NCBI GenBank assembly: GCA_031213475.1
Contig: JARUPZ010000012.1
Location: forward strand, 6,484,878-6,548,877
Length of the DNA: 64,000 nt
Direction: 5' to 3'
DNA from: Nereocystis luetkeana
Lineage: Eukaryota > Sar > Phaeophyceae > Laminariales > Laminariaceae
Part shown: one piece after another, positions 1 through 64,000 of the stretch
How the letters are laid out: each line of letters begins with the position of its first letter
How positions within the stretch are numbered: position 1 is the first letter of the stretch
Notes under the pieces: generated by a model
Database searches by the model: none
The model's input: only the letters and a program-made list of their open reading frames with translations
Told to the model about the DNA's origin: nothing
Position numbers and translations under genes: made by a program

Positions 1-1036
1 AACAAAGTTCGAAAGGTTGGAACTTCTTGTGATTGGTCTATCTCCTGGTTCATGGCACAGCAGTAGGGCCGCTACTTACGCTGGTAGGGGTATATCGTGT
101 GTGTGGCGTGTTGTGCGGAGGCAGATATTACTCGTAATACGGATATTCTCTATTCTCGGTCTGAGTCTGCAGGGTCGAGAGGCGACAGTTTATAGGGGCA
201 CAGCTGCTGCAGCGTATGTATAAATCAACGTATACCCCAGTCTTGATGAAACCGACGGCTCCGGGTACCCGCCAACGGGTACCCGGTTCTCAGTCAGACG
301 GGGTGCAACTCTACTGCCGATAGACGCTATCTGTGACGGTTTCATGAAGAGTCCGTTGGCCTGTACTAAAAGGCTGACCGATCGTGCCCTCAATCTAAGC
401 CTTGCCAACACAGGCCTACGAACCAACCAACCACAAACGAAGATTGTAATGAGAATGATCATAATCATGATCATGATAACAACAATAATATCACGGGTTA
501 TGCTAATGATAATAATGAACATAAATAATAATATTGTCAATAACAACCAACACAAAACCAAACCATCCGACAACCACAACCAAAGCAAGCAACCGAAACG
601 ATTCCTGCTCAAACCAACCAAAACATTTTTTTTTCGTTATAAATGGAGGGTTAGCGAATATTTTGGATGAAACCAAATTTGCCGGGTCTCTTGTGGTCTG
701 TTTCTTACCGGTACTTGCTGCCGGTAGTCTTCTTGTGGTCTATTTCTTACCGGTATGCTGCCGGTATACAAGAGCAATCCCAACCCACGAAAAAAAGGAT
801 CATCCTATTAATAATTGCTCGAGGGAAAAAAGTGACCAAAACGACGTTTTTGACCCAAAGTATTATTGGGTGGAGACTCGGTGGATCGGTTTAGCGAAAC
901 GGAGCAACTTTTCATTGGCCACGTAATGCCTTCGGGTTCACCTATGCAGCCAACCAAGCTCCTCGTGTTTGTCGGTTTCATCTTTTTTTTTCATTTCTTA
1001 TTTTTTCATCCTCCGGTGGATCGGTAAAAAGGAAGG
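1..1036. other. Unassigned left-edge sequence with one dispersed repeat
   Basis: No convincing gene is seen. The stretch holds a dispersed repeat (about 140-325) shared with the right end of the window. It also has a low-complexity A/C-rich part (about 420-620) whose open frames are rich in Asn, Thr and Ile and look non-coding, and a short near-duplicate around 690-760 with the phrase CTTGTGGTCT..TTCTTACCGGTA. Confidence 0.4.
140..325 (+). repeat. Dispersed repeat, left copy (partner at 62455-62728)
   Basis: The block TGCAGGGTCGAGAGGCGACA, then TATAGGGGCACAGCTGCTG, a TATGTATAAA segment, a GGGTACCCG-rich core and the phrase TTCTCAGTCAGACGGGG recur in the same order and orientation at 62455-62728. 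The right copy has an extra segment of about 70 bp rich in GGGTACCC. The function is unknown. Confidence 0.75.
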
Positions 1037-1127
1037 TTAACCCCTTTAGCCGCAGTCCCGTTTTGGGGACAAACTACTGGCAATTTGAGTGGTTTGTCCC
1101 CAAAACGGGACTGCGGTTCTAAAGGTT
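1037..1127. mobile_element. MITE family A, copy 1
   Basis: This is a foldback of about 90 bp. The left arm contains CGCAGTCCCGTTTTGGGGAC and the right arm its reverse complement, so the whole element folds into one hairpin with a short loop. The outer ends are TTAACCCCTTTAG and CTAAAGGTTA. It has no coding capacity. It is non-autonomous and the transposase source is not in the window. Confidence 0.8.
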
Positions 1128-1294
1128 ACCACACTTCCGCGTTCAGATTTCGTGTCAGGGTCAATTTATCCCATAGCTCCCGCTGCAACAGCAGAACAGG
1201 CTGCTGTTACTACTGGCGCCTGGGCACGTTCAGTGGACCTGACCCCAATAGGTTTATAACGAACCAAATTGGACGATTCAAGCCGATCAAATCA

Positions 1295-1500
1295 ACCAAC
1301 GAATGAACAACCAAACCAAACCAAACCGAACCAAACCAAACCAAACCGAACCGAACCGAACCGAACCGAACCGAACCGAACCGAACCAAACTAAACTAAA
1401 CCAACCAACCAACACTCCACCGGAGGAAAAAAAAAGTAGACCTGGTAATAAATTCAAACAAACAATCAATCACTCAATCAATCAATCAATCAATCAACCA
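1295..1500. repeat. Pentanucleotide array (ACCRA)n and related short repeats
   Basis: Tandem CCAAA/CCGAA pentamers run from about 1308 to 1400, followed by AATCAATC tetramers near 1470-1495. The open frames across it on both strands are products of the repeat. Confidence 0.85.
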
Positions 1501-1564
1501 ACTAACAACAAGCTAATCAACCTTCCAACCACAACCCTGGCAACAACAACAAAAACGATTTCAG

Positions 1565-1734
1565 ATGAGCCTCGAGTCTCTGAGGCGGTTCGGCGCGGAC
1601 ATCGGGGTCAAGGAAGGACCTGGAACCTTTGACAGCCTCAAGGCCGCGGTATTGAAGGAGCTGGAAACCAGGGGGCCCTGGGCAAAGATCGCTGACGACG
1701 TTACGCAGACGGCGAAGCGCTACACGCCGGTGTG
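1565..1734 (+). CDS. Probable exon of an unrecognised gene
   Basis: This is a compact stretch with coding-like composition. It starts at an ATG that directly follows a TTTCAG acceptor-like site, so it may be an internal or first exon. It encodes about 56 residues, beginning MSLESLRRFGAD and containing GPWAKIADDV and TAKRY, and it ends CCG-GTGTGA, which is both a stop and a possible donor. Two degenerate copies of its 3' part follow at about 2146-2240 and 2405-2460 inside a TCTGAT-rich array. I do not recognise the family. It could be a terminal exon, or a fragment of a gene broken by the array. Confidence 0.45.
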
Positions 1735-1739
1735 ATTTC

Positions 1740-2830
1740 CAAGACTGATTACGTTGCGTGTATTCTGATCTGATTTGGGGGGCATGAAAAAAATGGTCGG
1801 ATTGCTCCTGATTCGGTCTGATATGATAGTCAATCCGATTGCTCTGATCTGTTTTTTTTTAATCGTTTTGTCTGGTTGCTCTGGTTTTGGTCAGGGTCTC
1901 CTCGGTTCGATTTGGCAATGTTTTTGATTTGGTCTAGTTTTGGTCTGATCTGAGTTTTTTTTTTTGGATTGTTTTTGATCTGATTCGGTCTGATTTTCAT
2001 CTGGTAAAAAGTCTGATTTCCATCTGATTTTGATCTGATTTTCTGATTCCATCTGAATTTTCATCGGATACGGTCTGATTTTGACTAGACCTGGTTTTGA
2101 TCTGATCTGACATTCATCTGATTGGGTCTGGTTTTTATCTAGCCTGGTCAGAGATCGCCGGCGACCTGATGAGGACGGCGAAGCGCTACTACACGAACGA
2201 GAAGGACATCGCCGGCGTGGTTGGAGAGGGGGAAATAGTATCTGATCTGATATTTAAGTTTTAATTTAGAGTAGATTTGGTCCGGCTTTCATCTGATTTA
2301 GTCCGATTCTCCAGTATCTGGTTTGGTCTGCGATTTTGATCGGGTTTTTACCTAGGTTGGTTCAATTTTCATGGGGTTTTGGTGTGGCTTGGGCGGAGGG
2401 AGATTGGTGTTGGCGTTACGCGGCGAAGAGCTACTCGGACGAGAAGGACACTACGCCGGCGTTTTTTTTTTTTTTTTCTAATCTAGTTTTTGTCTGATCT
2501 GGTCCGATTGCTCTAAATTGGTCCGGTTTTGATCTGGATGTTGACCGGATTATGGTATTTTTAGTCTGATTTGGTCTCCTTGTTGTGATCTGACCTGGTC
2601 TGACTTTGGTCTGATCTCACTTTTATCTGATTTTGATGTATTGTCGATCTGAATTTGATCTGATTTTGATCCGATTTGATCTGATCTTGATCTGTCATCG
2701 TGACGTGAGTTTGATCGCATTTTCATCTGACTTTGATGTGACCTAGTTTCGAACTGATCTGAGTACAATCTGATCAGGTGTCACTTCAATTTGGTCTGAT
2801 TTCAACCTTAACACAATCTGATCGCGATCT
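1740..2830. repeat. TCTGAT-type degenerate tandem array with two exon-like relics
   Basis: The array is about 1.1 kb of imperfect repeats of TCTGATTT, GATCTGATTT and TTGGTCTGAT with a period of about 10-20 bp. It is interrupted at about 2146-2240 and 2405-2460 by degenerate copies of the exon at 1565-1734. The relics share a GCGAAGCGCTAC-like core and the phrase GAGAAGGACA. Confidence 0.75.
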
Positions 2831-2949
2831 ATATTTATTCCCTTTCGTTGCTTTCTTTCTTTCTTTCTTTCTTTATTGCGCAGTACTCGTAGTTGGCATT
2901 ATCGACGCGAGCAAAAGTGGGATTTCATGCTTTCCGCGACCATGTGTCC

Positions 2950-3110
2950 CAACGTGTTAATCCAACAGCTCTTCCAACGGTGTTCCAACGGTAATACAAC
3001 GGTATGTTTCCAACCGTGTTGTTCCAACGGTATTGTTCCAACGGTATTTCGCCAACGGTAACAATCCAACGGTAGCGTTCCAACGGTATTCCAACCGTCC
3101 CTTAATGCGA
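2950..3110. repeat. Decamer array TTCCAACGGTA
   Basis: About twelve imperfect copies of TTCCAACGGT/TCCAACGGTA lie in tandem. No gene is seen on either side. Confidence 0.8.
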
Positions 3111-4833
3111 GTGGGTGGTTTTCATTTTGTTTTGTCCCCTCTTCTTGATCACCTTTAGCGCCACGCCGGGTTTGCTTTCGCCAACGCATGTACGGGAGGG
3201 GGGGGGAGGGGGGGGGTGGCGTCAGCGCGCACCGCACCGTTCTAGTCGGTCATTACCGTCGCGATTGTACTTGTTGCGGTTTCTATACTGCAGGAGTTAA
3301 GCTGCCGCCACCGCGCTGTGCTGCTGATGATGACGTGCGAAAGAAAGGCGCGAGCGGGGTGGTTTTGGTCGATCCCCAACCCCCTCTATCCTATCCTCCC
3401 TTCCCGCCCGCCATAGTCCCAACTAGCCTCGAGTCTGAGGTATCTGGCTTAAACAGTCTCCAAATAACGATATAAGTGTAGCAGGGACAGTTTCATCGTT
3501 CAATTTTTATTTTTTGTTTTTCTTATTCCCTTCTTTCCTTCTTTCCTTCTTTCTTTTTTTTCGGACGGCGCAACACCCCCCCCCCCCTCCCGCTTTCGCG
3601 TGGTTGGGTGGCGCGTTCTAATAGTCGGCGTAGACTTTTTTTTTGTTTCGTAGCTGTGTTGCATGGGAAAACTTACTACCGCACCGAGGCACCGACCGGG
3701 TAAAAGCGGTGGCGTTGGTCGTCGAGATGGAAAAAGGGGATCCTCTCGCTCCCGAGCTTGCTTGTGGGAAAATAAATCTCAGATGGGGCGTCTCCTCTTC
3801 TACCGTTTGGTCCGCGAAGTATCCCGTGTTGAAATACGAATAATTTCAGCCGATATGTGTTGTGTGTTTTTTTTCATGTTTTGTTTCTGAGATATGGAAG
3901 CTTCTACTCGTAACCGTTCCCTAGATCTCTCGAGGGTCGCCGGTGGCGGTCTCGTAACTAGAGGAGGCGTTATGTTGTGCACGAACAGTTTAGGGGGGGG
4001 GGGGGGGGGCAGGGGGACCAGAGCAAGCGAAGAACGGAGTTTTATTTTTTTTTACTATTAATAGCTGCGTTTCAGTGTTGGGGTCACTCGTATGGTCCGG
4101 TATGATAGAAAACGTCCGGCACAGCTGTTGCTGCTGCTGCTGCTGCTGCGATATTGGACCGCTTGGCCTCTCCTCCTGCTTGAGTTTTTTTTTTTGTTCG
4201 GGCTGTCCGATATTTTATCGTGTAGCCCCGATGAACTCATAACGAAATAATTCATAATTTACTGGTTTGAAAAAAAAATATGTCGTCGTTGCTCGCCTTC
4301 ATCGCCGAGTCCCGTACGGGCGCCACGCGTAAGAGGTATAATACGGTACTGGGGAGCGTTGTTTTTGTGTGCGGGTTTTATGTGCGTTGCACTGGCCTTG
4401 GTATTGCGCGCTATCCTCTTTTTGTTGCATTTCCATGTTTTGTTTCCCCCAGACAATGTCGGGATGAGAGTTCTTCAGCTCAACAGACAAGCACCGCGCG
4501 CGCGCGCCGGGGGGGGGGGGAGACGCCCCCCCCCCCCCCCCTCCTTCCCCCTTCCCCCCTACATCCACTCCCGTTTTGTTGCCCATTAGTGCACGTAAAT
4601 ACTACAGACTGCTACTCCTGCTGCTGGAGTATACCAGGTATTAGTTACGCGCACCAAGACAGGAGGAGAGGAGTAGGCAGTGGCCACCCGCAAGAGGATA
4701 TGAGTATGAAGGAGGCATGGGTGGGGGAGGGGGAGGAGGAGGGGGGGGGGGGGGGGGGGGGGGCAGTATTGACCGAAAGCAGGACGGGGGGGGGGTGGGG
4801 GGGGGGTATAGGACAGCAGTGCTGATCCTTGAC
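3111..4833. other. Intergenic, homopolymer-rich, no gene recognised
   Basis: The stretch contains G or C runs at about 3190-3225, 3578-3590, 3990-4010, 4510-4545 and 4740-4763, a short (CTG)n at about 4125-4148, and one TACCAGGTA motif at 4632. The open frames crossing it are dominated by Pro or Gly from the homopolymers and are not supported as genes. Confidence 0.5.
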
Positions 4834-4923
4834 CCTTTTAGGGCAAAGCTGCAGTACCGTTTTAGGGACAAACCAGTCAAATTCTAAGTTATTTGTCCCC
4901 TAGACGGGGCTTGTAGTCCTACA
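4834..4923. mobile_element. MITE family A, copy 2 (degenerate)
   Basis: The ends ACCCTTTTAGG and TAGTCCTACAG flank diverged arms (GCAGTACCGTTTTAGGGACA and TTTGTCCCCTAGACGGGGC). Confidence 0.65.
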
Positions 4924-5913
4924 GCCTACGGTTGCTGGTTGACACTTGACACGGGGCGAGCGGGGGCTAAAACTACTTTATACACGTATATATACCTACT
5001 ACTTCGTACACTATTTAAGAGTGATTGCCGTTTACACTGTTGTCTAAAGCAAACGCTATTCTACTCTCTTTTTTCTGTTCGTCTCTAGACGGTGCTGGCA
5101 CCGGCTGTGCAGACCCACAGACATATATACTACGAGTACATACCAGGTACGGTATTCTTTTACAGAGTGCGGGATGACGGGGAATGAGGGTAGAGTTGTC
5201 GCTTTTTGAAGCCCGAAGCTGGCTGGGTGTGTGTTTGTGTGCGCAAAGCCGGCATTTTTTTGCATGTTTTTGCGTAATACGGCGGTGGTGGTGGTGCATA
5301 CATAAGCCGTCGTGCGTGTACGAGTATAGACGTTCAACGGGTGTACTGGCTGGTGGTACGAGATCTTCGTAGAAACAGATACGTAAAAAGGTGCAAAAAA
5401 ACGAACGGAATTAATCCCATGGTATGATACAAGCTCTACCACCATGAATTCATACTTCGGAAGAACAAGAGGTGGAGGACGAAGTAAGAACAAACGGAGC
5501 ATACAAACTCCGTCCTCGTGAATGAATGAATCCATGCACAAGAAGAGTACTGACGGGTTGTGTTATTTTTAGACGTTGAGTTACTAAGTACTACTGACTG
5601 TTGTAGCAACGTGCCGGTGGCAAAGAAAAATGGTACGCTGGTACGGTGTCGTGGATACATACTATATGGCTAAATTTGCATGGTGGTAATGGTATGTTTC
5701 AGTATGTAAGGTCCGTAAGGGTCGAGTACGTCGTACGAATATCAACTGTAACGACTTTATAGATCGACCATGGAAAGTGTTCGAAAATATAATCCACGCG
5801 GACGAACAGACAAGACAGACAGATTTGCAATTACCGCAGCTGAGACTCAGTTTTACAAACTGAGAATTCTGAGTAATTTAGTCCCTCAAACGATACTGCA
5901 GTGAAACCTATAC

Positions 5914-5952
<39 letters not shown>

Positions 5953-6195
5953 AACAACGTGCAAAAGACTACCAGGTATTAATAAGAGCAAACGAAAGCG
6001 ATCGGCCCCTCCTTGCAGAGTCCATGCCTTGTCCTCGTGATGAACGGATTATCAGCGTAAAACTTTTACCGACCGGTATAATCGACGTTGGAACTAAAGC
6101 AACCGACGCGCTCGTGGCATATATATATATATATATACCTGGTACGTTCGTATTTCAAGAAGAAGAGCACATGGCAGCGACCAGGGGGGGAGCCA
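4924..6195. other. Intergenic, no gene recognised
   Basis: The stretch holds a (GTT)n microsatellite at about 5911-5953, two TACCAGGTA motifs (5141, 5969), and one TACCTGGTA immediately after a (TA)n run at about 6119-6142. No open frame looks coding. Confidence 0.5.
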
Positions 6196-6378
6196 ACCAC
6201 CGGTGGTCCCTTCTACAATTCCGGTATGTGCCGTGTGCCAGCAGGGCAATGCACCGGCGTTCCAGCGAGCACCGACATTATTCCGCACACTGTCGCACTG
6301 GCCAATCCCATGTACAGGCAGGTGTCAAGCGGTATCCCTGGCATTATACGTAGAGGGAACCCTACTACTGCTGTATAA
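6196..6378. mobile_element. TIR element family C, copy 1
   Basis: The left part resembles GTGGTCCCTTCTACAATTCC. The right part contains GGCATTATACGTAGAGGGAA and ends CTACTACTGCTGTA. The copy shares the internal phrases TTCCGCACACTG and CCAATCCCAT with copies at 10660-10894, 40846-41022, 45525-45692 and 56990-57185. It is non-coding. Confidence 0.6.
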
Positions 6379-6380
6379 TT

Positions 6381-6485
6381 CGAGAAAATGGTTGACACAC
6401 ACTGTGTACGAGACAAAAAATAGAACCCTAACCCTAGCCCTGAGCCATTTTGTCTCACACAACATAGTAGGCCAACCATTTTATC
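6381..6485. repeat. Small inverted-repeat element with telomere-like loop
   Basis: The arms begin CGAGAAAATGGTTG and end CAACCATTTTATCG, with inner arms around GAGACAAAA and TTTTGTCTC. The loop holds CCCTAACCCTAGCCCT, which resembles the TTAGGG telomere repeat. Confidence 0.65.
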
Positions 6486-6731
6486 GAAAAAGTGGTACCG
6501 CTCTGGGTGGGCGGAAATATAAGGACCGTTTGTACACTATATGAACACCAAGCGGTTCTTATGTTTACGCTCAGAGTGATAATTTATACCGGTACGTGCT
6601 GGCGATCGGTCCCATCTTGCAAGCTCTGCTGCCGTGTACTTCGTAAACTACTGAATATATCATCGTGTGCACATACATGACAGATTGTCATCGCAAGTTC
6701 TCCACGTGTCCTTTTTCTCTGAAGGACGGTG

Positions 6732-6824
6732 TCACGCGAGAATTAGTGCAACAATCTCGGTGAACTCCGGCAGCGATATGGCGGTGTCCTCCTCCGCCTG
6801 CAGCTCTTCCAGCAGCGCTTGCAA
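6732..6824 (-). CDS. MORN3: MORN3 exon 9 (last exon, stop)
   Basis: A strong pyrimidine tract ends CTGTCTCGCAG/TTGCAA. It encodes residues 318-347: LQALLEELQAEEDTAISLPE, then FTEIVALILA and TGA. The loop QAEEDTAISLPE is EF-hand-like but degenerate. Confidence 0.85.
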   Translation of the reverse strand: MQALLEELQAEEDTAISLPEFTEIVALILA

Positions 6825-9800
6825 CTGCGAGACAGATTAGGAGAAAGCCACCGGTGCCAAGAGGAGGGGGAGGAGAGTGGACGACGGACGGACGTGGGTG
6901 AAAAAACACACACGTAAATATACGTTACGAGCGAATGCGATGTTTCTACTATTTATTGACGGCGCCAAAAGAGTAGTGGCCCCTTCCGAGTTGCCTGATG
7001 CGTCTTTATTTACACACGCACGCACGCACGCAAGTTGATGAATATGCTGTGGACATAATTACCCTGCGACGCAGGACGCAGCAACAAGCACAACAAGTTG
7101 TCGAACGCAACTATTACGGGGGACCATAGTTAACAGGACCTATGGTATTAAAAAAACTACCAGGTACATGTTTAGCCATTTTTACCAACAATATTTGGTC
7201 CTGTTAACTATGCCCCCCCGTACTATTAATAAGTATCTGCAAAGGCCAAGCCAATTATGTAATGCCAACTACTACTGTAGATGATGACTACTACGGGGGG
7301 CCGTAGTAATCAGGACCCATCATGCATACAAAAACCTATATGTTCCAGTATTTTTACTAAGCACATTTGGTCCTGATTACTACGTCCCCTCGAAATAGTC
7401 GCCGACTTTTAGCCGGCCAACTCGCAGCCCTAGTGGTTGCAATAATGCTTGAGAGAGAGACAAACCAAAAACAGACAGGTCTTCTGTAGTGATCATATAT
7501 ACCATTCGCCATCTAACAAATGTGAAGCGCTCATTCCAATCGTATCACCCACACACATTTACCGAGGGTGACCAGAATGCAATCACTTCAGAGAAACGAC
7601 ATTCTATCGTACGTACTAATGGCAGCTTCGGTGGATAGTAGAGAGAGAACAAGCTGGAACGCGCCTGTTACATACGCGTTCCTGTGCGCGGTCTCGCAGT
7701 TGATCAAGGAGATAGATATATTTCGTAGAGTGAAAAAAAAAAAAAACGCCTACGTACGTACGCTCGTACAGAGGCAAAAACAATCGACCTCATCGTGGTC
7801 GGCGGGTATACAGGTGAAACTAAACAAGAAGAGTACCTGGTACTTACTTGGTATTGTACCACGGGAGAGAGAAAACACTCTTCCTTCTTCTGAAAAACCA
7901 AACACAATTATTTATAACAGAAAAAAAGAGGTATTAGAGAGAGAGAGAAAGAGAGAGCAATAGCTGAAACGCGCCCACCATCTTGAACGATCCTGCGCGA
8001 TGGCGCTACATGACCAAGGAGAGCTGGGGTAAACGTGCGCCTACTCTCGTACCGAGGCGAAAACGACCCCCACCGTCGTGGTCGACGGGTATGGAGGGGC
8101 CCTCCAGGGTGTCAAGAGAACGAGAGGCCGAAGAAAAATAAATGCGAACTGATCACGAGGGGCAAATAGAAAGCTTGAAGAACAGAACGGAAAAACGAAG
8201 TACAAAAAACGTATCGCGAGACAACTCGCAGGGGGAGAGGGAGAGAAAGAAAGCTGGAACGCGCCTGCTGTGGTACGCCGTCGTGCGCGGTCGCGCCGCG
8301 TGACCCTAGGGAGAGCTGGGCTGAAAAAAAGCGCCTGCAGTGCTCGTAGGGAGAGAGGCCCCAACTTTTATCGTGCGGTCGACGGGGATGGAAGCGCACT
8401 CCAACACGTTCTAAGAGGGAGGCTAAAACAACTATCACGGGGGACCATAGTAAATAGGACCTACGGTATACACGAAACCCTATATATTTAACTATTTTTA
8501 CTAACAGGATTTGGTCCTGTTTACTATGGTCCCATGTCGTGCCAGGTACTATACCACCCGGGACATCTCTCAAAGAACAAACAAAAAGCTCGAGTACTAT
8601 TTATTGCGCGACAGAGGGAGAGCAAGCTGGAATACGTAGGCTATATATCCTGCGCGGTTCTGTGCGGTCCTGCGCGGGTCGCTCCGCCGGAGCTCTACGA
8701 AGGAGAGCTGTGGATGGACCTGAAAAAACGCCTACGTGCTCGTATAGAGGCAAAAAAATAACCCCCCACCTCATCGTGGTCGACGGGGACGGAGGCGTGT
8801 TTCAAGATGTCGTACAGGGAGCACGCGGCCACGAGACCCTCTTCTGAGCAGCAGAACTCCGCAAAGCTCTCGCGAAGGGTTCCCTGGGCCGAAAAGGTGG
8901 GTTCGTTTGGGTTGGAGGAGGTGGCGTTTTTTTTCGGGGGGGGGGGGTGGGGGGGGGAGGGGAGGGGGGGGCGCACAAGGTACTAGGAGGGGCCTGAATT
9001 CACTGTGAAACGTATATGAGCATTAAAACGCCGCTACGTTCGCGCAAAGGGTTCCCTGTACTGGAGGGGACGCATTCGGTCGATTTGGTTTAGGGGAGGA
9101 GGCTGTTTTTTTTTTTGGGGGGGGGGGGGGGAGGGGGGGGCGCAGAAGTTTCGGTGCGGCACGAAAGCGAAACAAAGAACGTGCATGCGGCGTCACAAGG
9201 TTTGTAGTACTAATTTGGATTTACGTTTACGGCACACAGGTTTCGCGGGGAAAAGAAGAGCGAGGGCAGCAGCACGAGTAGGCGAAAACTGCGAAGGCAC
9301 GCAAAAGCAAACAGCCTTCGTGCACGCATAGGGGTTCCCCTTTTTGTTTTGGTTTTCCCTCGTTTGGTTTCCTTCTGCTTTCGGGGAATGTTTATGAGCT
9401 ACCAACGCTGTAGGTACCGCAGTTCGATAGGCTATTGCAGCCCAATAGGCTACTGTGGTCCAATAGTCTACCGCAGCCTAGTCCAATAGATTCCCCTTGG
9501 TTTTCTTCCCCTTTTCGGGGAATTGTTTTATGAGTGATCAACGTCGAGGCTCATGCTGCACATAGTCGTATGGATGGCAAACGAAGTAGGAATCTGAACG
9601 ATTGACAGTAGCTGTAGCAGTAACAGTAGCATTAACAACACCCTCTGTACGCGGCTACAAGGCAGCAGACACACCAACTCTTCGTCGGTGAAGATCCTGC
9701 CGGGCTGCTGGTGCCTTGCAGCCCTGTCGTTCCTTATGACCGCGATGGCCTCGTCCAAAACTGCGCCGGAGCGCTTGAGCGTCAGCGCGGGCAAGGGGAA

Positions 9801-12800
9801 ACTGCCGTCCGGCACGCTAGGGTCGACCAATTCCTGCACCATTCATACCGTCAGCGAAGAAGGAAGGGTCGGAAGGGACTACTACTGATAACACGTGTGG
9901 TAGCGGACACCTGACGACCAAAACGGATGACGCGACCGCCGTCACCTAGTAGGAGCGACCGCGGCGATGACCGGTACACCCGTCACTCCCCACCTTTGAT
10001 CAAACGCGGCCGCCGTCACTTGATAGGAGTGACAGCGGTCATGACCGGTACACCCGTCACCCTCCGCCTTCGCTCAAACGCGGCCGCCGTCACTTGATAA
10101 GAGTGACCGCGGTCATGACCGGTGCACCCGTCACTCCTTGCCTTTGTTAAAAAAAAAAGGTCTCCCTACAACTTCAAGCGGCCGATGAAAATCGGCTGCT
10201 ATAAATCGCTGGATAATACGCGACACCGCTCTTATTGTGGACCCATGCTACGAACGAGAGGCAGCACTTTTTGCGCCAAAAACACTACTGACTGACGGGA
10301 GCCCCTTAAGGTCACTGAGGAACTAACCAGTAAGTCGCGCCTTACGGCCGGAATACCTTCAAATTTGGCTTATTGCGCCCACCGTAGACCACCATGGGAT
10401 TTTGGTTGACCGTCGGGCTGGGTTGCGCTTTCATTTTTCTGCCAAGGTTCGCTCTTGACTCACTAATAGTACAGGAATTGGTACCCCGAAGGCAAAAAAA
10501 TTGGTACACCTCTACGGTACCCATCAGTAAGCGTAAGTCTCTGGACGGAAATGCAAGGACCACTACTGTAGGCGTTAATATCAATATACGGACGGTCCTC
10601 TTACGTTTCCGCCTAGAGTGGCTTCAGTCCTCTTACGTTTCCGCCTAGAGTGGCTTCATACAGCAGTAGTGGTCTACTCTCTATAGTGCTGGTATATATG
10701 CGCCAGCCGGCCAACATAACCGGCACTATAAAAAGCGGCAACCAACCGGCACTAATCCCTCCGCACACTGCGTACCACACTGGTTGATCAATCCCATCTG
10801 TCTGTGCCACAGCGACTTCGCAGGCGTTTTTTTTCAGCGGATAGCCGGCACTATCCAGCCGGAACTATAGAGGGACCACTACTACTGCTGTACTGCATTG
10901 CGCGTGTCGGCTCCATATCTCACCGGGGGCATGTCTCGGTACTCGCCGCACTTGGGCGTCCCTCCCACCCACTCCCCGTCGTACGTCTTGCGCGTCGACA
11001 TGTACAAAAACCGACCTTGTGCAGAACAGAAAGAACAAGAGAAATCATGTCGTGATTATGCTATGGGGGGGAGGGGGGCATACTCATCGGTTGCTTGCCT
11101 TAGTCATTTGACCATTGACCACGCATCCCATTTCGAGACGGAGCAGCTATGGGGGGGGGGGGGGAGTTGAAGGCGTTATTGGTGTCTCATTGTGGTTGTT
11201 GTTGCCCTGTGCATGGCAGAAAATAAAAATGTAGTTCGTACATACCTGGTATCATGTTCTTACGTCATGGGTGGGGGAGTCGAACGCGATTTTCGTATCT
11301 TATGTGGGTGTTGTCGCCGCCCAGTGCCCTAGTATACGCTTCACATATGAGGCAGATCATATAGATCCTCGTTTCACACATCGGAATCAGACAGATCAGA
11401 TCCCCGAATCGTGATAGAAATATTTCGAGGCAAATGGACCCCTGATATGTATGATCTGTTTGATCTGTATGATATGTATGATATGTATGATATGTATGAT
11501 ATGTATGATATGTATGATGTGCATGATCTGTACGTATGATCTGTATGATCTGTATGATCTGTATGAACAGTATGATTTGCATGATCTGCATGATCTACTT
11601 ACTGCTGTAGAACGTGTTTGCCGAGTGGGATCTATTCTCCACATGGGTTCTCGCTGCGCACGTTGTTTGCCGGGTGTGACCAGGGTATGATACGGCGCTT
11701 GCGCATCATCTCATAACGGGCAACACACACGTCATCTAGGTTATCTAGATCGTGATCTGTCTGTCCAACGAGCGAAGATTTCCTTGCCATCCTCACCGGG
11801 ACCCTCCTTTTTGTCGAGCAGCCAGTAACCCTCGAAAACGTCGCCCCCAGGAAGCCGCAGCGACCCTGCCCCGCAGCGCTGACCATCCACCCATGCTCCT
11901 TCGTACACCTGAAAATAGGATTTTTTTACCCTGGTTACTCAATCCATTTCCGGTTTGTTTGCCTTCCGACAACGTGCGCACATGAGCTTCAACGTCTGAT
12001 CTCTCATGAGCATTCCCCGAAAGAAAAAGAAAACCTATTGGATCAAGCTACAACAGTAGACCTACTAGACTGCAGTAGACTACCGGGCTACAGTAGCCTA
12101 TTGAACTACAGCGCCTTCGACGTTCAACCGCTGGTAAGCATTCCCCCGAAATAAGTCTACTTTTAATTAATCGCCGCGCTTGCTCCTTTCTTATCCGTAC
12201 GTCGTGTTAAAGGAGAGATGCGCAGCAGGAGTTTCAACGCTAATCGCCCGCAAAGCGTTCTCCAGAAAGAAAAAGGAAAACCAAAGAGGAACCGAGAGAG
12301 CAAACCTCGGCACATTCGTCCATTGCTCCACTATGCACCTGCTTCCGGCAAAACAGCATAATAACATCACCCCCCCCCTCCCGGATTCGCACTTGGGGGG
12401 AGGGAGGGGGGTGATATGGTATACATGTGGAGTCCATATCATAAGGGTATCCTTGCCTCGCCATTTTCGAAGGCCATGAGGCCTTGCCCGTTCCGTCGAT
12501 TGGCCTCCCACCCCCCCTCGTATCGGCTCCCGTTGGCATAAAAGAACACGCCCAGTCCTTCCCGTTTGTCATCTGACAATGAAAGAAAACAAAGTGAGCC
12601 AATGTTTTCAGCTGCGTATTTTTTTTAGCCAATCAGAGGCCGCGGCCTGCTCCAATCCGACAAAGCAGCGCGAAAGGTTTAAGGATCGTGACTTTTTTGG
12701 GGGGGGGGTGGCGGCCTTGAGAATGTTGCCCGAAGCTATTCCATGAGGTGGGGTGAGGTGAGGCGGGGCGGGCTGGGCTGGGGTGGGGTGGGGTGAGGCG

Positions 12801-15800
12801 GGGCTGGCTGGGCTGAGGTGGGGTGAGGTGAGGTGTGGTGAGGTGGGGTAGGGTGGGGTGGAGTAGGGTAGCGTGGGGTGGGGTGGGGTGGGATGGGATG
12901 GGGCGGGGTGGGGCGGGGTGGGATAGAGTGGGGTCCGGTGGAGTGAGGTGGGGTGGGGTGGGGTGGGGTGGGGTGGGGTGGGGTGGGGTGGGGTGAGGTG
13001 GAGTGGGGTCGGGTGCTGTGAGGTGGGGTGTGATGGGGTGGGAAAACAAATCGCTTCACCTTTCCAGTCTCCTGCATACTGTTTTCGGAGCTTTCCCGCC
13101 TCCTTGACCCAGTACGTCCCTTTGCCGTGCCTCCTGCCTCGTTCCCATTCCTGCAGAAAACAACACACCAGGTACTTCGTATATAGGTAAATCACGTAAA
13201 ATCGTGTTGACATGAAACTCATTTTAAATGGTTTCGTGTTGGGTTTTGTTTTTTCTGTTGGATACGAGGGATCGAAAGTTGAGCTGGGCATTGTCGGAGA
13301 CCGAATACAAGGAATGATAGTAATATTATACCCAAGCGCCAGAGTTCCGGCGTATAGTGGGCAACAGCACTTGCGAAATTGGGAAGTAGGGAAAAAAGTG
13401 GGTCGGTTTTTGGACGAAGCAAACAAAAAATCCTTTTTGTTTATCCTGAATTAAGGTTAGAACTTTTTGTGTATCCTGAATTAAGGTTAGGACACAATCT
13501 ACCCGACTTAATGATGGGAGGAGGGCCCGCACTATCATCTCCTTACGCAGTGTCGCGTACAGTATGCCGGACTGAATACTATTGAAAGTACCAGGTATTA
13601 AGCGTTAATCACTACCATCATACCCTTTTGTCATCTGGCAATGTGAAGCCACAGCCAGCGTAAAGCTTAAACGTCGATCACTCATAACCACCTACAGAAA
13701 GAAGAAGATGCCACAGGGGGGGTGCACACAAAGCAGCAAGGACGCCAATTGTAGGATGCAAGTCTACTATGATAGCTCCTTCCGTTACGTATCTACTTCG
13801 GGCTCAACGTCAACCTAGGATCTCCACATGCTGTTTGCTCTTGCTGCGATCTCTTCTCACTGGCGAGCGTTTGCACGAAGTAAATGAACTCCTCCAATCG
13901 AAACTCCTCGCCAAACGTACAAAACTCTTTGGTGTTTTTCTTCGTCTTTCTACCGTGCTGCTGTAGCTGCTTACTGGGGATACCTGGAAAGCGTGTGCAT
14001 TGCCTTCACGTAAAACCGATATTTACACTCTACGACGTCATCGGCTGCACCCTACATACTACTTAGGGTGGCGAACATGATGGTCGAGTGTTCATTTCAG
14101 AAATATAACACCAATCCCCGGCGTAAAGTGCACCGGCAGAGTTTCTTCGGGTCGCTCGCCGGAAACAAAACATACCACGAGAGACATAATGATTGCAGTG
14201 CTCGTGGCTAGCTCACCCCCTCGTACTTGTTGCCGTTGACCCAAGACCTGCTGCCGTATCCGTGCTTCATATTTTCGCGCCATTCTCCCTGATACCGCCC
14301 CCCCGTCTTATACTGAGGCTGAGAGGTGCTGTGGTAGAAGCGCATGTCCGCCTGGGGGGGAACGGGGTCGACGTCGAATTTTAGACAGACTGCGAGGCAT
14401 ACATACACCACCACTTGCGTCGGTATGAGCGACTCTGTCTGATACTTAGTACCCCCTCGTAACTGCCACAAACTGGTGTGATATGGCGGTCGAAGGGAGG
14501 AAGAATGCGATTCTTAGGTCTTACGGCGAGGAGAGATTACCTGTAACCAGTTATTCCATACCAGGTACACTTTTTTTTCTGGCTGTCGCCGGCCCTCGAT
14601 TTGCTGTGGCTGACCCTCTGTTTTGGCCGGCGTGGAATCTAGGTGCCTGGTGGGCCCTGCCGACCGCTAAATATAAACCCAGGTCCAGTTTGGAGGGCTC
14701 AGGTCCGGGTGCTATCGGGGCGCCAAGTGGGAAGGATGCAAATATGTGCGTTTGTGCGTGCGTGTGTTGACCAACGAAACATCCCGAAACATCACTCGTT
14801 GACCAATCGAAGGGTTTTGTCGAACAAGTGGCGAACTCTCGTACTGCGTGCGGGGGTAAGGGGCTTCGTTTCCTGCCCCTTTTGAGTCCTTTCTGTGGCG
14901 TCAATTTGCGGGTAGCTACGTATAGGCACAGGTTGAATGGTTCTGTTTCAACCCCAAGGACTTCGTCCCCGAAGTATGATTGCAATTCTCTCTCTCTTTG
15001 GCACTACTTCGTGTACTGATATTGTTTAGGTGTTCGACACGGGGTGGTTCTGCTGTCCAGTCCATCAGATGTTGCGTAAATGTCCGCCAACAGGGGTGTT
15101 ATATTTTGCCTTCCGCATGGGCCTGCGCCGCTATCAACAGCAGCACACTTGAGTGGAACTCTAACGTTCACGCCCCCCCCCCCCCCCACCCCCCCCCCAC
15201 CCCCCCCCTCCCCGCGCGCTTCATGATGTGCGTATCTTCGCGAGGGCAAGGTCGCCCCACATAAATAAAGAAAGAGATATCGCATGCACTTTGAGATTGT
15301 TCGGTGCTAAGGAAAGCGAGCGCCACATCATCCACTCGCTGACGACAACCGCTGGAAGCGAACCAGCGACACCGCTGTCGTGAGGTGAAAGACGGTGATC
15401 ATATCACATTATAAGTCGACGATACGAAAAAGTCCCGGTACATTGTTTCCATCATGCGAGTGGGACGAATCCAAGGTATAGTTCCTTTACGTACACGAAG
15501 CTTACAGGTATCGGGTACCCGGGTACCAGGTGCACTTTCACGGGGGGGCATAGTAACTACCTGGTAGGGCATACGGTTCACACAACAACCTACTATATAT
15601 TTACCAATGTTTACTCACAAAAATTGGTCCTACTTACTATTATTGTCCCCCGTAATATTATTATTCCTCTTGCCATCAGGCAATGTGCAGCATGATCTTC
15701 AACATGGAGCACTCATAACTTTCCCGAAAGAAGAAAACCTCGGAAACAAAAGGAAACCCATGCACCAAGTCTACCTTCCGTCCCCCGTAATATTAATATT

Positions 15801-16068
15801 AACGCCAGACATAAATTGTTCCATGTTTGGCAAGCAGCGCTGTTTTTTGTTCGGTTTGATTTTTTCTGCATTTCTGCACGACGACTTTCGATGATCGCAG
15901 TTGTAGAATGATGATGATTGTATGCCCCTCTCACACCTCGTATTTTTTGTTGGAGAGCACTCCAAAGATGGTCTTGCGAGAACCGTTCTTCTCCGACAAG
16001 CGTTCGCGCATAGAGTGGGTCATCACCCTAGGGCGTTCCTCACGCCTCTCTGTCGCTCCGCTCGCCAT
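6732..16068 (-). CDS. MORN3: MORN3 orthologue: seven MORN repeats plus EF-hand-like tail (9 exons)
   Basis: Exons on the minus strand: 16068-15937, 14351-14217, 13150-13060, 12572-12457, 11908-11797, 11015-10924, 9833-9675, 8883-8770 and 6824-6732. Reading phases agree at all eight junctions, giving 347 residues. MORN motifs start at about residues 64, 87, 114, 137, 160, 183 and 207, with typical phrases such as YQGEW, YEGEWERGRRHGKG, YEGGW and FEGYW. A conserved KCGEYRDMPP-like stretch and a proline-flanked segment (PLPALTL) follow, as in animal MORN3. Residues 270-347 form a helical, EF-hand-like tail with degenerate loops; the second loop keeps Ile and the final Glu but lacks Asp at position 1 and Gly at position 6. 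MORN3 proteins are linked to cilia, flagella and sperm in animals, so a flagellar or membrane-scaffold role is inferred. The start Met is chosen because N-terminal similarity (EKNGSRKTIFGV) begins soon after it; the frame stays open further upstream. Confidence 0.88.
7112..7225. mobile_element. MITE family B, copy 1 (with TACCAGGTA insert)
   Basis: The ends are TTACGGGGGACCATAG and a diverged CTATGCCCCCCCGTA, with TA beside each end. The centre carries CTACCAGGTACATG where other copies have CTATATATTT. It lies in MORN3 intron 8. Confidence 0.85.
7290..7397. mobile_element. MITE family B, variant subfamily, copy 2
   Basis: It resembles family B but the arms read GCCGTAGTAATCAGGACCCA and TTTGGTCCTGATTACTACG. 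The same variant is the host of the nested insertion at 54990-55243. Confidence 0.8.
8432..8536. mobile_element. MITE family B, copy 3 (empty for the 7-bp insert)
   Basis: The arms are GGGGGACCATAGTAAATAGG and TTTGGTCCTGTTTACTATGG. The centre reads CCCTATATATTTAAC with no CCAGG/CCTGG insertion. Confidence 0.8.
8770..8883 (-). CDS. MORN3: MORN3 exon 8 (EF-hand-like)
   Basis: The acceptor is TTTTCGGCCCAG/GGAACC and the donor GATGAG/GTGGGG, phase 0 at both ends. It encodes residues 280-317, with RESFAEFC, SEEGLVAACSLYDILK and VPVDHDE. The first EF-hand loop has lost its acidic residues. Degenerate tandem copies of part of this exon and its flank occur at 7640-8425. Confidence 0.82.
8932..9145. 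repeat. Pair of poly(G) blocks in MORN3 intron 7
   Basis: Two G-rich blocks (about 8937-8970 and 9117-9140) each follow a TTCGCG..GGGTTCCCTG-like sequence, suggesting a duplicated segment of about 180 bp. Confidence 0.6.
9410..9490. repeat. Short tandem repeat CAATAGGCTAYYGCAGYC
   Basis: About four units of TAGGCTATTGCAGCCCAA-like sequence lie in MORN3 intron 7. A reverse-oriented relative is at about 12050-12110. Confidence 0.7.
9675..9833 (-). CDS. MORN3: MORN3 exon 7
   Basis: The acceptor is GGTGCAG/GAATTG and the donor TTG/GTGTGT, phase 0 at both ends. It encodes residues 227-279, including PSVPDGSFPLPALTL, a helix VLDEAIAVIRND and the FTDEEL start of the EF-hand-like tail. Confidence 0.88.
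9928..10145. repeat. Three tandem copies of a 74-76 bp unit
   Basis: Each unit has CGCGGCCGCCGTCACTTGAT, GGAGTGAC, then ATGACCGGTACACCCGTCAC. The units contain short inverted repeats (GTCACT and AGTGAC). The array lies in MORN3 intron 6. Confidence 0.85.
10598..10660. repeat. Tandem duplication of a 31-bp sequence
   Basis: The phrase TCCTCTTACGTTTCCGCCTA followed by GAGTGGCTTCA occurs twice in direct tandem. Confidence 0.85.
10660..10894. mobile_element. TIR element family C, copy 2
   Basis: The left end is CAGCAGTAGTGGTCTACTCT and the right end ATAGAGGGACCACTACTACT. Internal CCGGCACTATA motifs occur. It is one of the most complete copies of the family and lies in MORN3 intron 6. Confidence 0.75.
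10924..11015 (-). CDS. MORN3: MORN3 exon 6
   Basis: A pyrimidine-rich acceptor, CTGCACAAG/GTCGG, restores the Gly codon split with exon 5. It encodes RFLYM, the last MORN motif YDGEWVGGTPKCG and EYRDMPP. The donor is CCG/GTGAGA. Animal MORN3 has a Cys-Gly in the equivalent place. Confidence 0.9.
11060..11165 (-). mobile_element. LINE 3'-tail fragment
   Basis: In reverse it reads TCGAAATGGGATGCGTGGTC, then AATGGTCAAATGACTAAGGC, then CCCCCCTCCCCCCC. This matches the 3' tails at 23040-23275, 26284-26965, 32815-32950 and 41210-41297. Confidence 0.7.
11445..11595. repeat. Nonamer array GATMTGTAT
   Basis: About sixteen units of TATGATCTG/TATGATATG lie in tandem in MORN3 intron 5. The Ile/His/Met-rich open frames across it are artefacts. 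Confidence 0.85.
11797..11908 (-). CDS. MORN3: MORN3 exon 5
   Basis: The acceptor is TATTTTCAG/GTGTAC and the donor CCCG/GTGAGG (phase 1). It encodes MORN motifs 5 and 6: YEGAWVDGQRCGAG and FEGYWLLDKKEGP. Confidence 0.9.
12457..12572 (-). CDS. MORN3: MORN3 exon 4, followed by a probable GC-AG intron
   Basis: The acceptor is TTGTCAG/ATGACA. It encodes DKREGLGVFFYANG and the fourth MORN motif (YEGGWEANRRNGQG). The exon must end GGCGAG before GCAAGG to join exon 5 (VYEGAW) in phase 0, so the donor is GC rather than GT. Confidence 0.85.
12741..13042. repeat. GGGGT/GGTGA-type minisatellite inside MORN3 intron 3
   Basis: About 300 bp of GGTGGGGTGGGGTGA-like tandem sequence lies between MORN3 exons 3 and 4. 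In reverse it gives long Pro/His/Thr open frames, which are artefacts. The G-rich strand could form G-quadruplexes and is transcribed as the C-rich RNA of MORN3. Confidence 0.85.
13060..13150 (-). CDS. MORN3: MORN3 exon 3
   Basis: The acceptor is TTCTGCAG/GAATGG. The donor is GGAAAG/GTGAAG, leaving phase 1. It encodes the rest of MORN motif 2 (EWERGRRHGKGTYW) and the start of motif 3 (YAGDWK). Confidence 0.9.
13580..13720. repeat. Dispersed repeat E copy
   Basis: The phrase CATCTGGCAATGTGAAGC, then CGTCGATCACTCATAACC and GAAAGAAGAAGATG, recurs in diverged form at about 11955-12040, 15665-15750 and 29625-29715. It lies in MORN3 intron 2. Confidence 0.6.
14217..14351 (-). CDS. MORN3: MORN3 exon 2
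   Basis: The acceptor is CCCCCCCAG/GCGGAC and the donor GGG/GTGAGC, phase 0 at both ends. It encodes residues 45-89: an HSTSQPQYK segment, the first MORN motif (YQGEWRENMKHGYG) and the start of the second. Confidence 0.9.
14570..14855 (+). repeat. Long dispersed repeat F, copy 1 (partner at 43820-44080)
   Basis: Shared landmarks are ACCAGTTATTC, GACCCTCGAT or GGCCCTCGAT, GGTCCGGGTG, GTGCGTGCGTGTGTTGACCA, ACCCCGAAACAT/ATCCCGAAACAT and GGGTTTTGTCGA. The copies are diverged but collinear. This copy lies in MORN3 intron 1. Confidence 0.7.
15165..15215. repeat. Poly(C) tract
   Basis: About 45 bases are nearly all C, with a few A and T interruptions. It is the longest of several such tracts in MORN3 intron 1. 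Confidence 0.9.
15539..15655. mobile_element. MITE family B, copy 4
   Basis: The ends are CACGGGGGGGCATAGTAAC and TTGTCCCCCGTAATA. The centre reads CTACTATATATTTACC, so the usual insertion site is empty. A TACCTGGTA is present elsewhere in the element, at about 15560. Confidence 0.75.
15662..15755. repeat. Dispersed repeat E, best-preserved pair with 29625-29715
   Basis: The sequence AATGTGCAGCATGATCTTCA and CACTCATAACTTTCCCGAAA, then GAAGAAAACCTCGGAAAC, is nearly identical to the copy at 29625-29715. Confidence 0.8.
15937..16068 (-). CDS. MORN3: MORN3 exon 1
   Basis: This exon encodes residues 1-44 and starts at the ATG in GCCATGGCGAG. It contains the conserved N-terminal stretch SEKNGSRKTIFGV, which corresponds to the segment before the first MORN motif in animal MORN3. 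The donor is GAG/GTGTGA in phase 0. Confidence 0.75.
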
Positions 16069-16857
16069 GGCTGTGCGGCGGTGGAGCCTCAAGAAGATGC
16101 TTTCCTGGCACTTTGCTCCCTTCAACCCTATGTTGAACTCGTTTGAACGACCCACCGAAAAATTAACGCATGATTTTTCTAGTTCCCTATTTCTATGGAG
16201 TTGGCAATCACGTGGATCGGGTCCATCGATAGCTGTGGCCTTTCCACCCAGGTCGGCCCTCGACGCTGTCGGGGGGTGTTGATGGGGTACCGGAGTGTGT
16301 CGGAGTCCGTGACTCGCGCCTCGAGCCTCGTGCCACAGAGCCAGGTGCCGCGATCGACGAAGCGGCGGAACCTTCGAAACTTGAAAAATAAATTCATTTG
16401 ACGGTTTCATGCAAAAGTAAACTCTGCTGTGCGTCTGGGAGACTGCCCTTTCTAGACGCGTCAAGGTACTTTAGGGCCTTAACATACCATATTTAATGAG
16501 AACTATCGGTCAGTCAAGGCGTCAAACTGCGGTCCAAGCCTGAAGCATTTCTGCTGACTGCTGACTGGTTGCTGGACTTTGCTCTTCAGATTGATTGCCT
16601 CAAGCATCTTCGTGTCTTGGTGTCTTGGTAGCATTTATTTCACCGCCTTTGCTTGATAAAACCACCCGCATTGCGCATTGCACACGAGGGTGCTGCACCA
16701 GCTCTGCTCTGCTCTACACAACGCGACATTCACACCTCCACCCCATTGGACGCGGAAGCTTGCACGGTTCTTATCCTTGCTTTTAGTTCGAGGATCAGCA
16801 CTCTTTTCTCTCCTCTCTGTCGAAACGAAGCAGAAAGCTCACCAACAGCAGCTTGCC
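16069..16857. promoter_or_regulatory. Divergent intergenic region between MORN3 and the SnoaL-like gene
   Basis: These 789 bp separate two divergent start codons and hold no MITE or long homopolymer, unlike the surroundings. An ATTGG (CCAAT-type) element lies at about 16743. The minus reading frame of MORN3 exon 1 stays open upstream to about 16464, so a longer N-terminus is possible. A shared promoter is inferred. Confidence 0.5.
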
Positions 16858-16966
16858 ATGGGGTGCCTGTCAACCACGCAGCTCTCCTGCGGCGGCCTCG
16901 TCGCTTTGGTGGCCGCATTGACCATGGAGTACACGACAGCTTTCCTGACAGCGCCCCAGATAGCAG
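16858..16966 (+). CDS. SnoaL-like gene exon 1 (signal peptide)
   Basis: The start context is TTGCCATGGGG. The exon encodes MGCLSTTQLS..TTAFLTAPQIA and ends GCAG/GTGCGA in phase 1. Reading through the donor gives a short frame that stops at 17062. Confidence 0.85.
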
Positions 16967-19625
16967 GTGCGAACACGAGCGGCTACCAGTCAGACGGAGG
17001 GTACGACGCAGCCACGCACACTAGCCAGGGAAACCTGAGTATACCACACAGCAGTATGATTTGACCCAAATGACACCCCCTTTGCTTTTCGCGCGCCTGA
17101 CCACAGCATCCACACGGCGATTGCACAGCCGAGCCTTGCCGAGGATGACTGACCAGCCTGACAGCCCAGCCACGACTCGGCAAGGCGTCTTCCAAGAGAT
17201 ATCTGTGCTGGCGGGCGCAGTGGCCGCTGCCGGGGCTGCTATCGCGGGCTCGGGCGAGCCCGCGGACGCTTCTTCGTCTATCCCAATTGCGAGTACTTCG
17301 GCTGGAGTCGTGACTGCAGAGGGTACGTACGAGTACTCGTCTACGAATAGCAAAGTGGACCGAAATACAATGCACATTTTATCTTCGAATATACTTAAAA
17401 ACGGTTCTTATATTTCCGTTCAGACGTGAAAGTAACATGATGCCACCTTGTATATTCTACCACGGTGTCCGCAAATGTAAGGATTGTTTTTCGTCTTCAT
17501 GTAAATACTAAACGTTTCTTACATTTCCGGTCATCATGGGTCACCAGGTACCACGCATCGTGTATCAAGCATCAAGCAACCTAACCTCCACTGCTGCTGT
17601 CGATACATACGTACGCAAAGAGAGAGAGACGTACATATCATAGGACGTAGGTAGCAGAGAGAGCGCCTGTGGTTACCTTTGCTTTTTGGTGCACCGCGAT
17701 GCCCCCCTTGCTCCCTTGGTGTTTATACAGCAGTGCCAGGTAGCAGGCTGCGCGATGGAACGCCGGGTACGGCTGCCACTGCCGTTGTGTTGCCGGTGCG
17801 CCCCCCTGCGGGCAGGGTACGATGCCCAGTCGACAAATCGGCGTGGTTGCCGGCTTTGTGCACAACAATTTTTTTTTTTTTTTTTTTTTTTCTTTCTTGC
17901 GCTGACTCTCCGTGATTTTCATTTCATTTTTTCTCTTCCTCTTCCTTTTCTGATTGATAAGCCGTACTCAAGGAGCCGTGTGGCGTGGTTGGAAGACGAA
18001 CCTGCTCTGCTCGGCTCGTATTGTCTGACGCCAAGGGGCTGGGCATAGTTGACGAACGCAGGGCGGAGACGGCAGTCTGGGTAGCAAGGTACCAGGCGGA
18101 TTAGCAGGGAGAACCTGGCTATACTACTCGTACCACAAGCTGCTGCCGCCACCTAGAAGGTGCTTTGGGCTTTGGTCTGCCTGTTATTTCCCCTTTGTTA
18201 TTTTTCCTTGTTACTTTCTCCTTGGTTCTTTGTCTTACTCTGTTCACAAGCAGTGGTGTTTTTTGTTATTTCTTCTTTTTTCCAGCTCGTTCTTTTTCAA
18301 GTGTAGGCCACCTCGCCTGCGGGGGGGGGGGCACGACAGATTGTTTCTCTTAGATTTTGCTTTCATTTTTCTTCTTTTTCTTTTTCGACTTGTCTACCTT
18401 GTTTTTGTTTTCTCTTTGATTGTTTCTTTTCGTTTCACTATTTCATAGATTGCGTATGTCGTGCCTGTCGTATCTAGTATGATGACATGGTTTGCATTGC
18501 CCACTGCAGTTCACACTGCACACGTGGCAACGTAGTATCTCTGTGGCGTAGCTTTGTGACCACAGAACTTGTATCTCTTCTAGGATGGAAGAATCGGCAC
18601 GGACACTGGTTGTGCTGGATGTCGACGGGTAGAAAGAACGGTTTAATGTGAAGAACACACACACACACACACACAATAACATGACATTCTGATCTACGTT
18701 TTTTTAGTAAAAAATAAGCTCCGCTCTTCTTGTGCAATACCGGTACTTTGAGTGCAGTTGGAATAGGCTGCGTCCCCGCCCCGTGGACCCTGGTTTGGTT
18801 CACATCGTACTCGTGGAGCGGCCGAGGCTGCCTTTTAGGTCATCTCACTCGGGGGTGTGTGTGGGTGTGTTACGCATCGGCTACCAGGGTATGTATCAGG
18901 TACCTGGTACCTGGTACATGGATACTTGAAGCACGGCTGGGGACGACCGCTGCGAGCATGGGAATTGTGCGAGTATCCACGTACGTGTACGTAAGCTGTT
19001 AACCCTTTTAGGACCCCAGTCCCGTTTTGGGTACAACTCACTTGAAATTAGACTGGTTTGTCCCCATAGGGGGACTGCGGTACTAAAGGGGTTCATAAAA
19101 CAGTTGGATACCTGGGGTGCCTGGTACCTGGTGATCGCTATTTGGCTCTTTTTGCCTCTCGGGTGGTGTTGATTTACGGGTGCGATGTTTCTGATTCGCA
19201 TACGTATACGTACTGGTGCGAACTTACGGCAGCAGTACCAAGACAGTACATGCCTGGTATCATACTGGTATGATGTACAAGGTGACTGGTATGCCACAAG
19301 CAGCCCCGCGAAGTACTGATGTAGTTGCGCTTGCAGCTTTGAGGGAACCCGCCCCCCGGGGGCGTTAATTTTAGAACCGCGGTCCCGTTTGGGGACAAAA
19401 CTACTTGAAATTTGACTGGTTTGTCCCCAGAACGGGACTGCGGTTCTAAAAGGGTTAAATGTCGTGGCGGCACGCATATTTCACGTGGTCCGTGTGTCTG
19501 CACGTCTGCGCTCGTGTAGATGTGTAAACACGAGCTGTTATGTTGTATAGATACGAGCTGAGACGCCTTGTCCCCACCAAATCCCACCGGTAAGTCCGCA
19601 GTCCTGACTGCAGTAAAGGTAGTAA

Positions 19626-19696
<71 letters not shown>

Positions 19697-19709
19697 ATAG
19701 TAGTAGTAC

Positions 19710-19748
<39 letters not shown>

Positions 19749-22700
19749 TAGTAGTAGTAGTAGTAGTAGTAGTACCGCCAACATACGGTACGGTTAATGC
19801 ATCTATATATCTGTGGTATGTTATGTTTCCGGGAAGAAGACAAGGGCTGCCCTGACAAACTCAAAAACCTGCCTTGACCGCAAATTTCAAATTTATTCCG
19901 TCCGCAAGCAACGATTATTGTACCAGGTACGTGAACGAAAAAGAGTTGGTTGGCCATTGATGTACCCCCCCCCCCCCTATGACATGACTATGTTATACGA
20001 CTATTAATACGTCCATGCATGACACGAGTACCACCCCCCCCGTCCTCCCCCCCTCCCCCCCCCTGTTTTATAATATTTATTCCTATATGATGCCAGATAC
20101 GAATATTTGAACGTGTTGGAGAAGGTTGATCTGTTATCTATCCTGACACAACCCATTAGGTCATACTGCTTCTAATACGTTCTGCGGCTGTAAACCGATT
20201 TCCTCCCTATAGTGATATCCGTAGGACTCTCGTGCCTGTCCACATGACAAACCTATTACGTAATATGCAAAGACAATCATAACACCCACCCCACTCCCCC
20301 GTGGACGAGGCTGATCTTCTTGACAGCGGGGAGAGCGCAAACGCCGAGCAATGCTGTGGGAACACCCCGACGAGATATTCCCAGAGCCCAGAGCCTCTCT
20401 CCTTGTTACATTCGTTGTGCCATGCTTGCCTTGTCGAGGAAAAAGGCTCGGAATTTTAACCCAGGGGGTGTTTTGGCTCACTCAAATTCGAAGTAGTTTG
20501 CCCCCAAAACGGGGCTGTAGTCTTTAAAGGGTGGTATGTACCGATTCGCAACTCCCCCGGTAGCACCTGTGTTGCACTGCCCACAAAAAAACAGATATTG
20601 CCTAAAGTCCCGACAACAAAGACACCGGAATCACGTCTGCCGCCGTTATTTTTCCGAGGACTTTTCGTTATTCTGCTCCAGCTCCGAACGTTTCCATCGA
20701 GCCGAAATTTGGCAGGGCAGTTATGAGCTCCTCGGAGTACTCCCGTAGTGCGCCAAATCGACAGCACTTTTAGTGTCCTCCTTCGGGGCGGACCTAGTCG
20801 CTGAAGTTTGAAAATATGGTTCCAGGCGCTTGAATTTCGGTTTCTTGTACTGTAGCCAAGTATTTATTTTCCTCTGTAGAAACGTACTTGTAGCTTCTGG
20901 GTTCTTCTCCTGGTCGTTCTACGGCAAAAAAAAATACTTGACTACAGTACAAGAAACTGGAATTTCAAGCGCCTGGAACCACATTTTCAAACTTCAGCGA
21001 CCAGGTCCGCCCCGAGGGAGGACATATAAAGTGCTGTCGTTTTGGCACACTCTCGGGAGTACACTAAGGAGCTCATATCTGCCCTGCCATTTTTTGGCTC
21101 GATGGAAACGTTCGGAGTTTAGAGGATACACACGAAAAGTCCTTGGAAAAAAAACGTGCTTCCAATGTCTTTGTTGTCGGGATTTTTTTTTTGTTTCGCG
21201 GGCAGTGCAACACAGGTGATCGGCACCTCGGCAAACTGGGGTAATATTTTTTTCTCCCAGAGCGCCCTATAATAACGCTTCCACATATCCGTGGAAACCC
21301 TCGTAGAGTACGCGAATAAGGCAGCAGACAGATAGCGCCAAGAACGCGTTCATTACCTGGGATCCAGACTCCGCACAATCCGACGGCTATATGCAGAGCG
21401 GGGTCGACCTCGACGTTGATTTATCGGACAACCAGTCGGGGGGCTTTGACGAATTTTAGGACTTTTCTCTTCTTTTGTTCGTCCCCCGATCAGCAACGTG
21501 TTCCGGCTGGGAAATGACGGTTGAGTAGTTGGGAGTTGGCACGATGGGCAGCAGAATGACGCGGTGGCACGTGTTGCCTCTGAATCTTGTGTTGAATATT
21601 AAATACTGGCACGTTTGCAGTTGGAATGCTCGAATGGTTGAAACGTGAGCTACTGCACGCGCGAGAAAAGCAGATAGATGTTGACAAGCTGTAGGTGGGT
21701 TGGAGTATAGGCAGCATTTTTTTGTGTGCTTTCTTGACTTGAGGTTTTTGTCTGCCTATTGGCGTGGAGTACATGAATTATTTGTATCTTGTGTAGGGAG
21801 CGGGCGGTAGTCACAGCCCAGCCCGTGTGGCTAAATGCGACAAGTCGCAGTAAAAACAAAACGAAAAAACAGTCGCCATTGTCTGCTTGTTCGTCGTTTT
21901 TTTGTGATCGATACTCACGCTGCAATGCCAGACGGCATAGACAGTCGGATAATACAAATTATACGAACACAGCATGAATATATATTTGAGTACACTGCTA
22001 CTACTACGTACCTACACAACCCGACCATCGATTCATCTATTCTATTACGGAGGACCATAGTATATAGGACCAAATATTGTTAGTAAAAATAGTTATATAT
22101 ATAGGTGTTTGTGTGTACCGTAGGTCCTATTTAATATGGTCCCCCGTAATAGTATGTTTTCAAAATTGGCTATTCATCGCATCTGTATAAAAACCCGGGG
22201 ATGATTCGTTTTCATCCCCGGGTACTGAGGTATTTACGGTTAAGTAGTCGAAAAATCTGATTTCGGGTCGGGACCGGTGGGTAGGTGACTACCTCGGCTA
22301 AGGTACATCCCTCGTGAAAAAAATATTGCCGGGGATCGTGCAGCAAGTGCGCTACATGATCTTACCAGTACTACTGCTGGGCGCTCACTGACTCGCTCGC
22401 TCCCAGAAGACGGTCGGTAACGCCAAAATTACCAACCATTGTTCCGGTCGCTAGTTCGGGGTCCCAGAGGGGATAACAAAGCAGGAGCGTGGCTCTGCTG
22501 TCGCGTGTTAGGGAAGGAGAGAATCAACACTACGGCACTACAACTGCTGTAAACCTCGATACGAGTGTGGCCAGCCGTATCGCTAAACCCCGGTGGCATG
22601 TCGGCTCTCGAATTTCTCGTTTCTCCTGTGCGATATGCTATTGTACTGTGGCGATTGCGACGCGCGTCGACGAGGAAAGAAAGGGTTGGGAGTCTTTTTC

Positions 22701-25700
22701 ACGATAAAAATGCCTTCCAAGGCAAGAAACCGTAGTGGGGAGGGGGGAGGGGGGCCTGGTTTGTGACCCCGGATGTGAGATGCGGATAGGAGGGAGAGAT
22801 ACAAGAAGGGCGAAGATGAGGAATGGGGAGAAGAAAAAAAAAAATCTGGCTGTCGTAGTGCTCGATTCTCGTTTATTTGTGTACTCTTGATACGGTGGTG
22901 TCCTGTGTTGCTGTGTGGAGCTTTTTACCCGGGGGTGCAAGCAAACGAGTGGGGGGCGGGTTTTCGATTATTCGAGGCGTGCTAGATTGCCCTTGCTTTA
23001 TCCGTTCCGAGGATGTTTAGTCATGGAGCCAATAGCCCCCCCCCCCACCTGACGGCAGCGAGACAACGATCGCTATTCCAGGAGATGTATGGTGGCCACA
23101 AGCGCCCAACAAGAAAGGGGGCAAGATTAGCAAAAAAGCTTCTATGTAGTACTTCGCCAACTCTTGGAGGTGTCTCTATTTTAGCGTAGGAACGGCGCCC
23201 CGTCTCGAAAGGGATGCGTGGACCATGGTCAAATGACTAGGGCATGCAACAAACGAGTACGCCTTCCCCCCCCTATTATATATCGGTTGGGTCGGCGTCG
23301 GTTGGCAACGACACTGTGAAACATGCCGCTCACTGCTTGAGCTGGACAACCAGGGTGCCGCTTTTTTTCTTTTTTTCTTTTGGCGGTCGGTCACAGCGGG
23401 TGGTCTAGTTGGATCATTTGTGCGAGGTGAAGAGCGTTTACTCCGCACATGGGGAATTATCGTATCACGTAGTGTTTGTTTATGGTAAGTCACCCAAGAG
23501 GCAGTTACATACTTGAAGTAGTACCCCCATTTCTGTCTCTGGTAATGGCTACACCGGAAATTAAATTAAATCATTGAAGCTGTCATCCATATGCAACAAA
23601 ATCCGCCTCACAAGCGGTTCTTAGTAGGATGCTGCTCACCCTTCATGCGTGTCGCCGACCACACCTCACGGCGCTTCGCGCTTGGTGCATGCAATGTCTG
23701 CCTGGTCGTTGAAAACCCGACATGCTCCGTCCCAGCATTGTAGGGATGCGAGGGTCTATGGTCATACGACTACGGCCATGCATGAGATCGAGTACATCTC
23801 TCCTATCGAGTACCCCCCCCCCCCCCCCCCTCGTCTCCCCTCGCCCCCCCCCCTTCGCTTATACCGCCTTTCTATCCACTTGTACGACTTGCCATGGTAA
23901 GTCTGTTTATTGGTTCGACCCGGAAGCCGTTTTTTTTATATATTTAAGTGTATCTATACACCTACTCATGGGATGTCTAGCCTGTGTTGTGATACTGGAA
24001 TACAGTTTTCACTTCAACTTTAGTAACGATGATGCCTGATACGTCATGAGCGCTTCCAATCACAAACAGGGAGCTATAGAAACAAGATTTCGGCGCACGG
24101 CGCACGATAGAGACGTTGGATTTCCCAAGCTTACCAACGAAAGTATTGGTCAACTATTAATAACAACTAACTTGCTGTGCAAGTCACTTTTCTTACGTTT
24201 TACCCGCCCCGTACCCCAGCATTGCTGGTGCTGTCAAAGATGTCAGATACGTCAGTTTAGGTCTGTGACGGGCGGCCGTCTAGGGGCGGCCGTCTAAACT
24301 TGGAATGTAAGTGTAGTATTAATAGTTTTAGTGTCAGAGACGGTAATTTAGGCCTGTGACGGACGGCCGTCTAGGCCTGTGACGGACGGCCGTCTAGACT
24401 TGATTACAGTAATTTTAGTGCACTCGTAGGAATATCCTTTAAGGTGTGACTGACTACGCCCGACGCTTCTCTGCGCCTCCGGACATTTTTGGCTGCTGCT
24501 GCTGCTGCTGTTGCTGTTGCTTTTGTTGCTGCTGTGGTTGCTGCTGTCTTGTTGTGTCGCCGAACAGACCGGACGGGAGTGGAGCAGACCACCGTTCGAT
24601 GGAAGGACACGGTGACGCTCGGTACCCCGGAGGCGTCCCGAAAAACGGCCGACCTGTACGCCTTGGACGCCGTCCTGTGGGGCACGGTTTCGGAGGAGGT
24701 CCGCGACACGCCCGCAGAAATCTACGATTACTTTGTGAGGACCCGCTTAGAGCAGCAGTAGTAAATTGCCCCTGCAAATGAAGCATGAAGTATGTACGTT
24801 CGCGTGGTGTTTCCCAGTGTGTTGATTTTTTCAAGGAAGAAGTGTGCGAAGTGGGATGACTATATGTACTACCAGGGTATCTATCAACATTTACCGTTTT
24901 GCTGAAGGACAAGAACAAGTACGGCCAGATCGACCAACCGGCGGGTGTCTGTCCGATTGACCCACTGCTGTTGTAATAAATAGTACCAGATACCAGATAC
25001 CAGGCATATGCTCGTATCTTATGTACCCCTGATATAATATTTACTTGAGTTGTACCGAAAGGTATCGATGTACCTGATACAAAAAAAGAACTTCTTGCCG
25101 ATCGATTCTTCGCCGAACAGCTAGTAATAATACTTATCCCTCGTAAGTGCCAAGCACCTGCAGTTGCGCCAGTTCCTTGACCATTACGAAGCACACGCTG
25201 GCAGGGCAATTGGTGAAGCACGCCTGGTACCAAGCACCAAACAGTCTTTAGTCAATGCGTTGTGCTTCTCGTCTGTTGGTTGTTTTGAAGTTGCTGTTAT
25301 TTGCGTTTGGTCTCCTCTCGACTATTTCTGCATTACATATGCTCGTATCCGACGAATAGCTTGCACTCCAGTAGTTTCGTGCTGTTGCCTCGTAGGAGTT
25401 GGAGAGACCCCCACCGATTCCAAGGTAGGAGGTTGCAATGAAAGAGCTGGCAGGTATTGTAAACACTGTACTGCGCAGACGGGCATGTGTAAGTCCCCGA
25501 GACCAGACGCGGGGCAAGGAGAAAGGCTTTGTGGGCCTCCATACATATCAACTCATTTTTTTTGCAACAACAGCACTCAATTATCTATGCCGCACAAAAG
25601 CGAAAATGAAGGGGGGGAAAGACAGTGCCCTACCCGGGTTTCTGCACGCGGCGCACCGTCCCGCCCTTTGCGTGCGAAGGGCGGTCGGCCAAGGGGAACT

Positions 25701-26063
25701 CCGCTGAAGGCTTAACCGCGCTGGCACAAGGAGTTCCCCGGAGGCATAAGTTTCGGAACAGGGGCAGGGGTCAACACCCTTGCACCCACTGTGTTGTTTC
25801 CAGATTGTCTCTGCGCCGTATCTTCCTTCGTCGCAAATAATATGGAGCAGTCCAGAAACGTCGCCGCGCTTGAGCCACCTGCAAGCCGCCATTCCTGTGG
25901 GAGAGGCGGAATCATAGAAAACTCAGTTCACTACGATCGCTGCTATCAATACTACCGTTACTCCTCCTCCCCGTCCTCCTCGTCCTACTACAGTACGAGT
26001 AGTCCTACCATTACCACAACTACTACTGCCGCTACTGCTACCATTACTGTAGTACTACTACCA

Positions 26064-26100
<37 letters not shown>

Positions 26101-27386
26101 GCTACTACTACTGCTACTACTACTACTCCTACTACTACTATACTACTACTACTACTACTACTACCACTACTACTACTACTACTACTACTTCTACTACTAC
26201 TACTACTACTACTGCTGCTCGCAAAGAGCGATTATTGCAGAAATCGTGAGACCCCCCCCCCTCCGGTGTACAGGGGGAAACCAAGAAGAGGTGATGTCCG
26301 CCGGGAAGTTTGGGAGGTACAAGGCAGAAGTAGAAGAAAGGATAAGAAGGGGGGAAAGGCTAGCGCTAGGAAACAAGGTGGAATCGGAGAAAAGAAGAAC
26401 AGTTAGAGTTATACGTGGGACTGAGCGAAGGAATAGGAATGGAAACGTATTTGCCCGACCCAATGGAATTCGCGGAAACGCTGAAATTGCGATTTCGCGT
26501 AGGTGACCTGGACCTGCCAGAAAGAAGAAAGACGTATAGCAGTAGCCGGGAGGAGAAGGAAGTAGTTGCACAGATGTGCCCGTGTGGCAAATCAATAGAG
26601 AGTAGAACTCACAGAGTGGGAGGATGTGAAATATACAAGGAGGAACGGGATGTGTTAGAAGAGGAGATGAGGGAAATGAACGAATGTGACATGGAGGAGT
26701 TTGATATGCTAGATAGCAGCGAGAAAACGATCGCTATCCTACTGTAGGAGATAAATGGTTGCCACAGGTGGCCAAGAAGTAAAGGGGATAAGATTAGCAA
26801 AAAACAACCTGGTACGTAATATATGGAAACATACGTAATGAGCGCCCAAATATTGGAGGTGTCTCTATTATTAGGAGTAGGAATGGTGCTCCGTCTCGAA
26901 AGGGATGTGCGGTCAATGGTCAAACGACGAAGGCAAGCAACGAATAAGCACGCCCCACCCCCCCCCCTTCCCCTCCGGTCTATGGCCGTACGACTAAGGC
27001 TATGCACGACATGAGTGCACCCCCCCCCTTGCCCCAATCTGCCCCTCCTCACCCCAACCCCCCCCCCCTCCTTCCCCCGTACACAATCTACCGTCGTGCC
27101 TGATGCTCCCGAAAAGGATTACTTCGCGCGTCTTCCCAAGCTGAGGCTGTCCGAGTACACCCCCGTCTCGGTGCGCGTTTACGGCGACTTCGCGACGCAA
27201 GCGGGGACATACACGTTCGCGTGGCAGGGGGCAGACGGCGCGACGAAGGAGAAGCGCGCGCGTTTCAGCTTCACGTTCAGGAGAGACCCCAAGAGCTCCA
27301 CCGGGTGGTCAATCGTGGAGCACCACTCTTCGGCGATGCCGACGTCGCCGTCGGAGCTCAAGCACGCGAGAAATGACGTGTTTTAG
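16858..27386 (+). CDS. Plastid/thylakoid-targeted SnoaL/NTF2-like protein (4 exons)
   Basis: Exons are 16858-16966, 17107-17322, 24568-24734 and 27117-27386. Phases agree at every junction and the product is 253 residues. Residues 1-28 are a signal peptide with hydrophobic core GGLVALVAALT, ending TTA-F29; Phe at +1 is the heterokont plastid-import signature. Residues 37-50 are basic and transit-like (STRRLHSRALPR). Residues 61-91 look like a thylakoid signal: one Arg, hydrophobic AGAVAAAGAAIAG, then ADA. The mature part is a SnoaL-like/CaMKII-association-type domain with LYALDAVLWGTVSEEVRDTP, DYFARLP, VYGDFATQAGTYTFAWQ, and the C-terminal WSIVEHHSSAMP motif. The fold is a ligand-binding or catalytic cone; no substrate can be assigned. 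Introns 2 (7.2 kb) and 3 (2.4 kb) are full of mobile elements. Confidence 0.87.
17107..17322 (+). CDS. SnoaL-like gene exon 2 (transit and thylakoid signals)
   Basis: The acceptor is GACCACAG/CATCC and the donor GCAGAGG/GTACGT, leaving phase 1. It encodes a basic transit segment, RQGVFQEISVLAG and a long Ala/Gly hydrophobic run ending in ADASSS. Confidence 0.82.
17938..18720 (-). mobile_element. Dispersed element D, copy 1 (minus orientation)
   Basis: In reverse it holds the core CTACCCGTCGACATCCAGCA, then AGAGATACAAGTTCTGTGGT, CACAAAGCTACGCCACAGAG, a CTATGAAAT segment, pyrimidine-rich DNA, and a block with CATAGTTGACGAACGCAGGG (in plus orientation) near 18045. The same order occurs at 37085-37480 and 48210-48990. 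No ORF is seen. It is possibly a non-autonomous retroelement. An (AC)n run marks the 18655-18675 end. Confidence 0.7.
19000..19094. mobile_element. MITE family A, copy 3
   Basis: The ends are AACCCTTTTAGGACC and GGTACTAAAGGGGTT. The arms are CAGTCCCGTTTTGGGTACAA and TTTGTCCCCATAGGGGGACTG. Confidence 0.85.
19362..19458. mobile_element. MITE family A, copy 4 (best preserved)
   Basis: The arms TTAGAACCGCGGTCCCGTTT and AACGGGACTGCGGTTCTAAA are nearly perfect inverted repeats. The outer ends are TTAA on both sides. Confidence 0.88.
19617..19773. repeat. (AGT)n microsatellite, ~150 bp
   Basis: A nearly pure AGT/TAG trinucleotide run lies in intron 2 of the SnoaL-like gene. The poly-Val and poly-Leu frames across it are artefacts. 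Confidence 0.95.
20454..20532. mobile_element. MITE family A, copy 5 (shortened)
   Basis: A TTTTAACCC end, the arm fragment TTTGCCCCCAAAACGGGGCTG and the end TTTAAAGGG are kept. The left arm is partly deleted. Confidence 0.6.
20540..21240. mobile_element. Large foldback element, arms ~320-340 bp
   Basis: The left arm (20540-20881) and right arm (20918-21240) are imperfect inverted repeats around a spacer of about 36 bp. Matching landmarks are CACCTGTGTTGCACTGCCC and GGGCAGTGCAACACAGGTG, GGACTTTTCG and CGAAAAGTCC, and GAAACCA..TACTTG on both sides of the loop. It has no ORF. It lies in intron 2 of the SnoaL-like gene, and its transcript should fold into a long hairpin. Confidence 0.85.
22044..22154. 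mobile_element. MITE family B, copy 5 (empty)
   Basis: TA is followed by TTACGGAGGACCATAG, and the end is CTATGG-like TATGGTCCCCCGTAA then TA. The centre GTTATATATATAGGTG has no insert. Confidence 0.88.
22190..22226. repeat. Short perfect hairpin ACCCGGGGATGA
   Basis: ACCCGGGGATGA and TCATCCCCGGGT flank a loop of about 9 bases. Related CCCCGGGT words occur near 41815 and 43100. Confidence 0.6.
23040..23275 (+). mobile_element. LINE 3'-end fragment
   Basis: The relic frame reads ETTIAIPGDVWWPQA and ISKK, matching the 3' coding end at 26700-26800. It is followed by TCTCGAAAGGGATGCGTGG, a GGTCAAATGAC-type word and a CCCCCCCC run. It lies in intron 2 of the SnoaL-like gene. Confidence 0.75.
23278..23832 (+). 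mobile_element. Poly(C)-ended segment S, copy 1
   Basis: It begins near ATATCGGTTGGGTCGGCGTC and ends CTCCTATCGAGTA followed by about 18 C. It is about 90% alike to 32193-32775 by eye, and its last 220 bp recur at 41299-41520. It directly follows a LINE 3' tail in every case. No ORF is seen. Confidence 0.8.
24240..24412. repeat. 22-bp tandem repeat CCTGTGACGGACGGCCGTCTAG
   Basis: Four imperfect copies of GTGACGGACGGCCGTCTA are split by a TTAATAGTTTTAGTG spacer. Each contains the palindrome GACGGCCGTC. It lies just upstream of exon 3 of the SnoaL-like gene. Confidence 0.8.
24568..24734 (+). CDS. SnoaL-like gene exon 3
   Basis: The acceptor GCCGAACAG/ACCGG follows a T-rich (TGC/TTG)n stretch. 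A second AG 20 bases downstream would break phase. It encodes VRWKDTVTLGTPEASRKTA, LYALDAVLWGT and AEIYDYF. The donor is TTT/GTGAGG in phase 0. Confidence 0.88.
25985..26220. repeat. (TAC)n microsatellite, ~230 bp
   Basis: A TAC/CTA trinucleotide run with a few GCTA interruptions lies in intron 3 of the SnoaL-like gene, directly before the LINE fragment. Poly-Tyr and poly-Thr frames are artefacts. Confidence 0.95.
26284..26965 (+). mobile_element. LINE-type retrotransposon 3' end with frameshifted ORF relic
   Basis: This is the longest retroelement relic here. One frame reads GKFGRYKAEVEERIRRGERL. After a shift another reads YGLSEGIGMETYLPDP- and LKLRFRVGDLDLPERRK-like sequence, then CPCGKSIESRTHRVGGCEIY, a C-x-C-x8-H-x4-C arrangement like the zinc finger after the reverse transcriptase of several non-LTR elements. 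It is 5' truncated, as is usual for LINE copies. It ends in a poly(C) tract, with a short relic of segment S at 26970-27020. Confidence 0.72.
27117..27386 (+). CDS. SnoaL-like gene exon 4 (last exon, stop)
   Basis: The acceptor is CCGAAAAG/GATTAC and the stop TAG at 27384-27386. It encodes DYFARLPKLRLSEYTPVSV, YTFAWQGADG, FSFTFRRDP and WSIVEHHSSAMP, then a short polar tail. Codon usage is GC-rich, unlike the surrounding intron. Confidence 0.88.
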   Translation, partial: DYFARLPKLRLSEYTPVSVRVYGDFATQAGTYTFAWQGADGATKEKRARFSFTFRRDPKSSTGWSIVEHHSSAMPTSPSELKHARNDVF

Positions 27387-29002
27387 TCTACAATAGACCA
27401 GCACTGTTTTTGTTTTGCGTTTTTTTTCCCGATTCTTTTTTTCACCTTTTTTTTGCATTTTTGTTCATGAACAGCAGTGTTTTTTTTTGTCTTTTTTTTC
27501 TCGTGGTTTGTGTTTTATTTTGTGTTTGTTGAATCTGTTTTGCTACAGTAGTCTCTCCTCCCCCCCCCCCCTCCCTCAACACGCCGAGTTTTCTTGGTTT
27601 TTTTGTGTCAATGTGCGACAACTATTCCAGGGGACGGAGGTAGTTTTTTTCTTGTTTTGCTGTTGTTTTTACGTATTCCATCATGCCAGGTACCAGGGAT
27701 TATACAACAGCAGGTAATACACGAGCATACGTACGGGTTTCTGTTTGTTGTCGTTCGCAGAACAAAGTGCGAAAGGTTTCGCGTTTCGAACTCTGTTGCA
27801 CCTCCGTGTGAAACCGGACGGAAGGCCGCAACCTGGTACGTGGTATATACTTGATTACAGTATTAGCCCGCCAACAAAAATGCCTAATCTGACGGAAGCC
27901 TTTACACGGTGGACAGATCCCCGATTCCCACTGGATGATCTAGATTTTTCAAGGCAGATATATACTATTCTACGTGTTTGTATAATCTAGCTCATGTTGC
28001 CAGGTGGAACCCGCATAATCCTCACGATCTACGTAAGCGCATGTTTCCTTGGTTAGATCCGTGCTTCGCAGATCCTGCACAACCTCTCACAACGGCAAGT
28101 GAGTAACTAGATCATCTAGATCATGATCTATCTGATCTGTGCGAGATGTGTAAGCCTTAGCAGTTTTTTTTTACGCCATCCTTGAACAACCTTGAGCATA
28201 GGTACGCTATTACCGGTATACGCTGGTATGTATGCTGGTAAGATTTAGTGTTCATCCCTGTAGCGCTCGCCGTTGAACATGATTTTGAATCCATTTTTCT
28301 TAGCGCCCCCCCCCCCCCAAAATGATGCCTCATTATGTTCTCATTGGGGTATTTCTGGTTCGTGTTGGTCTCCACTGTACACGGTACGTCTGCCCCCCCC
28401 CCCCCCCCCCCCTGCGAGCCCCCACTCTTCTGTGTGTGGAGTTTTGTTAATCTGCAAGGCGTAGATCGCCCCACACGAACAAGCACCAGAGGGAATGGGA
28501 AGCATGTACCGGGTTTGCTCGCAGAGGAGTCCTCTTTACGCGTGGTTATTGTGTTCCTCCCCGGGGGCCAAAAATTTACCGAGAGTTGTCCCAGCCTTGT
28601 TGCATGTTTCCCCGGGGAAGGGGACGTATCTCTCATCTCGGAAATGGAAGGACTGCACCCGCCGAATTTTCGGGGGACACACCACGTACTTGGAATCAGA
28701 CCTTGACGATGTTTGCGGTGGAATAATACACACGATGAAATGTCGGGGATGAGGGTTCACCGAAAAATGAAGGCATCCAGGGACGTCCGAATATCCACCT
28801 TCTTTTGTTTTGATCACGATGATGGTGTTTGTTTGTGCGCTGTCGGGGTGGTACGTTCCGGCATGTGGGCGGCAGTGTTGTTCCCTGATTGAGTGCCTAC
28901 CTGTTGTACACGGCGGTGGCAATACCTGGCGTTGCATGCTGTCGAAAAAAATGAGGACAGGGCAACGAAGTAGTATTAACAGTGTTTGTGACTTTTGACA
29001 GG
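27387..29002. other. Intergenic downstream of the SnoaL-like gene
   Basis: The stretch is T-rich from 27410 to 27660 (possible 3' UTR and terminator area), with poly(C) tracts at about 28305 and 28393-28412. An 85-residue frame at 28495-28752 is coding-like in places but has no recognised family and no clear splice partners. TACCTGGTA-related words occur at about 26808, 27687 and 27830. Confidence 0.45.
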
Positions 29003-29003
29003 T

Positions 29004-29119
29004 ATTACGGGGGACCATAGTTAATGGAGAACCTATGGTATACACAAAAACCTACCTGGTAGATATTTCACCATTTTTACTAATAATATTTGGTGCTAAT
29101 AACTATGGGCCCCCGTGAA
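29004..29119. mobile_element. MITE family B, copy 6 (with TACCTGGTA insert)
   Basis: TTACGGGGGACCATAGTTAA lies at the left, ACTATGGGCCCCCGTGAATA at the right. The centre CCTACCTGGTAGATATTTC carries the insertion at the same TA as copy 1 but with CCTGG rather than CCAGG. Confidence 0.87.
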
Positions 29120-30445
29120 TAGGCGATGAGATTTCTCTGATGATGCGATATTTTTCAGTCATGGCCGTGTACTGCCGCCTTATTTTTATCATCCGATGAT
29201 GATCTGGTTGGTGTAAACACGTGCGAGTATGGCCGGCTGGCTGCAGATCTGCATCTGTACGGCCAGCTTCTCTCTGTCTCGCAGTGTGGCCGCAGCAGAG
29301 CCTTTGGTATACCTCTTTTACTAATAGGATAATTGATTCCTCTCGCTCTCCGGGGCAGAAAAAAAAAAAACAACAACAACAACAACAACACGCGGACACT
29401 CCCTGATGGGGGTGCTGGGTGTGGACGGGTACAGAAAGAAAAGGCGGCTTTATCTCCTTTGCTCTGGTACGTCGTGACGCCGATCGAAACAATGGTTGGT
29501 AAATTCGGTGTTATCAACCATCTATTTACGAGCAGCACGAGGGCCTAGAAGTTCGGATGGGGATAATAATGTCGCGCCCGTGTCGTACGACTTTTGTATC
29601 ATCCATTACTATTATTATTATTTTTATGCTTGCCTTCCGACAATGTGCAGCATGAATGATCTTCAACATTGATCACTCATAACTTTCCCGAAAGAAGAAA
29701 ACCTCGGAAACCATTATTACCATTTTTATATTGCCGTCCGACAATATAGCGTAGATGCCATTCCGATAGAAACCGAATATCCTTCCGCTGTAACTCGGAC
29801 GCCAAGTTGTACCACCCCACAGTCACATGCAGCAGTGTCGGCCCGATTCCTGAAAACCGTCTCGTCTTTTCTCGTCAATTTCCCTCTGAAGTCGCAAGAT
29901 GACTATTAGAATGGCACCAAACACGTGGAGAGAACATGTGAAGAACACACACGCCCTCGTATATACTCGTTCGTAATCTGTCAGAGTTTTTTTAGAATGA
30001 ATTGACTACAATTTCTTGCGTCTACGACTACCAGTCCGGGGTGAACAGGTGGATCGGGGGAGATAGTACCTGATAGTACCTGGTATTAATTACCTGATAC
30101 TATTAATAGTACACACAGTAGTATAATGCGTACCGTTCTCTATGAACGTGCACACGTTTCAATAGTCAGTTTTTTTAGTACTATAGCTAGTTTTTTAGCG
30201 GCATTTTCGATGTACACTATATTTGTACGCGCGCGTACTACAGCAGCAAGCAATCATCGCTGAAGCCGGTGTAATAGATACCTGGTACCTGGTATTATAC
30301 TTTATATTTATACATTGCATGCGGGTACATGTACGTGCACTTACTTATCTCAATGTTCAGTTTACGGCAATACGTAATAATAAGTACCTGGTACAGTATT
30401 AAATAGTAGCATTTGCGATTTGTATGTTTTCTTGTGTTTTTGTTA
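29120..30445. other. Intergenic, no gene recognised
   Basis: The stretch contains dispersed repeat E at 29625-29715, a piece of element D around 29935-29995 (GTGAAGAACACACACG), and five TACCWGGTA motifs at about 30070-30390, including a direct doublet. Confidence 0.5.
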
Positions 30446-30446
30446 T

Positions 30447-30775
30447 GAGGCTTAGATTGGGTAGGCGAGTGGTTAACCTTTTACCTTTAGCCCAACGGAC
30501 TATTAACTATTAATACGACCTTAACAAATGGCGACGACGGCAGAACATGAGTCGTTGGTCGTGAGTGTCTCACGTCCACCATGAAATCGCTTTTCAAAGA
30601 AAAGAGAGTTTCCGCATGTATGTCAAGGATCTGAAAAATGCTTCTGGATCCCCAGAAAATGGAACCGCGTGTGGTGGCGCGTCGACCCATAAAATCCGGT
30701 CCGTTCCAGGGGGGGAAAATGTTATGAACCTTAGATTGGGTAGGCGATTACCTTTAGCCCAACGGACTAAGACCC
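30447..30775. repeat. Pair of ~45-bp direct repeats flanking ~230 bp
   Basis: CTTAGATTGGGTAGGCGA and TTACCTTTAGCCCAACGGAC occur at about 30447-30500 and 30724-30768. The 96-residue frame between and beyond them has no recognised family. Confidence 0.65.
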
Positions 30776-32055
30776 CCACATTTTCCTGGTCTTTGTTTCC
30801 GCTTCAGAAAAAAATGAGCCTGCCCTGCGACCACGGGACTCTATTCTGGCGATGAGTTACTGTGATGATCACGAACGAGCATCAACAACGCTTGACCTAA
30901 AGCATTAAAGCCTTTTACGTACACATTATATCATCCTCAGGGATGATGTGCTACTGCGTGACCCAGCCTGTCAAAAGGGTCGACCCCCCGACGAGTAAGA
31001 ACTGCAAATATAAATAGCAACGCCCATTCAAGCAAAAACGAAGGAAGGATCTTACGTTTTAGGATGCATGCACAATGCCTGTGGTGCCGTTTTTTTCGCC
31101 TGCATGTAAATCTCTCCGCGAGATATCATCAAAGTGCGTCCTATCCTCCACGTGTCGGGCCCGCCTGATGACTGTATACACGTGATGATATATATATGTT
31201 GACCGGGTACCCGGGTATACCCAAAGGGTTGCACTCTTTGCAACCCATCGGACTCGGGGTGCGTGGTCATCATACCACGACGGCAGCAACAGCAAAAGCA
31301 GCAGCTAGATCCAGATAGATGTGTTTTTCGTCCCCCCCCGGGCGTTGAGAACTAACTGTAAAGACGTACATACCTTGGTACATTACCACTACAATGTACT
31401 GGAGGAGTACGTTTGACCTTGCATCCACTACCCTCAATTGTGATGCATACGTCGCCTTGCATGATCATCAGTGTACCCAACGCAAGGTGTGCCTCATTTT
31501 GGAACCCGGATATTATACGTAATAGTAGCGACCCAATGCGACGGGTATATGTAATGTGCGGTCTTCCTGTCAACCTTTTGGGGAAGATCGAGCGCATCAA
31601 CAGCAAGCTATACTACTACGCGCGTACCAGGTATTCCTCCTCTGCAATAATTCGGACGCACCCTCCGCACCCTCCTAGCAGTCTACGGGCTACTACTGAC
31701 CGTAGCCGGTTCGTGCGGCCGATGATGTAGTTACCAGTAGTAACTAGGGCGTCGCCCTTTATTTCCGTTACTACGGCAGTTACACGCCTCGTTTCCTATT
31801 ATTGCTCGTCTTGCCGGCGCCCCCGCCCCCCAGCTGATCATCGCCGGGAGGTGATTCGGGTACGTACTACTAGATATATATATATGGCCGCTCATACTGA
31901 AGCACGCAGGACTATACCTGGTTAGGATTTTTGTGAATACTAGTAACTAACTGCTGTGTGTATTTTGTTTTGCCTTTTTCTCAACGATACGGTTTCTCCC
32001 CCCGCCCCCGCTCGTTGTGGGGACGTCGCGGTAATAATGCAGCTTGTCGGGTTCG
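30776..32055. other. Intergenic, no gene recognised
   Basis: A GGGTACCCGGGTATACCC palindrome cluster at about 31203-31225 is related to the repeats near 61600-61900. One TACCAGGTA lies at 31626. No supported coding region is seen. Confidence 0.45.
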
Positions 32056-32059
32056 TCCG

Positions 32060-32190
32060 TTTTCACGGAGATTTCGGAGGTGTCTTTATTATGATGAGTT
32101 GAAATGGTGTGTGCTCCGTAACGAAAGGGCTTCTTGGTTAATGGCCAAAGGACCATAAAAAAGCTAGTTGCAATTGAGCATCCCCCCCCT
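32060..32190 (+). mobile_element. LINE 3'-tail fragment (diverged)
   Basis: GGAGGTGTCTTTATTATGA, GTGTGCTCCGTAACGAAAGG and GGTTAATGGCCAAAGGAC match other LINE tails. It ends in CCCCCCCC and is followed at once by segment S. Confidence 0.65.
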
Positions 32191-32192
32191 AT

Positions 32193-32775
32193 TAACAGTT
32201 GTATATAAGTTGGGTTGGCGTCGGTTGGCAACGACACTGTAAAACATGCCGCTCACTACGTGAGCTGGGCAACCAGGGTATATACCGTATTCTTTTACTT
32301 TTCTTTTTCGGCGGTCGCTCACAGCTGATCGTCGAGTTATAGATAGTTTGTGCGAGTTAAAGGACCTTCGCTCCGCACAAGGGAATCGATCGTATCACGT
32401 AGTGTTCATGATGGTAAGGCACCCAAGAGGCAGTTGTATAGTACTCCCATTGCTGTCTCTGGTAGTGGCTACACCGGAAATTAAATTAACTCATTGAAGC
32501 TGTCATCCATATGCAAGTCCGCCTCACAAGTGGTTCTTACGTACTAGGATGTAGCTCACCCTTCATGCGACTCGCCGGACACCTCACGGCGCTTCGCGCT
32601 TGGTGCACGCAAAGTCTACCTGGTCGGTGAAAGCCCGACATGCTCCGTCCCGGCATTGTAGGGATGCGAGGGTCAATGTCATACGACTACAGGCATGCAT
32701 GATATCGAGTACATCTCTCCTATCGAGTACATCCCCCCGCCCTGCCCCCCCTCCCCTCCCTCCCCCCCCCCCCCC
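32193..32775 (+). mobile_element. Poly(C)-ended segment S, copy 2
   Basis: It is collinear with 23278-23832, sharing TGGCAACGACACTGTRAAAC, ATCGTATCACGTAGTGTT, CTGTCATCCATATGCAA and CTCCTATCGAGTACATCCCC. It ends in a mixed C-rich tract to about 32790. Confidence 0.8.
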
Positions 32776-32814
32776 CCCCTCCCTCCTCCCCCGGTAGAGA
32801 GATGCAATAGCCCT

Positions 32815-32960
32815 CCTGCTGGAGGTGTCTCTATAAGGAGTAGAAATGGTGCTCCGTCTCGAAAGGGGTGCGTGGTCAATGAATACGACGGTCAAACGAC
32901 GAAGTAATGGTAAGGTAAGCAACAAACGAGTGTATACCCCCCCCTCTCCCCCCCCCACCT
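32815..32960 (+). mobile_element. LINE 3'-tail fragment
   Basis: GGAGGTGTCTCTATAAGGAG, then GGTGCTCCGTCTCGAAAGGG, then GGTCAAACGACGAAG and a poly(C) tract. It matches the tail at 26850-26965 closely. Confidence 0.75.
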
Positions 32961-33815
32961 CTCGCGCTGGGGATGCGGCAATATGGCTTGACTTCTTTCG
33001 TCTCGAAGGATGCGTTGCCCCCTACCCACTCCCTCGCGTCGGTCGTTCTGGGGATGTAGAGGTACAGCTTCTCGTAAAGAGTTCGTTTGGCGTTTTTCTT
33101 GTAGCCCCCTGCTCATTTTCCTCTTGACGTTCTTTCAGGGCTTTTTTTTCGCACTAACTCACATCTCGGACAACGTGACACTCGGAAAGCACTTACGTAT
33201 CTACGCTGTTGGGCCTAACACAAGGACGTGGCTACGTGCTAACATAGTGTTAGCACTGGAGGAGCAATCACGGTAAGGCGGCAACACAGTGATAACTGGA
33301 AACCCACGAACGTGCACACACCTTAACGTTGCGTTTCTGTTTGATCTTGTCCAGCTCTGATACCGTAACATTATGTTACGCCGTGATCCATGCTTGTACC
33401 GGCACTGTAACGCAATGCTAGGATTTGACCATACACACGCGTACGTTATCACTCTAACATGCTCAGATCGATATCCGCAGATTTACTATCATGATAACTT
33501 AAAGTAACTCTCTATGCAGCGTGAGCCCTAACACACTAACTTAGTGTAAGGAGTGTTACACACAACACCCCAACACGTTACCATGTCGGCCAGCACTACT
33601 GATAATAACACCTAACACCATTTTACAAGTAACACACTAACTTAGCATAACGTAGTGGCCAGCTCTACTAACACAACGTGTGCGCTATTCGAACCCCGCC
33701 GTCTGGTTGCCTTCGGGTCGGCTCTAACTTGACGTTAGCAATGTTACAGTCTTAGCTGGCCGATGGGTAACATTATACTTCGTATCCTGGCATGTCAGCC
33801 TAAATGCGGAGGTCT
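32961..33815. other. Intergenic, no gene recognised
   Basis: The part 33150-33720 is rich in short words TAACAC, GTGTTA and CTAACTTAGTG that form several local inverted repeats. It may be a decayed TIR element. No gene is supported. Confidence 0.4.
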
Positions 33816-33818
33816 CTC

Positions 33819-33926
33819 TATTACGGGGGGCCATAGTTAATAAGATCACATACTTTTAGTAAAAATGTTTAATATATAGGTTTTTATGTATACCATAGGT
33901 CCTATTAACTATGGTCCCCCGTAATA
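33819..33926. mobile_element. MITE family B, copy 7 (empty; clear TA duplication)
   Basis: TA at 33819-33820 and 33925-33926 flank TTACGGGGGGCCATAG...TATGGTCCCCCGTAA. The centre TTTAATATATAGGTTTTTAT is uninterrupted and is the best empty-site reference for the insertion in the copy at 61925. Confidence 0.9.
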
Positions 33927-33927
33927 A

Positions 33928-34022
33928 CATTTTCAGGGCCGCAGTCCCGTTAAGGGACAAAGTGCTTGGAAATTGACTGGTTTGTCCCCCAAACGGGACT
34001 GCAGTTAGTTCTAAAATGATTA
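33928..34022. mobile_element. MITE family A, copy 6, next to a family B copy
   Basis: CCGCAGTCCCGTTAAGGGAC and TTTGTCCCCCAAACGGGACTG form the arms. The element lies within a few bases of the MITE B copy at 33819-33926. Confidence 0.82.
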
Positions 34023-34228
34023 ATGCGGGGTTCCTGTCAGTATATATCTGTGTTTAACACCTCGTTACTGCTGTGTTACCATTATTACAACCAATCCGAG
34101 AGTTCAACATGATTTAATGAGTTTACTATATAACTGTTGAGACCGAAGTCGTTCCAACTTAATGTTGCGGCGTTACTCTGTGAAGGTAAACTATTGCCTA
34201 CTTGAGCAATATATGTGGTAACATATCC

Positions 34229-35065
34229 ATCGATTACCCAGCCCAGGGTAATCCTTGTGACGCTATACTTCCCCCCCTCTGAACGGCGGGATCTTTGGGG
34301 CGTCGGTACGGGATACCCGTGCTCGGCCGTACGCTAACCCGCCCGCTTCGTTTCAATGCCCTGGGAACCGGCCGGGGAACCAGAGAGGTATGTTTTCAGG
34401 GATGCACGCGCAAGCCAAAGCGTTTCAATGTTTCTATAAAAGAAACGTTCGAAGGGAGATTCGAAACCGTGCCCTTCCGTCGACGCCAAATGTGAAGGTA
34501 TTACCTACCGCGCTATACTTACGAAGTATAGGGGTACAAGATCGATCGATTAACCAGCCCAGGGTAATCCTTACACCACTGTTTCGTTGCACTGTTGTTA
34601 GGAAGTGAAGGCGGGCGGCGTCGCACCAAATAAACATATGCCAGGTACCTGGTAATATACAACCTATATACAGACAAATCACCAAAACAACGATGTAATC
34701 AACACAGTATAATAACCGCATTGATTGGAAAGATTTATTGAATTTTTATTATTAGAGCAACGAAGACATCAACATCAACATACATACTTATACAGCAACG
34801 ACAAGAAGAGCAAGAACAACAACGACAACGACAACAACCACGTGTAACAACTAACAGTATACGAACGTTTCATTCATAGAAACGCTTGCTGCGCGTGCGC
34901 GTATGCGCGTCACTAAAACATATACCAGGTACCAGGTATCTCCCTAGTTCCCCAGGTAGGTACGAGTTCAAACGAAGCGGGTAGGTCAGCGTATACAGTT
35001 GTATACGGTGCCGACGCCCCAAAGACCCCACCGCAAGGATTACCCTGGGCTGGGTAATCGATCGG
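34229..35065. mobile_element. Inverted-repeat element, arms ~100-120 bp
   Basis: The left arm has CGATTACCCAGCCCAGGGTA, then TCTTTGGGGCGTCGGTAC and ACCCGCCCGCTTCGTTT. The right arm is the reverse complement (AAACGAAGCGGGTAG, GACGCCCCAAAGACC, TACCCTGGGCTGGGTAATCG). A third copy of CCAGCCCAGGGTAATCCTTAC lies inside at about 34555. No transposase ORF is seen. Confidence 0.78.
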
Positions 35066-37080
35066 TCTTTTACCCCCTATAGCTCAGTAGTGAGTAATAT
35101 AATACCTTCGCTGCCGAACTCCAGCGATAGCGCACCTTTCGGGTACATTTTCGTTTTGTTTTCGCTTTGTTGTCTCGAGTTATTTTTGTTTATCTCTAAC
35201 ATACCGCCACCGATTCCGCTTGACTCTTTTCGCGACGGTCACCGAATCGTGGTATTATTGTGCTTTCGAGAGCGTTTGGGATTTTATACTTGAACCTACC
35301 ACCCTCGATCTGTGGTATTAATTGTCTTTTGGGGGGATTTCTGGCTTTTTTTTGCTTTTTTTTCACCTCGCCACGACTGTTCCCGCCTGCCTCCTCTTCG
35401 TGCACGTGAAGGCTGCTGAATCGTGGTGCCAACATGTTTTCCTATATATATACCTGGTAGGGGATATCTTCCTAGCCCCTGATTTCCGAGTCATGAGTGT
35501 TTGTTGGACACGTATTATATAGTTCCTGTTTTTGTTGCACCGTACAACTAACTGTAGTACCAGGTATTTGTTTTTTTTTTATGTTCCGTGTACAAGGCGT
35601 CCCTTCTTGACCCTTTTATGGCCTTGGCATACCCGCGTCTTTTCCACGACTACTATAATAATAGCCTTTACTACGCCCTGCACATATACCTTCATCAGTT
35701 CCTTTAGTATACCTTAGGACACGTGCCTTTGTTTTTCGTTTTTGTGGTAACTGATGAGGCATTCCCTTTTGTCCTCTTTTTTCTTGGCCTACCAGTTTTC
35801 GGACGTGTAATCTCGCTGAGTTTGGGATTACGCGTAGTGTGTATTACCGCCACCAAGCACTTCTGGATCCTACAGCAGTATACGCAGGGAAGCAGAATTG
35901 GTTGGATGAAGTTGGTGGTATTCGACGAATTATGTCAGCTTTTTTCATTTTGAATGAATAACACGCCCTGCGCACATTGTCGGAAGGCAAATAATAATAA
36001 TTAAAAAAATAGACAATTTTGGCCCCACGTTGTCGTTGCCGGCCTATAGCTCTGTTTCCTTTGTGGTGTCGAACCCACTATTTTTTTTTCAAGCTTTCTG
36101 CCGCGCACTTCTTTCGCTTTCGTACCGCTTTCAGCCTTCAGGTTTTTCTTGGCGCCGTCCTTCGGCCGGCACTTACTTGTTGTTTTTCCTTTGGTCCGAT
36201 CATTTTTGCCCCGCGCTAATACGCAGAGCCTTTTCGAGTCCAAGTTCAGGACCTTGCTTTTGTGCATCGCAGCGTGCACTATATCGTATCTTTTGCATGT
36301 TGCTCTCTCCGTTTACTACGCCTTTTGGATATATGTTGTCGGCACCTTCGCGTCCCGGGTCGTAGCCCGCCTGCCGTTTTGGCATATCAAAGCTTTTTTT
36401 TTTTTTCCTGTCGTGTCACGCGTTTGTCCCACGCATGAGGCGTCATCGAGCCTCACAATACGAGGTGTGGGGTACAGTTATTTGTGGCTTCATTCAGTTT
36501 GTTTCGAATAGCCCTATCTTCGACTCCTCTTTCCGATTTCTGGGATATGACGTGGTCGTCATCCTTTTCTCGTCGTGTGGTCTGCATCTACGACTATATT
36601 CTGGGTGGGCTAATGTGATGGTATCACGTGCCAGTAGCCGTAATGCGGTGCAATACGTACCTGTGGTCCACACAGTAAGAGAGCACGCGTGACTGACGTG
36701 TTACTAACGGAAACGTCTACTACGTACCTGGTAGATTGTATCAGTATGTCATTGAGGAGACAGGCAGGTACTACGTTCTACGAGTATGATGAGATCACGT
36801 CGTGACGTGCTACAGCAGTTAGTTACTAGTATAGTACCGGAAACATCTACGAGTAGTAGCAGATATACCTGGTAGTAGATTGCACATGTATGTATGAAGA
36901 CACATGCTTCAGGGGGCAGTCTGGCACTCGACTGTCCCCTCTATCGCACTCTGTTCCTGTACCCTAATTTGAGCTCTCCATGAGATATACGAACACAACA
37001 AGAAAAACTTTACCAAGAAGAAGCGTTCCCTGACTTACATACATAGCATCGACACATCCCTGTATGCTCTCCCCTCTTCT
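35066..37080. other. Intergenic, no gene recognised
   Basis: It is T-rich with short frames rich in Phe, Leu and Ser. TACCWGGTA motifs lie at 35451, 35561, 36726 and 36868. The words CTATAGCTCAGTAGTGAG at 35080 resemble a tRNA D-arm, but no tRNA can be completed. Confidence 0.45.
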
Positions 37081-37480
37081 ATGTGTGTGTGTCCTTCACT
37101 TTAAACCGTTCCTTCTACCCGTCGACATCCAGCACAACCAGTGTTCGTGCCGATTCTTCAATCCTAGAAGAGATACAAGTTCTGTGGTCACAAAGCTACG
37201 CCACAGAGATACGACGTTGCCACGTACCAGGTATGCAGGAAGCACTGCAGTGGGCAATGCAATGCCATGCCATCGTACGAGCATACTAATAATACTAGTA
37301 TTAATTAGTTACGACAGGCACGACATACACAATCTATGAAATAGAGAAACGAAACTAATTTTAAACAATCAAAGAGAAAACAAAAACAAAGTACTCGTAC
37401 GAAGACAAATCGAATGGGAAAAAGAAAAAAAAGGCACCTTGACATTATTCACAGGCAGGTAATGGACAGCCGACAACAAC
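37081..37480 (+). mobile_element. Dispersed element D, copy 2
   Basis: It contains TTCTACCCGTCGACATCCAG, GAAGAGATACAAGTTCTGTG and ACAAAGCTACGCCACAGAG like copy 1. It differs by a TACCAGGTA at 37225 that is absent from copy 1. Confidence 0.78.
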
Positions 37481-37499
37481 AAAAAAGGGGGCGCACACC

Positions 37500-37575
37500 C
37501 AAGTACCAGGTATGCAATACTATCTACCTGGTATAAAAAATATACCAGGTATATGTCGTACCAGGTATATGGTAC
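37500..37575. repeat. Cluster of four TACCWGGTA motifs
   Basis: Exact 9-mers lie at about 37502, 37525, 37543 and 37558, separated by AT-rich spacers of 6-14 bp. Confidence 0.9.
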
Positions 37576-37739
37576 TCTTGAACCCCTTGTTCTTGTTCAA
37601 CAGAGAAACACTCGTATCCAGCTGTTCAGTCGGCTGTCTGGCGTTTGGGCTTGGGAAGATGTGAATGACCCCTGTTGCTGAACCTAGGTAACAGGTAATA
37701 ATACTTTCGGTGTTTTTGTGTTTTTCTCACCAGCTATCT

Positions 37740-38122
37740 GATCTACGAGCCAGCGGGCCACAGCCAGGCGGGCGGCGGCCCAGCCTGCAGCCTACTCAGG
37801 CAGGATAAACCCCAGAATCTCATACACCTCACATGATAGGTGCCAGGTGGAGAATAACACGTGAGAACGGCCATCTGATTGGTCGAATTTCTCCGCGGGC
37901 GGGACCGCAACACCCCGGTATGCACCCGCGTTGGCCCGCTGGACATTCCGCCCATCGTGTATGATGGTGCTACGTATAATAATAGAGTGTCTTGTGATAT
38001 CGTGATATAATACCAGAGGTCAGAGTCGTAGTACCTCGTGACTGCCCTTTTGCTTCGCCGCCCCACGCAACGCTCTGTCCCACACCCGGTTTTCGCACCA
38101 GACCTCGACCCACGGGAGAAGC
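37740..38122 (+). promoter_or_regulatory. Probable promoter/5' UTR of the F-box gene
   Basis: A GATTGG (inverted CCAAT) word lies at about 37877 and a GGGCGGGAC (GC-box-like) word at about 37898. The 80 bp before the ATG are C-rich and free of repeats. The start site is not visible. Confidence 0.35.
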
Positions 38123-38521
38123 ATGGAAGGCCGAGGGCTCGATGAGACCCAGGGCGGCGGAGCGACCGTGCTCTCGATCGCGCAGGGACTGGGCTTGGAA
38201 TTTGTCCCCATGTCGGCTTTGCATTTTCTCGATGGGCCTGATATTGCCAGATGCGGGGTCGCGAATCGCTTTCTCTACAGCGCCGCTTGCAACGAGGGGG
38301 TGTGGCAGGCGGCCCGGGACCGGCTATGGGAAGGGAAGGTGTTCATCCCGGGGAGCTCGCGGTCTCTCCGGGCCAAGGAGGGGTATTTGGCGAGCCTGCA
38401 GGACTCGAAGAGGACGTGGCTCTTGATGGAGGAGCTGATCTCATTTAGTTGGTGGTTTCGGTTCAAGCAGCAAGCGGGGGAGGCTTGGACCGCCCAGGAT
38501 CCCTGGTACCGAAACGAGAAG
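38123..38521 (+). CDS. F-box gene exon 1
   Basis: The start context is GAAGCATGGAAG. It encodes residues 1-133, including the F-box and WWFRFKQQ. The donor is GAGAAG/GTGAAT in phase 0. Reading through the donor gives a low-complexity Ser/Asn extension to 38821, which is not favoured because the next exon joins so well. Confidence 0.85.
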
Positions 38522-41500
38522 GTGAATGATCGTTGGTGTGTATTGATCGTGTTGGGTCCGGCCCGAGGCCTTGTGTTCGTCATGTTGAGAGTGGAGGAGT
38601 ATAATCTAGTTGCAGCAACAACTGCTAACAGCAGCTGCAACATAAGCAGTAGCGCCATGAGCAACCCTAGAAGAGGCAGCGGCGAGGGCAGCGGCAGCAG
38701 CTTTCTTGCTGCGTTGAAGTCCGGGTCGTACTCGTATGTCTACGGTCTACGAATAATTGTCAAGACTACGTACGTAGAGTACATTTTATACTGCTGTTTG
38801 TATCGGTTTTTGCGGTTTTAACTTGATCAACCACTTGAAACAAAACTTGACGTACCACTTGACGGCACAGGTGGGTTTTTTTTCGTCGCAGTTTGTCTTG
38901 GTTCCGGGCGGCCGGTGATTCCGGTATACGGACGAGAGTGGTTCTCTCGTGCTCTCGTGGGCAGACCCTCAATGTTGAATCAACACGAGACACGCACGAG
39001 CATATGCTGGGAGCGGAGATATACATGATGGCGGTGATGTGACCATCTTGCTGAAAAAGTAAATATTGGTCCACCCCCAACTTTCGTTTCTGGTTTTTTG
39101 CAACGACAGCATTCTCGTACTGCCTGCGATCGCTCCTGGTGTGTGTGTGACGACCAGACTACAGTACGTACAACCCTCTGCATCTTTCTGGAGGAGAGGA
39201 GCAGTATGATGTGTATGTTTCGAGCAGTAGGTCTAGTGCTGGCTGTAGTATCCCTGGAATCACATATACCAGGTATACCAGTAGACTGACTGCTGTAGGC
39301 ATTGGTAATGGCGCAATTGTTGATATCGTACAGCAGCAGCAGCCCGATGCGACTCATACTATCATCTCCTACAGCAGCAGTAGTTTAGGTGCTACCTGGT
39401 ACTCTGTACTCTGTACTGCCACTCCTCTGTAGCGCGTAACACGTACGTACACGATCGTCGGTTTGCAGGTCGAAAAAAAAGAAGCTGATTTATTCCTGAT
39501 GATGCTTGATAAATGCACAACAAACAACAAGCATTCCCGGTTCCACTCTGTCCCAGAATATAAGTACCGTTTGCATATTTGTATTACTCGTATACCTGGT
39601 ATCACGTACGGCCCTTGCTTATGTTTCGAGACAGCAGTGGTGTGGTAGTTTTTTTTTGAAGCGCCACTCTGGCCGTAAATATAATACCCGTTTTATATTC
39701 ACACCAGACCAATAACGATGATAATATTATGGTCCAAAATGTACCAGGAAAAAAGTGGTATTATCGTTTACCAGGTACCAGGTACCAGGTACCTGATACG
39801 AGTACTCGTACGTATACTTGTATATGAAAATTTTTTCTGGTACTGCTGTACCGCTGTACCAGGTATGATACCCATGGGTACATGCTTTTAACCCTTTTAT
39901 TACTACTTGTAGTACTGCCGTCCCGTTTAGTGGACAAATCACTTGGAATTAGAGTAGTTTGTACCAAAATCGGGACTGGAGTATTCAAGGGTTAATTCGT
40001 ACTCGTACTGCTCGTAATTTGTGAGCGTTGGTTTGCTGTTGATGTGTTTTGCTGTTGATTTTGAAAAATAAAATAACTGTTGAATGTACAAGTACCTGTA
40101 ACCAAAACCGCTTGTTTATTGCCAGTACGCAAAAACATCGTCGATTCGTCGGGCGATCTCCGACCAGACAGACGACGGAATTCCAGCATAATCCTCTGTG
40201 CGCAATTGTCAACCCAGCGGGATCCAGCACACTCAGTGATTGCTGATTCTTCAATCCTCGAGAGATGCTTGCCAGCTCTAAAAGTGTTGACAGCACTTGT
40301 GTTGCGCGGTCGCTGTAAGCGCCTGCTTGCTTGTACCAGGGCGTGAGATAAGAGAAAATCGACAAAGAGCAACAATCGGTACACGCCTGTATAATGAAAT
40401 GCCAACGTTACCGGATACGAAAGGGAAGTTAATACGGAGTACCACCTGGTATTACGTACTACCAGGGTATTAAAATTAAAATTGTAGGTAAAGCACTGGA
40501 AAACGCAGAAAACAAAGAACTCTGAAACAAAAATTGGAACGATGAAATGAGAAGTGAGACGGGAAACGAACAAGAAACGCACGCCAACACAGAACAAGAA
40601 AAAAGAACACCAGAAGACATGTACTCGTACAGCGGTGCAGTATACCTGGTATACAGCCGTAGAGGAACCGCTTCACTGCATATTTAATTTATTTAATGAA
40701 AAACTAATGAAGCACGTCAGCTGTGCGTTCAACCGATCTTACTATTTAGAACGCGGCAACACTCGCAGAGATAGGAGAGAGGACAAGAGAAGAACAAAGA
40801 AAAAAACTTTTTTTTTTCATGATTACAGAGTACCAGGTAGTACGCAGTGTTCCCTCTGGTAGTGCCCGTATGCACCAGCCAACCATACCGGCACTATAGC
40901 GGCAACCGGCAACACTCCGCACATGGTGAATCCCATCCGTGCCAACCGATTCCACCGGCACTATAGCGGGCAGCGGGCACTATACCGGCACTACAGGCGT
41001 AGAGGGACCACTACTCCTGCTGCTGAATGTCCCAGGTAATAGCAATCGAGGCAGCCATATCGTCGTAGCACGAGTTTCCGTCTGCTTTTTTATACTCGAA
41101 AGAGTAGTCAAGCCGGGAACCTGGAGCCTCGCCACGAGTCCGCATCCCATCTCCCATCCTCTTCCTACTCTCGTTGACAGCGGTGTTACATATCAATGCT
41201 GCTGTTGCTAGCATCCCCCGCCCCCTCTCGAAAGGGATGCGTGGTCAAGGATCAAATGAATTGGCTACGGTAGCCCCCCCCCCCCTCCCCCCCCCAAAGG
41301 TCATCCATATGTAGGATGCAGCTCACCCTTCGTGCGACTCGCCGGACACCTCACGGCGCTTCGCAAAGCTTGGTGCAAGCAATGTCTGCCTGGTCGGTGC
41401 AAACCCGACATGCTCCGTCCCGGCATTGTAGGGGTACGAGGGTCTATGGTCATACGACTACGGCCATGCATGAGATCGAGTACATCTCTCCTATTGAGTA

Positions 41501-44500
41501 CCCCCCCCCCCCCCCCCCAGTAAACAGAAAGCAAAGCAATAATATACGTACGTCATGCTCGTACCTGGCATCATATTTCATCCAGCGGTATTAATATTTG
41601 ATAGGAACATGACGTACCTGGTACGTACCTGGTACATACTTACCTGGTATGTGGAATTCGGGACAACAATACATCAATACGAGCAGCATACCGATGGGTT
41701 GAACTGTTGGAAAAATATTCTGGTACGATTATATGTACGTGCACTAGACACGACTACCCGGTACGTACGGGCGATATTTTAATCACGACATGGGGGGGGG
41801 GCATTTAGGAGCCCTCCCCGGGTCAAGTTGGGGACGTGATAATTTACGATTGCGTGTATTTGTACGTTGTTGTTGTTGTTCTCACATTAACTCTCTGACG
41901 AAGGAGTCCGTGGTCACACAAAGGTGCTGGAGCCCTAGGAAGATCCGAAAAACCAAAAAAAAATCGAAAATTCGGCTGCCTCAAAATACACGAGACGAAA
42001 AAAGAGCACACAAGATAAAACCAATGTGCAAAACTGAACTAACATCGCCGCGGGTATATCCTCTCAACTATAACATAGAAGAGTACCCCCGTTCCCACCA
42101 CTAACCAACTCGTGGCTGCTGACTACAGCGGATGCTGTCTGAAGTGCTGCCTGCACCGTACGAAACGCACGGTAGTCGTGAAAACGAAAGAGAAACACAC
42201 CTGCCTGCTATCTGGGGTGCTGTCAGAGTGAAGACTCGCGGATATGCAGTCAAAAAAGGTGCAATCGAACCTTACTACCACACGAATATCAACGATCGCC
42301 ATAATCTCTTCCTGGACTGTCTGACACAAAAAAGTGCAGCACAGTTATGATACCACGTCCCTGATAATTGCGTAGGTTATTCCCCATGAAGGGTATACAA
42401 CTCGTTAAACTACAAAGACCAGCAGTGACGACGTTTATAACAAGTACCGGTAGATACTATTCTGCCTCGTGAAAAACAATACCAGGAAAAAACAAACTAT
42501 GACTGCTTCTCTCGTGATGATAGTGTGCGCGCAGATCATGGGTCTCCATGCACCGTCTTCCTGCCGCTCTTCATGGCCGCCTCATCGCCTTGGCCCAATC
42601 CACCCGCTCCTTTGCGCGTGCACTCGTTGCCATTCCCTTCCAGTCGTTTCCCTTTCTCCGTCATCCTGAAAAACAAAATGCTCCTCGCACTTGCGGTTCT
42701 GATCTGGAAAATAAAAATTCTCGCGCAGGGGGAGGTCAATCCGTCTCTTCCCCGCACGTCGACGCTCAGTCTCCCTCCTCCCTCGTCGTCGAATCCAGCC
42801 TCCTACCGGCGCAATAGACTGTGCCGTAGTGTGGCCTGTGGTGGCGCCTGCCTCCGCGCACGGACACCCCGATTGAGCATTGCTGCTCTGCCGCAGCTGC
42901 CTAAAAAAGACGCGCGAATCGTAGGTGTCCGTGCCTGACGCACCACGTACGACCCAACTCTACTGCCGCCTGAGCCTCGCGGCCACAGGCAGCAGCGAGA
43001 AGGGTATTTGTACGTATCTGTAGGCGAGGCTTGAATCACGACTTTTGTGTATAGGCGATGTGTATGTCATGATTACGGGGACATCTAAAAGCCATCCCCG
43101 GGTTTCCTAGCTTGTTTTTTGTGACATCCCAGCTGCATGTTTCCCCTTCCCCCAGTTCACCATCCAGCTCCCGCAAACCAGCGCCTGACGACAGCAACGC
43201 CCTGCGGCAGCCTCTCCCGTGGTCTATATCACGCCACGAGAACCATCATATCCCGTCCTCCCAGCCCTCGAGACCGACGCCTCACCCTATAGCTCCAACC
43301 CCGACTGACCCTACCCCTTCATGCGAAAAGCTAATGACTGAGACCCGGGGATGGCTCCTCGATGCCCCCGTTGTTGTGAAACAAGTATCGCCGACGTAGT
43401 CGTGACGTATCATGTTCTGCAGCGCCAGGCCTGCACGCAGCAATACTTTCGTTTCATAAGGCCGGTACTACACACCAGGCTGACATTATCTCGAGCACCA
43501 GGTGCCGGGCAGCCGGCGTGTTTCGCGCCGGCGCAGGTATGACTATTAGTTGTGCAGCACGAAATTGGTGCTGTTTTCAGTGAGGTAGGGTTCTTCACGA
43601 GACTAGTGGGAGGCTTTTCCCGACTTGCGTTTTTTTTCGGCCTCAGCCTCTGGTCTCACGGCGGCCCGCCACCCCGACCTAGAACCCTAGCCCTAACGAG
43701 AAGCCTGCTTGATTGCTGTGCTTTGGGGCATTATAGGTTATGGGCCGCTGTGCTTGGAAAGACTTCACGAGTTTGTAGTTGGTGAGTGCGCGGCCACAAA
43801 TACGCGAGAACTGGGTGGGGGTATTTTACCAGTTATTCGAGAAAGCCATTTGTTGGCTGCGACCGACCCTCGATATTGGTGGGCGCGGGAGGGTGTTTCG
43901 TTATACACGCAGGGTCAGTTCCGGGAGCCTGGGTCCGGGTGGGGGGTGAGGTCTGGGTGGGATCAGGGTGCCAGGCGGCAGCAGGGTGCATGCGTGTGTG
44001 CGTGTGTTGACCAATGAAACACCCCGAAACATTAGTATCTGGCCAATGAACGGGGTTTGTCGACTAGGTGGTAAGCTCTACTGATTCAGGGTGATAAGGT
44101 AGAGGCGCAATAGGAGGAGTGTCTGCGGAGCAAAGCTACAACTTTTGACCCATGACGGATCAACAATATACCGAATCGACACCAAATCGTAACGTGCTCG
44201 TAACGTAACGTGCTTGTAACGCTTGAGTGGATGAAAGTCACGCCGCACGCTGTTTGCTGACGCCGGTGACCGCTGCAGCAGCCAGCCCCCCGTGCGCAGC
44301 TGTTACGACGAGTACCTACATGGGTGTGAGGCAGCACTTGGCAACCCCTGATGAGTAGACCGGAGACACTGAAACATGCACATAAAGGTATTTTGCTGGT
44401 GATTACAGCAGTGGCCGATCGGTTAGAGGCAGAAGCTGCGCTAGGAAAAGTGAAACTTACAAGCGGCAAGGAGCCACACGACAGCCGTTTCGGTTGATGA

Positions 44501-46194
44501 GGCTGCTGCTACCGCAGCTGTGCGAGACGCCCCCCCCCACGCAAACGATATTTAAAAACAACTGAGGCACAGGGGGGACAGGCGAGAAGGGAAAAGGGCA
44601 GTTACTCAAAGGGGAGGTGAATCCAATTGCTCTGCGTCGTGTAAAGCCGGGTGGGCTCAAGCTGTTACATAACTGGTACCTGGTATGAAGGAAGCTGTAC
44701 GGGAACATTTGAAAATGTACTTCATGAGGAGAGCCTCAAAACCAGAAGCGCTGACATCGCGCAGCACCGAAAAGAAAAGCCACCCACCTTCATGATGAGA
44801 ATATCCAGCCAGAATCGCTTTCCGACTTACATCGCGCACACAACCCCCCCTCTCCTCTCCCCTCCCCTCTCCAAAGAAGCTACTTCGAAGTATTGAATTG
44901 ACCGACTAGACTACGAGTACAGCAACAAACAGTAGACGACAGCGTCCAAGCGCAAACCTCGATTTTATAGGTGGCGAAGTTCGGCAACGTCGTGTATATA
45001 CTGTTCGAGAGAGAGACGAGCGCGAAAATATTTGTTCAGGGTGAGCACACGAGCGACGACAGTACCAGCAAGCCCCCGACGAGTAGACACACAGTAAGCC
45101 CCCGGTGCGTGTGGCCGATTCTGCACTCGTCACGTTTTCGTGCAGATGCTAAACCCCCCCCCTACGTATAACCTACCAGGTACGAAGCAATGCCGGGCTG
45201 CTATGTGCAGCTGCATACTGCACAAAACTTTGTGCAGGACGTGTGTCGTCAATTTCAACCTTGCACGTGGACCCAGACCAACCCAACCCCAGGCCTGACC
45301 CTAACCCTAACCTTGACCTGAACCCCTATCGTTTGGGGGGCTCGAGGTCGGCAGAGGCAGTCGAGTCACGCGGCTCCGCCGCGTGTTTTGGTGGCGTTTT
45401 TCCAACAAAGACGCCGGGCGGCCGAAAGACCCGCCTTGACCAATAAGACCCGCATGTTTTGTGCAGGATGCAGCTGTACATAAGGTCGAGTCCGCTGCTA
45501 TGGCATACCATTGTGTCCCTAAATATTAGGACCGTTTGCCGGTGTCGGCTATAGTACCGGCGAAATCGCTTGGCACCTGTATAGATTGGATTAACCAGTG
45601 TGGCTGTGTGCGGAATAATGCTGGCCCTCGCTGTAATGCCGGTGTGGTGCCTTGGCACCTGGCACATGCTGGCATTATGGAGGGACCACTACTGCCATAG
45701 CCCCTTTGTTTCGTACACAGCATGGTGTCTACCATTTCATCGAATACCGGGTAAGGGTCAGCTCTACTTGCGTAGTTTCGCCTCTCGGGTCCCCTTATGA
45801 CCATTTTAGGATTGCAGTCCCGTTTTTTCGGCACAGACCTCTCAATTTCCCAAGCCTTTAATCCCCGTGTTGTCCCCAAAACCGGACTGAGGTCCTAACA
45901 AAGGGTAGTCGACGTCGTGCTGCGAGTGGTACAGCAGTATATGGGTACAAAGCGGCAGCACCGGTAGTACGAGTTATTTAATAGCAGGCAGTTTGAATTT
46001 TCGCTGAGAGGCAAGGTGCAGCTACTGCAGCTGTTGATGATAGTGCCGCTCGCTGCATGCCACCGCCGTGTTGGTGAAGAACGTTCTCGTTTTTGTGCGC
46101 TTTTTTTGGGGGGGAGATTTTTTCTGCTTCGTTTATCGCGAGAATTTGTACAAGTTTTTTTGCGGCGTTCCCTGTGTGCTGTTGTTGTTGTTGC

Positions 46195-46237
<43 letters not shown>

Positions 46238-49200
46238 CTCACATTAACTCACAATACAATGCAGTCCGTGGTCGCAGGACAGGCTCCAATAACTCTGGAG
46301 TGGTAGAAATACCTCGGTAGTAAAACAGAGGCAAAAAGAAAAAACAAGTATACGCACTCCACCACTGCGGACACCAGGAAAGCAAAAAGGAGACTATTAT
46401 TGCTGCGCATCTACTCGAAGCACGCTGCTGAAAGCTCTTGGCTGCTGGGTTTTCTTTCCTTGTCTTGCCGTGGTCATGACCGTAGAAAAGTGTATCAGGT
46501 ATCTCTTGTCTATTAACGCACCGCAGTCTCGTCTTTGGGACTAACTACTCAAAAATAGAGCGGTTTGTCCCCAAAGCGGGACTGCAGTCCTCAAAGGATA
46601 AATAGGGTGAAGAACCAGGACGGACAGATGTCATCGTTGGGTACAAGGAACGGGGTACGTAATGTGAGGACGATGAAGATGCGGTGTAATCACGCACGAT
46701 ACGTACACCATACCCCTTTGGACGGATTGCAGAGAAAGCTGATTTTTCCTCTTGACAATGGGGAAAAGGTGTGAAGACGCCGAGCGATGCGTCTTTGGAA
46801 AGTTCTCGGTGGGGAAATTTCTCGAGGACGAGAACTTTCCAAAGCCATCACTTTCGTCGCGTGCGACCATTTTGCTTTGAAGAAACTTGGTTCAGAAATT
46901 TGTGCCGGGGGATGCGGTATCAGAACTTTGCGGTCATAGATAGGACTGGCTACCAGTAACTCTGGATTGTGGAGTAGATTGTCGAGGTGTGGGAATAAAA
47001 AAAACGGCACGTAAAATACTCTTGCGCGTACCGCTACCACATGTCACCAGGTGTTTCTTATGAACGAGCGATCGTCCTCGTTTTGTGATCTGTGGTCGAA
47101 ACGTCCCGAGTCGTGAGTCAGCCATGCTCATGAACTCATGATGCATACTTTTATGGTTCATGTTATTAATCGTACGAGTGCGTCAGCTACCCACGTTCCT
47201 CATCCCCGAGTCGTGGGAGTCATCATGCTTATGGTCTCATAACGCGCACGTTTGTATTTCATATGCGACAGGCACCCTCCTCGCTCGCTCGCTCGCGACT
47301 CATCTCATCGCGCTTATCTCCCGAGCCATCCCACGGTAGGGGTGCACCTGACATTCCTGAGCCCCTCACAGTAGGAGCTCAATATCTCACCCGATACAGT
47401 ACTTCGAAGAAAATTGTTGGCACTAACCGGCCCGCACTTGTATGCGCTAGTCGTAAAACGAACATACGAGTAAAAGTTGCATCCTAACTACTGATTCCTC
47501 ACTTGGGGAACTCAACCGGTCAGAGACCTTTCGGGCCCAAAAATTGCAACCTGTACCGTGGGGTGACTCTCCCGTCTGGCCGTATCTTTGCGTGGGTTCT
47601 GCATGTGAAATGGGCACAATTTTTTGGTTGAAATTGTACTGGCATTATACAGCAGTACCCATGATGTCCCGAGGGTGTATTGCTATTAATAGTATGACGA
47701 AAGTATCATAGTTTGTGTTTTCGAAACAGCAAAGTCCCATGTATTCAACCAGGCACGGTTTTACTAGAGTATCGAAAGCTATGTTATCAAGGATCGAAGC
47801 CTTGTGTTTTGCAGAAACAGCCATGACACTCACTCTATATTAAGGCCAATCTCCCGTGTCCCCAGTCACTGATGTTTAGCTTACAGATACCGCGAGTGTG
47901 AATAACATGGAGCATGTTTTCTCGCGGGTTTGTAGCTGTAAAACTTGACCTTCCGCCTGTGCAGGCACCCTTATTGTTTTGTTGCCCGCACGGAGATAGC
48001 CCTTCTTAGTTCGTGAGGACCGTTAGGTCAAGGGCGAGGCGCTCGGGGTGGTGCCCGCCGTTAGTCGAAAAAGCGGAGATATTTCGGACCAGTCGCGACG
48101 AGAATCGCACAGCAAGTCTCGTGACAAAACCCTGTTTCAATGAACCAGCATCTTTTTTCTTGTCTTTGGTTTTTTTTCCCCGATTCGTTTTCCTTTTGTT
48201 TCGGTCGATTTTTCTCTCTTTTCATAGATTGCTGTGTATGTCGTGCCTGTCGTACCCAGTTTCCGGTACGATGACATGGCATTACATTGTCTACTCTGCT
48301 TCTGCACAACAAGGTGTGCTTGTGTTCTTCACGTTAAACAGTCCTTTCTACCCGACATTCAGCACCAACAGTGTCAAGTGCCGATCGTTCAATCCTAATG
48401 AAGAGATGCAAGTTATGTAGCCTCAAAACTACACCACAGATCTACTACATTTCGATGTATGCAGTGAGCACGTAAGCACAGCAGAGTAGACAATGCAATG
48501 CCATGTCATCATAGTACTGGATATGAGAGGCACGACATACACATTCTATAAAAGAGAAAAAAACGAAGAAAACAAAGAAGAAACAAAATCGAAAGAGAAG
48601 AGAGGGAAGAAGAAGAGAAAAAACTGCCGTGCCTTCCCGTAGGGGATGTTGCAGACACTTGAAAAGAACGAACTAAAGAAAAAACAGCACTACTTCTAGA
48701 CAGAGTCAGACTGAGGACCACGGAGAATAACAGGCAAACCGAAGCACAAAGCACGCTCCAGGTAGCCGCAGTAGTTTGTGGTACGAGTGGCATAGCCAGG
48801 TTCTCCCTACTAGTCCGCCTGGTACCTTGCTACCCTGTCTGCCATCTCCGTCCTGCGTTCGTAAACTATGCCCCGCCCCTCGGCGTCAGGCAATACGAAA
48901 CAAGCAAAGCAGGCTCGTCATCCACCCACGCCACACGACTCCTTTCGTAAGGCTTGTTGATAGAATAAAGCAAGAGAAAAAAATAAAATGAGAATCACAG
49001 ACGATCAAGCGCAAAAAAGGGGAAAAAGTAGAACAGAGGAAGACCACGTTCGAACCAGCTGCACCAGTTGGCGGCACGAGTAGCATAGGCATGTAGTCGG
49101 CCTGGTGTTGCTACCCTTCCTGCCATCTTCTTCCTACTTTCGTCCACCGCGGTTTCCCTTCTACTCCTTCTGCCCCCCCCCCTCCCCGCATTCCCTTGGT

Positions 49201-52200
49201 CGGGTTTCCTCCCACTCCTCCTGTTGCACCTTCTCCCCCCATTCCCTTGGACACCACCCACGGCGGATGCTCGGCGCTGCCTACTCAGCCGTGCCTCATC
49301 CTCGTGCCACTTCACCATGAACCGTTCGGCTGCCTTTGGCTGGACTTGCCGGCTACTTCTTATTCATATCATAGTCATTTCTTGGGTGGCGACGTGAGCC
49401 AAAGTAAGCCAACTACCGTAAAAGAGCGTTGAGTTCGCACAGGTGTGCGGTCGTTTTCCAGCCCTTGTTTTCTCGGCAAAACCGTTCAGAGTGCTAAGGT
49501 CGAACAGTACATGTTCGGAAAAGGCTCTCTCTCGACCAGATATTTCCGAAAACGCCTCCCTTGGTGATCGGTTTTGGCGACCTTAACCTTCCTGTTCTGG
49601 AAAAATCGAGCTCTGAAAAACGATCGCACCCCACCCCTGCGCGAAGTCGATGCTCTTTACGGTAACTGACTTAACTGACTGTAGTTTTTTATAAGTAAGA
49701 ACACGCACGTCGGAGGCACAAACGCCCTGGTCAGATACGGAGACGAACATCTCGCGTCAACGCCCTCGCGTAGCAACGTAACTATATAACGCGCAGCCAG
49801 CTAACACCAGCTAACGACAACTTAGTCGGCGAGTTGTACGTGGTAATCCATATGTCACTTCCCTTACACTGACTTGCTGATATACCTGGTTCTGGTTTTG
49901 ATTATTACGGGGGATGATAGTAAATAGGGCCAAATATTGTCACTGTAGTAAAATAGCGAAATGTATACCAGGTACCAGGTAGTTTTTTTTTTGTGTACCG
50001 TTGGTCCTATTTAATATGGTCCCCCGTACTACGTACCTCTGTTACCTCGTATTGATGTTTTGGTATATTGTGGTCCAAAACGTCTAGTGCACCTGCAGCG
50101 GTAGCGGATATGGGTATATGTGTGTGTTATCTTCACATGAAATCGTCCTTTCTGCCTAGCTTCATCAGCACACCCAGTGTCCGTCCTGATTCCTTATCCC
50201 GGGGAGATACTTATTCTGGGGTCGCAGACTGATTGTGAGACAGGAGATAACCAAAAACCAAAACTAATCGCAAATTTGCAAATTTGTCGACCTCTGCGAG
50301 TACAAACCACACACGGGTACCCAGATACTTCTGCAAGTGAACCCGTACACGTTTCGGATAACCCGGGTTTTCAGGGAAACCGCAACGGGTTCTCCGAGTA
50401 CAACGGATAACCCGCGTACTCGGACATCCTGCTTGCGCTTTGCGGCCATCAAGTGGCTCGACAAGCTGGAAGGTACTGTTCTGTATTGTAGTGCGTACTA
50501 CGATTTTGATGTCGAAACGAGAACTTTCACCATCTACCAGGTACGCATGTCAGAATGCACATCTTGTGAAATCTTGTGAACATATTGAAATAGCTTCAAC
50601 AGAGTCGTTTCGTGGGCTATTTTTTATTTTATTTGTTCTTGTACTATCTGCTATTTGCATGTCTCTTGGAGTCTACGTAAATTGTATGAAAGCCTAATGG
50701 GACCGACATGACGAATAGTATGAACAATAAAAACAACTGAGGAATTATAATTGCCTCCTACGACTGCTGTCTGTAGTCTGGAAGTTTTCCCGCGGTCTCT
50801 GTGGAGTCTACTCCTTGGAAAAAAACGTTTTTTTTTCTACCGAAAAACGCCATAAAGCGGAAAACCCAAGCGTGAAACGGTGTAACTCGGCGTACCGGCA
50901 GCGTCACCCCTTTCGGACCAGGAGATAGCAACAAAAACAATGGTGACTGTAGTTGTCAACCGCCTGCAGTACGAGCAGTGTGAGGGCCCAGAGGCACAGG
51001 TAGGATCGTGTTGCGTCCATGCAGTACGACTCCTTGCATTGTAAGTCGGACCCCAGTTTGTATCCATCCCCCGATCACGCAGTGGCCGTCGCTGTAATCG
51101 TCGCTTTTTTATATGTCAATTTTCCTCTATACTGTAATGAAGTGTGAGTATCACACCAAGCTTACAAATACCTGGTACCTGGTACCAAATATCAGTTTTG
51201 AGGGGGGAAAAATGACCTCACTTGAAGCTGAGTTTTTTTTTTCGTACCCTTTGTAAGTAATACCAGTATATACATAGAAATTGTGTCCATCCATGCGCAC
51301 CTTCTGATGTTTTGCAAACCGGCCCCTCTCGTTCTTCTTTTACCCCTGTGCCGGTTTCTTGTCGTCCTTCGCTCCTGCAGGCGCCGACGGTGGACTTCAA
51401 GCGCAACGGGACCGTTCTGCGTCACGGCGATATGTCGTTACCCCCTGCGGTGAGAGCACCGCGGTGTTTTTTTCGGCGCAGCACAAGTTCATGTATTTCT
51501 CCCTTGCTCTCCCTCTCTGTCTGTCTCTCTCTCTATAACTCTAGTCCTAGCTTCCTCTTGTTATTATTGTCGGTGTTGATTCGTTGTTGTTTGTTGCTGT
51601 CGGTGTTGTTATCGGCGATGTTGGCGGTAATTAATTGTTGTATCCAGCGTTGGCGTTGACTTGTTGGTGTTGATGTTGTTGCTCTTAACTCTTTCCACGG
51701 GAATGATCACGGTCAACCGTCGCGAAGAATCGAGGGACCGGGCTCACGGGTCTCCTTCTGCAGGCAGGAGACTCTAGCGATGTTCCTGTCCGGCACAGGG
51801 CGGCCCGGGCGTGGGGCCCGCGTGCGTACGCCCCTGCGGGTCTGGGTTGGGGTGGGGGTGGGGGTGGGGGTGGTCGGAGCCACAAACCGGAGGGAAGAAG
51901 AGAGATGGCGACCGTGATGGCGATGGCGATTTTCGCGAAACAGGTGGCGGTGCTCTTTGTTGACGTGTCGAGGTCGAGCAAGGAAGGAGGGAGGGAGGGC
52001 GCGGCGCGGCGCGGTGAACGAGATAAGGGGAAGCGCCAAGACGCACGTGCTCCGAGTGTTGAGGGAGGGCGGCGGGGGGGGGGAGCAAGGAACGCGACAG
52101 GGGCAAAGCGGGGACGGGGATTAAAGAGTTGCTCGGCGTGCCTCGAAGTGACCATCCTGAGGCCGGTCGGTTGCCCGTTGGCCACTAGACCGCGACTGAT

Positions 52201-55200
52201 CGTCTAAGGGTCGTCGAGGCCGACGTAGCCTGGCCTGGCGAAGGCCCGACCCTTTCCCCCCCGGGTGTCCCCCATCTCCGGTTGATTTCCTCGCGGTTCC
52301 TAGTTGTTTATGGCGGCTGTGTGTCTCGTCTGTCGTTGAGGTGGCGTGCTCTACATGTGTGTACATCGCGTTGGACTAGCCCGCTGAAAACGCCGATTCG
52401 CTCTCTCCTCGGCGCGTTTTTGCGCGCTGTGCGGTGGCTTTTACTGCTGTGCTGTGACACACTACAGCTGTGCTGTGCTGTACCTTGCCCCTCCCTGGTG
52501 AGTGTCAAATTACTTGAGGCAAGCGAGAGATGAGTACCCCCCCCCCCCCTCGCGATTGTAGACGCGTGAATGGTGAGCATTTATATATGTATATACAGAG
52601 TTGTGAAATGTTGATCTCTGCCCTCCCCCCCCCCCCCCGCTCTCCCCCCCCCCCCCTCTTACCCCCCTACTCGTATTTCTCGGCGTCCTCTATGAATCGG
52701 CCCTGCCGTCGTCTTCGCCTCCCTCTTTCCAGGCGAGCATCAATTGGCGCTTCGTGGCGAGGACCGGTCTGAGAACAGGACCGCACGGCTCTTTCCTCCG
52801 CGTCAGGTGAGAGCCGTTTTTATCGGTTTCTGCTGTTTTTTGTCGGTTTGTGCTGTTTTTTCGTCTGCTCCTGTTCCCGTCGGCGCTTGCTGTTCTCGTC
52901 GGTTCTTTGCTGCTCTCGTCGGTTCCTGGTGTTTCCGTCGGTGCCTGCTGTTCTCGTCGGTTGTTGCTGTTTTCGTCGGTTTTTGCTGTTTTCGTCGACT
53001 CCTGCTGCTTTCGTTGGTTCTTGCTGTTTTTGTCGGTTCTTTGCTGATTTCGTTGACTCCTGCTGTTTTCGTCGGTAGAGAACCGATAGTCGCCTCGGAG
53101 ACCAGGCCGAACCACCATCGTGCGTCTTGACCCCCGTGGTAGGGTCGATAGGACCCTACTGCAGGAGCGATCAAAATGTTTCTACGGTAGAAGTAGTTTG
53201 TCCCGATTTTATGGGTTCAGGGGTTCAGGTTTTGTTTTTGGTGATGGTAGTGTTGGTGGTGTTCGTTGTGTTGCTGGCGGTGCTGGTGTTGGGTGTGGTT
53301 TTTTGGTGCGGGTGTTGCTGTTGCTGTTGCTGTTGGTGGTGATGTTGACAGCGGTGTAGGCGATTGATGTTGGTGGCGGGTGTAGGCGGTTGGTGTTGGT
53401 GTCGGTGCTGGTGTTGTGGGTGGTGGTGTTGTTGATGGTGGTGGTGGTTGGTGTTCGATGGGGGTGATATTTTTGTTAGGTACTGGTAGAGGCATCTCGT
53501 ACTGGTAGTCATTACGTAATGCCGATGAACGGTGATACGTCAAAACCATGACGTGCAACGTGTTCTCTCGTGGTTCATGAAAGCACACGCGAAACCTGCG
53601 ACCGCAGCTCTCGTCCACAAAGCCGGCCGCTGAGGATAAAATATACCGGCATATTGCCCGGATATTGAGTTACAAAAACGACTATTATAAGATGTGAGAT
53701 CGAGGATTTTTTTGTCGAAAAATCATCTTTGCAAGCTGCGTGGGGATACTTTGATCGCGCGAATCACGGGTTTTGAGGGAAACGAAATCTGACAGCGAAT
53801 CTGACGGCGGTGGAACTAAAATATATACATAACCTTTGTTTCGTGGATTGAGCTGGAATGTTGAAATACAAAAAAGGAGCGAAGTGACGGTCTGCGGCTG
53901 GTGTGTCGCGCTGCTTGCAAAGTGGCGTGTGTGCTTGGGGCCGACCCAAGCTTAGTGTACAGCGGCAAGATCAGCAGTGGTGTTCATTGTTTTGGGCCCC
54001 GGGAACGTATACGGTTAGAAAACTCAACAGCTGCCGAGTTTCGTGCAGATCTTTTTTAACCCGAAAAAATCGATGCCACAGCAGTGCGCAGCATCTCGTA
54101 TAGTAGTGGAGTTGTTAAGTACCCCTCTGTCCTTAAATTCAACGGCGTGTGTTGATTAAATACTACTGTAGAATACGAAGTGTCCTTCTACAGAAGGGAC
54201 AGAATGGTGGGTCATTCCAAGGCAACGATGTACATAAACTGGTATGCCGGTATGTACATTTTCCCGCACAAAAGTTGCAATTTTCCGCGCTGTTTTTTTT
54301 TTTCTTCTTCTTCTTCTTCCGGCAAGTATTATTGCACACTCTTTTCTGTACAAAAACATCTCCCTGTGTTTCACTTTTGGCAACATGCTCCCTATTATAC
54401 AGCCCAGCAAGCTAGCGAGCAGCCCAGGGCTGGCTGCCTTGCGCTTGATGTGGCGGTAGTGGCGCTGGCCATTGTGTGCACGAGGAGTGGTCAGTCACGT
54501 TCGGTTTGGACAGCTATCGCGCGGGAACACACGGCAGAACTCAGAACCAAACACAGCAGAGGAATAACTTTTTTTTGGGTACATCGTGAGTTCCGAAATC
54601 ATTACCCTCCTGTGATGATGGTTCCCTCGGGTCACTCAGGCCGGGGAAATGAGAAAATGATATCCGTAGTTTGGACTCTTGCTATAAAGGAACATCAAAC
54701 GGAGCGTGTGTTCCCGGCCAGGCCAGAGTGGTAAGTAAGTCCCAATACTACATTTTTATTTTTTTTACTTTTTTATCCTCCGGCGGATTGGTAAAGATGA
54801 AAAGCTTAAGCTCACCACACGTTCCACGTTCCAAATTCGTGTCGTGTGTCGATTTAACGCGTAGTTCCCGTTGTAACACCAGAACAAACTGCTGTTACCC
54901 CTGGGGCTTAGGCACGTTGACCCGACCTGACCCCCGAGAGGAGCAGGTGGGCGGTGGAGATAGCCACCCGGGGGGCTGGCTACTGCAGTTAATCGGGGGG
55001 CCATAGCAATCAGGACTCATCACACACACATACGGTACCTGGTAACCTACAACCTGTATATTCCAGTATTTTTACTATTACGGGGGACCATAGTTAATAG
55101 GACCTATGGTATATAGATAAAAAGCTACCTGGTACCAGGTATACATTTAACCATTTTTACCAACAATATTTGGTCCTATTAACTATAGCCCCCCGTAATA

Positions 55201-57936
55201 AGCGCGTTTGGTCCTGATTCCTACTCTATGTTCTCCCGTAATTGGGCGCGTACGTACCCGGCTGGTCCTCGGAACTACCACTGTAGCACGTACAGTATAA
55301 TATTAATACAGTATCAATAGTAGGGTGTTCACCTTCGCCGTATGATACGTAGCGTTATTTTTCCCCCGCCCTCCCGCTCGCCCACGAACCCGTTCCTTCC
55401 TTCCTCCCTTTCTTTGTACTCTCGACGTACCTGGTACGTACGTGTTTCGATGCTGCGTCTCACCGACCCGACCCATACCCGACCCATACCCGACCCGTAC
55501 CCGATCCGACCCAACCCGACCCGACCCGACTTGATCCGACCCTCGGCTGTACCCGCGATACGCCATCATCCATCACACAACGCAATACGCCCCCTCGCCG
55601 ATGAACGATGAATAGCATCGGAGGGCGAGAGGTGCCGACCTACATCGTCTCGCGTCACCCATCCAACTGGGGGTTCCTGCTGGAGAGCTGCTGGACGCTG
55701 TACACGAGCTGGGAGATGCCCCCACGAGACGGCCCCGACTGCGACCGGTCGCTGTTGGACGACAGGCTGACGGTTACCATGGACGACCAGTGGGAGGAGG
55801 TGGGCATTTTTTTATTTTTTTATTTATTTTTAGTGAGGGTGTATGTGCGTGTGTGTCCGTTGTGGGCGTTCGACGTGAATCGTTGGACGCGCTGGAAGGG
55901 AGGGAGGAGGTGCGCATGTTTTGAGGAGATGTATGTATCCGTTGGAAGTTTGGGCGTGGACGTGATGAAAAAAGGGGAGGAGGGAGGTGCGCGTTGTTGT
56001 GAGGTTTAGATCCGTTGGACGTTGAACGTGATGCGGCGTTGAACGGTGAGAGGTTTTTTTTTGTAGATATGGCACCAGGTCGTATATGTTTTGCGCACGG
56101 GTAAAAGTGCTCAGGTGTGTCGTGCGTCTACTGTCGACTCGGTTGTAGAAACACCAGTTGGACGTTGGGCGTGATGAGTTGTGTTTTGTGTGTTAACATT
56201 AGACCGTTCTTTCTACCCGTCGACATCCGGCACAACCGGTGTCCGTGCCGATAGGCGTTGAATGTTACGATGCGACACGCTCTATAAACCATGCGGGACT
56301 TGAGAGGGAAAACTTGTTTCATGCACGAAGTAAAGTATATATTTATACCTGGTGTATAATAGCGAGGGTTGCTCCGACCAAGAGATCTCAAAAACTCACG
56401 GGTCGGGTTGAGTCAGGTCAGGAGGTATTCGAAATCTCATGGGTCAGGTCGAGTAGGGTCGGGTCGGGTTAGGTGAGACCCCCATCCGACCCGACCCCCT
56501 CGTTTTTTTTCCCCCCACCCGTGAGCAGCTACACTATCAGCTGTGATGAGATCGAGGATATCGTCGAAAGTCTTCTTGGCGAGCTGCCTGTGACAACTCG
56601 TTAGGCTTGGGTCGCTTTTGTGTTGAACGTACGGTGTTTCAGGTGACATCACAAAGGATGTACTCGTATGCCGCATCATGAAGGATGTACTCGTATGCCA
56701 GAGTGGGCCAGAGGAAGTACAATGAGCGTTTGCACATTACCAGGTAGTATATATGAAGACCAAACTTTCCTCGTGTTTCCGTCCAGAGCGGCATACACCC
56801 CTCAGCGAGGGGAAGCAAAATCTGACAGCGTATACATCTATTTATGCTGCAAACGTATAGTACGACGATTATTACTGCATCGGGCACTCGGAGCAGCCGG
56901 GGCTGCTGGCTGCCAGGCGGGGGGGGGGGTCATGAAGGGTGATGTCTCAAGCCCGGCGTAAGGAGCTATAGACAGAGCAAGGCAAGGGTGTCTCGATAGT
57001 GCCGGTATGCGCCAGCCAGCAAGGCCGGCACTGTATGAATAGCGCAGCCGGCGCTGCCCGCACACCACCACCACCACCACCACCACCAACACTGGCGGTG
57101 GTTTCCATCTGTGTGCCAAGCGATTCAACAGGCACTACTTCTGTGAGCGGGAAACCAGCACTATGGAGAGGCCACTACTGCTGTACGGCAGTGCGCGCAG
57201 GCAGCACATCTGGCACTCTCATGTCTAGGCGCCGGATTTAACCGCGCCGCAAAAAAAATAAATGGCGCTCATATGCAACCACTCTGAGCCTGAAATCAAG
57301 GACCGCCTGGTCTTCGTGTTAATGCTGTAGTTTCCCAACCGGCCTTATAATCCGGCCCAGAGACGTGCCAGGGGTATGCGTGCCAGGGGTATGCGACACG
57401 CGCGCAGGCAGGCAGAATGGATGACTCGATACCCGTACCATGTGTGTGTATATACTGCTGCAAGCTCTGCTTCTGCTCTACTGAACGGTTGGGCCGTTGG
57501 ATAGAGAATCGTGCTCGCTGCTGTTTTTTTTTTTTTGTCGCTTGACTTGTCATCAAGTCACGAAAGGGTTCAAGAGGAGATATTTTTTTCGACTTTTTTC
57601 TCCACCGTACTCCCGTTTTTTGAGACGAAACACTTGGAATTGGACCAGGAAAAAAGTCGGGAGTTGTAAGAAGTGAGTAGGGATGTTCGTTTGAGGGATC
57701 GCCTGGGCGTCGGCACTCGACGGACAGACCCGCTCGACGCTTCTCGGAGAGTCTAGGATCTCGTGAAATCTCTCTATTTTCTTGCGCCGGGTCGTTCGTT
57801 TGACTGATTCGGCTCCCTCCTCCCCCCCATCTTCCCCCTCTCGCTCGCTCGCTTGCTTGCTGGTTCGCTTTTTTGTTGTCACGTCACCCTCTTCTTTTCT
57901 CTTGAGAAACACACACAAACTAAACCCGAACCGAAC

Positions 57937-57967
<31 letters not shown>

Positions 57968-58631
57968 AAAAAAAAAACTAAACCAACGGCAGGCTATGTC
58001 CTTCAACACCGGGCTATCGTTCGAGATTTACGACCTGGCTGGATGGGGGGAGGCCCAGGGCGGAGACGAGGAGGGCGACGATGCGGGCAACGTGTTCGAC
58101 GTCGTTGTGGCGCATCCCCCCCCGGGGGAAGAGCAAGCGCAGGCACAACAGTCACAACCGCCGCCACAACCGCCACCACAGCCGCAGGCGCAACGTCTGA
58201 AACCCAGGCGGGAGAGCCTTGCGGGCGCAGCAGGCGTTTTGGCGGAAAGGGTCGCTCAGCAAACGTCCCAGGGGCCGGAGCCGGCGCAGAGATTGGTCGG
58301 TGGGGACTACTACGGCGGTGGCGGTAGTGGCGGTAGTGGCGGTAGTGGCGGTGACTTTGGTGGAGGCGATAGTTGCGGAGGGGGTGGGGGTGGTGTCGGT
58401 GGGGATGGCGTCGGTTGGGATGGGGTTGACGTCGGTGGTGGGGGGGGGGACGTTGGTGGTGGTGGTGGTTACGGCGGTGGCGGCGGTGGTGATGGCGGTG
58501 GCGGTGGTGGTCGCGGTAGTGGCGGCGGGGCGGGGGGCGGTTGCGGCAGTGGCGGTGGAGGGGGTGGGAGTGGCGGTGGTGCGAGGCCTGCGTCGGCGAA
58601 GACCGAAGAACGCGCCAGTATTGACGTGTGA
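38123..58631 (+). CDS. F-box protein with Gly-rich C-terminus (5 exons, 12.9-kb first intron)
   Basis: Exons are 38123-38521, 51381-51449, 52733-52806, 55616-55799 and 57993-58631. All four junctions are in phase (0, 0, 2, 0), giving 454 residues. Residues about 22-70 form an F-box-like region (LEFVPMSALHFLDGPDIARC, ending VWQAARDRLW). Then come EGYLASLQD, an aromatic WWFRFKQQAGEAWTAQDPWY segment, a beta-rich part (VDFKRNGTVLRHGDMSLPP, INWRFV), a VPTYIVSRHPSNWGFLLESC segment and DDQWEE/AMSFNTGLSFEIYD. Residues about 345-440 are Gly-rich. F-box proteins normally recruit substrates to an SCF ubiquitin ligase through Skp1; the target is unknown. The aromatic core resembles an F-box family I associate with diatoms and brown algae; that recollection was not checked. 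Missing small exons in intron 1 cannot be excluded, but the phase-0 join reads naturally. Confidence 0.82.
39771..39800. repeat. Tandem run of TACCAGG units
   Basis: Three overlapping TACCAGGTA motifs lie head to tail, followed by TACCTGATA. This is the longest tandem run of the motif in the window. It is in intron 1 of the F-box gene. Confidence 0.92.
39888..39994. mobile_element. MITE family A, copy 7
   Basis: TTTAACCCTTTTATTACT, GCCGTCCCGTTTAGTGGACA and AAGGGTTAAT mark the ends and arms. The left arm has an insertion of about 12 bp. Confidence 0.7.
40100..40345 (+). mobile_element. Element D relic
   Basis: CAGCGGGATCCAGCACACTC, then GATTCTTCAATCCTCGAGAG and GTTGACAGCACTTGTG, are diverged from the element D core. 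Confidence 0.5.
40846..41022. mobile_element. TIR element family C, copy 3
   Basis: It begins near GTTCCCTCTGGTAGTGCCCG and ends GTAGAGGGACCACTACTCCT. Internal words ATGCACCAGCCAACC and CCGGCACTATAGCGG are shared with the copies at 10660 and 56990. Confidence 0.75.
41210..41297 (+). mobile_element. LINE 3'-tail fragment
   Basis: CTCTCGAAAGGGATGCGTGG, a GTCAAGGATCAAATGA word and a poly(C) tract, followed directly by segment S. Confidence 0.7.
41299..41520 (+). mobile_element. Poly(C)-ended segment S, copy 3 (5' truncated)
   Basis: It matches the last 220 bp of the copies at 23278 and 32193, from GGTCATCCATATG to CTCCTATTGAGTA followed by about 18 C. Confidence 0.8.
41521..43815. other. Intronic, no exon supported
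   Basis: Three TACCTGGTA motifs lie at 41615-41650. A CT-rich stretch at 42525-42940 and a Pro/Ser-rich frame at 43140-43395 look faintly coding but cannot be spliced to anything recognised. A telomere-like AACCCTAGCCCTAAC lies at 43683-43697. Confidence 0.4.
43820..44080 (+). repeat. Long dispersed repeat F, copy 2
   Basis: It is collinear with 14570-14855: ACCAGTTATTCGAGA, GACCCTCGATATTGG, GGGTCCGGGTG, GTGTGCGTGTGTTGACCAAT and CCCCGAAACATTAG. Confidence 0.7.
44081..45520. other. Intronic, no exon supported
   Basis: A short (CGTAACGTGCT)n repeat lies at about 44190-44222, two TACCWGGTA motifs at 44681 and 45174, and an interstitial telomere-like ACCCTAACCCTAACC at about 45298-45312. Confidence 0.45.
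45525..45692. mobile_element. TIR element family C, copy 4
   Basis: It starts near TAGGACCGTTTGCCGGTGTC and ends ATGGAGGGACCACTACTGCC. The internal word TGTGCGGAATAATG parallels TTCCGCACACTG (reverse) in copy 1. Confidence 0.65.
45799..45906. mobile_element. MITE family A, copy 8
   Basis: GACCATTTTAGGATTGCAGT and GTCCCCAAAACCGGACTGAG, then GTCCTAACAAAGGG. The loop is longer than in other copies. Confidence 0.7.
46172..46246. repeat. (TTG)n microsatellite
   Basis: About twenty TTG/GTT units, followed by CTCACATTAACTC. The same phrase follows a shorter (TTG)n at 41866-41895, so the pair may mark another dispersed repeat. Confidence 0.9.
46514..46602. mobile_element. MITE family A, copy 9
   Basis: CCGCAGTCTCGTCTTTGGGA and GTTTGTCCCCAAAGCGGGAC, then TGCAGTCCTCAAAGGATAAA. 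Confidence 0.72.
46793..46844. repeat. Perfect 15-bp hairpin
   Basis: TTTGGAAAGTTCTCG and CGAGAACTTTCCAAA flank a 22-base loop. It could form in RNA from intron 1 of the F-box gene. Purpose unknown. Confidence 0.75.
48210..48990 (+). mobile_element. Dispersed element D, copy 3 (composite)
   Basis: A first D core lies at 48240-48420 (CGTGCCTGTCGTA, GTTCTTCACGTTAAACAG, TTCTACCCGACATTCAGCA). A reverse CATACACATTC/CTATAA boundary lies at 48525-48555, followed by purine-rich DNA and the block CTATGCCCCGCCC to TAGAATAAAGCAAGAG at 48868-48980, which is the reverse of part of copy 1. It may be two nested or rearranged copies. Confidence 0.65.
49446..49640. repeat. Imperfect ~190-bp foldback
   Basis: GTGTGCGGTCGTTTTCCAG at the left pairs with CTGAAAAACGATCGCACCCC at the right. 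GCAAAACCG..AAGGTCG pairs with CGACCTTAACC/GGTTTTGGCG inside. Confidence 0.6.
49903..50030. mobile_element. MITE family B, copy 8 (double insert)
   Basis: TTACGGGGGATGATAGTAAA and ATATGGTCCCCCGTACTA are the ends. The centre carries ATACCAGGTACCAGGTAG, two motif units in tandem at the standard TA site. Confidence 0.85.
50100..50240 (+). mobile_element. Element D relic
   Basis: TCGTCCTTTCTGCCTAGCTT, CAGCACACCCAGTGTCCGTC and GGAGATACTTATTCTGGGGT are diverged from the element D core. Confidence 0.5.
50241..51380. other. Intronic, last part of F-box intron 1
   Basis: No element is recognised beyond TACCWGGTA motifs at 50536 and 51171 (a doublet). A pyrimidine tract precedes the acceptor at 51380. 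Confidence 0.45.
51381..51449 (+). CDS. F-box gene exon 2
   Basis: The acceptor is GCTCCTGCAG/GCGCCG and the donor CCTGCG/GTGAGA. The 69-bp exon encodes APTVDFKRNGTVLRHGDMSL then PPA. Confidence 0.8.
52733..52806 (+). CDS. F-box gene exon 3
   Basis: The acceptor is CTCTTTCCAG/GCGAGC and the donor GCGTCAG/GTGAGA, leaving phase 2. It encodes ASINWRFVARTGLRTGPHGS then FLRV. Confidence 0.8.
52812..53078. repeat. ~15-18-bp minisatellite directly after the exon 3 donor
   Basis: About fifteen units of TGCTGTTTTCGTCGGTTC run from 5 bases after the GTGAGA donor. Frames across it give Val/Phe/Cys-rich artefacts. Confidence 0.88.
53236..53462. repeat. GTTGGTGTTG-type minisatellite
   Basis: Imperfect GGTGTTGT/GTTGCTGTTG repeats span about 220 bp of F-box intron 3. 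Confidence 0.85.
54990..55243. mobile_element. MITE family B variant interrupted by a nested copy
   Basis: The left part (54990-55077) ends CCAGTATTTTTACTA. The right part resumes at 55199 with TAAGCGCGTTTGGTCCTGAT and ends near TTCTCCCGTAATT. The uninterrupted relative at 7290-7397 reads CCAGTATTTTTACTAAGCAC, so exactly one TA has been duplicated. Confidence 0.9.
55078..55198. mobile_element. MITE family B, nested copy with double insert
   Basis: TTACGGGGGACCATAGTTAA to CTATAGCCCCCCGTAA, flanked by TA at 55076-55077 and 55199-55200. The centre reads CTACCTGGTACCAGGTATAC, two motif units with opposite centres (CCTGG then CCAGG). Confidence 0.92.
55455..55542. repeat. CCGACCCGAC/CCATACCCGA array
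   Basis: Pentamer-based tandem repeat in F-box intron 3, about 75 bp upstream of exon 4. A reverse-strand relative (GGGTCGGGTT) lies at 56396-56505 in intron 4. Confidence 0.8.
55616..55799 (+). CDS. F-box gene exon 4
   Basis: The acceptor GATGAATAG/CATCGG completes a Ser codon with exon 3. It encodes IGGREVPTYIVSRHPSNWGF and LLESCWTLYTSWEMPPRD. The donor is GAGGAG/GTGGGC in phase 0. Confidence 0.82.
56396..56505. repeat. GGGTCGGGTTGAGTCAGGTC array
   Basis: Imperfect GGGTCGGGTC repeats end in CCGACCCGACCCCC, so the block can fold on itself. Confidence 0.75.
56990..57185. mobile_element. TIR element family C, copy 5
   Basis: It begins near TCGATAGTGCCGGTATGCGC and ends ATGGAGAGGCCACTACTGCT. 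A (CAC)n run at about 57060-57090 lies inside, and CCATCTGTGTGCCAAGCGAT matches the copies at 10790 and 40935. Confidence 0.72.
57920..57978. repeat. Poly(C) then poly(A) tract before F-box exon 5
   Basis: About 20 C are followed directly by about 20 A, 15 bases upstream of the acceptor. A pure C run takes the place of the usual mixed pyrimidine tract. Confidence 0.85.
57993..58631 (+). CDS. F-box gene exon 5 (last exon, stop)
   Basis: The acceptor AACGGCAG/GCTATG follows a poly(C)/poly(A) tract. It begins AMSFNTGLSFEIYDLAGW, then has an acidic and Gln/Pro-rich linker and a Gly-rich part grown from (GGT)n DNA (about 58305-58590). It ends KTEERASIDV and TGA. Confidence 0.78.
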   Translation, partial: AMSFNTGLSFEIYDLAGWGEAQGGDEEGDDAGNVFDVVVAHPPPGEEQAQAQQSQPPPQPPPQPQAQRLKPRRESLAGAAGVLAERVAQQTSQGPEPAQRLVGGDYYGGGGSGGSGGSGGDFGGGDSCGGGGGGVGGDGVGWDGVDVGGGGGDVGGGGGYGGGGGGDGGGGGGRGSGGGAGGGCGSGGGGGGSGGGARPASAKTEERASIDV

Positions 58632-61210
58632 CACGGGCCATGGCGTGGTCGGCGCGGCGCGGCGCGAGAGGCGTATCGAGGTCTGACAAGATGAAGCGAT
58701 CGCACGGGGGAGGGGGGGGGGGAGAGGAGGGGAGGGGGGGGGAGGGGGGAAGAAAAGGAGGGTAGGCTTTAATTAGTTGCTTTCTTTTGTCGTTCGCCAT
58801 GGTTGGAGGGGGAGAGAGAGAGCACGGGGGTGCTGGGGCTAGCCACTCGTGAGTCTCGGAAAGGGTTGGGGCTGGTGCAAGGGGAGAGAGGCCATAGGCC
58901 AGAAGAAGGAGGGGCGATTGCTTGCCGGTGCGAGCTGCGAGCTGTACATTTTTTTAGGAGGGGGCGCTGGGGGGCGAGCCGGCTTGCTGGCTGTCTGGTC
59001 GACCCTCGATTGTGTATGCGACGTCAATGCCGACGGAAGTTGTCGCCTGTGATGCCTGTACTTGACGCTCTTGCCTTTTGAATCCGCCGTGATGAAAGCC
59101 TGAGCGCATTTTGCCCCGCTTCTTTTGTACGGGCCGCTCCTTTCTGTGGAGTGGGGAAGTAGGGTAAAAGGGGGGGTGGGGAGGTAAAAAGAGGAGGAGA
59201 AAAGGGGGCATGGGGGGGGGGGGGCAGTCATATGCCAGAAACGCGACAAAAAATCTGTCGCCGCCGTAAGTGGCGTCGGGTAGGACACATAGAAGGGGTG
59301 AAAGACTTATACTTGGACGCCCTTGTCGGGTCGCTGTGCCAAGGGAGGGGGGGGGGGGGGGGGAGCTTGGGTGGCTCGCGAATTGGCGTGGCTCGATTCG
59401 AATTGCACGGCACTCGAAGGCGCGGCAACGTGCGCGGGAGGCGGAAAGGGATGAGACGGGCGACGGATCGGGGTGGTATGGGATGAGACGGGATGGGACG
59501 GGACGGGAAGTTGTTCCCAGATGCGGTGGTTGTCTTTCTTTTTATTTTCGTGGGTGGGTCCAGGGTAGTAAAAGAGATGCAGACCCGTTGTTTCTCCCTT
59601 TTTTGGCGCGTGGCTCTGTGGTGGTAGTACGTACTTGAAAAAAAATGGCGTGATCGTGATCGGTGCTTTTCCGTCAACGCTCAGAGAAAGGTGGGTGCTG
59701 CGTGTCCAAGCGTAAGTGTGACGAGACTGCAGCCCGCGCTTTAACTGTTTGTTTTGACTGTTTGGGGCTTTTCCTGTTTTTGTTGTTATGTCCCCCCCCC
59801 CCCCCCCCCGCCCTCCCCCCCTTTGTCGTTTTTTTTTTGGCGTGTGGACGATACCCGCTTTTTTCGGGGACGTCGTGTTTCGAGCCGCGTCAGGAACGAA
59901 CGAACGAGAGCTAAAAGAAACGAAATGTCGTGAATGTTTGGATGCGGAAAAGAGAGAGGGCTGCTCGTCGTTCCACGTTTCGTTAAGAAAAGAGCTGCTT
60001 GTTTTTGTTTGTTTTTGTGCGACTCCGCCGTTCAAAACACTCTTTTTTTTTTTTTTCTTCTTCTTGCTTTATGCAACTGTTTAACGCCAGTTCGTTGTAA
60101 GGAATTTCCTCATTATTTATTTTCAAAAGCCCGGGTGGAAATAAGATAAAACAGCTCGCGAAGAGAAAAAAGTGCCCCCGCCCCCCCCCCCCCCCCACCC
60201 CCCCCCCCCCCCCCCTCCCTCCCATTCCTCCCCCCTCCCCGAGTGTGTGCTGGACGTTTTGTTTTTTTTGTTTTTACTCGAAATCCCGTTTGAGAGGTGA
60301 TCACGACGTGCTTACCGTAATACGTATATATATATGATTCGTGCTGCTGGACGGTTTTGTTGTTTTGTTTTCCTCGGCACCCCGGCAGAAGAAGAGAGAT
60401 CTGATGATGATGATGATGAGGATCACGACGTATCGACCTTTGGGAGCTCCAAGACTTGGCATCCGCCGTTCTTCGTGCCTTGTCCCGTCCTATGAAATAT
60501 ATTTGTGTGCGTTTAATTCTTATTCCGCACGCTTGCTTTGTGATTTGACCGGGTAAGGGTGGGTGCGGTCGGACGGACATTTATGTTTCGCTTGTGTCGC
60601 GAGATGCTATATGTTATAGCGGCTCGACTTTCTTCTGCCAGGTACGTGGGTGCCGCCGGTTTTTTGTTGTGCGCTATACCAGGTACCTGGTATATATAAC
60701 AAAGCGGACCCGATGTATCCCGAGTATTTACCGTGCGATTCATTACATTTTGGTGCGCAGCTTCCTTCCTCTGGGCATCCTCGGCGCGCTCAGAGAGCGC
60801 TAACAACACCACAACTCGTTTTGTTACTGTTGTCGTACCATAGTAATACGATGAAATATACTCGTCGTACTATTTTTATAGTACGGTAGATACTAATTTG
60901 TGACTTGAGAGTTTTTTTTTGCTTGTTTTTGGTTTGCTGTATTTTGTTTTTTTTCGTCGGGCTCACTCTCCTCGCTGCTTTCTAATTGGCCGGCGTGGGC
61001 GGCCCATGTGGTTCCTTTTATTCGCGTTCGTGCGCAATCAACTGAGTAACTGCTGTGTGTGTCGTTGGCATTGACGAGCGCTCTGGTAAGCAGCCAAGCC
61101 ATCAGTGACGAGAAGCCTGACCTCTAAAAAAAAGAGCAAACAAAAAAACGAGAGCAGGGTTAGTTATTAGACTCTTGGTTATACCCGACTATTGATACAG
61201 CAGCCAGTTG
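58632..61210. other. 3' flank of the F-box gene; no further gene recognised
   Basis: Poly(G) and poly(C) blocks lie at 58700-58750, 59160-59225, 59350-59365, 59790-59820 and 60175-60240. A (GAT)n-like run lies at 60403-60422 and a TACCAGGTACCTGGTA doublet at 60678. A possible 3' UTR begins at 58632, but no poly(A) signal is assigned. Confidence 0.45.
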
Positions 61211-61221
61211 TCTTTACTCGA

Positions 61222-61262
61222 CGGTATGTACATACATACATACATACATACATACATGTATG
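61222..61262. repeat. (CATA)n microsatellite
   Basis: About nine ATAC/CATA units followed by the reverse word ATGTATGTA. Confidence 0.9.
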
Positions 61263-61458
61263 TACCACAGTAGTATGCGATACCATCTTGAGAAACTCTT
61301 GTTTGGGCCCGGGGTAAAATTTTTGGGGGAGTTGGAGGAATAAGCGGTCGCCCACATAATATATACCCCTAAACCCAGCAGGGGCGCGCGGCCAGCTTCG
61401 CTGCGCACCCAGCTAGATATATATAGATAGATAGGTGGACTCCCAGAAGCACACGCAG

Positions 61459-61502
<44 letters not shown>
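61459..61502. repeat. (TA)n microsatellite
   Basis: About twenty TA units. Confidence 0.95.
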
Positions 61503-61504
<2 letters not shown>

Positions 61505-61629
61505 GACATAAGTGGTTCGTATTATGTTTCCAGCAGGTATCCATGTCGGATGCATGCCTACATATTTCAGTAGGAAACCCTCTATTAGTAGGATGCCCGA
61601 TGGCCCCGAGTCCCAGAGTTGCACGCCGG

Positions 61630-61912
61630 CCTCAAAAATTGGAACCGGGTACCCGACCGGGTGGCGGGGGGTTGAGCTGGAACCGCGTACCCCGGTCCCG
61701 GCAGACACGGGTACCCGGGTTACCATACGTACACTCTTTGCTCCCCTTTTAGCGTTTGAGCGGCCGCGGTTAGGGCGGACACGTGGACCCGGGTACCCGG
61801 GTTACCATACACTGCTGTATGTAGCTGTTTGCTCCCCTTTTTGCGTTTGAGCGGCAGCGTGGTATGGCGACGACACGGGTACCCGGACACCCAGGTTACC
61901 ATATACTTCTAC
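61630..61912. repeat. GGGTACCCGGGTTACCATA repeat block
   Basis: Two to three units of about 100-110 bp each carry ACACGGGTACCCGG, GGTTACCATAC, TTTGCTCCCCTTTT and GCGTTTGAGCGGC. A further TTTGCTCCCCTTTTAGC lies at 62063. GGGTACCC is a perfect palindrome and also occurs in the repeats at 140-325, 31205 and 62455-62728. Confidence 0.8.
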
Positions 61913-61924
61913 CACTACTATTAA

Positions 61925-62040
61925 TATTACGGGGGTTCATAGTTGATCGGACCAAATATAGTTCGTAGAAATGGTTAAATATACCAGGTATAGGTTTTTA
62001 TGTATACCACAGGTCCTATTATCTATGGTCCCCCGTAATA
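61925..62040. mobile_element. MITE family B, copy 9 (with TACCAGGTA insert)
   Basis: TTACGGGGGTTCATAG to CTATGGTCCCCCGTAA, with TA at both flanks. The centre TAAATATACCAGGTATAGGT aligns to TTAATATATAGGT in the copy at 33819, showing a clean 7-bp difference. Confidence 0.9.
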
Positions 62041-62454
62041 CTACTACTACTACTACTACAATATTTGCTCCCCTTTTAGCTTATTATGAGCGCGGCGGCG
62101 TGGACGGCATTAATTCGTTTCCCCCCTCTCCACGAATCATCATCATGCCAAAGAAGGAAGAAGGCAAGTTTAGGTACTCGTAGGGGGGTATTCTCCGTGG
62201 GATCGAGTAGAGAGGTGGGGAGTGAAGAGTTGAAATATAAGCAATCATGGAATGTAAATTTAATTTTCGTTCTATATACCCTCCTTATTTCGCTCGTCAA
62301 GTCATCAGGAAGATCGCAAAATACAAGAAGAACCCAGACCGATATCCGTCCAATCATCTCATCAAACATCCAATATCAACCCCGCGAGGAAACCATGGTG
62401 TTCGATCTCGTTGCCGCAATCACATCGGCCTCTCGGGTGTTGTGCGAACGCAGG
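62041..62454. other. Unassigned; weak coding-like segment
   Basis: A 123-residue frame (62086-62457) and overlapping frames have no recognised family or splice partners. Confidence 0.3.
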
Positions 62455-62728
62455 TAGGGGTATTATCTATTTTCGGTCTGTAGTCTGCAGGGGCGAGAGG
62501 CGACAGTCTATAGGGGCACAGCTGCTGAAGTTGTATGTATAAACCAACGTATACCCCCCCAGTCTTGGGGGCTCCGTATAAAACAATTGACGGGTATCCG
62601 GGTACCCGGGGTACAAATACCCGCGATTCCGTGAGTTGGACCGGGACGGTGTTCCGGTTCCGACGGTTCCAGGTACCCGCCACCGGGTACCCGCGGTTCT
62701 CAGTTAGACGGGGGGTGCAACTCTAGGA
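62455..62728 (+). repeat. Dispersed repeat, right copy (partner at 140-325)
   Basis: It has the same order of landmarks as 140-325, with TCGGTCTGTAGTCTGCAGGG, GAGGCGACAGTCTATAGGGG, AGACTG-type spacing and TTCTCAGTTAGACGGGGGGT. Extra GGGTACCC palindromes are inserted in the middle. Confidence 0.75.
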
Positions 62729-63088
62729 TGGCCCAGAGCAGGCTCAAATTCTCGTATGGGGCAGCGTGTGTTCCTACTGCTATTAGTCTACCTGGTACAA
62801 TATTTCGGTACCAGGGCTTACAGTATACGTATACAACAATGAGTTTCTTACGTTTGTTTGTCGTGCAAAAAAAAAGACGAGCACAAAATTGTCCAACCTC
62901 CAATTTGTTGAGCGGTGTCGCGTACTTGGACTCGACGTTTTTGCTCGAGGCAGACGATTGGCTGATTCTGCTGCTAGCTACTACCCTTTTCTTCCGCTCT
63001 CCCCCGTGTGAAGATATGGCCGAGGTAAGGGTAAGTGTAAGGGACGCAGGTGTATCTGGCAGCTGGGAAGCAGTGCTTCGTTTCTTCT

Positions 63089-63499
63089 GATATAGATCTT
63101 CTTTATTGACGACTAGAGCTGAGGAGGTGCTCTGCTAGAGAAGTGAGAGGTAGGGGGGTGGGACTCGACGCTCAGATATACTCGTCCCACCCCACGCTAC
63201 GAGCTCTCCTAAATTCCTCTTATCTACCGTACTCCTAAATAACTTTCCTAGGGCTACCGATTGTTCTTCTGCTAATATAAGAACTTCTCACATTATGGTC
63301 CTATCTGCGTTAAGGAGCATTACTCTTGTCTAACGGGCTATCCGCCCTAGAGAACATTCCTGAAAGACCGTTACTCTCAACTAACGGAATATCCGCCGGG
63401 TTAATCCATTCTTTGGGTTATTCTCGTACTCCTCAGGCTATACGAAACTGCAGACTATATTATCTATATCTATAGCCCATAAGTACTCCACTCATATCA
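63089..63499 (-). mobile_element. Candidate long terminal repeat of a minus-strand retrotransposon
   Basis: Read on the minus strand, the block starts TGATATGAGTGGAGTACTTA and ends AAGAAGATCTATATCA, so it has the TG..CA ends and a 6-bp terminal inverted repeat (TGATAT/ATATCA) typical of LTRs. An AATAAA lies about 15 bases from its end, and a purine-leaning CAGGGTGGGCTAATG stands just before its start. The composition differs sharply from its left neighbour. No second LTR is in the window and no target duplication could be confirmed. Confidence 0.5.
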
Positions 63500-64000
63500 C
63501 ATTAGCCCACCCTGAATAGTCGTGTATGTAGACCACAAGATGGTCGAAGGATGCCGACAAAGTTTATCCCAAAAGACCAGGAAAAGGTGGTCGAAGATGC
63601 GGCTATTCGAAACAAAAGAAATGAGGCTATAGATTCCCCCACACCTCGTCACAAGCCCCTAACACTGCGAAGGGGTGTTCAATGAGAACAGCCACTAAAA
63701 GGTATAGACCAAAGGAGAGGAAGAAATAATGCGTCCTGAGAGCCTCGGGTGCTCGCAGTAGATGCTGTTGATGGAGATGCGGCAGGTACTCCACCATCGG
63801 CTTGTCAGTTGGTGCGGAAGGTTCCCGGCTGCCGTTGGTTCGGGTGGGAGGTCGAGTTGTTGCTGCCCAACCGCATGTTCGCGGGGGCGGCTGGTGCGGA
63901 CGTGTTGATCGCAGGGGTATGAACCGTCAACGCAGAAGACGAGGGGGCAGGCTCGATGCGCTGTTGTTGGAACTGGTGCCCTGGCGAGTGTCGGTGGCCG
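63500..64000 (-). pseudogene. Possible 3' internal part of the same retrotransposon
   Basis: On the minus strand a frame from the window edge to about 63807 encodes a Gln/Asn/Ser/Pro/Ala-rich tail (with APAAPANMRLGSNNSTS and HPNQRQPGTF) and then stops; another frame stays open to about 63700. It could be a Gag- or Pol-derived tail. No catalytic motif is visible. Confidence 0.25.

Follow-up and report, generated by a model that had tools for sequence, protein, structure and literature searches.

Distributed through the 64-kb stretch analysed here (the window), in varied and unrelated contexts, are 59 exact copies of the nine-base word TACCWGGTA, 29 in the form TACCAGGTA and 30 in the form TACCTGGTA, the first beginning at 4632 and the last at 62789. 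Single copies located by exact word search comprise, for TACCAGGTA, those at 4632..4640, 5141..5149, 5970..5978, 13589..13597, 14559..14567, 19921..19929, 31625..31633, 35558..35566, 39267..39275, 39857..39865, 40831..40839, 45174..45182, 50535..50543 and 56738..56746, and, for TACCTGGTA, those at 6136..6144 (in a TATATA context), 7834..7842, 11243..11251, 30077..30085, 30385..30393, 34646..34654, 35451..35459, 36725..36733, 36866..36874, 39393..39401, 39593..39601, 40643..40651, 44677..44685, 55036..55044, 55428..55436 and 62789..62797. The same search located a cluster at 37504-37567, containing TACCAGGTA at 37504..37512, 37543..37551 and 37559..37567 and TACCTGGTA at 37525..37533, and a cluster at 41615-41649, containing TACCTGGTA at 41615..41623, 41626..41634 and 41641..41649.

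Tandem copies found by exact search are the T-T doubles at 18901..18916, 30279..30294 and 51169..51184, the A-A double at 34923..34938, the A-A-A triple at 39769..39791 and the opposite A-T double at 60677..60692. Comparison with a ~105-bp TTACGGGGG-type MITE places the words at 7158..7166 and 29053..29061 at the central TA of MITE copies, an A-A double (49966..49981) and an opposite T-A double (55126..55141) at MITE centres, and the word at 15558..15566 in a diverged MITE copy, at a different TA. Where the window carries the word at 37225..37233, the repeat copy of L007 has an empty TA at the same place; likewise, the word at 61982..61990, in the centre of a MITE copy, corresponds to an empty TA in repeat copies of L008 and elsewhere. 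An off-register (+1) form, TACCAGGGTA, occurs at 18882..18891, 24870..24879 and 40460..40469. The preliminary description, which had counted ~59 words by eye, agrees with the exact search in number and range, and its positions for the triple (39769-39791), the doubles (18901, 30279, 34923, 49966 and 51169) and the opposite pairs (55126 and 60677) were correct within 3 bases.

Abundance of the word

By chance, ~0.5 copies would be expected in the window at equal base frequencies, the figure also given in the preliminary description, and 0.24 if the genome-wide total for the reversed word is scaled to 64 kb. Throughout the 465-Mb genome TACCWGGTA occurs 182,395 times and the reversed word, which served as control, 1,744 times, a ratio of ~100 that is not near expectation; the abundance is therefore not local to the window, where the density (922 per Mb) is above the genome mean (392 per Mb). 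A second-order Markov model of a 282-kb pool predicts 3.35 copies and 116 were observed, the runner-up among 30 ranked TA words of the same composition having 13. In 264 kb made up of the window and 20 ten-kb pieces taken from contig C1, 17 of the 21 pieces contain the word. Single units account for 93 of 104 scar arrays in the sample, and pairs of scars with a common TA number 15,917 genome-wide versus 2 for the control. Among the first 59 places listed, same-orientation tandems outnumber opposite ones by 40 to 19 (p = 0.009), and some tandems may therefore be simple duplications.

Insertion at TA and subsequent decay

TACCWGGTA is a discrete 7-bp insertion that duplicates a TA. When repeat copies are compared, a TA in one is represented by TACCWGGTA in the other, a gain of exactly 7 bp in which both TAs and five extra bases stay at the site. 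Self-comparison of 282 kb yielded 22 insertions of 7 bp that passed the flank filter, seven of which duplicate a TA, with CCWGG present in six of these seven. Presence and absence of the unit are thus seen between repeat copies inside one genome (one assembly), and the word is not an internal part of one larger conserved repeat, since its contexts are unrelated and repeat copies differ by exactly the 7-bp unit.

The centre of the ~105-bp MITE, which matches 8,553 sites genome-wide, is a trap site recording CCWGG insertions. An eye tally over 100 matches listed of the 8,553 gave eight centres with CCWGGTA unit(s), one with a CCGGGTA unit, one with a deletion and 90 with no unit. This hotspot holds 741 scars, and at the oriented site an eye tally of the first 100 of these scars listed gave 58 A and 42 T at the scar centre.

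Scar flanks display a palindromic target preference around TA, which presumably resembles the Tc1 consensus CAYATATRTG. In 192 flanks from 96 non-MITE arrays, A/T occupies -7 in 82%, A occupies -6 in 45% and -3 in 39%, and a purine (A or G) occupies -1 in 77%, compared with 52%, 25%, 27% and 62%, respectively, for all TA. Point mutation erodes the scars as it does old neutral sites: beside the 116 exact copies there are 108 one-mismatch words (67.6 expected), and one-step changes of the word include 48 transitions (21.0 expected) and 53 transversions (43.3 expected), transitions making up two thirds of the excess.

Origin of the scars

TACCWGGTA is very probably the repaired excision site of a TA-targeting cut-and-paste DNA transposon with 5'-CCAGG ends and a 5-nt stagger; from the scar sequences, a TA-targeting element starting CCAGG appears to have been excised leaving 5-nt overhangs. 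Such a transposon would insert at TA, duplicating it, with 5'-CCAGG at each end, and excision would cut the two strands 5 nt apart, each donor end retaining TA and a 5-nt CCAGG overhang. The overhangs would anneal as C:G, C:G, an A:A mismatch, G:C and G:C, and end joining with resolution of the mismatch to A or T would yield TA-CCWGG-TA, 7 bp longer than the original TA. Annealing one base out of register, followed by gap filling, would yield CCAGGG or the complementary sequence. Each TA beside a scar would stay usable as a target, and repeated visits could generate tandems with a common TA. We infer that the ends stem from an excised transposon akin to Tc1/mariner elements; the overhangs are presumably 3', a polarity that footprints cannot distinguish from 5'.

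If two ends with 5'-CCAGG are joined, in-register joining should give CCWGG and joining one base out should give CCAGGG, not CCTGGG. TACCWGGGTA occurs 13,000 times genome-wide versus 771 for the reversed pattern, and 100 matches listed of the 13,000 comprise 93 A and 7 T (87:7 with one tandem array collapsed); in a 340-kb pool CCAGGG was found 9 times and its mirror 0 times. This class and the main CCWGG class have one target preference in common, 100 flanks of CCAGGG scars having A/T at -7 in 79, A at -6 in 53 and A at -3 in 40. Slippage of a finished scar is expected to give A and T equally and leaves the A-biased class unexplained. The bias narrows the ends from the 'CCAGG or CCTGG' of the preliminary description to CCAGG, at the expense of the CCTGG alternative. 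The off-register class, which that description had not predicted, fits a 5-nt CCAGG overhang and with it the 5-base stagger that had been proposed. Almost no full fill-in product TACCAGGCCTGGTA occurs (10 of the 27 places located by TACCWGGCCWGGTA), and this count is about what loss of the common TA from tandems would yield. For the +2 product the counts disagree: 264 kb contained CCAGGGG 0 times and the mirror CCCCAGG 2 times, but tandem-trap sequences contained CCAGGGGTA 4 times versus CCTGGGGTA 0 times among 100 matches listed of 2,481. The -1 product TACCAGTA (45 versus 10.8 before duplicate contexts were removed) was dropped as support, since the 24 sites left after deduplication have A/T at -7 in only 50% and carry no target signature.

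Motif, hotspot, tandem-trap and transposase-locus searches of this genome did not find an element with TA-CCAGG ends, the TA-CCAGG...CCTGG-TA structure anticipated in the preliminary description. Of 333 TACCWGG words, 232 continue with TA, and the remaining 101 do not exceed what control words yield. At the MITE hotspot, with 741 scars, none of 7 candidates was an intact insertion, a result still compatible with ~740 parents genome-wide, and no recurrent terminus was found among 100 matches listed of the 2,481 tandem-trap sequences. Of 45 PF03184 matches in the genome, 12 loci were fetched for end inspection; four (L049, L050, L053 and L059) have clear terminal repeats, none with CCAGG, and at the other eight clear TA-bounded terminal repeats were not seen on inspection. 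A search with PF01359 (mariner-type transposase) gave no match here but none in any control genome either, and a PF13358 search gave no match, yet L049 matches DDE_3, so that this search misses real members. The footprint reading is therefore drawn from the scars themselves: the 7-bp TA insertion, the A-biased CCAGGG class and the genome-wide number support it, whereas the transposon with CCAGG ends was not found, the parent presumably being present in few copies, lost, or absent from the assembled sequence.

An improbable alternative that would also explain many scars without parents is developmentally programmed elimination, in which the sequenced genome has been cleared of germline elements bounded by TA and ending in CCAGG, each leaving a 5-bp scar, in an imprecise counterpart of the excision of internal eliminated sequences (IESs) in ciliates. 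The 741 scars with 0 intact elements at one hotspot and the lack of a recurrent terminus among the 100 tandem-trap matches listed of 2,481 agree with this, but low-copy or extinct parents, of which ~740 are still allowed, explain the absence equally well; moreover, the scars decay like old neutral sites, and excision in ciliates restores a single TA with nothing added. It is improbable that the 182,000 scars mark sites at which a transposase with a 5-nt stagger, either domesticated or resident, removes TA-bounded elements at every generation or life stage. If they did, the assembled genome would be a processed version, and scarred removal at such scale would be DNA elimination unlike that of ciliates.

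The palindromic form and great abundance of TACCWGGTA, and the known methylase site of which CCWGG forms the core, might instead suggest a protein-binding site or methylation motif multiplied by selection, like cyanobacterial HIP1. This is very unlikely, being largely contradicted by the insertion polymorphism: the word enters by a 7-bp insertion that duplicates the TA, its one-step decay products are in excess, so that it is not maintained against mutation, and a binding site does not predict the A-biased +1 class. Spread of the heptamer TACCAGG by replication slippage from existing copies, to which the same-orientation excess (40 versus 19 among the 59 places listed) would lend itself, has similarly little probability and is contradicted for the bulk of copies by the prevalence of single units (93 of 104 sampled arrays), the varied contexts in the window, insertion at formerly empty TAs, the existence of opposite tandems and the CCAGGG bias; it may account for a minority of tandems. 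Least credible is an origin, through an unusual cut position, from the abundant MITE of the TTACGGGGG type and a 4,274-bp element with a DDE_3-type transposase, probably its autonomous relative, in L049 and L050; L049 has the DDE_3 match. That family is TA-flanked and numerous, but its termini are TTACGG and the scar sequence is CCAGG, and its targets differ (82 flanks: C 52% at -1, A 61% at -2, T 52% at -3, A 48% at -8), so that end sequence and target logo contradict it as the source.

Excision scars are usually studied singly in assays, and here one genome holds ~392 per Mb, a number that permits statistical reading of terminal bases, stagger, end-joining register errors, mismatch resolution and target preference. 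As a countable record of jumps, scars could make jump rate and copy number separable, unlike copy counts alone, and they suggest that the departures of a cut-and-paste element can remodel a genome even when few or none of its copies are left. Should the 5-nt stagger be confirmed, it would indicate a group of transposases that cut in an unusual way.

Comparison with known systems

The scars are best labelled as excision footprints of the Tc1/mariner-like (ITm) type, enormous in number and unusual in their 5-nt stagger. Paramecium IESs, which are derived from Tc1/mariner elements, resemble the inferred parent in having TA boundaries and in being absent from the working genome; their excision is precise, to a single TA, whereas five extra bases and both TAs remain here. 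The footprint of Sleeping Beauty, TACWGTA, is a palindrome with one ambiguous centre. As in ITm footprints, the present scars combine TA insertion and duplication (six of the seven TA-duplicating 7-bp insertions contain CCWGG, as do 8 of the 100 MITE centres listed) with self-complementary terminal bases around an ambiguous centre (29 A:30 T in the window; 58:42 at the oriented site, among 100 listed), but a 5-bp scar implies a 5-nt stagger and not the 2-3 nt of ITm elements.

Sleeping Beauty and mariner make their cuts 3 nt inside, and their footprints match the overhangs exactly (PMC7827188). TA target, TA duplication and identity of footprint and overhang are alike; the overhang is 3 nt there and 5 nt here, where ~182,000 scars stand and the parent was not found. 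Excision of Stowaway MITEs and of plant mariner-like (Osmar) elements proceeds by staggered cuts inside the element and end joining, and what stays behind is terminal bases together with the target duplication (PMC4561436); the scars described there are similar in content but come from excision assays, whereas the present ones are a genome-wide feature whose element is missing. Breaks in mariner-like elements are placed two or three nucleotides inside the element (PMC2642840), and Mos1 excision leaves a 3-base overhang (PMC4505599), a difference from the present scars to which the other Mos1 end, TA-TCAGG, adds a second (PMC2642840). The 5' terminal repeat of Mos1 starts TA-CCAGGTGTACAAGTAGG, and its first five bases are the same as those of the end inferred from the scars (PMC2642840).

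The 7-bp insertion and its traps

By exact count, TACCWGGTA occurs 59 times in the window (29 A-centred and 30 T-centred words), which matches the tally of about 59 made by eye in the preliminary description. In the genome as a whole (465,085,209 bases in 1,987 contigs) there are 182,395 copies as against 1,744 of the reversed word, used as a composition control, and 15,917 pairs that share a TA as against 2 for the control. The word is present in 17 of 21 pieces making up 264 kb (the window and twenty 10-kb pieces of C1, a contig of the same genome), with 105 copies in all, and its density per Mb is higher in the window (922) than in the genome (392) or the C1 pieces (230; 46 copies in 200 kb).

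When 282 kb (27 pieces) was compared against itself and the listed gaps were passed through a flank filter, 22 insertions of 7 bp remained, seven of which duplicate a TA; CCWGG lies between the TAs in six of these and CTTCG in the seventh. Each of the six CCWGG insertions, located at positions 37224 and 61982 of the window and at L012:7569, L014:1556, L017:4321 and L026:9639 (L numbers denote genome pieces), has a related copy with a plain TA. In the unfiltered list a different 7-bp unit, AAGTACC (12 events), exceeded CCAGGTA (10 events), but all 12 fall within a single minisatellite array of L021. This array (L021:157-9158) consists of tandem units of ∼87 bp that include CCCGTAGGATCATACCCTC, and occupies most of the 10-kb piece.

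A dispersed repeat with the sequence AGTAC-TA-TGTAACTGCC holds, at this TA, CTTCAAG in the window (∼23512-23528), CCTGG at L012:7569 and a TTACGG MITE of ∼100 bp at L003:826-929, so that three separate events struck one TA. A further element, cutting with a 7-nt stagger, may have left TA-CTTSAAG-TA as its scar; there are just two such words in 282 kb, one under each orientation.

The TTACGG-type MITE is an abundant repeat of ∼105 bp, flanked by TA, with ends TTACGGGGGACC and the centre AAAACC-TA-TATATTTAACC, the central TA of which acts as a trap for scars. A gapped pattern allowing 0–19 arbitrary bases at the centre matched 8,553 times genome-wide (4,273 + 4,280). Among 100 centres listed and scored by eye, 90 have no unit, one has CCGGGTA, one has a deletion and eight carry CCWGGTA, including one with two units and one with its unit at the second TA. 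Further TAs within the MITE are also scarred (window position 15558 and L026:9639). One, two or three units in both orientations were found at the central site of 20 copies, a biased set recovered with a motif-bearing query from 66 listed matches, some of them representing one place on both strands. Scars at the central site number 741, and 100 of these listed comprise 58 A and 42 T by eye at what is one oriented site. The varying unit number and orientation, together with this ratio, suggest that independent arrivals are likely to be common at the MITE centre, although some copies may have inherited their scar.

Target preference and off-register products

The flanks of the scars (96 non-MITE arrays, 192 flanks) show A/T at -7 in 82%, A at -6 in 45% and A at -3 in 39%, compared with 52%, 25% and 27%, respectively, for 15,259 background TA sites of the pool. 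This preference is similar on either side of the TA and is of the kind expected of a transposase that chooses TA; it resembles the published Tc1 consensus.

If two donor ends each carried 5′-CCAGG, annealing in register would leave a single A:A mismatch and give CCWGG, while annealing one base out followed by gap filling would give CCAGGG (complement CCCTGG), CCATGG or CCCGGG; CCTGG ends would instead yield CCTGGG, CCTAGG or CCCGGG. Between TAs, in a 340-kb pool that contains regions fetched for other purposes, CCAGGG was found nine times, CCATGG three and CCCGGG three, as against none for CCTGGG and CCTAGG; within the smaller set of 264 kb (window plus C1 pieces) the counts were six, three and two, again as against none for the other two. 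The off-register word TACCWGGGTA occurs 13,000 times genome-wide (6,505 + 6,495; control 380 + 391), and 100 of these listed comprise 93 A and 7 T by eye, or 87:7 when seven A rows sharing one 528-bp tandem array are counted once. In this apparent array (G000:C1:1305185-1308353), seven TACCAGGGTA words recur at 528-base spacing, one scar per unit.

Flanks were retrieved for 59 of the 100 listed sites, namely 52 A (50 of them distinct) and all 7 T. For the 50 A sites (n = 100), some of which are copies of the same repeats, A/T at -7 was seen in 79, A at -6 in 53 and A at -3 in 40; the corresponding values for T sites (10, 4 and 4; n = 14) are too few to judge. Since CCAGGG scars share the target preference of the main class, they and CCWGG appear to stem from one process, and the terminus of the element appears to be CCAGG.

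The -1 product TACCAGTA initially looked enriched (45 vs. 10.8), but the 24 sites left after removal of duplicate contexts lack the target preference (A/T at -7 50%, A at -6 35%, A at -3 31%) and it was dropped as support. The enriched TA words TACTCGTA, TACAGTA and TACAGCAGTA (A/T at -7 54%, 56% and 51%) lack the target signature and are ruled out as scars of the same kind; TACTATTAATA is likewise enriched among TA words in the window and the 282-kb pool. For a +2 product the counts conflict: CCAGGGG was found 0 times and its mirror CCCCAGG twice in 264 kb, but 100 tandem-trap rows listed, read by eye, held four CCAGGGGTA and no CCTGGGGTA. The 27 places matched by TACCWGGCCWGGTA comprise, by eye, 10 of the complete fill-in TACCAGGCCTGGTA, one of its mirror and 16 of two other forms; 10 of 27 is close to the share expected if tandems lose the TA between their units, so complete fill-in was discarded as evidence and joining would nearly always proceed via annealed overhangs.

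At 59 tandem places listed and scored by eye, the units agree in orientation at 40 and oppose each other at 19 (p = 0.009), so some tandems may be duplications. Opposite pairs are more often A-T (14) than T-A (5; p = 0.06), the direction predicted by the preference for A at -3.

Alternative origins and age of the scars

That TACCWGGTA is an internal part of a larger repeat is ruled out by the presence or absence of the 7 bp between repeat copies and by the MITE centres. Slippage from existing copies could enlarge arrays, but finished scars that slipped would produce CCAGGGTA and CCTGGGTA alike, and the 100 tandem-trap rows listed held 21 and 0, respectively, by eye; the A bias of CCAGGG, with the insertions at plain TAs and the MITE centres, contradicts it for the bulk of copies. 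A palindrome maintained by selection was rejected on the same insertion polymorphism and A bias and on an excess of one-mismatch words, of which 108 were observed and 67.6 expected beside 116 exact copies (transitions 48 vs. 21.0, transversions 53 vs. 43.3, changes of the centre 7 vs. 3.3). This excess indicates that scars decay through point mutation, to a level that would correspond to sites diverged by a few per cent, and there is no sign of selection keeping them.

The words are best explained so far as excision footprints. With each jump, a cut-and-paste element that seldom gained copies would leave a scar behind; a few hundred such elements, active over millions of generations, would therefore suffice for the number of scars. 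A bolder but improbable reading is that the scars derive from elimination of elements out of the sequenced genome.

The putative parental element and its likely kin

TACCWGG is followed by TA in 232 of 333 cases, the other 101 resembling control words (62–109 each). A search of the sample for terminal-repeat pairs around TACCWGG gave no parent, and downstream of it no common terminus joined to unrelated upstream sequence was found. The MITE-centre search with a pattern for the right end of an inserted element gave seven matches and no intact insertion beside the 741 scars; by eye these are four MITE copies with a mutated TA, two mutated doubles and one CCCTGG off-register scar. Zero in 741 is compatible with up to 0.4%, or ∼740 parents genome-wide. 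The 100 tandem-trap rows listed of 2,481 show no recurrent terminus except for the repeat GGTACGAGAGGAGC (nine rows, at varying distance downstream), and long insertions between collinear matches included TTACGG MITEs, none seen with CCAGG ends. Among 10 ORFs of the window searched against Pfam, a weak match to MORN was the sole hit and no transposase was detected; scanning the window for Rfam families and tRNA genes likewise found nothing.

The pogo-type domain PF03184 has 45 genome matches, and CCAGG ends were found at none of the 12 loci examined. No clear TA-bounded terminal repeats were seen in L051, L052, L054, L055, L056, L058 and L060, and L057:1-6801 contains near-identical inverted copies of a pogo-type transposase frame. 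A TA-flanked element of 4,274 bp occurs in two copies (L049:39-4312 and L050:816-5089); its ends read TTACGGAGGCTCATAATTAGTAGG (TTACGGAGGCTCATAATTAG), and it contains a 437-aa frame with a match to DDE_3 and a weak one to DDE_1. Such ends are like those of the MITE, which is therefore probably mobilised by this element or by a relative; the target preference of the MITE that resembles these ends (8,553 centre matches) is unlike that of the scars. Other TA-flanked elements are found at L053:2152-4763 (2.6 kb; ends CAGTGGGGGGCC (CAGTGGGGGGCCC)) and L059:509-2486 (2.0 kb; ends CAGTACCGGCC (CAGTACCGGCCCG)), the left end of the latter sitting within the TA that belongs to a TACCAGGTA scar. Genome searches for PF01359 and PF13358 found nothing, which is no proof of absence since the same search overlooked the DDE_3 match in L049.

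Among the papers covered by the literature searches, no description of this scar feature was found, and the eight containing the word TACCWGGTA are, to judge from titles and the beginnings of abstracts, unrelated. The scars work like the footprints of Sleeping Beauty, mariner and Stowaway elements. The transposases of Sleeping Beauty and mariner cut three nt inside the element and end-joining leaves the overhangs as footprints (PMC7827188), mariner-like breaks in vivo lie two or three nt inside (PMC2642840), and plant Stowaway/mariner sites behave similarly (PMC4561436). The scars would imply a stagger of 5 nt, as opposed to 2–3 nt in mariner-like elements. An element that made them would likely belong to Tc1/mariner; Mos1 starts TA-CCAGG, the same five bases as the terminus deduced from the scars (PMC2642840), whereas its overhang is 3 bases (PMC4505599) rather than 5 nt.
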